From Protonemura montana (lineage: Eukaryota > Arthropoda > Insecta > Plecoptera > Nemouridae): a stretch of DNA of 64,000 nt. The notes below the pieces were generated by a model. That model was given only the letters and a program-made list of their open reading frames with translations. It was not told the DNA's origin and searched no databases. Shown here piece by piece: positions 1 to 64,000 of the stretch; within the stretch, counting starts at the first letter, position 1, and each line of letters opens with the position of its first letter. A program made the translations under genes and the position numbers. The DNA lies in contig OX387609.1 of NCBI GenBank assembly GCA_947568835.1, positions 1,616,001 through 1,680,000 of the forward strand, in the 5' to 3' direction.

Positions 1-1010
1 TCTCCCGAACAGAACTGGTCATATGTATGATGGTCACCTATCCAATACCTGACCCAGCGCAGTGTTGCTTAACTTTCATCCCTCCAACCTCTCTCCCGAA
101 CAGAACTGGTCATGTGTATGATGGTCACCCATCCAATACCTGACCCAGCGCAGTGTTGCTTAACTTTCATCCTTCCAACCTCTCTCCCAAACAGAACTGG
201 TTATGTTTATGATGGTCACACATCCAATACCTGACCCAGCGCAGTGTTGCTTAACTTTCATCCCTCCAACCTCTCTCCCGAACAGAACTGGTCATGTGTA
301 TGATGGTCACCCATCCAATACCCAACCCAGCGCAGTGTTGCTTAACTTTCATCCCTCCAACCTTTCTTCCGAACAGAACTGATCATGAGTATGATGGTCA
401 CCCATCCAATACCTGACCCAGCGCAGTGTTGCTTAACTTTCATCCTTCCAACCTCTCTCCCAAACAGAACTGGTTATGTTTATGATGGTCACACATCCAA
501 TATCTGACCCAGCGCAGTGTTGCTTAACTTTCATCCCTCCAACCTCTCTCCCGAACAGAACTGGTCATGTGTATGATGGTCACCCATCCAATACCTGACT
601 CAGCGCAGTGTTGCTTAACTTTCATCCCTCTAACCTCTCTCCCGAACAGAACAGTTCATTTGTATGATGGTCACCCATCCAATACCTGACTCAGCGCAGT
701 GTTGCTTAACTTTCATCCCTCCAACCTCTCTCCCGAACAGAACTGGTCATGTGTATGATGGTCACCTATCCAATACCTGACACAGCGCAGTGTTGCTTCA
801 CTTTCATCCCTCCAACCTCTCTCCCGAACAGAACTGGTCATGTGTATGATGGTCACCCATCCAATACCTGACCCAGCGCAGTGTTGCTTAACTTTCATCC
901 CTCCAACCTCTCTCCCGAACAGAACTGGTCATGTGTATGATGGTCACCCATCCAATACCTGACCCAGCGCAGTGTTGCTTAACTTTCAGCCCTCCAACGT
1001 CTCTCCCGAA
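1..1010 (-). repeat. Tandem array of 91-bp 5S rRNA-derived units (5S array A)
   Basis: About 11 head-to-tail units with an exact 91-bp period: the GAACAGAACT landmark recurs at 7, 98 and so on up to 917 without indels. Read on the - strand, each unit carries GTTAAGCAACACTGCGC and ATTGGATGGGTGACC, which match the 5S rRNA A-box region and C-box. The rest of the unit (GTTCTGTTCGGGAGAGAGG) is not 5S. The array continues beyond the window start, so its 3' tail is unseen. It ends 50 bp before a neuroligin exon, inside the preceding intron. The 5S head seen in arrays C, E and F is absent at the 1010 end. Classing it as a 5S-derived SINE (SINE3-like) is inference from motif match. Confidence 0.8.
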
Positions 1011-1060
1011 CCGACGCAGTAAAATAGGTGCAGTACCAACCAGTGCCTGTGTTCTTGCAG

Positions 1061-1212
1061 GCCAACATCGGTGGTTCGGTGCAAGGCGAGGAACTCCCCT
1101 ACGTGCTCGGGGTTCCGATGGACAACGGGAGGTTCCCACAGTCGTTCACCACACCCGAGAAGCTCTTCTCAGAGGCGATCATGACCTACTGGACCAACTT
1201 TGCCAAGACTGG
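1061..1212 (+). CDS. Neuroligin (gene 1), exon with end of esterase-like domain
   Basis: This exon encodes the part of the cholinesterase-like ectodomain that holds the family signature GEELPYVLG, followed by SEAIMTYWTNFAKTG. The 3' splice site is a pyrimidine-rich TGTGTTCTTGCAG ending at 1060. The donor GTCAGT starts at 1213. The length (152 nt) gives a phase-2 end, completed by the first base of the next exon to read TGNPNAP. In active esterases this segment holds the catalytic His before Gly-x-Glu. Here it reads SVQGEELPYV, so His is replaced by Gln, whereas the second neuroligin keeps His (TVHGEELPYV). Neuroligins are post-synaptic adhesion proteins that bind neurexin and are not enzymes. 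Upstream exons lie outside the window. Confidence 0.88.
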
Positions 1213-1274
1213 GTCAGTGTAATAAACAATTACATAAAGCTCTTTACTTTGCCTGCTTTCATTTAAAGGCGGTC

Positions 1275-1396
1275 TTTTAGTGGCACGTTAAGTAATAAAC
1301 AGCCCGTTAACCCGTCAAAAAAAACTTTTCTTATTGGCTTCGTACAAGCAAATAAAAAATTAACGTCTCGTTAGGTTCTTAACGCACCACTAAAAA
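1275..1396. mobile_element. Short inverted-repeat element (MITE-like) in neuroligin 1 intron
   Basis: The left end TTTTAGTGGCACGTTAAG (about 1275-1291) is an imperfect inverted copy of the right end CTTAACGCACCACTAAAA (about 1378-1395), with about 85 bp between. A related element sits at about 20067-20190 with the same ends in the same order. There is no coding capacity. I infer a non-autonomous DNA transposon; target-site duplication was not resolved. Confidence 0.5.
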
Positions 1397-1711
1397 ATAA
1401 TCATTGGCGTTTTCTGTAATTAAGTACGTTTTGGAGTGAACTGAAAATTAAATTGAAGAGTGTTTTTATTGGTTATAATTAATGAAAGTTTAAAAATAGC
1501 CACTTGATAGATTGGTGGGATTTAGCATTTGTACTTTTTTTTAGAAGAAAACTAAAAGCAGGCAGAAAAGAAATGCGTACTCTCAACATCTGCAATCTTG
1601 CTTTTCACTTATTTGTTTGTTTTCTGCGCTTATCGTAAGATCGTACCGGAGAGAAATGGTTCTTTATTCTACATTCAAGCAACATGGTAACGCTGTGCTC
1701 TTGTTTTGCAG

Positions 1712-1827
1712 CAATCCCAACGCCCCTCGGAGTCTAGCGTACCTGAGTCAAGGGCCCAGAGACTCTCGACAGTACGACATCGGATGGCCAGAGTATGATG
1801 CTAACAATCAAACCTACCTGAGTCTCG
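1712..1827 (+). CDS. Neuroligin (gene 1), penultimate exon
   Basis: The exon continues the esterase-like domain of the gene-1 neuroligin as NPNAPRSLAYLSQG, then GWPEYDANNQTYLSLG. The WPEYD...YLSLG block is the usual last conserved strand before the neuroligin stalk (family knowledge). The acceptor is CTCTTGTTTTGCAG and the donor GTGAGT begins at 1828. The exon is 116 nt and joins phase 2 upstream to phase 1 downstream, giving an uninterrupted frame with both neighbours. The corresponding exon of the second neuroligin (19675-19793) has identical phases. The predicted protein is extracellular here. Confidence 0.88.
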
Positions 1828-2065
1828 GTGAGTTCAATGCGCAAGCCAAGAGTTATGAAAGAATTACATGCTTTCATGAACCAATTCTCATCAACTTAAT
1901 GGTGCCAAGCAAATAAATATAAATACCATTCGCTCATTTGTAATAACATCATTCTTTCAAGATGAAACGCTGGTAAATTAAATTATATTTTATAAGAAAA
2001 CTTGAAAGTATTTTTTTTAACAATATTTTTATTCAATGGTATGGTTTGCGTTACGAAATTTATCT

Positions 2066-3268
2066 TCTAAAGTGAAATTTGAATTAAATTGCAAACGCTT
2101 GCAATGCGCGGGGTATTTTCTTATTATCAACACTATAACCGTCTCAAAAATTGATGCCCGAACGCAGACTCGAACCCCGATCTCCGCCTGTCGCGGGTGT
2201 TGCTCTAACCAATTGAGCTACTTGGACGCCGATCTCCATCTGTCGCGGGTGTTGCTCTAACCAATTGAGCTACTTGAACCCCGATCTCCACCCGTCGCGG
2301 GTGTTGCTCTAACCAATTGAGCTACTTGGACCCCGATCTCCACCTGTCACGGGTGTTGCTCTAACCAATTGAGCTACTTGGACCCCGATCTCCACCTGTC
2401 GCGGGTGTTGCTCTAACCAATTGAGCTACTTGGACCCCGATCTCCACCTGTCGCGGGTGTTGCTCTAACCAATTGAGCTACTTGGACCCCGATCTCCACC
2501 TGTCGCGGGTGTTTCTCTAACCAATTGAGCTACTTGGACCCCGATCTCCACCTGTCACGGGTGTTGCTCTAACCAATTGAGCTACTTGGACCCCGATCTC
2601 CACCTGTCGCGGGTGTTGCTCTAACCAATTGAGCTACTTGGACCCCGATCTCCACCTGTCGCGGGTGTTGCTCTAACCAATTGAGCTACTTGGACCCCGA
2701 TCTCCACCTGTCGCGGGTGTTGCTCTAACCAATTGAGCTACTTGGACCCCGATCTCCACCTGTCGCGGGTGTTGCTCTAACCAATTGAGCTACTTGAACC
2801 CCGATCTCCACTTGTCGCGGGTGTTGCTCTAACCAATTGAGCTACTTGGACCCCGATCTCCACCTGTCGCGGGTGTTGCTCTAACCAATTGAGCTACTTG
2901 GACCCCGATCTCCACCTGTCGCGGGTGTTTCTCTAACCAATTGAGCTACTTGGACCCCGATCTCCACCTGTCACGGGTGTTGCTCTAACCAATTGAGCTA
3001 CTTGGACCCCGATCTCCACCTGTCGCGGGTGTTGCTCTAACCAATTGAGCTACTTGGACCCCGATCTCCACCTGTCGCGGGTGTTGCTCTAACCAATTGA
3101 GCTACTTGGACCCCGATCTCCACCTGTCGCGGGTGTTGCTCTAACCAATTGAGCTACTTGGACCCCGATCTCCACCTGTCGCGGGTGTTGCTCTAACCAA
3201 TTGAGCTACTTGGACCCCGATCACCACCTGTCGCGGGTGTTGCTCTAACCAATTGAGCTAGATAATGT
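2066..3268 (-). repeat. Element with 21 tandem 52-bp tRNA-derived units (tRNA array 1)
   Basis: GTTGCTCTAA recurs every 52 bp from 2199 to 3239, giving 21 copies with no indels. On the - strand each unit reads TAGCTCAATTGGTTAGAGC, a good tRNA A-box/D-arm, then an anticodon-arm-like CACCCGCGACAGGTG and GGAGATCGGGGTCC. Only the 3'-terminal unit (about 2140-2200) continues into a B-box (GGGGTTCGAGTC) and a GGGCATC acceptor-like end. Beyond that is a unique body with CCCCGCGCATTGCAAGCG. The same arrangement occurs at 26395-27225. The array fills most of the intron between two neuroligin exons and is antisense to that gene. I infer a tRNA-derived SINE or similar element whose 5' module has been iterated. 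Confidence 0.85.
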
Positions 3269-3835
3269 TTTGTAGGATATCAGTGTATTTGATGAGAATG
3301 ACGGATCTCCAAGGAGTAGAACCAAGAGACTGTGAATACTCACAGTCACTCTGATTCTAGTGACGCTATATCACGTCACGACCTGTCAAACTCGAGTAAC
3401 TTCAATTTGACATTGGATTCGTTTTTTATTTCGTGAAATCTGATTTAAATTGCAAACGCTTGCAATGGAAACGAAACAATTTTAAATGCGATTTTTAAAT
3501 CTAAAAACAGAAGATATCTTGCACTTAAATAGATTTATTTAACAGAGTTTCGTATTATTTTTGTGCTTGGTGAGATCAACGCACTTGCAACTGTTTAGAC
3601 TTTCTATTTTTGTCCGGTCGTTTGTTGAATGACTCAACTGGGCACTGCTTGTCTCTGGACAGCGCTGACACGTGGAATTCATCTGTTTCTGTTGAAACAA
3701 AGGTTGATTCATTTGTCTTACCAGCTTTGAATTATTTAACAAACATACCTTGAGAGTGAAAAGACGCATGTGGTCCACGTTATTCCAACACTTTCATGAG
3801 ATATCTGTTTCTAAAGTTACGCTCGATTCTTGCAG
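3269..3835 (+). other. Remainder of neuroligin 1 last intron
   Basis: This is non-coding intron. A sequence like the outer flank of the preceding array (TTAAATTGCAAACGCTTGCAATG) recurs at about 3445-3466. The fragment TGTCCGGTCGTTTG near 3612 resembles TGTCCGGTCGTTTG at 19315. The intron ends in GATTCTTGCAG at 3835. I see no other feature. Confidence 0.5.
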
Positions 3836-5925
3836 GGATACCACCGAAACACGGCCACCAATACCGTAAAGAGCTGATGACCTTCTGGAATCAAGACCTA
3901 CCAGATCAGCTGAAGAACCCAGCCAATAGCAATCCACGTCTCATCAACCCACCTCACCTTCTCGACATCGACCCCCGGATGGAGGTATCACCCCCGTGGA
4001 ACCGGCCACCACCAAAGAGCCCTCAGGATCGCTACGAAAACTTCGAGAAGCCCTTCCTGAACCCGTACCGTCCCACACGCCGACCGACATTCGGTAAAGT
4101 TCTGCACGAAGAGAGCGGCGTCAAGGCTAAAGGCTTGATGGACGGCCCATCTGGGTCCGTGCACGAAGCCTCGACTATAGTTCCACCCGTAATTCAAGCA
4201 GGTAACTCGTCGATGGCCTTAACATTGGTTATCATCATCGGCGTCTGCTTTTTAGTGGTAAATCTTTGTGCTTTTGCCGCCCTGTACTACCAACGCGACC
4301 GACTGAAGATACAAGAGCGAATCATGAAGCGACGAATCGACGAGACCATTCGATTGGAGGAGGAGGGCACGTACGCCAAACGCGTCAAGGTCGACTTTAA
4401 GGTCGCCGACAAAGAGTGCAAAGACGGTGACGGTATCTACGAGGCGGTGAGCAAAAAGACAGGCGAGATGAGCACCGAAAACGTAGCCAACATGAAGCGC
4501 TGGCAACGTCAGGGCAGCACGAGCACGATGGATGCGCACACGAAAGTGCGCGAGTGGATCCAACAGGAGATCGTGCAACGCTGTTCGCCGCGTTTCCTGC
4601 GGCGCACGCGCCAACATCTGCACCAGCAAAAGTCGGAGCGTGAGCGTCAGCTGGGCGCTAGCACCGAGACGGGCTTGTCGTCGTCGGCGCGCGACGCTGG
4701 CGCCACGACGCCCAACTCGAAGGCGACGACGCTCAGCACTTTGCAGCGCAAGGTGAAGAAAGTGTCGGTCGCCGTCGACGCGACGCCGGCGGCGCGGTCG
4801 GCGTCCGTGCAGAAACAGGTGCCGATCGAGTTGAGTAAGTCTTTGGACGCGTTGACCAATTTGACGACTGCGCACCGTCCGATTCTGAAGCGGTCCAACA
4901 CGACGATGGATGAGAACTTGGTGAAACCAGAGTCGCCGAAAGTGTTGCGTCGTAGCACGACCAGTATCAACCTGTTGCCGTTTGCACAGAAGGACGGCGA
5001 AGAGGACGAGGACGAGGTGTTGATCATTAGTCACGGCCACTCGCACTCGGCGCCGGTGCCGTTCACGATGCCGTACCTCGGGGAGCTGGCGGCCGACATA
5101 GCGCCCGGCAACTCGCAGAGCATGAAGCCGCACATCGTGGACATCGCCACAATCGACGGAAACGTCAACGCGTACGTGAAGACGCCGCCGAAGTCGATGT
5201 CCACATTCCCGACGCTGGCGCCGAAGAAGGTGGCGAAGAGAGACGCCGCCGCCGGCGCCGGCTACAGCGGCACCGACATCAACGTGACGTCGCGCGACAG
5301 CAACGAGGCCGTGAACACCGCCAGCGAGGATCCGGTGTCGAATTTACAGCGGAGAAACTTTCCGAAAGTGCTTCCGGACCTTCCGGTCGAGGATTTGAGC
5401 GGCGAGTCGTTCACTCCGCAACAGGCGGCAATGAAACGGCGGTCTTTGCCGCCGTCAAACATCCTACTTAACCTCTTGACACCAGTTCCTGAGGCTGACT
5501 CGTCGCAGCCGACCACCCCTACCGGAGGTTGCAACAAAAAGCCTCCGCCGCCTCCACCAAGAGTATCCTCTACTCTCGGCAGGAAGCCGACAAACACGAC
5601 TCCAATTCTGGGTGGCAGAAAGCCTCCGGTCATAATCACGCAGGGGAAGAATGCTGGCTCCCATATACAAAGACAGGAGCCAAAGATTATAATAAAAGCG
5701 ACCAGTACGACGCCTGTTACGCGTAATGTGAAGGGTCAGACGAAGGGGACGACGATGTCGGCTATCCCGAGGGTGACGGCGAACCCGGAGGCGACGACGA
5801 CGGGGGCGAAGGAGAAGGCGACTAAGAAAGCGCCGAAGAAGGACTCAGAAACGTCAACGGACGATGATAATAGTTCTAATACGGGGACGATAAAGCGTGT
5901 GGTCAAGATTGACAAAAAGAACTGA
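3836..5925 (+). CDS. Neuroligin (gene 1), terminal exon: stalk, transmembrane span, long tail
   Basis: This exon encodes the last 695 residues and the stop. It opens with GIPPKHGHQYRKELMTFWNQ, the usual neuroligin post-esterase segment, then a Pro-rich juxtamembrane stalk. One membrane span (VIIIGVCFLVVNLCAFAALY, about 4213-4284) follows, then YYQRDR at the cytoplasmic border, as in other neuroligins. The tail is about 545 residues, far longer than in vertebrates; long tails are usual in insects. It is Lys/Arg/Ser/Thr-rich with a six-proline run at 5541-5559, a likely SH3/EVH1-type site. It ends VVKIDKKN, without a recognisable PDZ ligand. The acceptor is TTCTTGCAG at 3835. The tail is much more GC-rich than its surroundings. 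Identity as a neuroligin is firm; which paralogue is not. Confidence 0.9.
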
Positions 5926-6800
5926 ATACAGTTTTATTATTTAGACAAGTTAATTGGGTTCAGCTAGACTTTGGATTGGTGTTGACTTCAAAGGTTGGTA
6001 ACCTTGTCATCTGACGTTTGCAAAGTGTCGAGTTTTCGAACGATTAGTTCCGAATCCGTCGTAAAGGTGCGCAATATTTGTTTGGGTTCTGTGTTTTTCC
6101 TTCACAAGACTGTTTTTATTATTTAAGCGACAGGTTGTCGTGACGTTAGTGGCCGTACTTAACAAACAAACAAACGGGCACATTTTGTAATAATTTAAAA
6201 CTTCCGCGAGTGCCGTTGGCTTTGTTTGTGCAGAACGGTTTGGTTTGCAATACCATTTTGTGCCGAATTAAACTCAATTCCCATTTCAGATATCGATATT
6301 TTGGACAAATTTCATTCGGAATGTTAAATACATTCCATGCTCATTTACCACAACTGCGCTAAGCTGGATTTTTACTAAAGTTCCGGCCTTTTTAAATTCT
6401 AGCAAGATTAAAAAATATTAGAAATTAGAAAAAACTTTTTATCAAAGTTTCCACTCGCTTGTGGTCATTTTAAACGCTTCATCCAAAAAAAATTAAACAG
6501 TGTACGGTTGGTGCTAATGCTTGGTTGGTTTTTTAAATCACTGCCTGATTTTTATTAGACAAACAAACAAACAAACAAAGTGAACGTCTTTTGCAGACGA
6601 GTGAAGCACTCGCGGGTTTTATCAAACTTTGGTCGAAGAATTAGACCACTTGTAGTTTGACTACTTTGCTGTTCCTATCAATAGATCTGGGATTTCTTAA
6701 GGAATCACCCAACTTCTTTGTTCGATTGTATGGAAGGTATATATTTATCACTACTGAATTAATTGTTAAACTAATTAAATAAATGCGGTATAACAAATAA
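5926..6800 (+). other. Putative 3' UTR of neuroligin 1
   Basis: This is an AT-rich stretch directly after the stop codon. The first canonical AATAAA is at 6778-6783. ATTAAA variants occur earlier, near 6268, 6407 and 6490, so shorter transcripts are possible. A short (AAAC)n tract lies at 6560-6580. The end point is inferred. Confidence 0.4.
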
Positions 6801-6874
6801 GTTACCTTTTTTTTTCAAATATACCCGACTTTTGTATTTTAAGATACTTTACTGAAAAAATAGCTTTAAAAATA

Positions 6875-6945
6875 GGTGTCCCAAACGAGGAATCGAACTC
6901 AGTTCTACGCCTGAGTAATGTGAGCAAGTACTTAGAGCTTCAATA
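6875..6945 (-). repeat. tRNA-like fragment (probable SINE remnant)
   Basis: On the - strand GAGTTCGATTCC matches a Pol III B-box. A weak tRNA-like stretch containing TTACTCAGGCGTAG lies 5' of it. The A-box is not convincing. It lies between the two convergent genes. Confidence 0.3.
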
Positions 6946-7437
6946 TATGTTTTTGTGCTCTTTAAAGAATCTTGAAAACTAATTTTATTACAGAAACGTC
7001 GAGTCATCTAATCAGTTAGTTTTCTGCTTGGTCATCGATGAGCGTAGAAACTGTAGTGAATCACTTTGAGTTTGCTTAGAGTTATTATCACAGCCTAGTA
7101 AACAGAAATCATGCTAGCAAATATTTTCAGTAATTATTATACTAAACAAATTCGTTGCATGTAACGCATCCAGCTGGAGATATTGCCATTCATTTTCTGT
7201 AACTAATTTCAAACAAATTGTTATTTATAATTGGTTCTGATTTATCACCGAAAATGAAACAGACTTGAGACAATCGACGAAATAACCTCTGTTTATTTTT
7301 AAGTAATTTCGTAAAATGACTTTTCGATGAATTTGAAACAACAATTTTGGGTACATAAGGAACGTGAGAAGGAAAATCGAACTGTAGGAAAGAAAAATCA
7401 TCTCCAATACCAAAATCTTGCGTTGTTTCAAAATCAA
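6946..7437. other. Intergenic, no feature recognised
   Basis: This is AT-rich sequence between the 3' ends of neuroligin 1 and the secreted-peptide gene. I find no exon-like, repeat or RNA signal. Confidence 0.4.
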
Positions 7438-7443
7438 TTTATT
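7438..7443 (-). terminator. Polyadenylation signal of secreted-peptide gene
   Basis: AATAAA on the - strand, 34 nt after the TAA stop at 7478-7480. Confidence 0.6.
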
Positions 7444-7477
7444 TCAACAAAAAAGTCATAACCGTTTCAGGTGTTCT

Positions 7478-7750
7478 TTAGTACCTCCTCCTGTATGGTC
7501 TTCGGTAACGTGATTGATATGGATACGGCTGACGATACCCCCCACCACCGTATCGTGACTCCTCCACTTGTAAATCCTCTGGTTCGGGTACCAACAGTTG
7601 CAGATCTTCCACGGGCAGGTCCCTGGGGTAACGAAACTCTGGTTCGACTCCCTCAGCCATTGACAGCGCCAGTTCTGAGGGCGCCTGGGCGAGGTAATCG
7701 ACACCACCTGGCGCAGCCATGCAGGCAGCGACCACCAAGAGAAGTAGCAA
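7478..7750 (-). CDS. Small secreted Tyr/Arg/Gly-rich peptide, exon 2
   Basis: This exon holds 90 of 94 residues. The acceptor is TTTGTTTCAG at 7760-7751. Joined in phase 0 to exon 1 (MKIA), the product starts MKIALLLLLVVAACMAAP, a textbook signal peptide likely cut after the Ala-rich end. The mature region has an acidic centre (VEPEFRYPRDLPVEDLQLL) and a basic, aromatic C-terminus (RYGGGGYRQPYPYQSRYRR, then PYRRRY). It has no cysteine in the mature part, so it is not a disulfide-bonded defensin type. Layout and size recall insect neuropeptide-like precursors or small cuticle/matrix peptides, but I do not recognise a family. The short exon 1 ending just after Met-Lys-x-x is typical of insect secreted peptide genes. 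Confidence 0.75.
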   Translation of the reverse strand: MLLLLVVAACMAAPGGVDYLAQAPSELALSMAEGVEPEFRYPRDLPVEDLQLLVPEPEDLQVEESRYGGGGYRQPYPYQSRYRRPYRRRY

Positions 7751-7860
7751 CTGAAACAAAGATCATTTGTTCTAATTAGTGTTTGAAAATCGCCGAAAAT
7801 GTAAGGTAAGTTATGGAGTTATGAGTTTTGGAGTTATGTCATCATTTCGTCATCATTCTC

Positions 7861-7899
7861 CTGAAGATGGCGAGCCGTGCCTCACCGAAACTTCGAGTC
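7861..7899 (+). other. Hammerhead-ribozyme-like core (candidate, incomplete)
   Basis: CTGAAGA (7861-7867) matches the CUGANGA box. A hairpin arm GGCGAG/CTCACC follows (five of six pairs), then GAAA at 7887-7890, then a tiny CT-UCG-AG hairpin and TC at 7898-7899. These are the core elements of a type I hammerhead, known from Penelope-like elements. The sequence 5' of CTGAAGA does not pair with that after 7899, so stem I is missing and activity is doubtful. Confidence 0.25.
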
Positions 7900-8044
7900 C
7901 TTAGGCCCTTATTAAACCTACTCAATTCAAAGCACAACCGTACAGCGCGGCAAATCATTGGGTAAGTAGTTAGTTATTTGTTTTGTAATTGATTTAGAGT
8001 CTTGTAAATCTTGAACTAACTCTGAAAGACAGAGTATAGAGATA

Positions 8045-8563
8045 GCATGGCATGGCAAGGCATGGCATGGCATGGCAAGGCAAGGCATGGCTTGGCATGG
8101 CATGGCATGGCATGGCATGGCAAGGCATGGCATGGCATGGCATGGCATGGCATGGCATGGCATGGCATGGCAAGGCATGGCAAGGCATGGCATGGCAAGG
8201 CATGGCATGGCATGGCATGGCATGGCATAGCAAGGCATGGCAAGGCATGGCAAGGCAAGGCATGGCATGGCATGGCAAGGCATGGCATGGCATGGCATTG
8301 CATGGCAAGGCAAGGCAAGGCATGGCATGGCATGGCATGGCATGGCATGGCATGGCATGGCATGGCAAGGCAAGGCATGGCAAGGCAAGGCAAGGCAAGG
8401 CATGGCATGGCATGGCATGGCATGGCATGGCATGGCATGGCATGGCATGGCATGGCAAGGCAAGGCAAGGCAAGGCATGGCATGGCAAGGCAAGGCTAGG
8501 TATGGCATGGCATGGCAAGACAAGGCATGGCATGGCATGGTATGGCATGGTATGGCATGGCAA
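8045..8563. repeat. Pentanucleotide satellite (GGCAT/GGCAA)n
   Basis: About 103 tandem 5-bp units that are nearly all either CATGG or CAAGG, plus rare TATGG, CTTGG, CATTG and CATAG. It lies wholly inside the intron of the secreted-peptide gene. It is open in all frames because neither unit creates a stop; these frames are not genes. Confidence 0.97.
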
Positions 8564-8611
8564 ATTTTTGATAAGTCTTCAAACCCGTTTAAACTTGGCG
8601 TCCGTACTTAC

Positions 8612-8623
8612 CGCTATTTTCAT
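8612..8623 (-). CDS. Small secreted peptide, exon 1 (Met-Lys-Ile-Ala)
   Basis: A 12-nt coding exon ATGAAAATAGCG followed at once by GTAAGT. The ATG context on the - strand is CATCACCATGA, a good Kozak/insect start. Phase 0 joining to 7750 gives an uninterrupted signal peptide, which decides this start. TATA-like sequence lies about 80 nt upstream. Confidence 0.72.
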
Positions 8624-8682
8624 GGTGATGGTTCTTATGCTAAGACGCTCAGGTGGCCACACGGAAAATACTCAAGTAACTT

Positions 8683-8711
8683 GGCTGACGACAAACCACG
8701 ACTTATATAGG
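8683..8711 (-). promoter_or_regulatory. TATA box and possible initiator of secreted-peptide gene
   Basis: TATATAAG on the - strand at 8709-8702, and TCAGCC, an arthropod-like TCA initiator, at 8688-8683. Spacing from the first T of TATA to the initiator A is 23 nt, a little short, so the exact start site is uncertain. The start codon is at 8623. Confidence 0.5.
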
Positions 8712-9105
8712 CACACTTCGGTCCAGAGGCCTTCGACATTGGGATTCCCGCACATCCGTAAGATCGTCAATCGATTTTATGTTTGTGTTTGTGATTTTTT
8801 TTTTACTTAACACAACATTAGTTTTTGCGAATCAACAGTAAGATAGAAAAACCGTCTTTTCATGGTGCTGGTTCTAAGCTAAGTAAACGCTGGAGTTTTT
8901 TTTTTTCTTTCAGTCATCACTGCTATTGTACAGCCTCTAAGAAAACGATGACCGAGTCCTGCTCGTGGTAATGAAGTTTTATATGTTATGAAATATCAAA
9001 ATATCCAATATATCCAAAAGATTGCGCTGGAATGTTCAGGCATTCCTCCAGTCGGTCTGTAATGCTAGCATCTTCTTGCTAAATGTTAAATAAAGGTATG
9101 CTATA
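8712..9105. other. Intergenic, no feature recognised
   Basis: AT-rich sequence upstream of the peptide gene and before the degenerate start of the macrosatellite. A phrase of exon 1 and its surroundings (TTTTCATGGTG, GGTTCTAAGCTAAG) is loosely repeated at about 8858-8884. Nothing else is seen. Confidence 0.35.
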
Positions 9106-9500
9106 TAAATGTAAAAACCTGCCCGGCGGTGATCAAACGCATGCCTTCTGGTGTCGTAGCAAGCACGCGAATCATAGAGTCAAGGTGGACATTTTATAAT
9201 GGATGCCATTAGAGGCATAATTACCAATGACATCATTGCCAATAACTAATTGTCAAAAGAAAGTAATGCAACCGATAACTTTTCTGTATTATAGCCAAGA
9301 AAAAATCCAGGTCAATAATAACTACATTTAAAACATGTCTTAGCAACATAGTCCTTAAACAGAACTTAAAAGGTTCATTCATTTTTCAAAAACCAAAAAG
9401 TATCCCATTGTTTGGTTTTGAACTTGGACCTTATGCACTTGTTCAAGACGAATCAACCGCTCGACCACCGAGCGAGTACGGGATCGTTTAGTTTTCATCA
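9106..9500 (-). repeat. Degenerate partial unit at the edge of the macrosatellite
   Basis: Weak matches to the downstream part of the 1.68 kb unit: GATCAAACGCATGCC near 9131 (tRNA-like module T2) and the T3-type stretch at about 9410-9475 with ACCGCTCGACCACCGAGCGAG. Divergence is much higher than between the internal units, as expected at an array edge. Confidence 0.5.
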
Positions 9501-11182
9501 TGCCTATAAATTGGTACGTGACAATGCCAGCCTGCGATAGCCGAGCAAGTAGTATTTTGTTACCGATCGATGTCCAATATTAATTGATCAAGTTCGTTTG
9601 ATAGCCAACAGGTTGCGCTAATGATCATTTTTCCATCACTAGTGCTGGTTCGGTGATACTTGGTGCATGTCTAGGGTACGAGTGCGCACATGAAAGTATC
9701 AGCTGGCTTACCACCAGCCGGGCTCCATCGCCTTGATCTGTTAAGTCGGATTTTGGCATTCGGTGGAAATGCATCTTTTTTGGAGTGACAGGGAGCTGGT
9801 GAAGGCAAGGTGCAATCATTGCTTGCACTTGTCTGTCTCTATGCACTCAGTGCGCTGAGTGTACAAAGTGTTTGTTGCACTTCGCATGAATTGATAAAGC
9901 ATTAATGTCCAAGTGCATGCATGCATTATGTGCGAAGTGCATGTGGCATAATGCTTGAGGTAATGCAGATATTAATCTAGTTTTCGATCATTCCGCTGCG
10001 AGCGCTTCACTGACGTCATCGCCGCAGGGAGAAAATCTTGAACGGGAAATTGTTTTCCTTTTTGAAAGCATAACCGCGAAAAGCGTCGCGATGTCGACGA
10101 CTACGCCACCTGGCAGCCAGACTGGAATTGACCGATTATGAAAAATTATTTGCAAAAAAAAAATCTTGGTGTGGAGAATGAATAATGTGATTTTATAAAC
10201 AAAAAATCTTCATTCATCGGGAATCGAACTCGGTACCTTCACCACATGAGACAGATGCACTAACCGCTCGACCACTCGAGCTGCTCTGTAAGGATTCAGT
10301 TTTTTAAGACTAATAAACTGATAAGATGAGACAAATGCGAGAAAAAAATCTGAACAAATCTCGACCACTTCATCGACGATTTTTGATCAGAAAATATTTC
10401 GAAGGCATCAATATATTTCATCTGCTAAAATTTTGCCCATCCTTGTCAATCACAAGAAATAATTTCGAAGTCTTGTTCAGTTTCCTCTTCCTGAATCGTT
10501 CACCATGGATGAACAAACTGTCATTCAACACAACCATGCGTCCAAAACAATGTTTTCGACCCGAACTACCCACGTAGTTTAAATCTTGCCGCCACCGCCA
10601 GCAGCGCTGCACGTCACTGCAGTTCACCACACAGGCCTCGACCGCATGGAGAGAAACACCACCGGGCCTTCATGACATCACATAGGAATATTGGATCGAG
10701 TTGTAGCGCTTCAATTTGATATCAATGTTGCAATCAGCGCTGCCTGTCGGCAGAAACTGGCATTCATTCTGGAGTGCGTCTTAGTATAATGATTTGACAC
10801 CAGAGCGACCTGAGCTAGGCAAAGCCAAAAAGCTGCTCGGTCGGGGATCGAACGCATGCCATCTGTTTGCGAAGCAAGTGCGCTAGCCACGGAGCCACAG
10901 TGCAGATGTAGATTTCAGTGATTATAGAGGCACAGTAACATAAGAAGGCTTATGGAACCGAATTGTTTTCTACTTAGCAGCCATGGCAGATTTGTAATTC
11001 AATTATTACTACATTTAATATATGTCTTAGCAAGATGGTCACTAAACGGATCACAGTTAGTATTTTTTTTAAAACCAAAAATTGCCGCGCTACAAGGATG
11101 CGAACTCGAACCCTGTGCGATTGAAGCAGACGACATTACCGACCGACCACCGAGTATCAACTAGCTAATATAGTTTTCGTTC
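9501..11182 (-). repeat. Macrosatellite unit 1 (1682 bp) with three tRNA-like modules
   Basis: The unit is bounded here by the landmark TGCCTATAAATTGG. It contains T1 (10206-10290), T2 (10831-10907) and T3 (11083-11157), all tRNA-like on the - strand. It also has a near-palindrome at 9844-9861 and TGACGTCAT at about 10011. Two reading frames recur in other units (about 9625-9846 and 10418-10630, - strand) but look incidental. Confidence 0.85.
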
Positions 11183-12871
11183 TGCCTATAAATTGGTACG
11201 TGACAATGCCAGCCTGCGATAGCCGAGCAAGTAGTATTTTGTTACCGATCGATGTCCAATATTAATTGATCAAGTTCGTTTGATAGCCAACAGGTTGCGC
11301 TAACGTTCATTTTTCCAACACTAGTGCTGGTTCGGTGATACTTGGTGCATGTCTAGGGTACGAGTGATCACATGAAAGTATCAGCTGGCTTACCACCAGC
11401 CGGGCTCCATCGCCTTGATCTGTTAAGTCGGATCTTGGCACATGATGGAAATGCATCTTTTTTGGAGTGACTGGGAGCTGGTGAAGGCAAGGTGCAATTA
11501 TTGCTTGCACTTTTCTGTCTTTATGCACTCAGTGCACTGAGTGTACAAAGTGTTCATTGCAGTTGGCATGTATTCCGAAACGCTTTATGTTTAAGTGCAT
11601 GCATGCATTATGTGAGAAGTGCATGTAGCACAATGTATGACATATACTGGATATTAATTAGTTTTCGATTCTCGCGGCATTCCGCCGCGAGCACTGCAGT
11701 GACGTCATCGCCGCAGGGAGCAAATCTTGAACGGGAAATCGTTTTCCTTTTTGAAAGCATAACCGCGAAAAACGTCGTGACGTCGACGACAACGCCACCT
11801 GGAAGCCAGACTAGAACTAAACAATTCTAAAAAAATTTTGCAAAAAAAAAATCTTGGCATGGAGAATGAATAATGTGATTTTATAAACAAAAAATCATCA
11901 CCTGGCGGGACTCGAACTCGGTACCTTCAGCACATGAGGCACAGGCATTAGCCTCTCGACCACTCGAGCTGCTCTGTAAGTACATAGTTTTTTAAGACTA
12001 ATAAACTGGTGAGATGAGACGAAAGCGACAAAGAAAATCTGAACAAATCTTCACCACTTCATCGACGATTTTCGATCAGAAAATATTTCGAAGGCATCAA
12101 TATATTTCATCTGCTAAAATTTTGCCCATCCTTGTCTATCACAAGAAATAATTTCAAAGTCTTGTTCAGTTTCCTCTTCCTGGATCTTTCGCCATGGATG
12201 AACAGACTGTCATTCAACACAACCATGCGTCCAAAACAATGTTTTCGACTCGCACTACCCACGTAGTTTGAATCTTGCCGCCGCCGCCAGCAGCGCTGCA
12301 TGTCACTGCAGTTCACCACACAGGCCTCGACCGCATGGAGAGAAACACCGCCGGGCCTTCATGACATCACATAGGAATATTGGAGCGGGTTGTAGCGCTT
12401 CAATTTGATATCAATGTTGCAATCAGCGCTACCTGTCGGCAGAAACTGGCATTCACCCCAGACAGCATCTTTGTTCAATGATTTGACACCAGAGCGACTT
12501 GAGCTTGGCAAAGCCAAAAAGCTGCGCGGTCGGGGATCGAACGCATGCCATCTGTGTTCGAAGCAAGTGCGCTAGCCACGTAGTCACAGTGCAGATGTTG
12601 ACTTCAGTGATTATAGAGGCACATTAACATAAGAAGGCTTATAAAACCGACTTGTTTTCTACTAAACAGCCATGACAGATTTGTAATTCAATTATTACTA
12701 CATTTAATATATTTCTTAGAAACATGGTCACTAATCGGATCGCAGTCAGTATTTTTTTTTAAACCAAAAAATGTCGCGCTACAAGGATGCGAACTCGAAC
12801 CCTCTACGATTGAAGCAGACGACATTACCGACCGACCACCGAGTAACAACTAGCTATGCAAGGTTTAATTG
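11183..12871 (-). repeat. Macrosatellite unit 2 (1689 bp)
   Basis: This unit is nearly identical to unit 3. T1 is at 11889-11975 with B-box GAGTTCGAGTCCCG and a T6 run after it on the - strand. T2 is at 12521-12595 and T3 at 12772-12846. A perfect 18-bp palindrome CACTCAGTGCACTGAGTG is at 11526-11543, and TGACGTCAT at about 11700. Confidence 0.9.
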
Positions 12872-14557
12872 TGCCTATAAATTGGTACGTGACAATGCCA
12901 GCCTGCGATAGCCGAGCAAGTAGTATCCTGTCACCGATCGATGTCCAATATTAATTGATCAAGTTCGTTTGATAGCCAACAGGTTGCGCTCACGATCATT
13001 TTTCCAACACTAGTGCTGGTTCGGTGATACTTGGTGCATGTCAAGACGAGTAATCACATGAAAGTATCAGCTGGCTTACCACCAGCCGGGCTCCATCGCC
13101 TTGATCTGTTAAGTCGGATCTTGGCACATGATGGAAATGCATCTTTTTTGGAGTGACTGGGAGCTGGTGAAGGCAAGGTGCAATTATTGCTTGCACTTTC
13201 CTGTCTCTATGCACTCAGTGCACTGAGTGTACAAAGTGTTTGTTGCAGTTGGCATGTATTCCGAAAGGATTAATGTGCAAGTGAATGCATGCATTATGTG
13301 AGAAGTGCATGTAGCATAGTGTATGACTTAAACTGGATATTAATTACTTTTCGATTCTCGCGGCATTCCGCCGCGAGCACTGCAGTGGCGTTATCGCCGC
13401 AGGGAGCAAATCTTGAACGGGAAATCGTTTTCCTTTTTGAAAGCATAACCGCGAAAAGCGTCGTGACGTTGACGACAACGCCACCTGGAAGCCAGACTAG
13501 AACTAAACAATTCTAAAAAAATTTTGCAAAAAAAAAATCTTGGCATGGAGAATGAATAATGTGATTTTATAAACAAAAAATCATCACCTGGCGGGACTCG
13601 AACTCGGTACCTTCAGCACATGAGGCACATGCATTAGCCTCTCGACCACTCGAGCTGCTATGTAGGTGCATAGTTTTTTAAGACTAATAAACTGGTGAGA
13701 TGAGACGAAAGCGACAAACAAAATCTAAACAAATCTCGACCATTTCATCGACGATTTTCGATCAGAAAATATTTCGAAGGCATCAATATATTTCATCTGC
13801 TAAAATTTTGCCCATCCTTGTCAATCACAAGAAATAATTTCAAAGTCTTGTTCAGTTTCCTCTTCCTGGATCTTTCGCCATGGATGAACAGACTGTCATT
13901 CAACACAACCATGCGTCCAAAACAATGTTTTCGACTCGCACTACCCACGTAGTTTGAATCTTGCCGCCGCCGCCAGCAGCGCTGCACGTCAATGCAGTTC
14001 ACCACACAGGCCGCGACCGCATGGAGAGAAACACCGCCGGGCCTTCATGACATCACATAGGAATATTGGAGCGGGTTGTAGCGCTTCAATTTGATATCAA
14101 TGTTGCAATCAGCGCTACCTGTCGGCAGAAACTGGCATTCACTCTGGAGTGCGTCTTAGTACAATGATTTGACACCAGAGCGACCTGAGCTAGGCAAAGC
14201 CAAAAAGCTACTCGGTCGGGGATCGAACGCATGCCATCTGTTTGCGAAGCAAGTGCGCTAGCCACGGAGCCACTGTGCAGCTGACGACTGTAGTGATTAT
14301 AGAGGCACATTAACAAAAGAAGGCTTATAAAACCGACTTGTTTTCTATTAAACAGCCATGGCAGATTTGTAATTCAATTATTACTAAATTTAATATATGT
14401 CTTAGAAACATGGTCACTAAACGGATCGTAGTCAGTATTTTTATAAATACCAAAAAATGCCGCGCTACCAGGATGCGAACTCGAACCCTATGCGAATGAA
14501 GCAGACGACATTACCGCCCGTCCACCGAGTATCAACTTCCTACGGTAGGTTTAATTG
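12872..14557 (-). repeat. Macrosatellite unit 3 (1686 bp)
   Basis: The closest relative is unit 2. T1 is at 13575-13665, T2 at 14206-14282 and T3 at 14457-14533. The perfect palindrome is at 13212-13229. The CRE-like site is altered to TGGCGTTAT (about 13386). Confidence 0.9.
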
Positions 14558-16225
14558 TGCCTATAAATTGGTACGTGACAATGCCAGCCTGCGATAGCCG
14601 AGCGAGTAGTATCCTGTCACCGATCGATGTCCAATATTAATTGATCAAGTTCGTTTGATAGCCAACAGGTTGCGCTAATGATCATTTTTCCAACACTAGT
14701 GCTGGTTCGGTGATACTTGGTGCATGTCTAGGGTACGAGTGATCACATGAAAGTATCAGCTGGCTTACCACCAGCCGGGCTCCATCGCCTTGATCTGTTA
14801 AGTCGGATCTTGGCATACGATGGAAATGCATCTTTTTTGGAGTGACTGGAAGCTGGTGAAGGCTAGGTGCAATCATTGCTTGCAAGTGCACTCAGTGTAC
14901 AAAGTGTTCGTTGCAGTTGGCATGCATTCCAAAAGGATTAATGTGCAAGTGAATGCATGCATTATGTGAGAAGTGCATGTAGCATAATGTATGACATAAT
15001 CTGGATAGTAAATTGGTTCTCCATTCTCGCGGCATTCCGCCGCGAGCGTTGTACTGACGTCATCGCCGTAGGGAGAAAATCCCGTACAAAGAATCGTTTT
15101 CCTTTTTGAAAGCATAACCGCGAAAAGCGTCGTGACGTCGACGACAACGCCACCTGGAAGCCAGACTAGAACTAACCGATTCTGAAAATTTTTTTGCAAA
15201 AAAAAAATCTTGGTATGGAGAATGAATAATGTGATTTTATAAACAAAAAATCTTCACCTGGCGGGACTCGAACTCAATACCTTCAGCACATGAGGCAGAT
15301 GCATTACCCGCTCGACCACTCGAGCTGCTCTGAAGGAGAGTGGTTTTTGTAGGTTAATAAACTGTTTTGATGAGAGGAATGCGAGAAAAAATTCTAAAAA
15401 AATCTCGACCACTTCATCGACGATTTTTGATCAGAAAGTATTTCGAGTGCATCAATATATTTCATTTGCTTTAATTTTGCCCATCCTTGTCAATCACAAG
15501 AAATAATTTCGAAGTCTTGTTCAGTTTCCTCTTCCTGAATCTTTCGCCATAGATGAACAAACTGTCATTCAACACAACCATGCGTCCAAAACAATGTTTT
15601 CGACCCGAACTACCCACGTAGTTTGAATCTTGCCGCCGCCGCCAGCAGCGCTGCACGTCACTGCAGTTCACCACACAGGCCTCGACCGCATGGAGAGAAA
15701 CACCGCCGGGCCATCATGACATCACATAGGAAAATAAGATCGGGTTGTAGCGCTTCAATTTGACATCAATGTTGCAATCAGCGCTACCTGTCGGCAGAAA
15801 CTGGCATTCACTCTTGAGTGCGTCTTAGTACAATGATTTGACACCAGAGCGACTTGAGCTTGGCAAAGCCAAAAAGCTGCTCGGTCGGGGATCGAACGCA
15901 TGCCATCTGTTTTCGAAGCAAGTGCGCTAGCCACGGAGCCATAGTGCAGTTAACAACTTCAGTGATTATAGAGGCACATTAACTTAAGAAGGCTTATAAA
16001 ACCGACTTGTTTTCTACTTAGCAGCCATGGCAGATTTGTAATTCAATTATTACTACATTTAATATATGTCTTAGCAACATGGTCACGAAACGGATCGTAG
16101 TCAGTATTTTTTTAAAACCAAAAAAAGCCGCACCACAAGGATGCAAACTCGATCCCTTAACGATTGAAGCAGACGACATTACCGCCCGTCCACCGAGTAA
16201 CAACTAGCTAATATAGTTTTCGTTG
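14558..16225 (-). repeat. Macrosatellite unit 4 (1668 bp)
   Basis: T1 is at 15243-15335, T2 at 15874-15952 and T3 at 16126-16200. The 18-bp palindrome is shortened by a deletion near 14886, which explains the shorter unit. TGACGTCAT is retained at about 15055. Confidence 0.9.
16126..16200 (-). other. tRNA-like module T3
   Basis: On the - strand it begins CTCGGTGGACGGGCGGTAATG, an A-box-like D-arm. The B-box region in other units reads GGTTCGAGTTCGCATCC, followed by a T-run. This copy carries changes in the B-box, so it is degenerate. Confidence 0.45.
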
Positions 16226-16919
16226 TGCCTATAAATTGGTACGTGACAATGCCAGCCTGCGATAGCCGAGCAAGTAGTATCCTGTCACCGATCGATGTCC
16301 AATATTATTTGATCAAGTTCGTTTGATAGCCAACAGGTTGCGCTAACGATCATTTTTCCAACACTAGTGCTGGTTCGGTGATACTTGGTGCATGTCTAGG
16401 GTACGAGTGATCACATGAAAGTATCAGCTGGCTTACCACCAGCCGGGCTCCATCGCCTTGATCTGTTAATTCGGATTTTGGCATTCGATGGAAATGCATC
16501 TTTTTTGGAGTGGTAGGAATCTGGGGAATGTGAAGCAAAGGGGCATGTCTCGTCTCATCTTTTTTTCTCAATGCACTGAGAGTTGAAAGAGTTATTTGCA
16601 CTCGTCATGAACTGCGATAGGATTAGTGAACAATTGCACGCGTAGTATTTGTGTGTGGCATGCGATAATACGCTGTAGGCCATGTAGCTTGCAGACTAGT
16701 TCGCGATCATTCCGCTGTGAGCGCTGCGCTGACGTCATCGCCATAGGGAGAAAATCTAGATTTAAAAATTCTCTTCCTTTTTGTAAGTAGTACCGCGAAA
16801 AGCGTCGTGTCGTCGATGACCGCGCCACATGGTAGCCAGATTGGAACTAACCAATCCTGACATATTATTTTGAAAATATTTCTTGCTGGAGAGAATAAAT
16901 TTTTATAATTTATTAAACA

Positions 16920-17010
16920 AAAAGTCTGCCATGGACGAGTATCGAACTCGGTACCTTCAGCACATGAGGCAGATGCCTTAACCGCTCGACCACTCGAGCT
17001 GCTCTGAAGG
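16920..17010 (-). other. tRNA-like module T1 (Ser/Leu-type, degenerate)
   Basis: This is the representative copy. On the - strand GAGTGGTCGAGCGGTTAAGG is an excellent type-II tRNA A-box/D-arm. The B-box-like CGAGTTCGATACTC follows about 35 nt later, then a T5 run. The anticodon and T stems do not pair cleanly, so I call it tRNA-like rather than a functional tRNA gene. In units 2-4 the B-box is better (GAGTTCGAGTCCCG) and the following T-run is six. Confidence 0.6.
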
Positions 17011-17519
17011 TGAATGGTTTTTGTAGGTTAATAAACTGTTTTGATGAGACGACAGCGACAAAGAAACTGAACAATTCTGGGCCAAATCTGCATCGATGAT
17101 CTTCAATTAAAAATGTTTTAACGAGATCAGCTTTCATCAGCTTCAATATTGCCCGTCGAAGTCTCGACCAGTTACTCAGCCATGATAATTTGGCCATGGA
17201 TGAACTAATTGCCCATGAACACACAGGCGTCCATATTATGTACGGAATTTCCGACGAAATTCAAACTGCTTGCAGTGGTCGACTTATGTCAGTCTAGACC
17301 CGCAATACGCACGTGGTTAGAATATTGCCGCCGCCGCCGCCAGCGCTGCACATCGCTGCACGGGCCTTCACGACATCACATAGGAACATTGGATCGGGTT
17401 CTAGCGCTTCAATTTGACATCAATGTTGCAATCAGCGCCACCTGTCGACAGAATCTGGCATTCATAGCATCTTAGTACAATGATTTGATACCTGAGTGAC
17501 TCGAGTTTGGTGAACCAAA

Positions 17520-17595
17520 AAGCTACCCGGCGCGGATCGAACGCATGCCTCCTATGCACTTAGTAAGCACGCTAACCATTGTACCACAATGCCAC
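17520..17595 (-). other. tRNA-like module T2
   Basis: On the - strand TGGTACAATGGTTAGCGTGC is a good A-box/D-arm and GCGTTCGATCC a good B-box, followed by AGCTTTTTGG with a T5 run. This is the best T2 copy; others read TGGCTCCGTGGCTAGCGCAC. Stems are only partly paired. Confidence 0.55.
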
Positions 17596-17607
17596 GATGT
17601 CCCCCAA

Positions 17608-17670
17608 TAGCTAGGAGACATCGTTATCCCCTAGTGCCGTGGGCACACGGCACTAGGCTATGTGCAAGAT
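17608..17670. other. Strong hairpin at macrosatellite edge
   Basis: CCTAGTGCCGTG (17630-17641) and CACGGCACTAGG (17646-17657) form a perfect 12-bp stem with the 4-nt loop GGCA. Immediately before it GATGTC (about 17596) and GACATC (about 17616) can form a second hairpin. No gene or T-run is attached. Confidence 0.6.
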
Positions 17671-17742
17671 CATCTTGAAAAATACTGGGTGCATGTTGCT
17701 ATATTGGTTTAACATAAAAACGGGTTACTTTTCAAAAAATGG

Positions 17743-18203
17743 TTTATTTTAACAGATAGACTACTATGTCATTTGATTTCATAATAATTATATTACATTT
17801 TTAAGGTAATACGTAAATCAACGTATTTTATCGAATTGTTTCTTAGCACACCGTGAAATAGTTTTCTTCGAGTCTTTCGAATTATGATAAGAACTGCATT
17901 CACAGTCAACCCTACGTAACATCTCTCGTATAACTCTAGTTCGAAGTACCGATATCACGCCGTCATTATGTGGGAGAAAAGGGACCAGAATACCATCGCA
18001 AGAAGTCCGTTTGTCAAGACGTGAATAAAACCGGAAACAATCATCGACCACAAACCACAAAATCTCCAGAGAGTCATCTTGCAAAAAGTCGGCAAACACG
18101 CCAGCACCCCGATCACTCTTAGCCAGTGTCCTCCGCGTCCGCCAAGTTAAGTCACGTGACCTTGCGATCAGACCTCGTCCTCGACGTACACACTGGCCGT
18201 ATA
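17743..18203 (-). other. Putative 3' UTR of neuroligin 2
   Basis: Downstream of the stop codon on the - strand. The first canonical AATAAA is at 17748-17743, giving a 3' UTR of about 0.45 kb. No other feature is seen. Confidence 0.45.
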
Positions 18204-19168
18204 TCAAACACGCATTTCGTCCATCGCCGCAGCGGGCAGCCTGAGCGCCTGCTGGTGCTGCTCAGGAGGACTCTTGGTTCGCGGTGGAGGCGGTGGCCTC
18301 GGCAGCGTCAAATGGAGGCCGACCGAACCGTTCGGCGGCGACATAACGCACTCGCCTTGAGTATGCGTCATGTTATTGATGGTATTATGCATCATAGTGT
18401 TGTCGGCCCTTATGATATGTTGCTGCGGTTGTCCGCCCTGCAGGTTTTGCATCGGGCTTGACGGTGGAGCCTTGCAAAGGGAGTTCATTATGGTTCCAGA
18501 CAAATGTTGCTTTTTCAGTGTGTTCATATGCGTAGGGCTGCCCATGTTGTGGCTAAGCCCAGGTCCAGTGCTATTCATACAGATGCCATCGTCGACATCT
18601 ACTATAACGCTAGCGGAACCTTGATGAAATCTATGTTTTAAACCGTCAAAGTTTCTATTTTGTTGCTGCTGAAGATTCTTAACCTCAAGACGCGTTTTAT
18701 CGCGTTGGTAGTAGACACCGGCGAAGATCAAGACGTTGAGGATCAACAGCGAGCAGCCGATCGCGATCGTCACGCTCAACGCCGTCGAGTACGCGGCATA
18801 ACCGGCCGCCTCAAGACTTGCCAAAGTGTCGGACGTGTGGTTCTGAGCGTTGGGTTGAAAGTTGTGCACCGAGTTCATGACTGTGATGCATGTTGTGGCG
18901 AGGGTGTCGACTGTGGTGACTTCTAGCGTCGTGTTACGAGGGTGGGGCGTTACGACAGGCTCGACTGCCTCGTAGAATGGCGATGGCAGGCGGGAGAGTG
19001 GATCGGCACGGACGACGCCGTCGTAGAGGTCGGCCTCGTTGTGGTTCTTGAAGAGGTTGTGACGGGCGACGACGTCTTCCATTCCGGCGCGGTGGAGTTC
19101 GGGGATGAGACGCAGCCAGACGGAGAGTTGGTGGGCTCGGAAGTGGTTCTTCATTCGTGGTTTCATGC
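18204..19168 (-). CDS. Neuroligin (gene 2), terminal exon: stalk, transmembrane span, tail
   Basis: This exon encodes the last 320 residues. It begins MKPRMKNHFRAHQLSVWLRL and IPELH, the conserved segment after the neuroligin esterase domain, then a stalk with several N-x-S/T sites (NTT, NHT). One membrane span (TALSVTIAIGCSLLILNVLI, about residues 588-614 of the part visible here) is followed by YYQRDK, the conserved inner border. The tail is about 170 residues with Gln-rich stretches and LPRPPPPPRTKSPP, a likely SH3/WW/EVH1 site. It ends DEMRV. MRV fits a class II PDZ ligand (hydrophobic-x-hydrophobic) and echoes the vertebrate neuroligin C-terminus. The acceptor is TTTTGCCAACAG. It is convergent with neuroligin 1. 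Confidence 0.9.
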
Positions 19169-19674
19169 CTGTTGGCAAAACGATCGGTGTTAATTACAAT
19201 ATATAATTAGCAGAATAGCAGACTATCAGGGGGAAGCCCTAGGAATAGAATGGTTTGAGATTTTAAGCTTGCCTGAATCTCTAAAAGGTCGTTAAGCTGT
19301 CAAAAAAGCAGTTTCTGTCCGGTCGTTTGACGAACTCTACTGACCTCTTTAAGCGGACATTTTGATCATAAATATAAAAATTATATATTTTTTTTACTTT
19401 TCTTATGTATGGCTAAGCACCCAGTATGTACTTTTTCTGTCTTATTTCATAGCACAAGAATAATTCAGCTTTCAAGGGCGATAGAAGAATTCAAAGACCA
19501 AACTTAATATGTTTTAGAAATATTGCAAAGCTATTCTGCTTTCCCTCCAGACACAAAACCAACACGTCCGAGACAAACGAAATTGCTTTGTAATTCTGCA
19601 TCAACCCCTACTTTTATTTGTACCTACTGATGCACTCACTTATTTCACAAATTATTAATAAGTAAGTTACTCAC

Positions 19675-19793
19675 TTATTTCCAAGTACTTCTGGTGAACG
19701 CTGTCGTACTCGTCCCAAACAATGCTTCGAAATCGGTTCTTCTCCTTGGACCCCTGCAGGACCTGCTCTTGCTTCTGATGCTCGTTCGGGTTC
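19675..19793 (-). CDS. Neuroligin (gene 2), penultimate exon
   Basis: The exon encodes NPNEHQKQEQVLQGSKEKNR, then FRSIVWDEYDSVHQKYLEI, the last part of the esterase-like domain. The acceptor is TTGTGTCTTCCAG and the donor GTGAGT begins at 19674. It is 119 nt, with the same entry and exit phases as the equivalent exon of gene 1 (1712-1827). A Lys/Gln-rich insertion replaces the shorter linker of gene 1. Confidence 0.85.
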
Positions 19794-20616
19794 CTGGAAG
19801 ACACAAGTCAATGAGCCTCGGACTTGGACTTGGACTTGGACTTGTGGCAACAAATAGGCTGTTCACTTTATTAAAGATGCACAAAAGTGCGGTTAAAGTT
19901 GCTTAAATCGAGGTCAATTTTACAGCCCGACGACTTTTGATTCTGCTTAGAAAGATTATTTGTCTCTTTCTGTTTGTTAAAGAGTAACAGTTGTTTGGCC
20001 GGACATAACCAAGTTGTTGGTGAAAGTGATTCATTCAGCAGATGTCACTCACTTAATGCCGGCTGTTAACTGGCACGTTAAGTCAGCCGTTAAGTGACCG
20101 TTAACCAACAAAAAACAGCTTCTTAATGGCTGTTGCTAGGCAAATAAATGAATTAACAAACTGTTATGTTCTTAAAAGACCACTGAAAAACTGCACTATA
20201 GCATTATTTAATGAGGGAAGTGCTTTATGAGGGTAAACGATTGTTTAGCGTTAGTACAACATTAGTATTTGGTATTGATAGGGTGTTGAACATTTTTGTG
20301 ATTTCTTAGCTTAAATTTTTACTTATACACTAACATGGCGTTATAATTTTCTTATAAAATTAACAAAGTCTTCCTCCCCTTTAATAATTTTGCAGAAAGT
20401 GCATAACATTTTCTTACTTCTCTATAAAACATACTATTATTAGCCTTGCTAATAATTTATTTCTGATCTTGTTTTATGTTCATGATATTTAAAATTAAGT
20501 CTATTTTCCAAGTACTTTGGCATCTTGCCATGTAGGATTGAGAGTGCCCTGAAGTCGCAAACTTTAATTAAAAAGCAGCAAACAAAAGCTACCAATTCAT
20601 CTCCACTAACGCTTAC
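19794..20616 (-). other. Neuroligin 2 intron with MITE-like element
   Basis: This is an AT-rich intron. At about 20067-20190 a copy of the short inverted-repeat element lies between ACTGGCACGTTAAG and TTCTTAAAAGACCACTG. A short CTTGGA iteration is at 19818-19844, near the 3' splice site. Nothing else is seen. Confidence 0.5.
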
Positions 20617-20771
20617 CCTGTGCGTATGAAGTTACTGAAGTAGACGATGACAGCCTCCGACAAGCCCACCTCTGACTTCGTGTAGTTACGCGGGAAGTGG
20701 GTGAACATCGTCTCCGCCAGGGGCGCCCCGAACACGTACGGCAGCTCTTCGCCATGGACGGTACCCATTCG
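20617..20771 (-). CDS. Neuroligin (gene 2), exon with GEELPYVFG motif
   Basis: The exon encodes RMGTVHGEELPYVFGAPLAE, then the segment ending LSEAVIVYFSNFIRTG. VHGEELPYVFG is the classic neuroligin signature; the His corresponds to the catalytic His of acetylcholinesterase and is retained. NYT is a potential N-glycosylation site. The acceptor is ACCTCCTCAG and the donor GTAAGC begins at 20616. It is 155 nt: phase 0 in, phase 2 out, the same as gene 1. Confidence 0.9.
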
Positions 20772-23294
20772 CTGAGGAGGTAACATAATGTGAGGTTAGG
20801 ACGGACGCAAGAAGTTTACATACAAGATAAACGGGTTACACCTGCGTATTTTAGGGTAGAACTGCCCTACAGAACCTAGATTCAACAAAGTCTGGATGGA
20901 CTACCTTGCCCAGGTCGCAGAATGTTAGGTTTGGGATATTTACTTCTATATATTCATAGGTAAGAACGCCTTTAAAGAAGTCATATTCAAAATAACCAGG
21001 ACATTTTGACAGAACAGTTTTATGATATGACCACGATATTCTGTAAGCACATAGTCAACATGACTATACTGATAATTCCACGATTAGCTCCATTATTGTT
21101 GTTTCATATTTGAAACAAGGCTTGTATATGCGAGTACCACGATTACTAGAATAAATGTGGTCATAAATGTCTTCATTTCTATCTAAAAACAACCTCACGC
21201 GGCTTTAATTCAATTTAAACTCATAATATATTTAAACTTCTAATCATATAGCTTCATATTTTGATGCGGTAATGACTGTTTTCAAATTCAACAAGTACCC
21301 AGAGTGAACGAGTGCCAACACGCCCGAACCTCGTTGCAATTACAAACAAAATTGGTTACGAGGGATTCTCGAAAGGAATGCTGAAAAATGTCGCACGGAT
21401 CAGGGTTGGGTAAAGTTCCCTGGCCACGTGCACTCGAGCTAAAGCTACTCCCATCCAACGGGCACCGGTGCTGGTAGCTCGCACGTTGATTTAAAGGGAC
21501 GAGAGGTTTCCTGCACGTGATCCAAATGCTAAGACATCCAATCTATTGCTAGGTCGCAGGAGGAGGTATGAGGATAGCACGGCGATCTCAAGATCTGGCT
21601 AAACTCTTCACGGTGAGTTAATGTTATCGACTTCAATGGGCTTCAAACCGCGCAACACCAACTCAAAATCAAGATATGAAGACGTTGACGGTTAGTGCGG
21701 TGATTTTAGGTTATGTTAGATTTTATCTCGTGTCTAAAAACGGTAAGTATTCGTGTAGTGATATATACCACTTAGTTATATGGAATTATTAATGTTTTTT
21801 TTTTGAAATAGGACATTGTCGATGGTAAACCCATAAGAGGTGTATTTATTTTTGCCGTGTTTAACCTTAATTGCCCGACAAACATGGCAGGATCGCGCTA
21901 ATAAAAAAACTGTTTAAATATTGACAGTAACGTAGTGAATATGAGGTAGAATTTACATAATAACATAGCGAACAAATTAAAAAACACAAGAGAGTCCTGT
22001 CAAGTTGTGTTTGATAATTCAACGCTACAAACGCGCGTGTAAAATAATCTAGTTACCTAAGTTGCACCTAATTTATCGTCGATGTTTACCTGCACTGAAC
22101 AACGATGAAAGCGGATCTGAAATCAAAACTTGACTAACATGGTGTGATAGCAACTTCTCAAGTGATTGTTGATCGAATTTACCTATTTACTCTTGTGAAA
22201 CCTTTCTGTAACGCGCCGGGCCTGAGGGGGGGGGGGGGGGGGACGTCAATATGGAGGTATATATCACTGAAAACTGTTTCAAGTATTCCGCCCACGTACT
22301 GGCCACCCATTCCACCGATAAACTGTTAGCTAAGGAAATTGTGTTCCTCACCCCACGATTATTGACTGGCGCCATCTATTATTGAAGCTGTATATATATG
22401 GAGAGAGAGGGAACTTTCGCATTGAACAAGAAATGATAGGGAGGAGGACTCGATTCTATGTAATGAGACGACTTTCAAGAACGTTAAACTTTAGATTGGT
22501 TACTGAACGTTGGTCTCTATCTAGTGGGGGTAAAATGATAGGTTAAGTTATTATTTCGAGCAAAGGAACAAAAGGTAAGAGTTGAAAACGTTGATGAAGG
22601 ATGTGAATAGTTTTGTTATTATCGGCGACGTTTGTGTCGCTGGTTTTTGGGGACTTTGGCGTCCTAGAGGTGCGTTGAGTTATGTCTGTACGTTGCCAAT
22701 ACGTTGTGTCTCGATAGATATATAGGCTATCGAACGGAAATCCGATAAAGTTGCTGTACACGAAGATGGAAAATGAAGCAAGATGTAAGACGAGGAAAGA
22801 GAGATACTAAAGGTTTCACGTTGAAAATATTGATGTTATTAAAAAGTTGGTGGAGAAAGGAACAAAAATAAGATGGTGAGAAAGTTGGAGATTTTAACGC
22901 GCGAATTGCTGACAATAACGGTGTTTGAACTTTTTGAAATGTGGTTATGAATTTGAAAAGGAAACATATATTAATGACACTTTATTAACTATTCAAAAAC
23001 ATGACCGAAATGTTGTATCGGCTTGCTTTCATGTTTATGTGCAGTCAAAATAAACAGTCCAAAAATATTAACCAACCATTTTGCTTATTTTCTGTCACAT
23101 CGGGAAAAAAATTAACAATACACCAAACTATCGAGACCCAGTCTCAAATATTTCTTAGCTCCCAGTTAAAGTTAGAGTTAAATAAATTGCCATGGCAACT
23201 ATCTGCAGTTAAAGTCAGCTGTTTCTCAGAGCTAGAAGCTTAACTCCGAGTTAAAAAATCTTGTACGGCAAGACCTAAATACGTTATAACTAAC
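20772..23294 (-). other. Large neuroligin 2 intron
   Basis: This is non-coding. It includes a more GC-rich stretch at 21300-21620 ending in a + strand donor-like CACGGTGAGT, a 17-base G run at 22226-22242, and a CTCF-like TGGCGCCATCTATT at 22367-22380. I recognise no protein in it. Confidence 0.45.
22226..22242. repeat. Poly-G tract (17 G)
   Basis: An uninterrupted run of 17 G in AT-rich intron sequence. Confidence 0.95.
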
Positions 23295-24052
23295 CTGTGG
23301 ATAGTCCCCGTCCTTGGTCTGGTAATCGAAGACGTAGAAGTAACTCTTGGTATTTCCACTCCCAGGCATTTTGTAGCTCAACAGATCTCCAGTCTGTACC
23401 AGTGGCGCAACAAACTCGGCATCGCTCAACGCCTGCACAGTGGCGTCCCTAGTGTTGATCGGGTGCAGCACCGTTCGCTCCCAATCCGTATACTCATTGA
23501 CAACAGTGAAGAAGATCTCACTCAAATGATACGTGTACGCATTACGCACGTAGGTCCTAATTATCTTATCTCTTCTTTCGCCCTCGAAACCAGTTTGAAT
23601 GTCGGCAGACGAAAATCGCCACAGAGCTTCACTAGTAACCACACCGAACAAAATGTCATACTTATTGGCACCATATGTATTTGACAACGCGCTTAGAGTG
23701 GCTTCACCAGACCGTTTCATATTAGAGTGGCCGGTTTGTGATGTGAAACCTTGCAGATCGGGTTGGAAATAAGTCAGCAACTCCTTCTGGAAGTCTGTTT
23801 TGATGACGACGCCGTCAACGGAAGGCCCGAAGGCGCTGAGGTAGGTAGGTGCGGAGACGTCTGCTCTGAGGAGGTCGTCCAAAGGAAGATCACGGAGGCA
23901 GTCGACAATGGTTTCGTGGTCGCGGAATAGGTCTTCAGGTATCGTGCAGTTTGCCGAACGGGCGAGACGCACGGCGAAGGTGACTGGGTCTTCTACTAAA
24001 GCCCAGCTGGAGAGTGCCGACCCAGAGAGGAGGATGGCGCGGTGGAACAGTC
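23295..24052 (-). CDS. Neuroligin (gene 2), main esterase-domain exon
   Basis: The largest ectodomain exon (758 nt, 252 full codons). It starts GLFHRAILLSGSALSSWALV, the segment following the nucleophile elbow in neuroligins. It continues with VTFAVRLARSANCTIPEDLF, then CLRDLP and FGPSVDGVVI, a typical carboxylesterase-family progression, and ends YFYVFDYQTKDGDYPQ. Extracellular Cys residues (NCT and DCLRD) fit the family's conserved disulfide. NCT is a likely glycosylation site. The acceptor is TTTGTTCCAG and the donor GTTAGT begins at 23294. The domain should bind neurexin rather than hydrolyse esters. Confidence 0.92.
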
Positions 24053-24780
24053 CTGGAACAAAGCGAAGAGGATGAGAACATGAAGGAGGTCACAAATGTT
24101 AAGGCAAAGATTCGATATGCAAATGTCTTTTGAAACAAACAGGATTTTTACATCTTTGTTTAAGAGAGCTTCACTGATAAAATGATAAGAAAGTGAAGTT
24201 CTTTGTACAAATAAGGTGTAGGAATACCATTAAGGGTTTAAGCAATTTTAACAAAAACCAGTCTAAAATATTTTGTTACATGGTAAGAATTTACTTATTG
24301 CTATATAATCATCCAGTAAAATAGTTAAAGCAATGGCCAGTCGATGGCCAATTATTTATTTCCTGAGGTTTCTTGGAGTCCAATAGCAAACTTAAAGACA
24401 TAAGTATATAAAGGCAAACAAAGATGTCTTCCTGTCTTTTAGGTATTTACTTAATGATATTGATATTGTATGCTGTTGCCATGAAATAATGCCGAGCCTC
24501 TTGAACAAGAAAGTAAACACAAAGAACACACATGCAAGTTAGTGTCAAACTCTCGCTCATTCAAGATCCGGACCAAACATATGTGTGCTAATTAACAAAT
24601 AAACAAACTTTGTCAACAGCTCGAGTACAGATACTTGTACGTTTGTGTTTATTTGACCACAGAGTCATTGAATGAAGTTTCCGTGTGATGTCACAGAACG
24701 ATAACAAAATAAAACAAATACACCTTATTTTGACTTTGACATTGGCTTGAAGCTCGTACATGACTGGGCGCAATTCACGG

Positions 24781-25256
24781 ATCTGAAATAACCTGAACAG
24801 AGCATAGGATCCAGCCAGCTGATCACAAATAACCTGGATAGAGCATAGGATCCAGCCAGCTGATCACAAATAACCTGGATAGAGCATAGGATCCAGCCAG
24901 CTGATCTCAAATAACCTGGATAGAGCATAGGATCCAGCCAGCTGATCACAAATAACCTGGATAGAGCATAGGATCCAGCCAGCTGATCTCAAATAACCTG
25001 GATAGAGCATAGGATCCAGCCAGCTGATCTCAAATAACCTGGATAGAACATAGGATCCAGCCAGCTGATCTCAAATAACCTGGATAGAACATGGGATCCA
25101 GCCAGCTGATCTCAAATAACCTGGATAGAGCATAGGATCCAGCCAGCTGATCTAAAATAACCTGGATAGAGCATAAGATCCAGCCAGCTGATCTCAAATA
25201 ACCTGGATAGAGCATAGGATCCAGTCAGCTGATGCCTATACTCTATCCAGGTTATT
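24781..25256. repeat. 41-bp minisatellite with terminal inverted copy
   Basis: About 11 direct units with a 41-bp period (ATAACCTGGATAGAG, GGATCCAGCCAGCTGATC). The last direct unit has AATAACCTGGATAGAG at 25197-25212. The array then ends with its exact reverse complement CTCTATCCAGGTTATT at 25241-25256, so the end can fold into a 16-bp stem. Confidence 0.9.
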
Positions 25257-25261
25257 AAAGA

Positions 25262-25560
25262 TCAGTAGCACAATTGCATCTTGCATGCCCAGCGCTTACA
25301 ACAACCCCCGTTAAGCGCTGCTCTGAAGGCGGCATCCCCTTTTATTATATCCGTTGGCTCAAAAGTTTGGAGTTGTTTAGCGAATTGTTGGGGCGAGCGA
25401 GCAACGAAAGAGAAACTTGCGAAAACCACGTCGACCTCGCGAGCAAATAGTTTCTCTTCGCGCCAAACTTTGCCTTCCGCCGTTGTCGTCGACGGCGTCG
25501 TCGTCTTAGAACTTTCTTGCATTACATCCGAGAGGAGAATGGCCGTTTTATAGCGAACGG
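25262..25560. other. CpG-rich stretch inside intron
   Basis: Clearly richer in GC and CpG than the intron around it. It includes an AGCGCTTA/TTAAGCGCT hairpin (about 25290-25318) and GTCGTCGACGGCGTCGTCGT near 25485. Both strands are open for about 86-90 codons, but neither product resembles a known protein. It could be a regulatory island, a non-coding RNA or an old insertion. Confidence 0.3.
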
Positions 25561-25954
25561 TTATAGAGTACAGCGAAGAAAGGTAATCAATAACGCAAAG
25601 CCAGCGAATTCGTGAAATACCGGAAGGAATCGATGTCGTTTAGGTGAAGTTGTGGACATCGAAAGAATGTTGAACTTCTTTGCGAATTCAATGTCGTTCT
25701 TCGAGGAGTTATTAAAATGCCAAACGGTTGTGACCTAAATTTCTTGACGTTTTACGACATAAATGTCTCTTTGCTAAGTTAATATTTGGGTGAAATAAAC
25801 GGAAATTGATTTATATTTTGCTGAAAGTGGATAAATCATCGTAAGGCAATTTATTTGTTAGGTTCTGTGCAATAGCGGCAATGTTCAACAGCGCCAAAAG
25901 ACGGCTTTACTGACAAAAATTGAGAATGCTGCCATCGCGTTGACTTTTAAGAAA

Positions 25955-26165
25955 ATTTCCTTTTGTTATTTCTCGCAGATTACTCGCATTTGAGACAGGT
26001 TGCACTCAATTAATCTGTTTTTAATGTTAACCTCAACGATTGTTAAACATGTATTGATATTTTGAGCCGTATTTATTTAATCGTAGAGGTTTATTAAAAG
26101 GAACGGCTGTATGTAAGCGCCATCAGGTGGTGCCTACCATTACCACGTTCTACCGGTTTGTTTCC
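25955..26165. mobile_element. Dispersed repeat family C, copy 1
   Basis: It shares ordered segments with copies at about 38890-39110 and 45085-45240: CTCGCAGATTACTCGCATTT, AACGATTGTTAAACAT, TTGATATTTTGA and GCCATC-GGT. No coding capacity is seen. The class is unknown. Confidence 0.45.
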
Positions 26166-26394
26166 TTAGCAGAAAAATAACATTTGAGACTCTCGCTATT
26201 CCTAAAAAAAAAACTTAATGGTCATTGTTTTTTCGTGTATTTTGAGTAACTTTGTGACCATATTGAAAAAAACCTTCTTATCCCAAGGCTCTTGTGGGTA
26301 TGTATTTCTCTTTATTCATGTGTAAATTTTTCTGTAAATTGCCCGAAAAGAAAGATTAAAAAAAAAAAAAATGATAATAATACATATACATGTT

Positions 26395-27225
26395 GGATTA
26401 AATCTGATTTAAATTGCAAACTCTTGCAATGCGCGGGGTATTTTTATTATTATCAACATTAGAACCGTCTCAAAAATTGATGCCCGAACGCGGACTCGAA
26501 CACGATTTCCATCTATCGCGGGTGTTGCTCTAACCAATTGAGCTTCTTGGACCCCGATCTCCACCTGTCGCGGATGTTGCTCTAACCAATTGAGCTACTT
26601 GGACCCCGATTTCCATCTGTCGCGGGTGTTGCTCTAACCAATTGAGCTACTTGAACCCTGATCTCCACCTGTCGCGGGTGTTGCTCTAACCAATTGAGCT
26701 ACTTGGACCCCGATCTCCACCTGTCGCGGGTGTTCTTCTAACCAATTGAGCTACTTGGACCCCGATCTCCACCCGTCGCGGGTGTTGCTCTAACCAATTG
26801 AGCTACTTGGACCCCGATCTCCACTTGTCGCGGGTGTTGCTCTAACCAATTGAGCTACTTGGACCCCGATCTCCACCTGTCGCGGGTGTTGCTCTAACCA
26901 ATTGAGCTACTTGGACCCCGATCTCCATCTGTCGCGGGTGTTGCTCTGAACCATTGAGCTACTTGGACCCCGATCTCCATCTGTCGCGGGTGTTGCTCTA
27001 ACCAATTGAGCTACTTGGACCCCGATCTCCACCTGTCGCGGGTGTTGCTCTAACCAATTGAGCTACTTGGACCCCGATCTCCACCTGTTGCGGGTGTTGC
27101 TCTAACCAATTGAGCTACTTGGACCCCGATCTCCACCTGTCGCGGGTGTTGCTCTAACCAATTGAGCTACTTGGACCCCGATCTCCACCTGTCGCGGGTG
27201 TTGCTCTAACCAATTGAGCTACATA
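26395..27225 (-). repeat. Element with 14 tandem 52-bp tRNA-derived units (tRNA array 2)
   Basis: GTTGCTCTAA-type landmarks run from 26524 to 27200 at 52-bp spacing, giving 14 units. The orientation and body match array 1: TTAAATTGCAAACTCTTGCA, then GCGCGGGGTATTTT, then a B-box-bearing terminal unit. The outer flanks (TAGTGTAATTTTGATGAAAA against CAGTGTATTTGATGAGAA in array 1) are also alike, so the shared element extends past the array. It lies antisense-neutral in the neuroligin 2 intron, on the same strand as that gene. Confidence 0.85.
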
Positions 27226-28258
27226 GACACATGATTTTTGTGACAATTTTAGTGTAATTTTGATGAAAATGTGCTTTTTTGATAATTCCATTTGAAACGG
27301 TTCTAGTGTTCATAACCATACATATACACGATGTTCATATATCGGAAAAAACTGTAAAGTGATTTCCATTTAGCTTGATTTTGGTTGTGTTTTCTTGACC
27401 AGCCATGTTTTACACATTTCAGATTCATGTTTTTCATGAAAAACAATTTAATAACTAAGCACAATTGTGCTCAGTACAGCAACACACTGTGTTGATCGTT
27501 ATCGCAATGTCCAACACTGTGCTCAGTACAGCAACACACACTCTGTTGATACTTATCGCAATGTTCAACACAAATAAACAATAGAATTGTCAACCAACCA
27601 GGATCGGGATTACAAATATTAAACTCAAATAACATCCGTAATTCTCAGTTGCAAAGCAAAGCAAGGAAAATCTATCGCTGCACTCGTGCTACAAGTTTTC
27701 ACACAAAATACAGAATATATGATTATTAATTTACAACATTCCATTTCGCCCAAATGAGGGCAACGAGTAAACTTGACATGCAACTGAATTCGCGTTATAA
27801 TTACTGGTACTGCATCGCGCAATTGTCTAATCAAAGTTGGTATTTCCGCGGTCGAGCAAATAGTTTTCTGATTAGAGGGGCCGTGCTTCAACGATTCACC
27901 TGACCGTGCCCTTATTACAGACGTCCCGTACCCAATCGGGGTCAAAATATTGGATTGGCGAATGATTTATTTGCAAGAAATGCATTCCCGTTTTGCTGCA
28001 TTACTTCCTTTGCGTGGCTTCTATTGGAAAAGCGATTCTTGTTTGGCAAAATTTGGTAATTCATTGGTTTTGAACTTGATTAATTAATATTAATTAAGTG
28101 AACCAACCTCGGTTTGAGAGTATTTAAAACTGTCGTTTCAGTTTTATTTTATGAGCAGGTTTTTAGTTAAGGTGAAAAGGAATAGACACATACAAATTTG
28201 ATGAATCAGATGAATCTGCGTTTTGCAGATAAATTAGGCGATAAATCTTGGATTATGA

Positions 28259-29381
28259 CCCAGTGGTTCACGGCCCAGTGGTTCATAGCCCAGTGGTTCA
28301 CAGCCCAGTGGTTCACAGCCCAGTGGCTCACAGCCCAGTGGTTCACAGCCCAGTGGTTCACAGCCCAGTGGCTCACAGCCCAGTGGTTCACAGCCCAGTG
28401 GTTCACAGCCCAGTAGTTCACAGCCCAGTGGTTCACAACCCAGTAGTTCACAGCCCAGTGGTTCACAGCCCAGTGGTTCACAGCCCAGTGGTTCACAGCC
28501 CAGTGGATCACAACCCAGTGGTTCACAGCCCAGTGGTTTACAGCCCAGTGGCTCACAACCCAGTGGTTCACAGCCCAGTGGCTCACAGCCCAGTGGTTCA
28601 CAACCCAGTGGTTCACAGCCCAGTGGCTCACAGCCCAGTGGTTCACAGCCCAGTGGTTCACAGCCCAGTGGCTCACAGCCCAGTGGTTCACAGCCCAGTG
28701 GTTCACGGCCCAGTGGTTCACAGCCCAGTGGTTTACAGCCCAGTGGCTCACAACCCAGTGGTTCACAGCCCAGTGGCTCACAGCCCAGTGGTTCACAACC
28801 CAGTGGTTCACAGCCCAGTGGCTCACAGCCCAGTGGTTCACAGCCCAGTTGTTCACAGCCCAGTGGTTCACAGCCCAGTGGTTCACAGCCCAGTGGTTCA
28901 CAGCCCAGTGGCTCACAGCCCAGTGGTTCACAGCCCAGTGGTTCACAGCCCAGTGGTTCACAGCCCAGTGGATCACAACCCAGTGGTTCACAGCCCAGTG
29001 GTTTACAGCCCAGTGGCTCACAACCCAGTGGTTCACAGCCCAGTGGCTCACAGCCCAGTGGTTCACAACCCAGTGGTTCACAGCCCAGTGGCTCACAGCC
29101 CAGTGGTTCACAGCCCAGTGGTTCACAGCCCAGTGGCTCACAGCCCAGTGGTTCACAGCCCAGTGGTTCACGGCCCAGTGGTTCACAGCCCAGTGGTTTA
29201 CAGCCCAGTGGCTCACAACCCAGTGGTTCACAGCCCAGTGGCTCACAGCCCAGTGGTTCACAACCCAGTGGTTCACAGCCCAGTGGCTCACAGCCCAGTG
29301 GTTCACAGCCCAGTGGTTCACAGCCCAGTGGCTCACAGCCCAGTGGTTCACAGCCCAGGGGTTTACAGCCCAGTGGTTCAC
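28259..29381. repeat. 15-bp minisatellite with 465-bp higher-order repeat
   Basis: About 75 units of CAGTGGTTCACAGCC with point variants (GCTC, GATC, TTTAC, CAACC, CGGCC). Variant order repeats at exactly 465 bp (31 units): GATCACAACC at 28506 and 28971, GTTCACGGCC at 28701 and 29166. The period is a multiple of 3 and few variants create stops. Frames of about 396-400 codons therefore run on both strands as (VHSPV)n or (NHWAV)n; I do not regard them as genes. The array ends 66 bp from a neuroligin exon. Confidence 0.97.
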
Positions 29382-29423
29382 ATAAGAGAGGTTCATGGAA
29401 AGAGGTTCATGGAAAGAGGTTCA

Positions 29424-30272
<849 letters not shown>

Positions 30273-30431
30273 CGAGAATTCCAAGGCGGTAATTGAGCGT
30301 GACGATGACCACCTCTGCGTAGCTGGAGAGGACGCTACCGTCGTACGGGTTACCAGAGTTCCACTCGTAAGACTCTCCGTGGATGAACACGAGCACTGGG
30401 TGGCGAACCATTTTCTCCTCGGGCGTTCCCA
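30273..30431 (-). CDS. Neuroligin (gene 2), most upstream exon seen
   Basis: The exon encodes GTPEEKMVRHPVLVFIHGES, then YEWNSGNPYDGSVLSSYAEV and VIVTLNYRLGILG. This is the oxyanion-loop/beta-sheet core of the neuroligin esterase-like domain, including the conserved FIHGESYEWNSGNPYDG. The acceptor is a long pyrimidine tract ending CCGACAG at 30432 and the donor GTACGT begins at 30272. It is 159 nt. The N-terminal exons (signal peptide and first about 150 residues) are not found upstream to 64000, so they are either beyond the window or very small exons I missed. Confidence 0.92.
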
Positions 30432-33400
30432 CTGTCGGAAGAAGAAAGAAACAGGAAATGTTAGGTTTGTAGAAGTGGTTAAGTTGTTAAGATGGTGTTC
30501 TAGGTGATGTTCTAGAACTTGTGTTTTCTTGGGAAGGGAACAAGGAAGCCGTGCCAAAAGGTGAAAAACATTGAAACAATTTCTATACTCTCGCTATGCT
30601 TTGTCGGCGCTGCCTGACAAAGGGTAGCGTTGCCTGAGCTTAGCTAAGCTTAGCCTTGCTATCGCTTTGCGTTGTCATAATTATGAGCTTGTGTATTTGG
30701 CATTTATTTTTCAGAATGATAAGATTCTGTGAATTTACCTACGTTCTGTTGAATGCCATTTCCAAATCAAATGTTTACCAACACGTAACAATAACGTGTG
30801 TTTCTTGAATTTAAATTTAGAGTAGATTAAACTTTTCCCGGAATGAGTGATCGACGTACGCTGTTGCAAGAAAAGATGGGTATGCAACTAGTAACAAAAA
30901 TAACCACTGGTTTGTAAAGGCGTAGAAATGACATGAACAATTAACTTGAGCTTAATTCCTTGCAAACGGCAGCTCAAGGAAACTTAGATGGGAAATATGT
31001 GTGAGTTTTGTTTTAGAAAATTGTCTTAAGAAAGTACAAAATCAAGGAGAAGGCTGTTATCAAAAGCGAGGATATCGGGCAAGTTAAGTACGTGCTGAGG
31101 TTAAATTAAATCCAGTGACTTTCTGCAGCTGAAAATGTGGCGGTAACTTTGCAATTTCAAAAGTTGTTCCTTTTGTTTTACATAACGCATTTATTCTTGG
31201 CACGATTTTCTTAGTGCAAGGTCACGGGTGCCATTGAATTTGTGACTGGATTTTGTTAAAGCCGTCAGATTTAATGTTTGAAACTTGCAAGCTCACGCTT
31301 TAATAAAAATGTAAGGGTGATTTCATGTTCCGCAATTCAGAAAAAAACTAAGCGTCGCGTTTCACTCGATTTGGCAGATGAATTTCATTAAATTGGTCAT
31401 ATTTATAATGGGATTGTTTTTTGTGCTATTCGTATTCTTAATTCCTTCTCTTTGCCACCTTTTCAGACTTAAGGAAGTTCCTATTTTTAGTTTAAATTCA
31501 ATTTCTTGATTGCGAACTTTGATAAATACATTTAAATACTAAGTAGTTCATCACAATCAACCCAAAAGTCTCCAACACCAACAAGGGACGGAAAACACAT
31601 TATCTCTAATGAACCAAACAAACGGAAAACGAGTTTAAAATCTCTCAGAGTGTCCGTTAAAAGTCGGGACCGGGATGTGTCTTCACGAAAACCTGTACAA
31701 TTTCCCTCGCCGTACACTACGGACTTCGTCTCGCAGGCAACGCGATATTAGCTCCCTCTGGGGGGCAAAGGAAGACAGTGACAAATGCCTCGGCACGACA
31801 TTGACAGACAAGGAGTCCTATCGCGAACTCTTTCCGCTCTAAATCTGAACCTCGGCGCTCTTCTCGCGTTCTCGTTCTCGTTCTCTCTTTGGCTTGCATA
31901 AACTGTGTCGTCGACATCACTCTGGAGTTTAAGAATGGACTATCAGTCAGTGTGTGTGTGGGAGAGGAGATCAGTGGCGAGCAGACGAGAATGCGAGTAG
32001 CCACTGGTGAAAGAAATCTCGAGTTATGTGGGTAATGAAAAGTGTACTTAAATGTCTTTCAATGAGAGAAAATAGTTTTTTTAATGTTGTTGGCTGTCCT
32101 TTCAGAAGAAACTTAATAAGAATATCATTTCCTGCATTTCAAACAATGAAATATATTTCTTAAAACAAAGGAATAAGTGAATATGTGAATTTGAAACAAA
32201 ATTACCAATCTCTCTGGTCGACAATTTGTAAAAAAACTAAGTCAAATGCTGAAATGATTTGAATTTGAATTTTCTTGAAGTTTATTTTGATTTCTTTACT
32301 TTTGTATTATACTTCCAGTGCGTTTGGAGCATTTTAAAAACTATCCCACCAACTGGCACCAATTGTGACGTTATTTTGTTTGTTTGATACAGATGAGATT
32401 TAAATGAACAAAGTATTTTATACAAAATTTTCGGATGTTCTATGATTAGGGATTGGTCAATAAAGCGTGAACCAGAGTTTTATCTCGATGAAGATACATA
32501 CATCTTCCAAACCCGATGAGTTGTAAGCATAGTTTTGTAAGTACCTCTGTGTCCCTAGGCTCGTAGTGTCCCACTGGGAGGTAATTCTCTCAAAGCACGT
32601 GACGTTTAAAGAGGGTGAGAAAATGGGGGGGGGGGGGGGGAGTGTAGCAGAATACTTGTCACGATTTAAACCACTCTTTTAAATAAACACTTTTCGCTTC
32701 GGTAAACGTGAGTGGTCGGCTGTGAAGTATGTGACTGTTTGCTTAAATTGGGAAGGACTCCTCCTTCCCATTTTAGATCAAGCACTTAGATAGTTGATTT
32801 GATTGACGATTTAAAGGGTATGAGAATCTCGGATGGGAGTGAGGTTTATGTAATTACGAACCAAAAGTACTAAATAAGAAATTTTTTTTAGTGGCATTTG
32901 TTAAACCAAAAAAAAAAATCATTTTTTCTTTGGATTGTCGTTGTAGGAATTTGGTACACAGCGAAAAAGTGTTAAAATCATTTTGTAACCAACTTTAATG
33001 GCATATTTGTTGGTTTGAACTCGATGGGAATAATGCCTGAATAAAGCATTTCAATGTCGGTGCATAGAGCTTCCAGTCCCGAGAATTATTTACCCATTAT
33101 GCAAAATTTGTGCCAATTTTTCGTATTTTACGCTCGTGTAATATAAATAAATAATGAACCTTTATTCGATATGGGATTTTCTGTCTGGCTTCACAAAGAC
33201 TTATAATAATTTGAGATTTTTTTTTTAAAAGTTATATTCAAGAAAGAAAATTCACAAAAGTGTCAACCTTTAAAAATGTGTTACAGCCTTTAATATCATA
33301 AAAGAAGAGTAGCGCGATATTTTAAATATTCGATAAGAATTTCCATATGAATCGCTGTTCGGTATAAAGATAACGCCCGATCGATTTATCACGAGCTTAT

Positions 33401-34935
33401 AAAAAAATCAATCTGTTCATTGTTAGATTCTGTCGATGACAGAAGAGCTGGGGTGGCAACATTCAAGGAGGTTTCAGTATGGGCCGGATTTTTTATACCA
33501 CTTTGGTATAATGTGAGAATGTCGCTGCTTTGAGCTAGTTTACATTTTTGATAATATACTGGTGATATTGTTGAAAAAAATACAAGATGTCCAGTCCACA
33601 CGCATTGAAAAATCTTGCAAAAAGCTTGAAATAAAAAATTGCATGTTTTCCTGAAGCAATATCAAAGTGATGATCCTAACAGAAAACGCATAATTTTTTA
33701 TACCGAATTACCTAGATTCCTATACGAGATTATTTGCCAAATAATTTAATTGTGATTTTTTCTTGACTTTATGTCTTGGATGTTAAAGAAAGTTTGGAAG
33801 ATTTGTTAAATTTGAAGAAAAAAAATCCCTTAACCGAAAGGTGTTACTGTTCCTGTAGTTCAAGGTGTTTAATATTATTACCCAAATTTTATAAGCAACA
33901 AAAACGATTCAGTCATGCTTGTACTTGATGTTTACTTTTTGAGACAACTTAGGTTTACTAGTTTACTAGTTTTTTAGTAAATCCTCGTGTATTCTTTTCC
34001 ACAAAAATGGACTTTACAATTGAAACATGATTATGTGGTAACCAAACTGCAACAATAAAAGAAGCCTAGAAAATTGCTTATTTCCCTACAAGAGTGCAAC
34101 AATGTAAGAGGTTTTATGATGCAGGATCCGCGGGTTTGAAAACCAGGACATAAGGAAAAAACAATAAAACACGAATCAAGACCGAAAGAGACGAAGACGA
34201 ATGCAAATGCGAATGCCAAAACAACGGAGAACTTTTTATAAAATAAATAAATGCACGTGGAAAAGCATTCTGGCCTCAAACTGTCATTGCAGTTTGTAAT
34301 TACTATTACTCTATGTACCCATTGTTTCACATTTTTGTACACTTTTGTGTCATTGTGTATACATTTCAACTAGATAAGCACGACGGCATCCAAAATAATT
34401 ACAAACTTTCTGTGTCACGTTGGAATTACAACTCTTGCATCGCATCTTTGGAATAACAACCGACAGAAAGAAAACTTTGTAGACATTACATGACAGCTTT
34501 ACAAATTTTCTCCACGCAGGAAGACAACGTTTTAATGTGAAATTTAACTGTGAAACTTTGGTCTTACTGGACGAATCACAGTCAAACATTTTGTAGTTAT
34601 ACAAAATTCAAATGAAAATAAAAAAAAAAAAATTTAAAAACTGAAATTTTGAATGCTTAGTAAAAACAACAAATTTTCCCGACGTTTTCCAACTTAAACC
34701 ATATTGAGAGTGAAAGCAGATGTGAATTTTCTCCGATGACAAAATAACTAAAAATAACAAACAAAAAATAATAAACAAATAAAAGACAATGGCACCCTTA
34801 AGGCATCCTTATAATTGAAAGAAATCTAAATCCTTACATAACTGTAACATACGACATAAGATGGATCTCTTCTCTAGAAGTCTCGCCAATCAATATTTCT
34901 AAACTAACTTACAACCTCTCTCCCATAGAGATTCG
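30432..34935. other. Upstream or intronic AT-rich stretch
   Basis: No exon is recognised. A GC-richer segment lies at 31660-32000 with CTCTGGGGGGC and short TCTCGTTCTCGTTCTC repeats. A 16-base G run is at 32625-32640. AT-rich sequence fills the rest. Confidence 0.4.
32625..32640. repeat. Poly-G tract (16 G)
   Basis: An uninterrupted run of 16 G. Confidence 0.95.
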
Positions 34936-37853
34936 TTAGTTTGTTTTCTAGAATCATGTTTACTTTACCTAGCTTTAATCAGGTTATTACGGTTAGATTA
35001 AATTGACATGAGTATAAAAACCATAATCCCAATGAAAATGTTTCAAAATTGCAATGTATCATGGAGTCTCGGAATTGCAAACGCATGTATTTTTTGCCCC
35101 CCACAACTATTCACGATGCCGTTCGATTTAAGGTCTGATATTGGAAAGTGCATATAAATTTATGGTCTTTTTCGTCCTTAACGCCCCCCATCCCTTCCCA
35201 ATGCAGGGTGTGCAACCTTTCGATCATCCACAGTGATGTTTTCTCCACCATCACGCCTCAAGGCAGCGGAAAAGCGAGGGAAAACTGTTTTTCCTACAGT
35301 GAAAACAGAGAGGAAAGTCTGGTGGATTTCTTTATGGTGATGAAGGACATGTATATAAGTTTCGTTGAGCGATACAGGGTTGGTAGGAATCTGGCAGAGT
35401 GCTGATGTTGAGAAATATTTGCTGAAAGGGAAAGTAGGAGAGAGAATTGATAGTGAAATACGGGTTGTTTTTTCAAATATGTGCAGAACTTAGGAGAATG
35501 TTAGTTAATAATACTATCTGAATTCAATACCTAGCCAACAAGAATTCGAGATTTGGCAATTTTTTGTTTTTAATTCATTTTATGTAAACGAATAACTATC
35601 TTAACAACTTTTTAAAAGTATATTTTTGTGCGGTTGTGTAACCAATTTGTTTCTCAATAATACCGCAAGCAATATTACCGACATTTTAAATTGTCTTTAG
35701 AAAACGCTACTTAATGCAGGTTTTTTTAGTTGTATGTTAGGTTAATCGTATTAACAGACGGTTAAAAAACATCTCCTGGTTGACAATTACCAAACAAATA
35801 TCAACTTAACAGACCGCTAGATTTAAAACGGACCACTTAACAAACGGCCGTTAGTGGTAAACTCTCTAAAACCTAACAGCTTGCTAATTTATTTTTTATT
35901 TATTTTTTGGTTTGGTCTGTTGGATACTGGGGTTTTTAGTTAGCATATTGATTAATTTGAGCGTTAAAATTATGGCATTTAGATTGAGTTTGCTTCACGC
36001 ATTATCATTTTAATGACGTGATTACCATTTTGAATTTCTGCTGTTTATTCCTGATTAAGATTGGGATAACTGAACGAATGGTTTAATCAAAACATATCAA
36101 ACCTTCTAGGCATTACATCTTTATCAAACGCAAACCAGCCCATTTAGTTCAGCCACAAAATGAAACCCCCACGAAGCAAACGACTTCTCACTAGAAAAAA
36201 AAAACAGCTAACCAAAGCTACATAAAAAAAAAAAACCACCATCAACTAGCACAAAAATATATTACCTACCCATAAAATTTCAAAAGCCCATTTTCCAGAT
36301 TTCCATCTAACACCCCCAACAACCCTATCCCAGGCAGGCACTTCAATCCCCCATGTAACACATTTACGCATCCAAAATCTCTCCACGCAGACCCTTTCGA
36401 AATTCCACACGCTCCCAGCCCTCGAGAATGTAGGCCGGCTACGCACCATGCGTACGCCCGGCTAGGGAAGGGGTGACAGTTTCACTATCTCTTTGCCCCC
36501 TTTGGGCCGCTTACATTTTGTGTCCTTGTCGTTTTAAATGTGACCCTATGACCTGACAAGCTATTACATATTGTAATGGCTTCTACTTTACCACAAGGCG
36601 GTAAAACGCGTTGTTTTTTCCTGCTTCAGCTGTTTGTGCCACTTTACATTGTAATTAAAACGCAAGTTAACAAGATGAGTATATTTTTTCTGTTATTTTA
36701 GCTAGAGTGACTGTTTTTTTTGATGGGGGTTGGTCCTGTGACGTGTCATATTTTTTGTTAGGTTTGTTTGATATTTAAATTAGTCGTTACAGCGACGGAG
36801 TAAAAGATGTTGGGCCAAACCTTGATGAAACTTAGAGCAGAGAAGCAAAACTTTGATAATATACTTTAATACGTTGAATATTTGTTAATTTGTTAACCTG
36901 TTTTAATAAAAATGATAGAGTTTTCCAATTTTGTACACGTATGAAAGCACCTTTCTAATTGGAATTGCGGAATTGCATTTTCTAGCGTCGTAAAGCGCAC
37001 GATCATATTTTACAATTTATTTTATTGGTGATCGTAAGTCTTACGCCAGGAAATGCATTTCCCGAACTTAAGATTTATCAATTTTCTTCATCGATATTTT
37101 CTGGCAATGTCGTCTGAAACTCGATAGCAGTTTCCATGAAAATTGAAGAAATCCAAATGATTTTTAGAGCACTTTTACGACATCTGATGTTTGGCTGTAT
37201 TAAAAAGGGTTGGAATTAAAAATGCTAAAAAAGTAAATACAGTTTTATGTAAAATAACATTACTATGTTGGCGTGAAAGCAATCTATCGTCAGCTGTGTT
37301 ATTACCTGTCAAAAAAGCTCGCCACACGTTAATATTACAAGTGAAATGACATTTCAAATTCCGCTTCGAATATATTTTGCAATTATTTTTCGTGAACGTG
37401 AAAATGACAGGACCTAATAAATGTAAGAAAACGAGACAAAAATAAAACACACAACCCGTGTAATAAATCTACAGAAAACTAGCTCAAATATGAATGAATG
37501 TTATTTCCATGTCAAGATAATTAAAAAATTTCGAAACACAACCCACGGGGCAAGAACTAGAATTGCGGTCTGCCCGGTAGGAAAATCGAATAAATTTTAA
37601 ATCGCACACTTTTTGTGTTTTTTTTTTTTTTTTGTTACATGTTTAGTTGAGATTTATTTGTGACAGTTCTTTTTAAGCTGCCACCTCGGGAAAAAATGTT
37701 TTCCGCAGAACGCTAATAGCATATCCGAGCGGTCTTTGTTTACTACATGTAACCAATGTTCGGCCGAACGAGATGGGAAACCATTTTGTGCGTTTTGTGC
37801 GTTTTGTGCGTTTTCCTGCCGGTTTTGTGACGGGATTCACGGTGCGTGTGGCC

Positions 37854-37876
37854 GGGGGGGGGGGGGGGGGGGGGGG
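37854..37876. repeat. Poly-G tract (23 G)
   Basis: An uninterrupted run of 23 G, the longest of three in the window. It is preceded by GTGCGTTTTGTGCGTTTT. Confidence 0.95.
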
Positions 37877-38889
37877 CAGAAGAGTGGCCAACTCGAAGCG
37901 ATTGCCGAACTGTTTTCCAAAAGATTTCATGAAATTGTCTTGTCATTATTGGGAATAACCTAAATAATGTGTCACTTTTTAAAATAATGCCACACAAATT
38001 TACCTTGGCTAAAAAAAATATACAATTTTTTTTTAAATCCTGTTTCGAGTTCCCGTTTGGGCACCAATTTTTGAAAGGTTATTAGTGCTCCTAAAAATAA
38101 AGATATTTGAGCATTACTAACGCTTGTACCTGTTTAATTTTCAAAATAAAAAGAACAGCTAAAAACATATAACTGCATACGAATAGTTCAACTGAGCTGC
38201 CATCCCATTTCTAAATCATTTAAAATTCATATAACAAAATAAAATAATATATTGTAGATGTTGGTAATATTTGGATGATTTCAAATTGAGGTCAAATCGT
38301 TTAAAAATATTAAAAGCGCTTGTTTTAAACAGCGACCATTGCGTGTAGATCGCCGTTCTCGACCATACGAGGCTTTCTAACACAAAAACACTAACAAAAA
38401 ACACTGCGAGTTTGACAAGCGAGTTTTCAGTAACGATTGTTTAGCCGGTGAGGTTGGCAGGCCCGGATAACTTATTGCATCGCTGTACATGGACATTCAC
38501 TTTATATGGTAAGTGGACCTCTGCGGCTGTCAATATATGTGGGGTCATGAGCAATGAAGTCAAAGAGATGGGACAGAAAATAAGATCACTCGAGTCTGCA
38601 CGCAAGTCAAAGAAAACACTCTTTATATTTGTTACTTAGCTAAGTAACATTAATACACTTCAAAGTTAAGATAAACTTCTTATGTACTTAGATTTTGAAG
38701 CGTTTTATTTTCTAATAATCAAAGACGCTGCTCTAATTTTGAAAAAGGCAATTACTAAACAGAGAAAAATTGAGATCGGCCAGAAATGGAGACACCGTCG
38801 TTTCGAGTTTTAACAAAAACTATTTGAACTGGGTTTTGAATGCTAAGTAAAGGGCTACTAAATTTCCCATGCTAAAGAAACGTTCTATC

Positions 38890-39110
38890 GTTTTTTCTCG
38901 CAGATTACGTGCATTTAAGACTGGTTTACGCTTAATTTAAAGTAATTACTGCTATACTGAACGATTGATCGAAATTAATTGATATTTTGATTTGTTATTT
39001 TTTAATTGTATAGGTTTTTTAAAAAGTCTGAAATGCCATCTGGTAGTTATCGGTGGGACTTCGTGTTGTCGGCTCGTTTGCTCGGCAGAACGTTTAAAAT
39101 CAGTGCTGTG
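38890..39110. mobile_element. Dispersed repeat family C, copy 2
   Basis: It contains CTCGCAGATTACGTGCATTT, GAACGATTGATCGA, TTGATATTTTGA, AATGCCATCTGGTAG and CTCGGCAGAACGTTTAAAA, in the same order as copies 1 and 3. Confidence 0.45.
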
Positions 39111-40051
39111 AATCTGAATAATTGAAAACCAAATGGTTGAAGACATAATAAAAAACCACACAAAAAAAAACATTTGAACTGGTATTAATTTTTACGGTTA
39201 AACATTATTTTGGTGCGATTTTTTCCCCATTTTTTCCATGCAAGATAAAAACCGTATTGCCATTGTATTTTGTATTCAATTGAAAGCGAATGAGATATTC
39301 TATAAAAGTGTACACAGCGTGTGGAGCGTTAACGCTATTTCTTTGAAAAGCCTATCGCAGTCGAATCTGCAAAAGATGAAAAATTTAAACAGTTTTTTTT
39401 ATAATTACTACATTCTGTATTTGCTCGCAGCAAACCGCTGAGTAAATAGTTGTTCACTGTCAGGGAGAAAGATTCGCGGCGTTTTCTGCATCTCGTTTTC
39501 TGGCCAAGAGCTTCTATGATAGCTTTCAAATGGACAATGCAGTAAAATCATGATTTGGAATAGTGGCAATATCATGATTAAAATCATGGCTGGGTCATTT
39601 GAAGAGACCATCTGTTGCAATTGCAAAACCATGCAATATTTTCCGCAAAATTACGTTCCATTCACAGTGGCTGGTCGAGATTCAAGAATTATTCCGCACA
39701 TCAAATTTTAAATTCTATTGAAAGCTACAAAACAACAAAAAAAATCCTATTATTTCATCTAAAATAAAACTTGCAAGTGCAGATTACGGATTTGAAATGC
39801 ACAAAATGGACACAAAATGCATGGAAAATGCATAAATGTATTTTTTTTGAAACGGAAAAGTGCAACAAAGAGGGAGAAATACTCGGTACTACAGGAATAT
39901 GAATTATTCTCTAGCGTATTAATAATTCAAATGTCAAGCACAGAGCACCTAGTTAGAGCTTATTTCTGAAATGCACATGACCATAGTGCATTGAGAGCTG
40001 GGTTTGTAAAACCCATGCAGTGCTGTTGACTTTTGTATTCCTTTTGAGAAA

Positions 40052-40745
40052 GACCAGTTCTGTTTGGGAGAGAGGTTGGAGGGATGAAAGTTAAGCAACA
40101 CTGCGCTGGGCCAGGTATTGGATGGGTGACTATCATACACATGACCAGTTCTGTTCGGGAGAGAGGTTGGAGGGATGAAAGTTAAGCAACACTGCGCTGG
40201 GTCAGGTATTGGATGGGTGACCATCATACACATGACCAGTTCTGTTTGGTAGAGAGGTTGGAGGGATGAAAGTTAAGCAACACTGCGCTGGGTCAGGTAT
40301 TGGATGGGTGACCATCATACACATGACCAGTTCTGTTCGGGAGAGAGGTTGGAGGGATGAAAGTTAAGCAACACTGCGCTGGGTCAGGTATTGTATGGGT
40401 GACCATCATACACATGATCAGTTCTGTTCGGGAGAGAGGTTGGAGGGATGAAAGTCAGTACAGCAACTTCACTCGCCTTGCTTATCAACCTCTCGACAGC
40501 ATGGATTTGTGGAGGAATTCTGTTGTTCGCGTTGTACCGTCCTTCGGAAGGGACGTTAAGCCGGTGGTCCCCTTGGTCTTCGACTTGAGAAGGCTACGTG
40601 GCGGCACCGGGTTTTCCCTCCTCCCTTCTAGGCTAGGCTTGGTTTATTATCATCAACCAGTCATTCACCGACGCCATTAGACCAGTGCCAGATGGCCAGT
40701 TGTCAAATCAGTGCGTCATTAAACACAAAACATCAATCAATCACC
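40052..40745 (+). mobile_element. 5S-derived SINE-like element with five 91-bp units and tail (array B)
   Basis: The 91-bp unit landmark AGACCAGTTC/TGACCAGTTC recurs at 40051, 40142, 40233, 40324 and 40415. A common tail follows from about 40455 (CAGTACAGCAACTTCACTCG). It includes the stem-loop CGTCCTTCGGAAGGGACG with GTTAAGCCGG, and ends GTGCGTCATTAAACAC near 40725. The 5S head is missing, so the 5' end may be truncated. Confidence 0.8.
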
Positions 40746-41317
40746 ATATATGGGTAATTTTTTTGATTAAAAATCTTAATACAGGTATTAGTTAAAATTA
40801 AACTGCAGAAAATAATACCTAGCTTATAAACGAGTTTGAATAATTTTGGTGACTTACAAACAAATCTAACGTGCTTGTCATTCATCGCGAACGTAGCTGT
40901 CAAAATCACTACTTCCCGTAACTTTTAGACAAAGACAACTTTTGAAATTCTCCACACTGATTCGACTCACCGTTCGCTGCACGCGTCCTGAATCTCTGCA
41001 GAAATAAACTCTCGTTCATTATTCATAACAGAAGAGCAATTGCTCGCGGTCGTTTATTTTCCCATTTTCTTCCATACATTTATGAAAATAACTCAAAACA
41101 TATAAAAGCAAGTGCACAATACTCGCATGGCTCACTGCATGTTGTATTTTCCCGAAAGCTTTTTCCACCATGAGCCACTCAACAAACTTTATGTTCTGTT
41201 GTCCACATAAAACTTCGTTCCAGTTTAGTTTGAGAAAAAAAACCAAATCTAATAAATAGTCCACCAGATTAATGATCATTACACTATATAGCACTAACAT
41301 AAAGTCTTAAATCCTCA

Positions 41318-42085
41318 ATTGATTGATTATCGGGGTTCAACGACGCACTGTATTGACAACGAGCCATGCAGCGCTAGTCTGATGGCGTCGGTGAATGAGT
41401 GGATGATGATGAGAATGATGATGAACCTAACCTAGCCAGAAGCCAGGCTGGTCAATAGCCTACACCTGTCGAAGAGCACCAAAGGGATCACCGGCTTAAC
41501 GTCCCTTCCGAAGGACGGTACAACGCGAACAACAGGATTCCTCCACAAATCCATGCTGTCGAGAGGTTGATAAGCAAGGCGAGTGAAGTTGATGTACTAA
41601 CTTTCATCCCTCCAACCTCTCTCCCGAACAGAACTGGTCATGTGTATGATGGTCACCCATTCAATACCTGACTCAGCGCAGTGTTGGTTAACTTTCATCC
41701 CTCCAACCTCTCTCCCGAACAGAACTGGTCATGTGTATGATGGTCGCCTATCCAATACCTGACCCAGCGCAGTGTTGCTTAACTTTCATCCCTCCAACCT
41801 CTCTCCCGAACAGAACTGGTCATGTGTATGATGGTCACCCATTCAATACCTGACTCAGCGCAGTGTTGGTTAACTTTCATCCCTCCAACCTCTCTCCCGA
41901 ACAGAACTGGTCATGTGTATGATGGTCATCCATCCAATACCTGACCCAGCGCAGTGTTGCTTAACTTACATCCCTCCAACCTCTCTCCTGAACAGAACTG
42001 GTCATGTGTAAGATGGTCACCCATCCAATACCTGACCCAGCGCAGTGTTGCTTAACTTCGGTGATCTCATAAGAGCCGATATTTT
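41318..42085 (-). mobile_element. 5S-derived SINE-like element with five units and 5S head (array C)
   Basis: Complete in the - orientation. The 5' head on the - strand is ATCGGCTCTTATGAGATCAC, then CGAAGTTAAG, which follows the 5S rRNA sequence upstream of the A-box. Five 91-bp units follow, then the tail from about 41605 down to 41318 with the same CGTCCTTCGGAAGGGACG stem-loop. Units alternate between TTGCTTAAC and TTGGTTAAC variants. Confidence 0.85.
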
Positions 42086-45000
42086 AAACACGTCAAACTA
42101 TGTTTTCCGTAAATCCTCTTTTAAATTTACAGAATTCACCTTTATTTTTGGCCATTTAACAAAACGACACCAACTATAACAACAAGGAATTATTACAGCA
42201 AACTAAATCATCCCGGAAATTGGACCACACGGATTAGATATTATATCACAACACGCACGTAAAGATCTATATTTCGAATAGAAAATAAAAAAGTGGATTT
42301 CGTTTTTGGCTGCTATCCCACTTTGCCATGAAACCCAGTCGCAGCATCCAGAGCTCCCCAATTCTCGGTTCTCCCCGTTTTACGCATTTGCTCGAGCTAA
42401 AATCATTACACCAAAGGTTTAATATGTTTTTCGTTTCTGCAATCCTCTTAAGATATGTTTTACAGATACATGGCCGCAATAAAGTATGAACTTGGGTATA
42501 GGAGGAACGTTTGAAAACGCCCAGCTTTCTCGTAGAAACTTAACCAACGTTGTATCCGTATATGCTGGCCAACTGTATTGGTTGTGGGAACTATATATAT
42601 ATAGGCGAGGAAAGAGGGAAGGACGTAGCGACTTCTATCCAGACAATGTTAAGGGAAAAGAGTAACACTAGTGTTAGAATGGTTGTGATGCTAGAGTGTT
42701 TCTGAGGGGTAACCTAATAATGTGTCCTGTTGGTCTACCATGTTAGGGTGTGTGTGTTTTTTTCGATTGTCTTTCCGGAGGGTTTTAGTAAAATTTGTGG
42801 TCGAGACGTTGTTTGCAAAGGGTTTAGGGTTGTGGGTTCGGTGTTGCCTTGCAAAACTTATCCTTTGAAATGTTACAAATGATAATTATCGTAAAGTGCT
42901 AACTTCGTTTCCCTTTCCTTTTGCTTGTTCAGTTTATTGCACCGAGAGCGGCGGAGATGCGTGTTGTTAGGATGACTCAAATGTTCTGGTGCCACAATGA
43001 CTTTGAATAGACTTACAAAGAAGCGGACATATTATAAAATCACATGAAACATTCTTGACTGAACAAAAATATTTTTTCATTGAGTCTTGTGGTCTTTTGG
43101 TTACCACTCTTTTGTGAAGGGTGTTTAGTCCTAAAACGGACTCCTTCTGATGTTTTGTTAGAGAGTCTCATCCTGAAGATGAGTCTCACCCTGACGATGA
43201 CAGAACGACCTCTGACCAAAAGTCGGGAGACGTAAGTTTTTGGACTAAAAACCCTAAATAAAAGCATGAATCGAATTGCTACAAGACTCATATACTAACG
43301 GGTCTTAAAATGTCAAAGAAACCATCTTTTAAATTGTTCTTTTAGGTTATAAATTCAAATAAAATCATTTCCTGCAAGCTTTCAAAATAAAATCAGAATC
43401 AAAACAGATTTAATTAAAGAAAATAATGCGAAATGAAACTAAGCGAATTGTCAATAGTGACTCGGTATCCGCTTTCTGTCCATTAAAAGGCGATTGCAAG
43501 TTAATATTAAGAGACTTGAGAGCAGGAGACAGCTGATTGCCAGCTTCGAGTTTGATTTATTTGAGCAAGTATACGGTAAGTCCCATCAATATCTTGCAGC
43601 CAGCAGTTGCCTCGGGGCTGGACCACTTTGCCAGGCACGCTTTAGTTCGTATCTATTTCCTGTCAAATCTCGGATCGCTTGGCCGGAATACGTTTGAAGG
43701 AATCCCGGATCATTCATTGTTAAATATCTGTTCGATTGTTCCTGGCTATACACGGATTTTCATATCAGGGTACAATTGTTTATTACTTCTAGTGTAAGTA
43801 CGTCACAGAAAATAACGGTAATATATTACAACATTGATGAAGAGAGTTCTTGTTAAACTTATAAGGAAATGCATTCCATTTCTTAACTCTGGTAAATGCA
43901 AACTCATTATCAAAGAAGTAACAAAATCAACTGGTAACAAAAGTTAATAATTTGCAAGACTTTTTAAATCTAACAAATTGACTAAAGTTTAAACAAATGT
44001 TTAGTTGATTTGCATTTAAAGACTCACTTTTTGTTATGGCAATGCCACTGGAGGTACCATTTTTTTTAAATCGTATCCAAGACTGTAATTTTCCAGAAAT
44101 TGGGCAGTGGATATGAGAGCAAATTGAAGACACTACCAACTTTAGGTCTTCGAATATATCTTCCCCAATATCCAACTCAGATAGTCAAGATTTTCATGCA
44201 CAGGCTAAGACAGGAACATCATCAATACAGACTTCGTTCCTCAATTTCAAGCTTAACTTCTCAGCCACTGAGCTGAGAAATCCATTCCAAATATCGTCCA
44301 ATATCATCTTGTAGCAATTGCAGCATCCATTGCTCCGCCCTTATTCAAGTACATACCATAGCTACAAGATTGTACTCCCTGGACCATCTCTCCCCCTCTC
44401 TCTCTCTCTCACGTATTGTCCTACTAGCTCCATCTCTCTTATGCGACACATTTAATTACTCTAGCCGTGGAAACCGCTTACATTCACCGTCTTTCTTCGC
44501 GCTCTGCGACAGATCTTGAGTGCTTATTTCGATAACGTTGCTTTTACTTAATTAACACTAATTAAAAAAAAATCTTTAAAAGATTCAGAATAATAACTCT
44601 GAATAATCTCTTAATTTACTAAATTAAATTGCATCTTTGCAACTATGATAGTTTGTATTGTCATTACGAATGTTTTATAAAACGTTTTATTAGGTTTTAA
44701 TGAAATTAAAGACGGTTCCTAATTAGGTAAGTAAATAAAGCCTGCAATTTATCTTGGAATTTGTTATCAAAAAGATTGTCATCAAACATTATGTCCATAG
44801 CTTTTCAGAAAGCGTTTGACTAAAATTGAAAGGTTTAGCGTGTTTACACCTGTTTGATATTATGCAACATGTAATTATGTTTCATCTCAGGTATGAACCT
44901 AATTATATAACCCTGTGTACAAACATTAATACAGGTTTTCAAGCCAATAAGGTATGATGTTGAGACTTACTTTCAGGTTTCCCAGGTTTATTAGAAATAT

Positions 45001-45395
45001 TTCAAAGCTTTTCGGTCATACCAGCGATGTAAACGGAGTATGCCACTAGGCGAAGAGAACTCATGTTTAAAAAGTACAGAAATCACATTTTGTTATTACT
45101 CGCAGATTAATCGCATTGGAGACTGGCTAACTTTTAAATAATCTTTACCTCAACGATTGTTAAACATTCTATATTATTTTGAGTCAGAATAAGTTGTAAG
45201 AGTCTTGTCCAGACCAGTTAGCTCAGCAGAACGTTTAAAATCAATATCAAAATCAATATGTTGTTGTCCTCTTTGCTTTTGTCTTTTAATTGTTTTGAGA
45301 GTTAACGGAGATGTTTACCTTGTGTTCTGGAACCTCGGTAGAGTATGTTTAAATTGTGGTGAATGTTTATGCATATAAACAAGAAGATTATAAAT
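42086..45395. other. AT-rich stretch
   Basis: No exon is recognised. A TATATATATAGGCGAGGAAAG element is near 42593 and a (CT)n tract at about 44394-44411. CCTGAAGATGAG...CCTGACGATGAC repeats at 43171-43200 resemble ends of retroelements. A GC-richer part at 43500-43750 is open for 86 codons without a recognisable product. Family C copy 3 is at about 45085-45240. Confidence 0.4.
45085..45240. mobile_element. Dispersed repeat family C, copy 3
   Basis: ACTCGCAGATTAATCGCATT, CTCAACGATTGTTAAACAT and GCTCAGCAGAACGTTTAAAA, in the same order as the other copies. Confidence 0.45.
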
Positions 45396-45399
45396 ATCA

Positions 45400-45885
45400 A
45401 CTTGATTTACTTAAAAAACAGAAAATAATTTAAATGTTTCATTTGTAGAAAACCTCTTGTTTTTAAATATAAACCTTTGGGTTTTTAGAAGCTTTAACAA
45501 GTTGTTTTTGCTTGTACCTCCCTGTCCGATTATTCCGTATTGCAAATATGAATGAGTTAGGGCAAAGTATATAGATTCATGAGATCAATAGATACAATAT
45601 TGCGTAATCTATAATAAATGTACAATAAATCTCTTAGCTTAACTACTATAGGTTTATTATGTGCTCATACCAATTTAGGTGATTATCTATAATTATGCCT
45701 AAATAGTTTATACCTGTCTTTCTTTGAATTCTGATACATTTACAGCTATAACTGTCAGGTGAACAAATGGGTTCGTGCATTTTTAGAATGTTATTGAGTT
45801 CAGCATTTGTTTTAGAGCAAATACTAATAGGTAGGTTCACCGTTTTAGATACATTTAATGTTAGGAGATTATTTGCTAACTATGA
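45400..45885 (-). pseudogene. Reverse transcriptase fragment, jockey/CR1-like LINE (broken)
   Basis: On the - strand LANNLLTLNVSKT, then CIRIQRKTGINYLGIIIDNH and LNWYEHI, match the RT palm/thumb region of non-LTR elements (N-x-L-x-LN-xx-KT ... YLGI-x-ID-x-HL-x-W-xx-HI). After a frameshift the reading continues as YFALTHSYLQYGIIGQGGTS, then KNNLLKLLK (the usual H-S-x-L-x-YG-x-x-x-WGG block). Frame breaks show it is dead. Strand opposite to the 48.5 kb fragment. Confidence 0.7.
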
Positions 45886-46149
45886 GTTTATGGTCCTCAT
45901 CTCAGCATTAGCTGTATGAACAATATAATTGTAATGTGAACATCTCAAAAGAGATCGAACATTAGTTGTAATATTTACAGAAACCTACGAAAAGCACAAA
46001 TTTATTTTGAAATTCTGTAACAGGATATAACAAAATTCCCTGAGCTAAGCTTTCAAAGTGAAGTCGCTCATTATGTTTTTAATGCACGTAGGCGTTTGTT
46101 GTAGCCGTTGGCCCCCTACGTGTGCAGGGCTTTACTCGTATATTACCAT

Positions 46150-46442
46150 AGAGGTTGATAAGCAAGCCGAGTGAAGTTGCTGCACAAACTTTCATCCCTC
46201 CAACCTCTCTCCCGAACAGAACCGGTCATGTGTATGATGGTCACCCATCCAAGACCTGACCCAGCGCAGTGTTGCTTAACTTTCATCCCTCCAACCTCTC
46301 TCTCGAACAGAACTGGTCATGTGTATGATGGTCACCCATCCAATACCTGACCCAGCGCAGTGTTGCTTGACTTTCATCCCTCCAACCTCTCTCCCGAACA
46401 GAACTGGTCATGTGTATGATGGTCACCCATCCAATACCTGAC
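46150..46442 (-). mobile_element. 5S-derived element with three units, truncated at both ends (array D)
   Basis: On the - strand three 91-bp units are followed by only the first about 40 nt of the tail (GCAACTTCACTCGGCTTGCT). The 5' side stops inside a unit at CCAATACCTGACC. Confidence 0.8.
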
Positions 46443-48539
46443 CTACTGGTTCGGCATGGGACTGAATATATAAACCCAAAGGTAGTATTGTGTCTTTTTA
46501 TTTAAGAAAGTTTTGAAGTCACTTTGCAACATTCTCTAAGCAAAACAGCGCAAAGTAAAAGCGATCAGTAAAAATGACCCCCCATCTAGGCAATCACCTT
46601 TGCTCTGGCGTGCGATGAGAGCAACTCAAATTTGAGCGGAAAGTCAATTTCCGAGCTCGTGTGCGCTTGTGAACGCCAGAGGGGGGCGCAAAAAAATAAC
46701 AGCTGAGATTTCCAGCCGCCCCACTGTTGTTCGTAAGGGTGAACATGTAAAGCTTTAGCCTAACGTCGTCGTCCTTATTGCACGTGCTACGATGCAATGA
46801 AAGGAAATTGAGGATTAAGGGTGTACGTAAGATGAGAGAATAAAACTGCGACGGATGGAGGAGCGAGTTGAGTGTTATTTTTTGAATAGCCCTGGGTGGG
46901 TGTGTGTTTTCTCGTTTTTTTATCTAGTGGTATGACGTACTACTCTTATTTGGGGCAAGGATGAAACAGGATTAGGTGGGAAGACTTTATTTATAGCTTT
47001 TATTTTATTTTTCAGGAATTGCGATTCAATAACTGGTTTAATAAATACTGATTTAGTGGTCTTTTCAGACAATTTGTTTTGAATGAATGTTATTTGTTTT
47101 GATGGTAATTAACTAAATTGCTTTAAATAACTACTCAATTAATTTTTTGCCAGACTTTGTTTCAATTTTAAACAACCTTGATCAACTTTGAGACCAATAA
47201 CAATACGGCTCACAGTTGAAAAGCTGATTAAAATTCGTAATTTATATTTAAAAAAATGGGTTGTTGGCTCTTTTTTGTGTGTAAAACTTAATGCACAAGG
47301 GAACTTTCATCTTTTGTGAATAATTTTGTTCGGCAGGAAGTATATTTCCTAAAAAAGATATCTAAGATTTTAGTCGGAGCACTCGGCACCTACATCAACA
47401 CAACTTTTGATGAGCAACGATTATCGTAATTAAGATAAGCAACTTTTTCCAAACAATTCAATGTACCTACTAGGTGCTAGGGGTCAAAAGCCTCCATGAT
47501 CTCTTATGGGCTATATTTTTTTTAAGTACCCAAGCCAAAAAATTTCATATTTTCCTTGATTTCAACAGAAACTTTATCGATATTTTTAAAGTGATCACTA
47601 AATACATCACTAAAGAACATAAATAAGAAGTAAAATATTATTCTAAAAGTTAATACTCTATTTAAGAGTTTGACTGATATTGCCTGTTACACCGGATGTC
47701 CAATTTAAAAACACTATTAACACGGTCAAGTTTGGGAAAGTACCTTGGCAAAATACAGCGAGCAATTTCCCAGAGTAAACACTGCGCTAATACGGCCGGT
47801 GAATTCGGTCACTCGATTGACATTTCCCATTAAATTCCGTTCACTGTTTACCCAACGATTTGAAATCGCGAGGAAATAAAAGAACTGGCTTGTCACCACC
47901 TAACTCGCTTTACCCAAAACCACTAAAAGCATATAAACGTAGTAACATTATTACGTTACACAACACTGTGCTTGCGACCGAACCAACTTTTACAGCGAGG
48001 GTGGAAATAAAAAAAAAAAAATTAGATTTATAAGAATGTATAGGAACGCATTAAAGCTTTAGGTTGGTTTATTTCTGAAGCTAGAAAATGGTGAAAATCC
48101 AATACAAATATCTCTAATTGTATAAAACTGACTTTATAGTAGTGAAATATATTGTCTGGAGATGTCATTTGAGTACAATACAAGTATATGATCAATTGTG
48201 TTGAGAGCGGCGAGGACGGGAAGAGGATTTAGGGGTTGCTGAGGGTTAAAACTAAAAGGGGGTGGAGCATTAGGCTTTTGCTTTCAGAGAGAAAGCTCGT
48301 AAGTTCCCGTTACTGTCGCCGGCGTTCTAATTTGTGATGCTGTTATCTTTACAGTTTCAAAGATTCAAAGCAAAGAAGCTGGAATGTCTTGGTCGTACAG
48401 TCCTTACGGGCTAAGAAGTCGGCGAACTCTGAAACTGAATTGTTTTCAGACTACACACTTTCTAAACTTTCTTTTTTAATGTTTAAATATGTGTTTTTTT
48501 TTGTGCCAGATGTGGGTGGAAAATTCGATGGGAGCATTT
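46443..48539. other. AT-rich stretch
   Basis: A GC-richer island at 46560-46800 contains CGCCAGAGGGGGGCGCA (46674-46690), a good vertebrate-style CTCF-like motif. Another moderately GC-rich segment is at 47690-47930. No gene is recognised. Confidence 0.4.
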
Positions 48540-48544
48540 TCGAC

Positions 48545-49138
48545 TAGGCTCCTAATTAAAGTATTTGCGAACATTAGGGAAAGCCAGCAGAGATCCTTGT
48601 TCTGATGTTTATTTTAAAGACACATGTGCAACCCTCTTTAAAAAATTTTCAATTTTAACGTTGCCGAGTTTATATATATATTCAGCAATTTTATACGTAA
48701 GAGGTTTTAACCATCGAACGACTGTAAACTTAGAGGTACACGAGCATTTTACAAGAAAGCGAAATGAAATTCATCTTAAGAAGCATAATTTTAAAAAATC
48801 TGACAAATGTCCTCTGTATGCTGGTGCACTTTTATACAATAAACTCCCAGATGACATCAAAAACCAAAAAGATACACATTTTAAAAAATCATTAAAAAAT
48901 TACCTTTTAGCTGAATGTTTTTACAGCATTAATGCTTTTATACACAAGAATTATAAATATAAATGTGACACTAGCTAACCTGGCATCTTCTCTGATTTTT
49001 TATGTTCTAGGATATTATTTTAGTTTTTAATTTTAGTTTAAAACTGTAAATTTGTAAATTATTCTATTGCTATACATTGGACTGTCACATATCATGTATT
49101 TGATCTTAACGACAATAAAAAAAAACAAACAAACAAAC
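48545..49138 (+). mobile_element. 5'-truncated jockey/CR1-like LINE (RT C-terminus, 3' UTR, tail)
   Basis: The frame at 48565-48978 encodes the C-terminal end of a LINE reverse transcriptase protein: FKKFSILTLPSLYIYSAILY, then the basic HFTRKRNEIHL and PLYAGALLYNKLPDDIKN, then FKKSLKNYLLAECFYSINAF. This order is typical of jockey/CR1-type ORF2 ends. The stop at 48976-48978 is followed by a short 3' UTR and a simple-repeat tail (CAATAAAAAAAAACAAACAA to about 49139). Loss of the 5' part with a tail is the usual product of target-primed reverse transcription. Confidence 0.75.
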
Positions 49139-49139
49139 A

Positions 49140-50184
49140 ATTTATTTTTGGCGTACCGTATTTTTTCACACAGAAAGAAACAGAATAAAGCCATCAAGAT
49201 TATCATTGTTTTAACTTCAGATAAAACGATAGAAACAATTAAAATTGCTTATCCTAGAAGATTATATTTGATAGAATATTTTTGTCAGTTTGTAATCTAC
49301 GTTGTTTTTTTTTTATAGTATATAAACATGCAATTAAAGTGGATTTTTTTAGTTTTTATGTAACGGACTTAGAATTTTGATTATGAATTTGGAAACATTT
49401 TGAAAACAACTGATATTGTTCAGCACGAATCCCACCCTCGTTTATTCAAAGCGGATTTTTATTGAAAAAGGCTCAAAATAAGAGTAGAATTATCGACAAA
49501 ATAAATTCTTTTGAGTCGCCTTTCCATTTTTAAACGAAATTACCAGCGATGCCGAAAAAATTAGATCTTTCAAAGGAACGGGACCAAGAAGTTATTCGCC
49601 GAGATCGACTGTAGATTCAACGAGAGCAAGAGAGAAGCGAACAGCAGGAGGAAATGAGACAGAGAACAAGGATAGAAGGATGAAGATTCGTAGGGCTACG
49701 AATTGTGAATTGCATGAGAGAAAAGCAAAGAAAAAAAACGAAGAGAAGAGTATAAATAGTTAAAGAGTATGGGTAAGAAAAGGAATAAAATAAATTTGTA
49801 ACAAAAGTGAAGGGCGATGTTAAATATTGTATGAGAGATAAGAGAGATGTTCTTGAGCCACTGTAGATCTCCATTACAACAGAGAAATTATATCAGTGGT
49901 CGATTCACAAAGAAAGGAGGAATTCGGTAAGACAAAAAGAATTTAAAGATTTTTTTTACTGTGATTCTAGTTTTCATTCGTATCACATTAATTAATTAGC
50001 TAGCTTTAAAGAGGATTCAGTTTTAAATTAATTAAAAATTTGCATACAAACTTTTAAGGGCAGGGAAATGATAATTCGAGTTTACCATGCAGAAAGTTTT
50101 TTAAGTTGGGGGGGGAGAAGCTAAAGGTGGGTTTAATGTGTTATTTAATTTCACCTAACGGTTTGTCGTATAAGTTCAAATAAA
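49140..50184. other. AT-rich stretch
   Basis: Non-coding. The segment 49560-49880 is purine-rich (GAGAG/AAGAGA) and an 8-base G run is at about 50108. No gene is recognised. Confidence 0.4.
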
Positions 50185-51285
50185 ATCACCGAAGTTAAGC
50201 AACACTGCGCTGAGTCAGGTATTGGATGGGTGACCATCATACACATGACCAGTTCTGTTTGGGAGAGAGGTTGGAGGGATGAAAGTTAAGCAACACTGCG
50301 CTGGGTCAGGTATTGGATGGGTGATCATCATACACATGACCAGTTCTGTTCGGGAGAGAGGTTGGAGGGATGAAAGTTAAGCAACACTGCGCTGGGTCAG
50401 GTATTGGATGGGTGACCATCATACACATGACCAGTTCTGTTCGGGAGAGAGGTTGGAGGGATGAAAGTTAAGCAACACTGCGCTGGGTCAGGTATTGGAT
50501 GGGTGACCATCATACATATGACCAGTTCTGTTCGGGAGAGAGGTTGGAGGGATGAAAGTCAAGCAACACTGCGCTGGGTCAGGTATTGGATGGGTGACCA
50601 TCATACACATGACCAGTTCTGTTCGGGAGAGAGGTTGGAGGGATGCAAGTTAAGCAACACTGCGCTGGGTCAGGTATTGGATGGGTGACCATCATACACA
50701 TGACCAGTTCTGTTCGGGAGAGAGGTTGGAGGGATGGAAGTTAAGCAACACTGCGCTGGGTCAGGTATTGGATGGGTAACCATCATACACACGACCAGTT
50801 CTGTTCGGGAGAGAGGTTGGAGGGATGAAAGTTAAGCAACACTGCGCTGAGTCAGGTATTGGATTGGTGACCATCATACACATGACCAGTTCTGTTCGGG
50901 AGAGAGGTTGGAGGGATGAAAGTTAAGCAACACTGCGCTGAGTCAGGTATTGGATGGATGACCATCATACACATGACCAGTTCTGTTCCGTAGAGAGATT
51001 GGAGGGATGAAAGTTAGTACAGCAACTTCACTCGCCTTGCTTATCAACCTCTCGACAGCATGGATTTGTGGAAGAATCCTTCTGTTCGAGTTGTTATGTC
51101 CTTTAGTGCTCTTTGACAGGGATAGGTGCCAGCACCAGGTTTCTCCTGCTTTCCTTCTAAGTTAGGTTAGGTTCATCATCCTTATCATTATCACTTAATC
51201 ATTCACTGACGCCATTAGACTAGTGCCGCATGACCAGTTGTCAAAACAGTGCGTCGTTAAACATCACAAATCAATTAATCAACAA
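50185..51285 (+). mobile_element. 5S-derived SINE-like element with nine units (array E)
   Basis: The head ATCACCGAAGTTAAGCAAC begins at about 50186. The AGTTCTGTT landmark then recurs every 91 bp from 50251 to 50979 (nine). The tail runs 51015-51285 but lacks the CGTCCTTCGG stem-loop present in B, C and F, which has been partly deleted (GTTATGTCCTTTAGTGCTC). It ends CAGTGCGTCGTTAAACATC. Confidence 0.85.
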
Positions 51286-53119
51286 TGAAGAAGTAGATTC
51301 AATGACAATTCATTGACGGACCAAATTAATTTTATGCATAAAGAAAAAATTGAAATATTGTAAAGTGCTAAATTTTAATATCTGGATAAGTAAATATCTT
51401 TGAGTTACAACTCATCTCCATGGTAACAGCTTATTTAACACATACATTTGTAACTGAATCTCCAGTTATCCTCGTATTCAAGTAATTTTATCTTATAAGT
51501 ATTTTGCAGTTAGGCAAGAAGTCTTGAAACTGTTCATTTGCAAGGGACACAACTTAAAGTCACATTCGATCTAAATTCTAAGAAACATAGTGCACTTAGC
51601 TGACATCAACATCAAACAGGTCGACATAAGTTATCAAAAACAAGCAAATGATGCACAAATATCGGATGTTTGCTACGCTTAGCTCGTGCTCTGACACAAG
51701 TCGATAACTATGCTTCACAAGCTGCACAAGCTTTCAGTAAAATACACTCGCTCGCTGTAAAATCGAGCCCAGGAGCGATGAACACATAAAGGCCAGTCTC
51801 GCCTGAACGCCAGCGAGCGTACATAGCACTTTGCCATGTCTGAGTTATTCACAATGATAAGCAAATGTGTCCCTTAAGTAGAGCCGAGTTATCGGCCATA
51901 TATGCACAGGTGTTGTGCCGGCAAGTCCTGGAGGAGTGAAGAAGAAAATACATACTTTTATTTTATAACTCTGGGGAAATGTCGAGGAAATGTAGACTCG
52001 AAATCTGGCCTTTTATGTCTACGTGACATTTTACTTACGGAATGTTGAGACGGGTCTTTTGTAGAATGTAAATAAATTAGAGAGGGCATGTCGCAAAATG
52101 GCGGACAATTAAAATGGCAAGGTGGCAGTTAAAAGACTGTCGAGTCGAGATGTTTCAGAAGGTAAATTACGAAGAGTGACGTTTATTTTATATACCTTTC
52201 GAGACGGTGAAGAGAGATTTAATTAAAGCGACTACGACCTTTGTTTATTTGCTAACTGTTATTGACTGATGTGTGTTTTTTAAGTACCTAAGTGGGGCAA
52301 AAGGCAAAAAAAAAAAGTTTTTAACAAAAAAATTGGAATGGTTAAAGCGTAGGTACCCTTTTGCCACTTAGCCACGAAACTCCCTCTCAACCTAACGTTA
52401 CCAACCTAACGTAACCACCATGTTAAAAACTTTACGAACAGCCATTACAGGTCCAAGTTTGGTGAACCGTTGGGGAGGTGGGGGGGTGGGCACGACCATC
52501 CCATAGCGACAAAACAATCGCTTCACCAACACAGAAAGCTCTAGCGACAAACTTCAAGACTCATAATTTCGTTAGTTTCGCGTGTTGCTAACGGGCGCCC
52601 GCTTTTCTTGCGGTGTCAACCGACGCACCCCAAAAAGAGGACCGCAAAGTTTGAAAAAATAAATAAAGAAAATTGGAAATGTGTCGTGTGGCGGAGTGAT
52701 TCCAAAGTTACAGTTGTCATTGTGCCGAATTTCAGACGAGGGACTAAACTTTTGCGACAGAGATTGGTTATGAATTCAGTTTATTTATTTTATTATTTTT
52801 TCCTCTGCGATGCTTTTGTGCAGGTGGCTAACGGTTCTTTTGCTCGCGGCTTTAGCTTGGATTACGTTTTCACACCTTCCGACGTTTACACTTTGGATCC
52901 GTTTGTGTGTGGGTTAATAACCTTTTTTTTTTGTAAAAATAAGCTACGGGCTTTTGAATCTAATGCATAGGGCACAATTTTATCCTGTAAAAGCTCCGTG
53001 GAATCAAATTATTATCAAGGCTGTGAGGTTGTTTTATTGAGTTCAGAAGAAATTAGAGGGTCATGCTTCTTTATAAGGGTGATTACGACGGTTAAAAATG
53101 AAAAGATTGGTTTGTTGCA
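51286..53119. other. AT-rich stretch with GC-richer patches
   Basis: No exon is recognised. Patches at 51690-51930 and 52560-52900 are GC-richer; the second is open for 120 codons (52608-52970) with no recognisable product. Candidates for regulatory sequence or a UTR exon only. Confidence 0.3.
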
Positions 53120-53975
53120 AACACCGGTTCTCATAAGATCACCGAAGTTCAGCAACACTGCGCTGGGTCAGATATTGGATGGGTGACCATCATATACATG
53201 ACCAGTTCTGTTCGGGAGAGAGGTTGGAGGGATGAAAGTTAAGCAACACTGCGCTGGGTCAGGTATTGGATGGGTGACCATCATACACATGCCCAGTTCT
53301 GTTCGGGAGAGAGGTTGGAGGGATGAAAGTTAAGCAATACTGCGCTGGGTCAGGTATTGGATGGATGACCACCATACACATGACCAGTTCTGTTCGGGAG
53401 AGAGGTTGGAGGGATGAAAGTTAAGCAACACTGCGCTGGGTCAGATTTCGGATGGGTGACCATCATACACATGACCAGTTCTGTTCAGGAGAGAGGTTGG
53501 AGGGATGAAAGTTCAGCAACACTGCGCTGGGTCAGGTGTTGGATGGGTGACCATCATACACATGACCAGTTCTGTTCGGGAGAGAGGTTGGAGGGATGAA
53601 AGTTAAGCAACACTGCGCTGGGTCAGGTGTTGGATGGGTGACCATCATACACATGACCAGTTCTGTTCGGGAGAGAGGTTGGAGGGATGAAAGTTAGTAC
53701 AGCAACTTCACTCGCCTTGCTTATCAACCTCTCGACAGCATGGATTTGTGGAGGAATCCTGTTGTTCGCGTTGAACCGTCCTTCGGAAGGGACGTTAAGC
53801 CGGTGGTCCTCTTGGTCTTCGACAGGAGTAGGCTACGAGTCAACACCGGGTTTTCCTTGCTCTCTTCTAGGCTAGGTTAGATCATCATAATCCACTTATT
53901 CAGCGACGCCATTAAACCAGTGCCACATTGCTCGTTATCAAAACCGTGCGTCGTTAAACACCACTAATCAGACAA
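53120..53975 (+). mobile_element. 5S-derived SINE-like element with six units and long 5S head (array F)
   Basis: This element has the most complete 5S head: CACCGGTTCTCATAAGATCA, then CCGAAGTT, following arthropod 5S rRNA from before the A-box. Six 91-bp units follow (AGTTCTGTT at 53204 to 53659), then the full tail 53697-53975 with CCGTCCTTCGGAAGGGACG and GTGCGTCGTTAAACACC. Confidence 0.88.
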
Positions 53976-55004
53976 TTAACAGTTCGTTACTTGTAAGACG
54001 TGTTAACTCACTGCAAAAGGTCACTGAGACAGTTTATTATTTATCAGATCTTGTAAAGGCAGCTGGAATTTAATTGTCGATTAACAATTTTACGATTGTT
54101 TGCTGTGAACAGCTCATGGCAAGTCATTTCATGTTGACTTTAAATAATGTGGGTCGTTAGTTTCCAACCTTGCCATGGAAAGGTCAATCGATGGTCAATT
54201 TGATACTCAAAGGCAAGTTATTTATTGGCTGAACCTCTCATTTAAATTGACCGTTCAAGTTGAAGAAGTAGAAGCCGTAATCAACATTAGAATAAGGTAA
54301 ACATTGGAACTTTTTAAAATTTAAAAAGCTGAAAAGTTTAAAGAAAACATGCAAGAATTTTTTAAGATGTTTTGTTTTGTAAGAAACGAAAGAAATACTT
54401 GACGATTATTTGCTGGACTGCCAACTTTTTCCGTAACATTGTGCTATTTTGTAATTTTATCGAACTTCACTCGGGAACTCGAGTAACGTTTCGAATATTC
54501 TAATTTCCCTCTCGGCAAGATATTGCTGCTTCATCAAAGACATCGTAAATTTGGAAAATGTACGAGAGTAGGTATTAAAAAACTCTTAGAAAGAGTTGCG
54601 AAATTAAAAATAAAAGATAAAAGCTTTGGGAGTCTGGGAAAACTTAATTAAAAGAAGTTGATGAATGAATGCGAGGGACAAACAAGGAACTGGCGAGGAA
54701 GAGGAAGACGCGAGGTGGAAAGGGGGAATATTTTGGAAAGTGGAACTTCAAGAACAACGGTGGGCAGTTGCATGAACCTGACAGAAAGCACCGTGACAGT
54801 TCAAAAATAATAAGTCTTTGCTGATGAATCTTTTGCCCCGGGAAAAATGACAATGTTTTGCGACAAAAATGTAAGCATAGAGTTCATTTAGACTGCAGAC
54901 CCCGTTTGTGTGACAATTAATTAAATATTTATATTTTATTTTATTTATTTTTTAAATATTCTTGTTTATTTTCTAGTATATATGAGGGGATGTGGAGAAT
55001 AATC

Positions 55005-55095
55005 AGTTTAGCATTCAAAACCCAGTTGAAATAGTTTTTGTTAAACCTAGTGCTAAGTTTACATCAAGTAGACATGAGTCTAAAAACAATAATAA
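55005..55095. mobile_element. Foldback family D, right arm
   Basis: AGCATTCAAAACCCAGTTGA, then AATAGTTTTTGTTAA, ending ATGAGTCTAAAAACAATAA. It matches arms at 29940-30105, 38812-38875, 56755-56885 and 63770-63870. Confidence 0.5.
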
Positions 55096-55139
55096 AGTGA
55101 ATAGTTGGAACTAAATTCCATAAAGTGCATGTTTTATCA

Positions 55140-55200
55140 AACTCTGGAATCGAACTCCGATCCCCGGATGTGCTAGTGGTAACCTAGATACGGTGAGGTA
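55140..55200 (-). repeat. tRNA-like remnant
   Basis: B-box GGAGTTCGATTCC on the - strand, with GTTACCACTAGCACATCCGG before it. The A-box is lost. Confidence 0.3.
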
Positions 55201-56569
55201 ATTAAAAACAATATAGATCGGTCATACGCTTTTGTTTACAAACCTAATTACAAAGATTATTACATCGAAGGTAAAATTAGCTGATATAAAAGCAACAACA
55301 CACGTGAGTAAAAAACGTTGTTCTCGTCGAGCAAGTTTTTAAACGTGAAATTAAATTGATGAATTATGTGAAAGAATTATTTCTGTTTTTTTGTTTATAA
55401 ATTGAAATGCCTCTGTGATCGGAGATGCGTATTTAATTACATGGCTTGTTTTAGAAGAGAAACAAGCATTGATGTATTTTGAAATGAAAAATGACATCTC
55501 GTAAATTTACTCTAAATATATTTTACAGTAATTTAAATTGACACAAAGTCCCGAGTTCAAAAGATGTCCAGTAGTCAGAAAATTTATCAAAAAAAAAAAA
55601 ACATTTCTGTAAGTTATTGATCTGTTTCTAAATTGATAAGTCAAAAGAACTTAAAACTTAAAAAAAAAAAATGAATTTTTTCATTTTTAAGGACATTTCA
55701 CCATCAACCTATCGTATTTGAAGAGCAAAGAAAATTGTTTGTCAACATTCTCAGGTTTATTCACTCCCAGCCGAAGCCTGTCTGAAGCCTTGTGCAAGTT
55801 TCTCAGTGAAATACCCCGTCTTTTTCAACCAACTCCTACCGTACAAAAAAATAAAAAAATAAAGAAAAAAACCCGGAGAGAAAACGAAATTGAGCCTAAA
55901 GTAAAGTGTAGCCAGTTTTTTTTGTTACCAGCGGCAAACAATGCTTGGTATTCTAGCTCTTTTAAGCGCTAAACCTTCAGCTTAAACTTACGACCACCAT
56001 TATCTACAGATTAAACGAACTATACTTTTTACCTACTTATTTAATTGACTTGGCAAATGACTGTTGGACTACAGGCAAGACCGTAGCACCCCAACCTTTC
56101 CTAGCAAATCAAGTCTTTTACACAAGTTAAACAAAAACTGGTGTCATGTTTTGTTTTGTACCAAAGTAGTTTCAATTACGTTTCGAAAATAATAAAAATG
56201 TGCTAAAAAACCTCTTTTTTTTTTAACTGGTCTTGCAGGACGAGTGAAAGATTTCTATGTAAATTTGCTTGCCTAGTGGGCAGGGACTTCTTTATTGTTG
56301 GCTTTTTCAATTAAACTCACGTAGCGGAAAGGAAATGAGAAAGAAAAGTGTTTTAATAGTGTTGTATATAGGGGAAATGAACTGGGGGAAAATTGCTGGG
56401 GATTTGATGAAAAACAAGGGTCTGCATGTTTTATCTATAAACTCCATTCAATTTGTGAGAGTGAGTTGGATATGTTCGTGAAAATAGCTAAGTTTGAAGC
56501 ATTTTTTGATTCTAATTTGCCTGAACAAAGATATTTATGGTAATTTTAGGGAGAAATTATGAGCTTGAC

Positions 56570-56690
56570 GACGCACTGTTTTTAAAACAGGCCAAGTGGC
56601 ACTGGTCTAATGGCGTCGATGCATGAAAGGATGACGACGAGGATGGCAATGAACCTAACCTTGTCTACAAGGGAAAAACAGAACCCCGGA
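56570..56690 (-). mobile_element. Tail fragment of 5S-derived element
   Basis: GACGACGCACTG, CACTGGTCTAATGGCGTCGA and AATGAACCTAACC match the far 3' end of the 5S-element tail. No 5S units are attached, so it is a 5'-truncated insertion. Confidence 0.6.
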
Positions 56691-56754
56691 GCAAACTTGC
56701 TTTCTATGTTAAGCAATAACATGTGTGCTAACAATTACTATTTGAAATGGCTAT

Positions 56755-56885
56755 GCTGAAATGCTAAGTAAAGGACAACTAAATTGTTCTTTTACTTAGC
56801 ATTCAAAACCCATTCTAAATAGTTTTTGTTAAAACTAGTGCTAAGGATAAATCAAGTAGAAATGAGTCTAAAAACAATAACATAT
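56755..56885. mobile_element. Foldback family D copy with central palindrome
   Basis: TGCTAAGTAAAGG and CTTTTACTTAGCA flank a short centre, forming a hairpin at the junction of the two arms. The right arm ends GAAATGAGTCTAAAAACAAT. Confidence 0.55.
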
Positions 56886-57173
56886 GTGCTTTTTTTCAGT
56901 TGTGAACTCTGACATTTTGGCAAAACGACATTTTAAAAATAATTAAAACATGACATAGTTACCTGCCTGGACGGACAAAAACGTATTTTTAAATTTTTAT
57001 ATGAAATGCAAAAACATAAAAAAAAAACACATAAAAAACTCTCTTTTCCGCACTCCACGAATAAAAGCAAGCTGCTAGGAAAGTGACCTCTTAGTTGTTG
57101 TACAGTATTTACCCTTGCGCCTGCGAGGTCAGCAAGGGTCAGAAACATATCCCACTTCTATCGTATTTTCCCC

Positions 57174-57391
57174 AGGGTCTTCCAGACCAGTATATGCACT
57201 CTTATCTGGGCCAGTATGGGAGCTACCCGACCTCCCGGGCCGTTTTGCAATCCGCGACAATGTTCACACGGAAATACGCACTATACGCACGCAGGATAAG
57301 AACCCATTAGAGGACATTTCGAGAAAACGACGTAACGCACCCCAGGGACGTGCCAAAGTTTCCTTCATTTCAACGGCGTGGGCTCAAACGA
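57174..57391 (+). other. Possible exon of unknown gene
   Basis: A GC-rich island in AT-rich DNA with an acceptor-like CGTATTTTCCCCAG before 57174 and a donor-like GAAGTAAGAT near 57390. One frame is open across it (from 57115 to 57483), and a second reads LPDQYMHSYLGQYGSYPTSR before a stop. I recognise neither. It could be a coding exon, a UTR exon or chance. Confidence 0.2.
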
Positions 57392-57483
57392 GAAGTAAGA
57401 TACTTTTTATTGGATTAAATTCACGAAAATGTCTCTTAGATTTTAATGTAGGGTTTTTTTCATTCATATGTGTGGAGGATTAA

Positions 57484-60400
57484 GCCGTCAATTTTTTATT
57501 GCTTTTACCAATGAAAGTTTTAGGAAAACATTTTTAATAAAGTTGGCGTTGTGCGTGCTTTGAAATTCGTAGTTTTAATGTGGGTTTTTATGGCTTTTGA
57601 AGATTCTGTGCTGCATCGTTTTACAAGATCTTAGAATCAATTTTGGTAACATTTCTTAAGACAGTTTACGATTGAAAAGTTAAAATACATGTTTTTTTTT
57701 CATAACTTTTAACACCACGTTAGTTCGTAGTAGGCTTATAATTGTTTTATGATTGACTTTTAGTATGTCAAACAGCTGTAGTTATGCATTGAAAGACAAT
57801 CCTGAATTGAATTGTTTTATGAAGTGGAACACACTTAAGATATTTGCAATCATTTGCTTCTTTGGTGGCAAATTTTTTTTTTTAATAACGGCGTAATCTC
57901 GTTTAATTTTTTTATTCTCTCGAGCGCTGTGAAGGGTTGTGCAGAAATTATTCTTGATAAGTCTTACATTCCAAAAGAAATTAAATTAAATTGTTTAAGT
58001 TTCTCAAGAAGCAGATCCAGGAAACGGTAAAAATGTTCCAGACAACTAATTTTTTCATGGAATGGCAGGTTTCTCTTGTATAAAATGGCTAGAAATGTCA
58101 ATTATGATAGAAAAAATAAAGTCATCAAATTATTTATATAATTATGTGGGTATTTTTAAGGTTTTAATGATGATAAGGGGTTTTCAGAAACTGAGAGTTG
58201 GGTTTAGTAAATAATTCCAAATATTTTTCTAGCTTTAAATTTAAATCTCTGTCCTTCACAAGCAATCTAAAGTTCGGCACAAGCAACGAATCCATTTCAC
58301 AGCAGAAATCAACGTCAGCAAATCTTAAACCGTCGCCGTCTGGAATCGAACACGCGTCTCTTCAGAGCACTGATAACACTGTGCACTTGACTATCCCGGT
58401 AGGAAAGCGTCGTTCTTCGAGACGCCGGCCCGGATCAGAGTCCTGGAAATGTAATGCTCCAGACTCGAAGATGGGAGGCTGATAAGTGTGTGTAAGGCGA
58501 GCGATTGCCTCGAATGAGCGAAGCTATCTTCAACTAGTGGGATTAGGATTTTCTAGGCTGGAGATTGAGAGAAGGAATGGAATCTCTGGCGGTACGCGGG
58601 TCTACGAAGAAGAAGAAGAAGAAGAGATGTTGGTAAATAATGGGTTGAGAATGAATGGAATTGGATGTGAGCAAATCGATCGCAGTTTTCGTGGTTTTTT
58701 GACAAAAGTGGTATTGTATTTTTAAGTTGAAATGAAATTTTTTTTACGTTTAAATAGAAATATGAGAACCAGGCTTAAACATTTTAGGAGCTGGTAAATC
58801 AAAAATTCTTATATTTGAACTAAATCAAAACAATTATCGACAGACTGGGATTTAAATGATGAAAAATAGCAGTTTTTTTTTGGAAGAGATCACTAAAAAA
58901 TTGGAATAAAAAAATTTTTTTGTTGCCTATTTTAATGTTGCCTAGTCTTTACTTTGTTTTCCTCCGTTCGAACTTTTGACGAACAGTAAACTAAACAATT
59001 TAACCATTATTCATTTTTTTTTTTTTTTTTATATTTTTATATCTTATAATATAGTATAGTCTGTACATTCCTCTGTATTACAACAGAGTAGGAATTCCTA
59101 GACTTAAATAATAAATAAATAAATAAATAAATCATCGCCTGATTACAAATGAACGTCTATATAATGTTGGTAAATTAGACTTCTTTTCATATCAAAATCT
59201 GATTTTGTTTGATCAGAGCAGAGTGGATAATTTTAAACACTTCCCATTTGTTTTTGCTGCAACTCACACCTACCAGACTGGTGCAGGAAAACGTCAAATC
59301 TAACACAAAATGGCAGCCAAGTTTTTATGCAAAATTACAGAAAAACTCTGACAGAGTAAAATGTGAACTAAATGTGCACAACTATTACAAGAATTAGTAT
59401 TTTTAACGAGAGATTAGTACGTTATCTTGGTAAATTTAGTCAGCGTGGATAGAAAATACAACAAATTCATCAAAATTATTTTTCGAATTGATACCTACTC
59501 ATCAGCAATGTGTTTGTTCCCTGCACAGAGTAGCCATTGGTCAATTGTCCCACCGTAAGCCCGTTTCGATGAAAGTGCGTGACCATTACAAAAACTCCCA
59601 GGGACTCATTAACGCACAATGAAACGAGACTTCACTCGTTTAAACTCGCAGCCAGCTAAAAACGTTCATCGAGTTTTAATCTCCAATTTAGAATCTCTTT
59701 CACAGCAGTGGTGAAAAAAATTAAAAAAATTAGCGGCCACAAATGAAATAACAGCTGCTGGCGTTTAGAAGGATAAAAATAAAAATCCAGTGAATTTTCG
59801 TTCAGAATTTTTTGGGGCGCCGTCAAACGGAAACGTGTATACCTACTACACCCGATGGCTTGTGCGAACGCAGATGTAAATGCAAATGGCCGCTCGGACT
59901 GCAGAAGTTGGATAAATCATTCAAAATATGACAGACCAAGTTCGGTGGACGGCCACTTTATTATTCTATATACTGCTAATATTTTACTGGAGGGTCGATC
60001 AAAAAGTTCAGTCGTCCATACCTGAAAAAATAGGGGTTGGGGGTTTGAAATATACACAAACAATTTTTTTATTGGGTACTTTAAAGTATAAGCTATAATA
60101 TTAAAGTATATACTCTTCGAGTGCACGTTACATTTTTGCCAATATTCTTGAAAGGTAATTTCTTTGATAGAAAGTGGGTGGTTTAATCTGAAGAGTAAAT
60201 CGTTATTCATAACCGCATGGAATAAATGATAGAATCACTTTCGTGGGTGTTATGTTTTCACGGCTGCTTGGATGCTTAACGGCGGCATCTTGTTCGAATT
60301 TCACATTTTTTTATCTGCACTGAGTGATGGAATTAAGACATATTAGACTGTATTTTACCAAGAAAATACATTTAGGCGCAGTTAAAACTGTACTTTGTAC

Positions 60401-60730
60401 TTATAATATATATATATATATTTTTTTTTAAGCAGCAGCTTTTTATCAATTTTCCACAATTAATCGGTTATAATATCTGTAAACACAATAAACATTGTAA
60501 ATCAGCGTCTCTTGATTGTTTTTAAAGTTCAAGACTCGCAAGACTTATACCAATCATAAAAAAACGAATCCACAGTCCTTGATCCTCCCGCTGCCACCAT
60601 TGTGAGGTAATTTTTACTTTAAGAAAACCCAGTAAAAAATATATTTAATCTTAATGTATGATTAGCAAATATTATTGAGAAATCACAAATATCTCACTGC
60701 CGTTTTACTAAACCACTTATGTCGAGTTTT
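57484..60730. other. AT-rich stretch
   Basis: A tRNA-like remnant is at about 58325-58400 (- strand, B-box GTGTTCGATTCCAGACGG). A (GAA)n tract is at about 58603-58624. A retroelement-like 3' end lies at 59040-59130, with CCTCTGT/ACAGAG hairpin, CCTAGACTTAAATAAT and an (AAAT)n tail. No gene is recognised. Confidence 0.4.
58325..58400 (-). repeat. tRNA-like remnant
   Basis: On the - strand AGTGCTCTGAAGAGACGCGT precedes the B-box GTTCGATTCC. The A-box is poor. Confidence 0.35.
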
Positions 60731-62550
60731 ATCAAAATATTCAACTATAAGTTGGATCGCTAGCTCACAGAAACATCTGAATTTCACTGCATGTGATTGG
60801 AAGTCGTCATGGCAACAGTTTCAACAAAATGTTCAGCTATAAGTTGGATCTCTGGCTCACAGAAACATCTGAATTTCACTGCATGTGATTGGAAGTCGTC
60901 ATGGCAACAGTTTCAACAAAAATGTTCAACTATAAGTTGGATCTCTGGCTCACAGAAACATCTGAATTTCACTGCATGTGATTGGAAGTCGTCATGGCAA
61001 TAGTTTCAACAAAATTTTCAACTATAAGTTGGATCTCTAGCTCACAGAAACATCTGACTTTTACTGCATGTGATTGGAAGTCGTCATGGCAACAGTTTCA
61101 ACAAAATGTTCAGCTATAAGTTGGATCTCTGGCTCACAGAAACATCTGAATTTCACTGCATGTGATTGGAAGTCGTCATGGCAACAGTTTCAACAAAAAT
61201 GTTCAACTATAAGTTGGATCTCTGGCTCACAGAAACATCTGAATTTCACTGCATGTGATTGGAAGTCGTCATGGCAACAGTTTCAGCAAAATTTTGAACT
61301 TTAAGTTGGATCTCTAGCTCACAGAAACATCTGACTTTTACTGCATGTGATTGGAAGTCGTCATGGCAACAGTTTCAACAAAATGTTCAGCTATAAGTTG
61401 GATCTCTGGCTCACAGAAACATCTGAATTTCACTGCATGTGATTGGAAGTCGTCATGGCAACAGTTTCAACAAAAATGTTCAACTATAAGTTGGATCTCT
61501 GGCTCACAGAAACATCTGAATTTCACTGCATGTGATTGGAAGTCGTCATGGCAACAGTTTCAGCAAAATTTTCAACTATAAGTTGGATCTCTAGCTCACA
61601 GAAACATCTGAATTTCACTGCATGTGATTGGAAGTCGTCATGGCAACAGTTTCAACAAAATGTTCAGCTATAAGTTGGATCTCTAGCTCACAGAAACATT
61701 TGAATTTCACTGCATGTGATTGGAAGTCGTCATGGCAACAGTTTCAACAAAAATGTTCAACTATAAGTTGGATCTCTGGCTCACAGAAACATCTGAATTT
61801 CACTGCATGTGATTGGAAGTCGTCATGGCAACAGTTTCAGCAAAATGTTCAACTATAAGTTGGATCTCTAGCTCACAGAAACATCTGAATTTCACTGCAT
61901 GTGATTGGAAGTCGTCATGGCAACAGTTTCAACAAAATGTTCAGCTATAAGTTGGATCTCTAGCTCACAGAAACATCTGAATTTCACTGCATGTGATTGG
62001 AAGTCGTCATGGCAACAGTTTCAACAAAATGTTCAACTATAAGTTGGATCTCTAGCTCACAGAAACATCTGAATTTCACTGCATGTGATTGGAAGTCGTC
62101 ATGGCAACAGTTTCAACAAAATGTTCAACTATAAGTTGGATCTCTAGCTCACAGAAACATTTGAATTTCACTGCATGTGATTGGAAGTCGTCATGGCAAC
62201 AGTTTCAACAAAATGTTCAGCTATAAGTTGGATCTCTAGCTCACAGAAACATCTGAATTTCACTGCATGTGATTGGAAGTCGTCATGGCAACAGTTTCAA
62301 CAAAATGTTCAACTATAAGTTGGATCTCTAGCTCACAGAAACATCTGAATTTCACTGCATGTGATTGGAAGTCGTCATGGCAACAGTTTCAACAAAATGT
62401 TCAACTATAAGTTGGATCTCTAGCTCACAGAAACATCTGAATTTCACTGCATGTGATTGGAAGTCGTCATGGCAACAGTTTCAACTAACACTTCAACTAT
62501 TAGTTGGATCTCTAGCTCACAGAAACATCTGAATTTCACTGCATGTGATC
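60731..62550. repeat. 92-bp satellite with 277-bp higher-order repeat
   Basis: About 20 tandem units of 92-93 bp (AACTATAAGTTGGATCTCTA, GCATGTGATTGGAAGTCGTC). In the first part units form trimers of 92+93+92 = 277 bp. The same frame start recurs at 60797, 61074, 61351 and 61628, and the GACTTTTACTG variant recurs at a 277-bp distance (about 61050 and 61328). From about 61860 on, units are uniform 92-mers. The short open frames are incidental. Confidence 0.95.
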
Positions 62551-64000
62551 GGATTATCATAATTTCTGTTTTGTTTAGAAATATTTAAACGCTGATAATT
62601 GATTGAATTAATGTCGCACAGTCAAACGAAGCTTAGAAAAGAATCGACGATGTCACATTATATTCAAGATGGCTGTGTCTTATATCTTAGCGATCAATGA
62701 GCCAGTTAAACCTAACCTATAACTCGACTAAATAACTCTGTAAAATTTACAGCTAAGCAGGGAATAATTACATGATATACAGTCTAGGTTGATGCTCCCG
62801 GCATTATTCATTGTAGCAGGACAATGCTAGCACTTAGTACTCCCCCACCTCCTTCCCCCCCACACCACACCACTTGCCATGCCATGGAAGACTTTCCAGT
62901 TTTAATGGAGTTACAACATTAAGACTTTAGTAGAGCAAAGAAGGTTCGCTACTTTTTACTCAACTCTTTAGGACGTTGGTGGAAAAAAGAAAAATTTGCA
63001 AAATAACACAATATGTTTTAAAATTGGGGAAAGAAAGATCGAAATTATTTAGAAAATTGATGAGAATGGAGGAATAAAGATGGACAAGAAAGATTTTAAG
63101 CTTGGAATATGAGAGAAGGGGAAGAGAAATATCAAGAGAAAGATGGATACAAAAACTACAATCAGATGTGGAGGAAAGAAGTAGAAGTAGAATGAAGAAG
63201 AAGAGAAAGGAAGCTGGCGAGACAAGGAAGTATGGAAGAAGTTTGTGGGGCAAAGTTGGTCAGCACTTTAATCTCCTCCAAGTTGAATTAGTTTGGGCTT
63301 CTTTCTCTAGATGGCGTTAAATGCAGTTTAGTTCATGAATGATAGATCATAGATCAATGAAAGTATATTTCACACAATTCCTTGCACAACCGCTAAGCTA
63401 GCGCGCTGCTGCGGCAGATTTCTAACCTACTTGCAACTATTTCCCGTATTAGCTAATTCTGTGTCACTTAAATTTTTCCACGCAGCCAAGCGAGGTGTAT
63501 TAAAGAAGTGTGAGTAATTGAAGGTGATAGAGTGCAACCAGCCGCAGGTTTTCCAGCGAGGTGAACAACGATCGTTAGTGAACGGTAGGAAGAAATCTAG
63601 ACTTTATTGGGATGAGGTGGGATATTATTAGATGACAAAGTCTTCAGATGGATTCTGATGTTTGCATGGGCGAGCTGAGAAAAATAAGATTAACTTATTG
63701 TGACTGAGCGTTGCCATCTCAAGAATAATTGTTATGGGTCAAGAAAAACTATTTCCCAGGAAAATTTTAGTTGTCCTTTACTAAGAAGCATTGAAAACCC
63801 AGTTGAAATAGTTTTTGTTAAAACTAGTGCTAAGTTTAGATCAAGTAGACATGAGTCTAAAAACCATCAGAAAATTGTAATGGGGATTGCATTTTATGAG
63901 AAGTAAGCGTAAAAAATGTGGCGTTTGTTTTAGTTTGCTCTTTACTGGCAAAATTGGCGTTGAAAAGATTTAAAGAAATTTTGATTTGTAAACCCTCTGT
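62551..64000. other. AT-rich stretch to window end
   Basis: A C-rich tract is at about 62840-62870. A GAGA/AAGA-rich region lies at 63090-63240. A CTCF-like CTAGATGGCG is at 63309-63318. A family D arm is at 63770-63870. No gene is recognised. Confidence 0.4.
63770..63870. mobile_element. Foldback family D, right arm
   Basis: TTGTCCTTTACTAAGAAGCA, AAAACCCAGTTGAAATAG and GTAGACATGAGTCTAAAAAC. It is the best-preserved arm of the family in this window. Confidence 0.5.

What the first reader, a model, noticed from the sequence alone, without database searches (positions are those of the whole stretch)
1..53975. Two unrelated Pol III promoter types are tandemly multiplied in the same region
A tRNA-type module (52-bp A-box unit, 21 and 14 copies) and a 5S-type module (91-bp A-box/C-box unit, six arrays) have each become tandem arrays. 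The 5S arrays B, C, E and F, and part of D, keep a shared element tail, so the arrays sit where the 5' promoter head of a SINE would be. The macrosatellite adds a third form. Independent iteration of the promoter end in two SINE classes suggests a shared process, for example template switching or slippage at the 5' end during reverse transcription, or selection for many TFIIIA/TFIIIC sites. Sequence periods and motifs are seen; the mechanism is inference.
Basis: partly seen in the sequence, partly recalled or inferred. Interest (0 to 1): 0.82.

Follow-up and report, generated by a model that had tools for sequence, protein, structure and literature searches.

The report
SINEs with tandemly multiplied promoter heads
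In this animal genome two families of small mobile elements carry from one to about twenty head-to-tail copies of their promoter-bearing front part, in thousands of places and mostly near chromosome ends; it is a new and extreme variant of known satellite-forming small elements, and shows no sign of selection for promoters.

Summary
Observation confirmed, and far wider than the window. A 5S-rRNA-headed SINE has, genome-wide, at least 2,804 single-head and 4,144 multi-head copies (91-bp unit) and 19,444 internal units, roughly 0.9% of 258 Mb. Multi-head copies keep the SINE leader and tail, and have target-site duplications about as often as single-head ones (8 of 21 against 14 of 33; mismatched pairs 2.8%). 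The tRNA-headed family has at least 558 multi-unit copies.

Iteration is not confined to promoter ends: SINE tails (36 bp, 2,771 junctions) and an inner 15-bp piece iterate too. Three of five unit boundaries lie at 6-bp repeats present in the single-head element. The C box is no more conserved than spacer, and the tRNA unit lacks the B box. Multi-head copies lie near chromosome ends (57 of 67 against 19 of 50 listed places on C1, p=1.7e-7).

Best reading: a multi-head SINE subfamily spread by retroposition, its arrays remodelled in DNA, like SVA VNTRs and squamate SINE-derived satellites. New variant of a known kind.

The parts
1..1011 (-). 5S-type array A, 91-bp unit, 11.1 copies, cut by the window edge; in an intron of a neuroligin-like gene; no leader or tail in the window
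2085..2173 (-). tail of tRNA-type element 1 (B-box-like motif, T5, palindromic end)
2174..3260 (-). tRNA-type array 1, 52-bp unit, 20.9 copies
3261..3309 (-). diverged 5' leader of tRNA-type element 1
26409..26502 (-). tail of tRNA-type element 2
26503..27222 (-). tRNA-type array 2, 52-bp unit, 13.8 copies
27229..27271 (-). 5' leader of tRNA-type element 2
40052..40455 (+). 5S-type array B, 4.4 copies, starts inside a unit
40456..40743 (+). SINE tail of B
41332..41597 (-). SINE tail of C
41598..42058 (-). 5S-type array C, 5.1 copies
42059..42098 (-). 5' leader of C
46150..46186 (-). first ~40 bp of the SINE tail of D
46187..46443 (-). 5S-type array D, 2.8 copies
50192..51016 (+). 5S-type array E, 9.1 copies, preceded by the last bases of the leader
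51017..51281 (+). SINE tail of E
53107..53144 (+). 5' leader of F
   Evidence: Rfam 5S match 53097-53217
53145..53696 (+). 5S-type array F, 6.1 copies
53697..53976 (+). SINE tail of F

Best explanation
The 5S arrays are the head of a 5S-rRNA-headed SINE (leader, internal 5S-type promoter, tail). In an ancestral single-head element the stretch from the A box to past the C box was duplicated between two AAGTTA repeats 91 bp apart. Elements with a multiplied head then spread as a subfamily by retroposition, carrying the array. At each locus the array was later lengthened, shortened and partly homogenised by slippage or unequal exchange in DNA, and such arrays are found chiefly near chromosome ends. 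The tRNA-headed family underwent the same kind of tandem growth on its own (52 bp), and so did pieces of the SINE tail. Shown: anatomy, counts, target-site duplications, association of the leader type with head number, block duplications inside arrays, chromosome-end bias. Inferred: retroposition of ready-made arrays, the DNA-level mechanism, and any transcription.
For: Leader and tail kept around the array, and target-site duplications as often as in single-head copies. Units within an array differ nearly as much as units of different arrays (5.1% against 5.6%, 38 arrays), so arrays formed early. Leader position 39 is T in 21 of 33 single-head but 2 of 23 multi-head copies (p=3e-5; best of 9 leader sites tested), and a tail deletion is in 3 of 34 against 14 of 37 (p=0.005). 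6-bp repeat at the 91-bp boundary (0.3% of possible breakpoint pairs). Rare variants shared inside loci: 80 pairs against 15.6 in shuffles; a six-unit block repeated in L086. Multi-head copies near chromosome ends.
Against: The tail tree shows no clustering of multi-head copies beyond chance (19 changes against 21.8; 74 of 500 shuffles as low), though one clade is not rejected (AU p=0.47); it is poorly resolved. First units of different loci are no more alike than first and last units (5.7% each). In arrays of 4 or more heads the units are nearer their consensus than the tail is (2.5% against 5.0%, p=0.004), which simple co-inheritance does not predict; the contrast with single-head copies is borderline (p=0.052). 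The chromosome-end bias needs an added cause. The 92-bp junction has no microhomology.
Confidence: 0.5

Rival explanations
1. Local satellite growth only (the squamate sSat model): ordinary single-head insertions are seeds, each array arose in place, and exchange between loci near chromosome ends makes units alike everywhere.
For: Chromosome-end bias in both families; shared rare variants and block duplication inside loci; segmental duplicates L023 and L025 share tail and 3' flank but have 6 and 3 units (their 5' flanks differ, so the duplication may have broken inside the array); several unit types from one SINE, tail included; variants typical of single heads fall from first to last to internal units (hand tally); no tail clade seen.
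Against: Needs pervasive exchange between loci, because units within an array are almost as different as units of different arrays. Leader and tail types, outside the array, are associated with head number. 70% of rare-variant occurrences (270 of 389) are not shared inside their locus.
Confidence: 0.3
2. Template switching at the 5' end during reverse transcription makes the arrays at insertion.
For: 92-bp unit begins exactly at the SINE's first base and joins without microhomology (2,340 junctions); arrays formed early; a head-to-head inverted tRNA element lies inside one 12-bp target-site duplication (L068).
Against: The 91-bp junction, the common one, is internal and lies at a 6-bp repeat. 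Block duplication shows change in DNA. It does not by itself explain the chromosome-end bias.
Confidence: 0.15
3. Selection or transcriptional advantage of many Pol III promoter units.
For: Each 5S unit holds A box to C box, and the consensus 5S element has no T4 run that would stop Pol III (5 of 217 array units have one).
Against: No box-specific conservation in arrays; tRNA unit lacks the B box and a T5 run follows soon after it; tail units iterate as well.
Confidence: 0.05

Closest known systems
SINE-derived satellites (sSats) of squamate reptiles, PMC10702118 (abstract, Results parts 1 and 2 of 3, Discussion read)
   Same: Tandem units that are parts of SINEs (70-290 nt), thousands of loci in many snakes, variable copy number, unit may hold a promoter box, preference for subtelomeric regions.
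   Different: There most loci keep one SINE end and copies with both ends are called minor or uncommon; here leader, tail and target-site duplications are commonly kept. There the SINEs are tRNA-headed; here the main family is 5S-headed, the whole internal promoter is the unit, and multi-head copies outnumber single-head ones.
SVA/LAVA VNTR composite retrotransposons, PMC4432496 (abstract and the section on microhomologies read)
   Same: Non-autonomous retroposon that carries a tandem array; array remodelled at the DNA level with microhomologies.
   Different: There the array is a central GC-rich VNTR; here it is the promoter-bearing 5' head.
PcH-sat of a limpet, derived in part from a Nin-SINE, PMC11121367 (abstract read)
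   Same: Satellite DNA related to a SINE in an invertebrate.
   Different: Pericentromeric satellite of 179-bp monomers, about 10% of the genome; not described in the abstract as arrays inside dispersed elements.
Cg_HINE Helentron elements of the Pacific oyster, PMC7492417 (abstract read)
   Same: Short satellite-like arrays dispersed inside mobile elements.
   Different: DNA transposons with central repeats, not 5S- or tRNA-headed elements.
Cassandra elements in plants, PMC7215508 (search listing only; 5S link recalled)
   Same: A retroelement with 5S-like sequence that occurs in tandem arrays.
   Different: An LTR-type element (recalled); whole elements in tandem.

Membership tests
5S-rRNA-headed SINE (SINE3 type; label recalled) | head derived from 5S rRNA with A box to C box | tested here: met
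   alignment to a 5S gene of the same genome; Rfam match
5S-rRNA-headed SINE (SINE3 type; label recalled) | dispersed copies flanked by target-site duplications | tested here: met
   exact repeats of 8 bp or more in 22 of 54 complete copies, mismatched pairs 2.8% (one place counted twice)
5S-rRNA-headed SINE (SINE3 type; label recalled) | 3' end shared with a partner LINE | not tested
   no LINE searched; several copies end in short A/T-rich repeats
MetaSINE superfamily (recalled, no paper seen) | conserved central Meta domain | not testable with these tools
   no repeat library; resemblance of CCTTCGGAAGGGACGTTAAGCC is from memory
tRNA-derived SINE | A and B boxes | tested here: inconclusive
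   motifs by eye; no tRNA called; B-box motif only once per array
tRNA-derived SINE | target-site duplications at the element ends | tested here: inconclusive
   clear by eye in 3 of the 20 loci with a leader (L048 11 bp, L049 13 bp, L068 12 bp; no shuffled control)
tRNA-derived SINE | full-length Pol III transcript possible | tested here: not met
   T5 run 16 bp after the B-box motif in the consensus
SINE-derived satellite (sSat) | tandem units that are parts of a SINE, many loci | tested here: met
SINE-derived satellite (sSat) | preference for chromosome ends | tested here: met
   on listed places of C1 (5S) and C1-C3 (tRNA)
SINE-derived satellite (sSat) | homogeneity rises with array length | tested here: inconclusive
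   head number against unit divergence rho -0.23, p=0.07
VNTR composite retroposon (SVA-like) | array transmitted by retroposition | tested here: inconclusive
   leader association for; no tail clade seen, none rejected

The most novel reading that the evidence does not exclude
A SINE family whose Pol III type-1 promoter is itself a variable-number tandem repeat that is transmitted by retroposition: multi-head RNAs are reverse-transcribed, each 91-bp or 92-bp unit is a possible start site, and the 92-bp form arises by template jumping at the RNA 5' end. Head number would then be a heritable trait of the element.
Probability: 0.25. Interest if true: 0.75.

Novelty: new variant of a known kind. 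Interest (0 to 1): 0.5.

Why it matters
It gives thousands of natural experiments on how an interspersed element turns into a satellite, with both element ends and target-site duplications kept, so that insertion and array growth can be timed apart. It also asks what Pol III does with a row of complete internal 5S-type promoters. It extends SINE-derived satellites, described in squamates, to a 5S-headed family in another animal genome.

Tried and rejected
Rejected: expansion only in this window; chance (zero matches for reversed controls in all 11 pattern searches); arrays of tRNA or 5S genes (no tRNA called; one Rfam 5S hit). The macrosatellite as a third form: B-box-like motifs but no hit of either element.

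An early result that units are far younger than tails (ratio 0.31, 5 unselected loci) shrank when I compared loci chosen alike (18 single, 14 multi: units 6.5% and 5.8% between loci, tail 31-180 about 6-8% and 7-9%) and left out the poorly aligned tail part; I rely only on the weaker form. I expected first units to match across loci if arrays are inherited by position; they do not. Consensus units are dominated by array units, which biases unit divergence in their favour. The tail tree could not decide. An idea that truncated arrays start at an internal transcription start was looked at by eye and left: too few copies.

One search counts internal and last tRNA units together (2 mismatches apart) and singles and first units together; I use for last units and only exact rows for positions. 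Listings show only the first ~100 places. The positions and the site tallies (4 x 100 listed rows) were read off the listings by eye and typed in. 5S positions were tested on C1 only (67 of 100 and 50 of 100 rows), tRNA on C1-C3 (25 of 86 exact rows and 88 of 100). Internal rows are not independent, as many come from one array.

Dropped as duplicates: L039-2670 (the window itself), L090 (same place as L035), L043+1994 (same place as L031). still hold one or more of these. No repeat library is available, so family names were not tested. The species was not identified.
Full report
Anatomy. The window (C12:1616001-1680000 of a 258.5-Mb genome; an animal, by the neuroligin-like gene) holds two 52-bp and six 91-bp arrays as described. 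The 91-bp unit runs from the A box past the C box of a 5S-headed element, with a ~40-bp spacer. In full elements it lies between a 48-bp leader (ACCGAACGG...CACCG), most of which also aligns to 5S, and a ~300-bp tail. Single-head copies have the same leader, one unit and the same tail.

Genome-wide counts, at most 3 mismatches, lower bounds. 5S family: 8,896 unit-tail junctions, 2,804 single-head copies, and for multi-head copies 2,832 first units, 4,144 last units and 19,444 internal units. First, last and internal units make ~26,400 units, ~2.4 Mb, ~0.9% of the genome; internal/last + 2 gives a rough mean of 6.7 heads. tRNA family: 1,835 B-box-tail junctions and 558 last units of multi-unit arrays. 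In the fetched sample of 57 complete 5S copies, which is not random, head number is 1 (34), 2 (4), 3 (7), 4 (1), 5 (5), 6 (5) and 8 (1); an array cut by the end of its locus has 14 (L086).

They are insertions. An exact repeat of 8 bp or more between 5' flank and 3' end is found in 8 of 21 multi-head and 14 of 33 single-head copies (one single-head place, without a repeat, is counted twice), against 2.8% in mismatched pairs. Examples: 20 bp in L087 (2 heads), 15 bp in L088 (3 heads), 10 bp in L013 (5 heads). In the tRNA family L049 (5 units) has 13 bp (no shuffled control).

Breakpoints. TRF on the loci shows further SINE-derived arrays: a 92-bp head unit from the first base to the C box (L015: 7 copies, followed by five 91-bp units and the tail; L059), a 36-bp tail unit (L065, 11 copies) and a 15-bp inner unit (L009, 92 copies). 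Genome-wide there are 2,340 and 2,771 junctions of the 92-bp and 36-bp kinds. Direct repeats at the boundaries in the single-head element: 6 bp (91), 6 bp (36), 6 bp (15), 1 bp (92), 2 bp (52, within an imperfect 8-bp repeat); 6 bp or more is met by 0.3% of possible breakpoint pairs. So iteration is not a property of the promoter end alone.

When did arrays form? Units within an array differ by 5.1% on average, units of different arrays by 5.6%; 28 of 38 arrays have the lower value within. Late local growth from one unit would give a much lower value within. Yet 119 of 389 rare-variant occurrences are shared inside a locus, 80 sharing pairs against 15.6 in shuffles (maximum 28 in 500), in 21 of 38 arrays. 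L086 repeats a block of six units. The segmental duplicates L023 and L025 share tail and 3' flank but have 6 and 3 units; their 5' flanks differ, so the duplication may have broken inside the array. So arrays mostly existed early and were then remodelled in DNA.

Inherited or not? Leader position 39 is T in 21 of 33 single-head and 2 of 23 multi-head copies (p=3e-5; the best of 9 leader sites tested). Leader position 37 (p=0.003) and a tail deletion (3 of 34 against 14 of 37, p=0.005) differ too; the best of 32 tail sites (p=0.006) would not survive correction. Position 39 is T in 7 of 10 single-head copies near ends and 6 of 7 inside chromosomes. This suggests a multi-head subfamily. Against it, the tail tree shows no clustering beyond chance (19 changes against 21.9 and 21.8; 64 and 74 of 500 shuffles as low), though one clade is not rejected (AU p=0.47). 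Variants typical of single heads fall from single to first to last to internal units: site 22 A 73, 59, 38, 26; site 34 A 31, 17, 8, 0; site 47 T 25, 8, 2, 0; site 69 T 18, 17, 10, 5, of 100 listed rows each (hand tally; single against last p=1e-6, 6e-5, 1e-6, 0.15). This suggests that array interiors come from a common pool. In arrays of 4 or more heads (18 loci) units lie 2.5% and tails 5.0% from consensus (p=0.004); the contrast with 32 single-head copies (4.6% and 5.2%) is borderline (p=0.052).

Where. On C1 (33.1 Mb), 57 of 67 listed exact multi-head but 19 of 50 single-head places lie in the outer 10% at either end (p=1.7e-7); at 5% it is 23 of 67 against 3 of 50 (p=2e-4). For the tRNA family on C1-C3, 18 of 25 against 14 of 88 lie in the outer 5% (p=2e-7), 21 of 25 against 52 of 88 in the outer 10% (p=0.03). 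The window lies 1.6 Mb from the start of C12 (18.2 Mb).

Function. Variation per site in 217 units of arrays: A box 0.021, middle 0.045, C box 0.032, spacer 0.024; in 35 single heads 0.031, 0.056, 0.049, 0.046 (duplicates not yet removed). No box-specific constraint is seen in arrays; in single heads the A box is the least variable part. The 5S consensus has no T4 run (5 of 217 array units have one); the tRNA element has T5 soon after the B box, and its unit lacks the B box. Transcription was not tested.

Known relatives. The nearest found is SINE-derived satellites in squamates (PMC10702118), with partial SINE units, thousands of loci and subtelomeric preference; there copies with both SINE ends are called minor or uncommon. 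SVA/LAVA VNTRs (PMC4432496) share microhomology-driven remodelling at the DNA level inside a retroposon. My nine searches of the open-access library listed no title or abstract start about a SINE with a tandemly multiplied 5S head; the library lacks most subscription papers, so this is no proof of absence. Overall: a new variant of a known kind.

Noticed in passing
L068, L050, L047, L059 (tRNA-family loci): Copies of the tRNA family are preceded by an inverted copy of their own tail or of the whole element (head-to-head dimers); in L068 the pair lies inside one 12-bp target-site duplication.
   Followed up: partly
window 9312-17157: Macrosatellite of ~1.69-kb units, ~4.6 copies, 76-89% alike, with B-box-like motifs.
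   Followed up: partly
window 8045-8562, 24780-25233, 28259-29382, 60725-62553: Further arrays with no link seen to either element: GCATG x104, 41 bp x11, 15 bp x75, 92/277 bp x20/6.6.
   Followed up: no
window 1028-5925: Last exons of a neuroligin-like gene (carboxylesterase domain E=1.7e-8; best solved relatives neuroligins); array A and tRNA-type array 1 lie in its introns.
   Followed up: partly
L125 (last 61 bases of C1): The right end of C1 is (TTTGG)n rather than the common animal telomere TTAGGG (recalled); telomere or satellite not decided.
   Followed up: no
G000 C11, first ~106 kb: True 5S genes recur with a ~9.5-kb period, two on one strand and one on the other.
   Followed up: no
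G000 C1 near 25.10, 26.09 and 28.87 Mb: Places with very similar 5S and tRNA elements, probably segmental duplicates; not compared in sequence.
   Followed up: no
L049:1-634: A 68-bp array (9.3 copies) with a 22-bp match to the middle of the 5S SINE tail; possibly one more SINE-derived unit.
   Followed up: no
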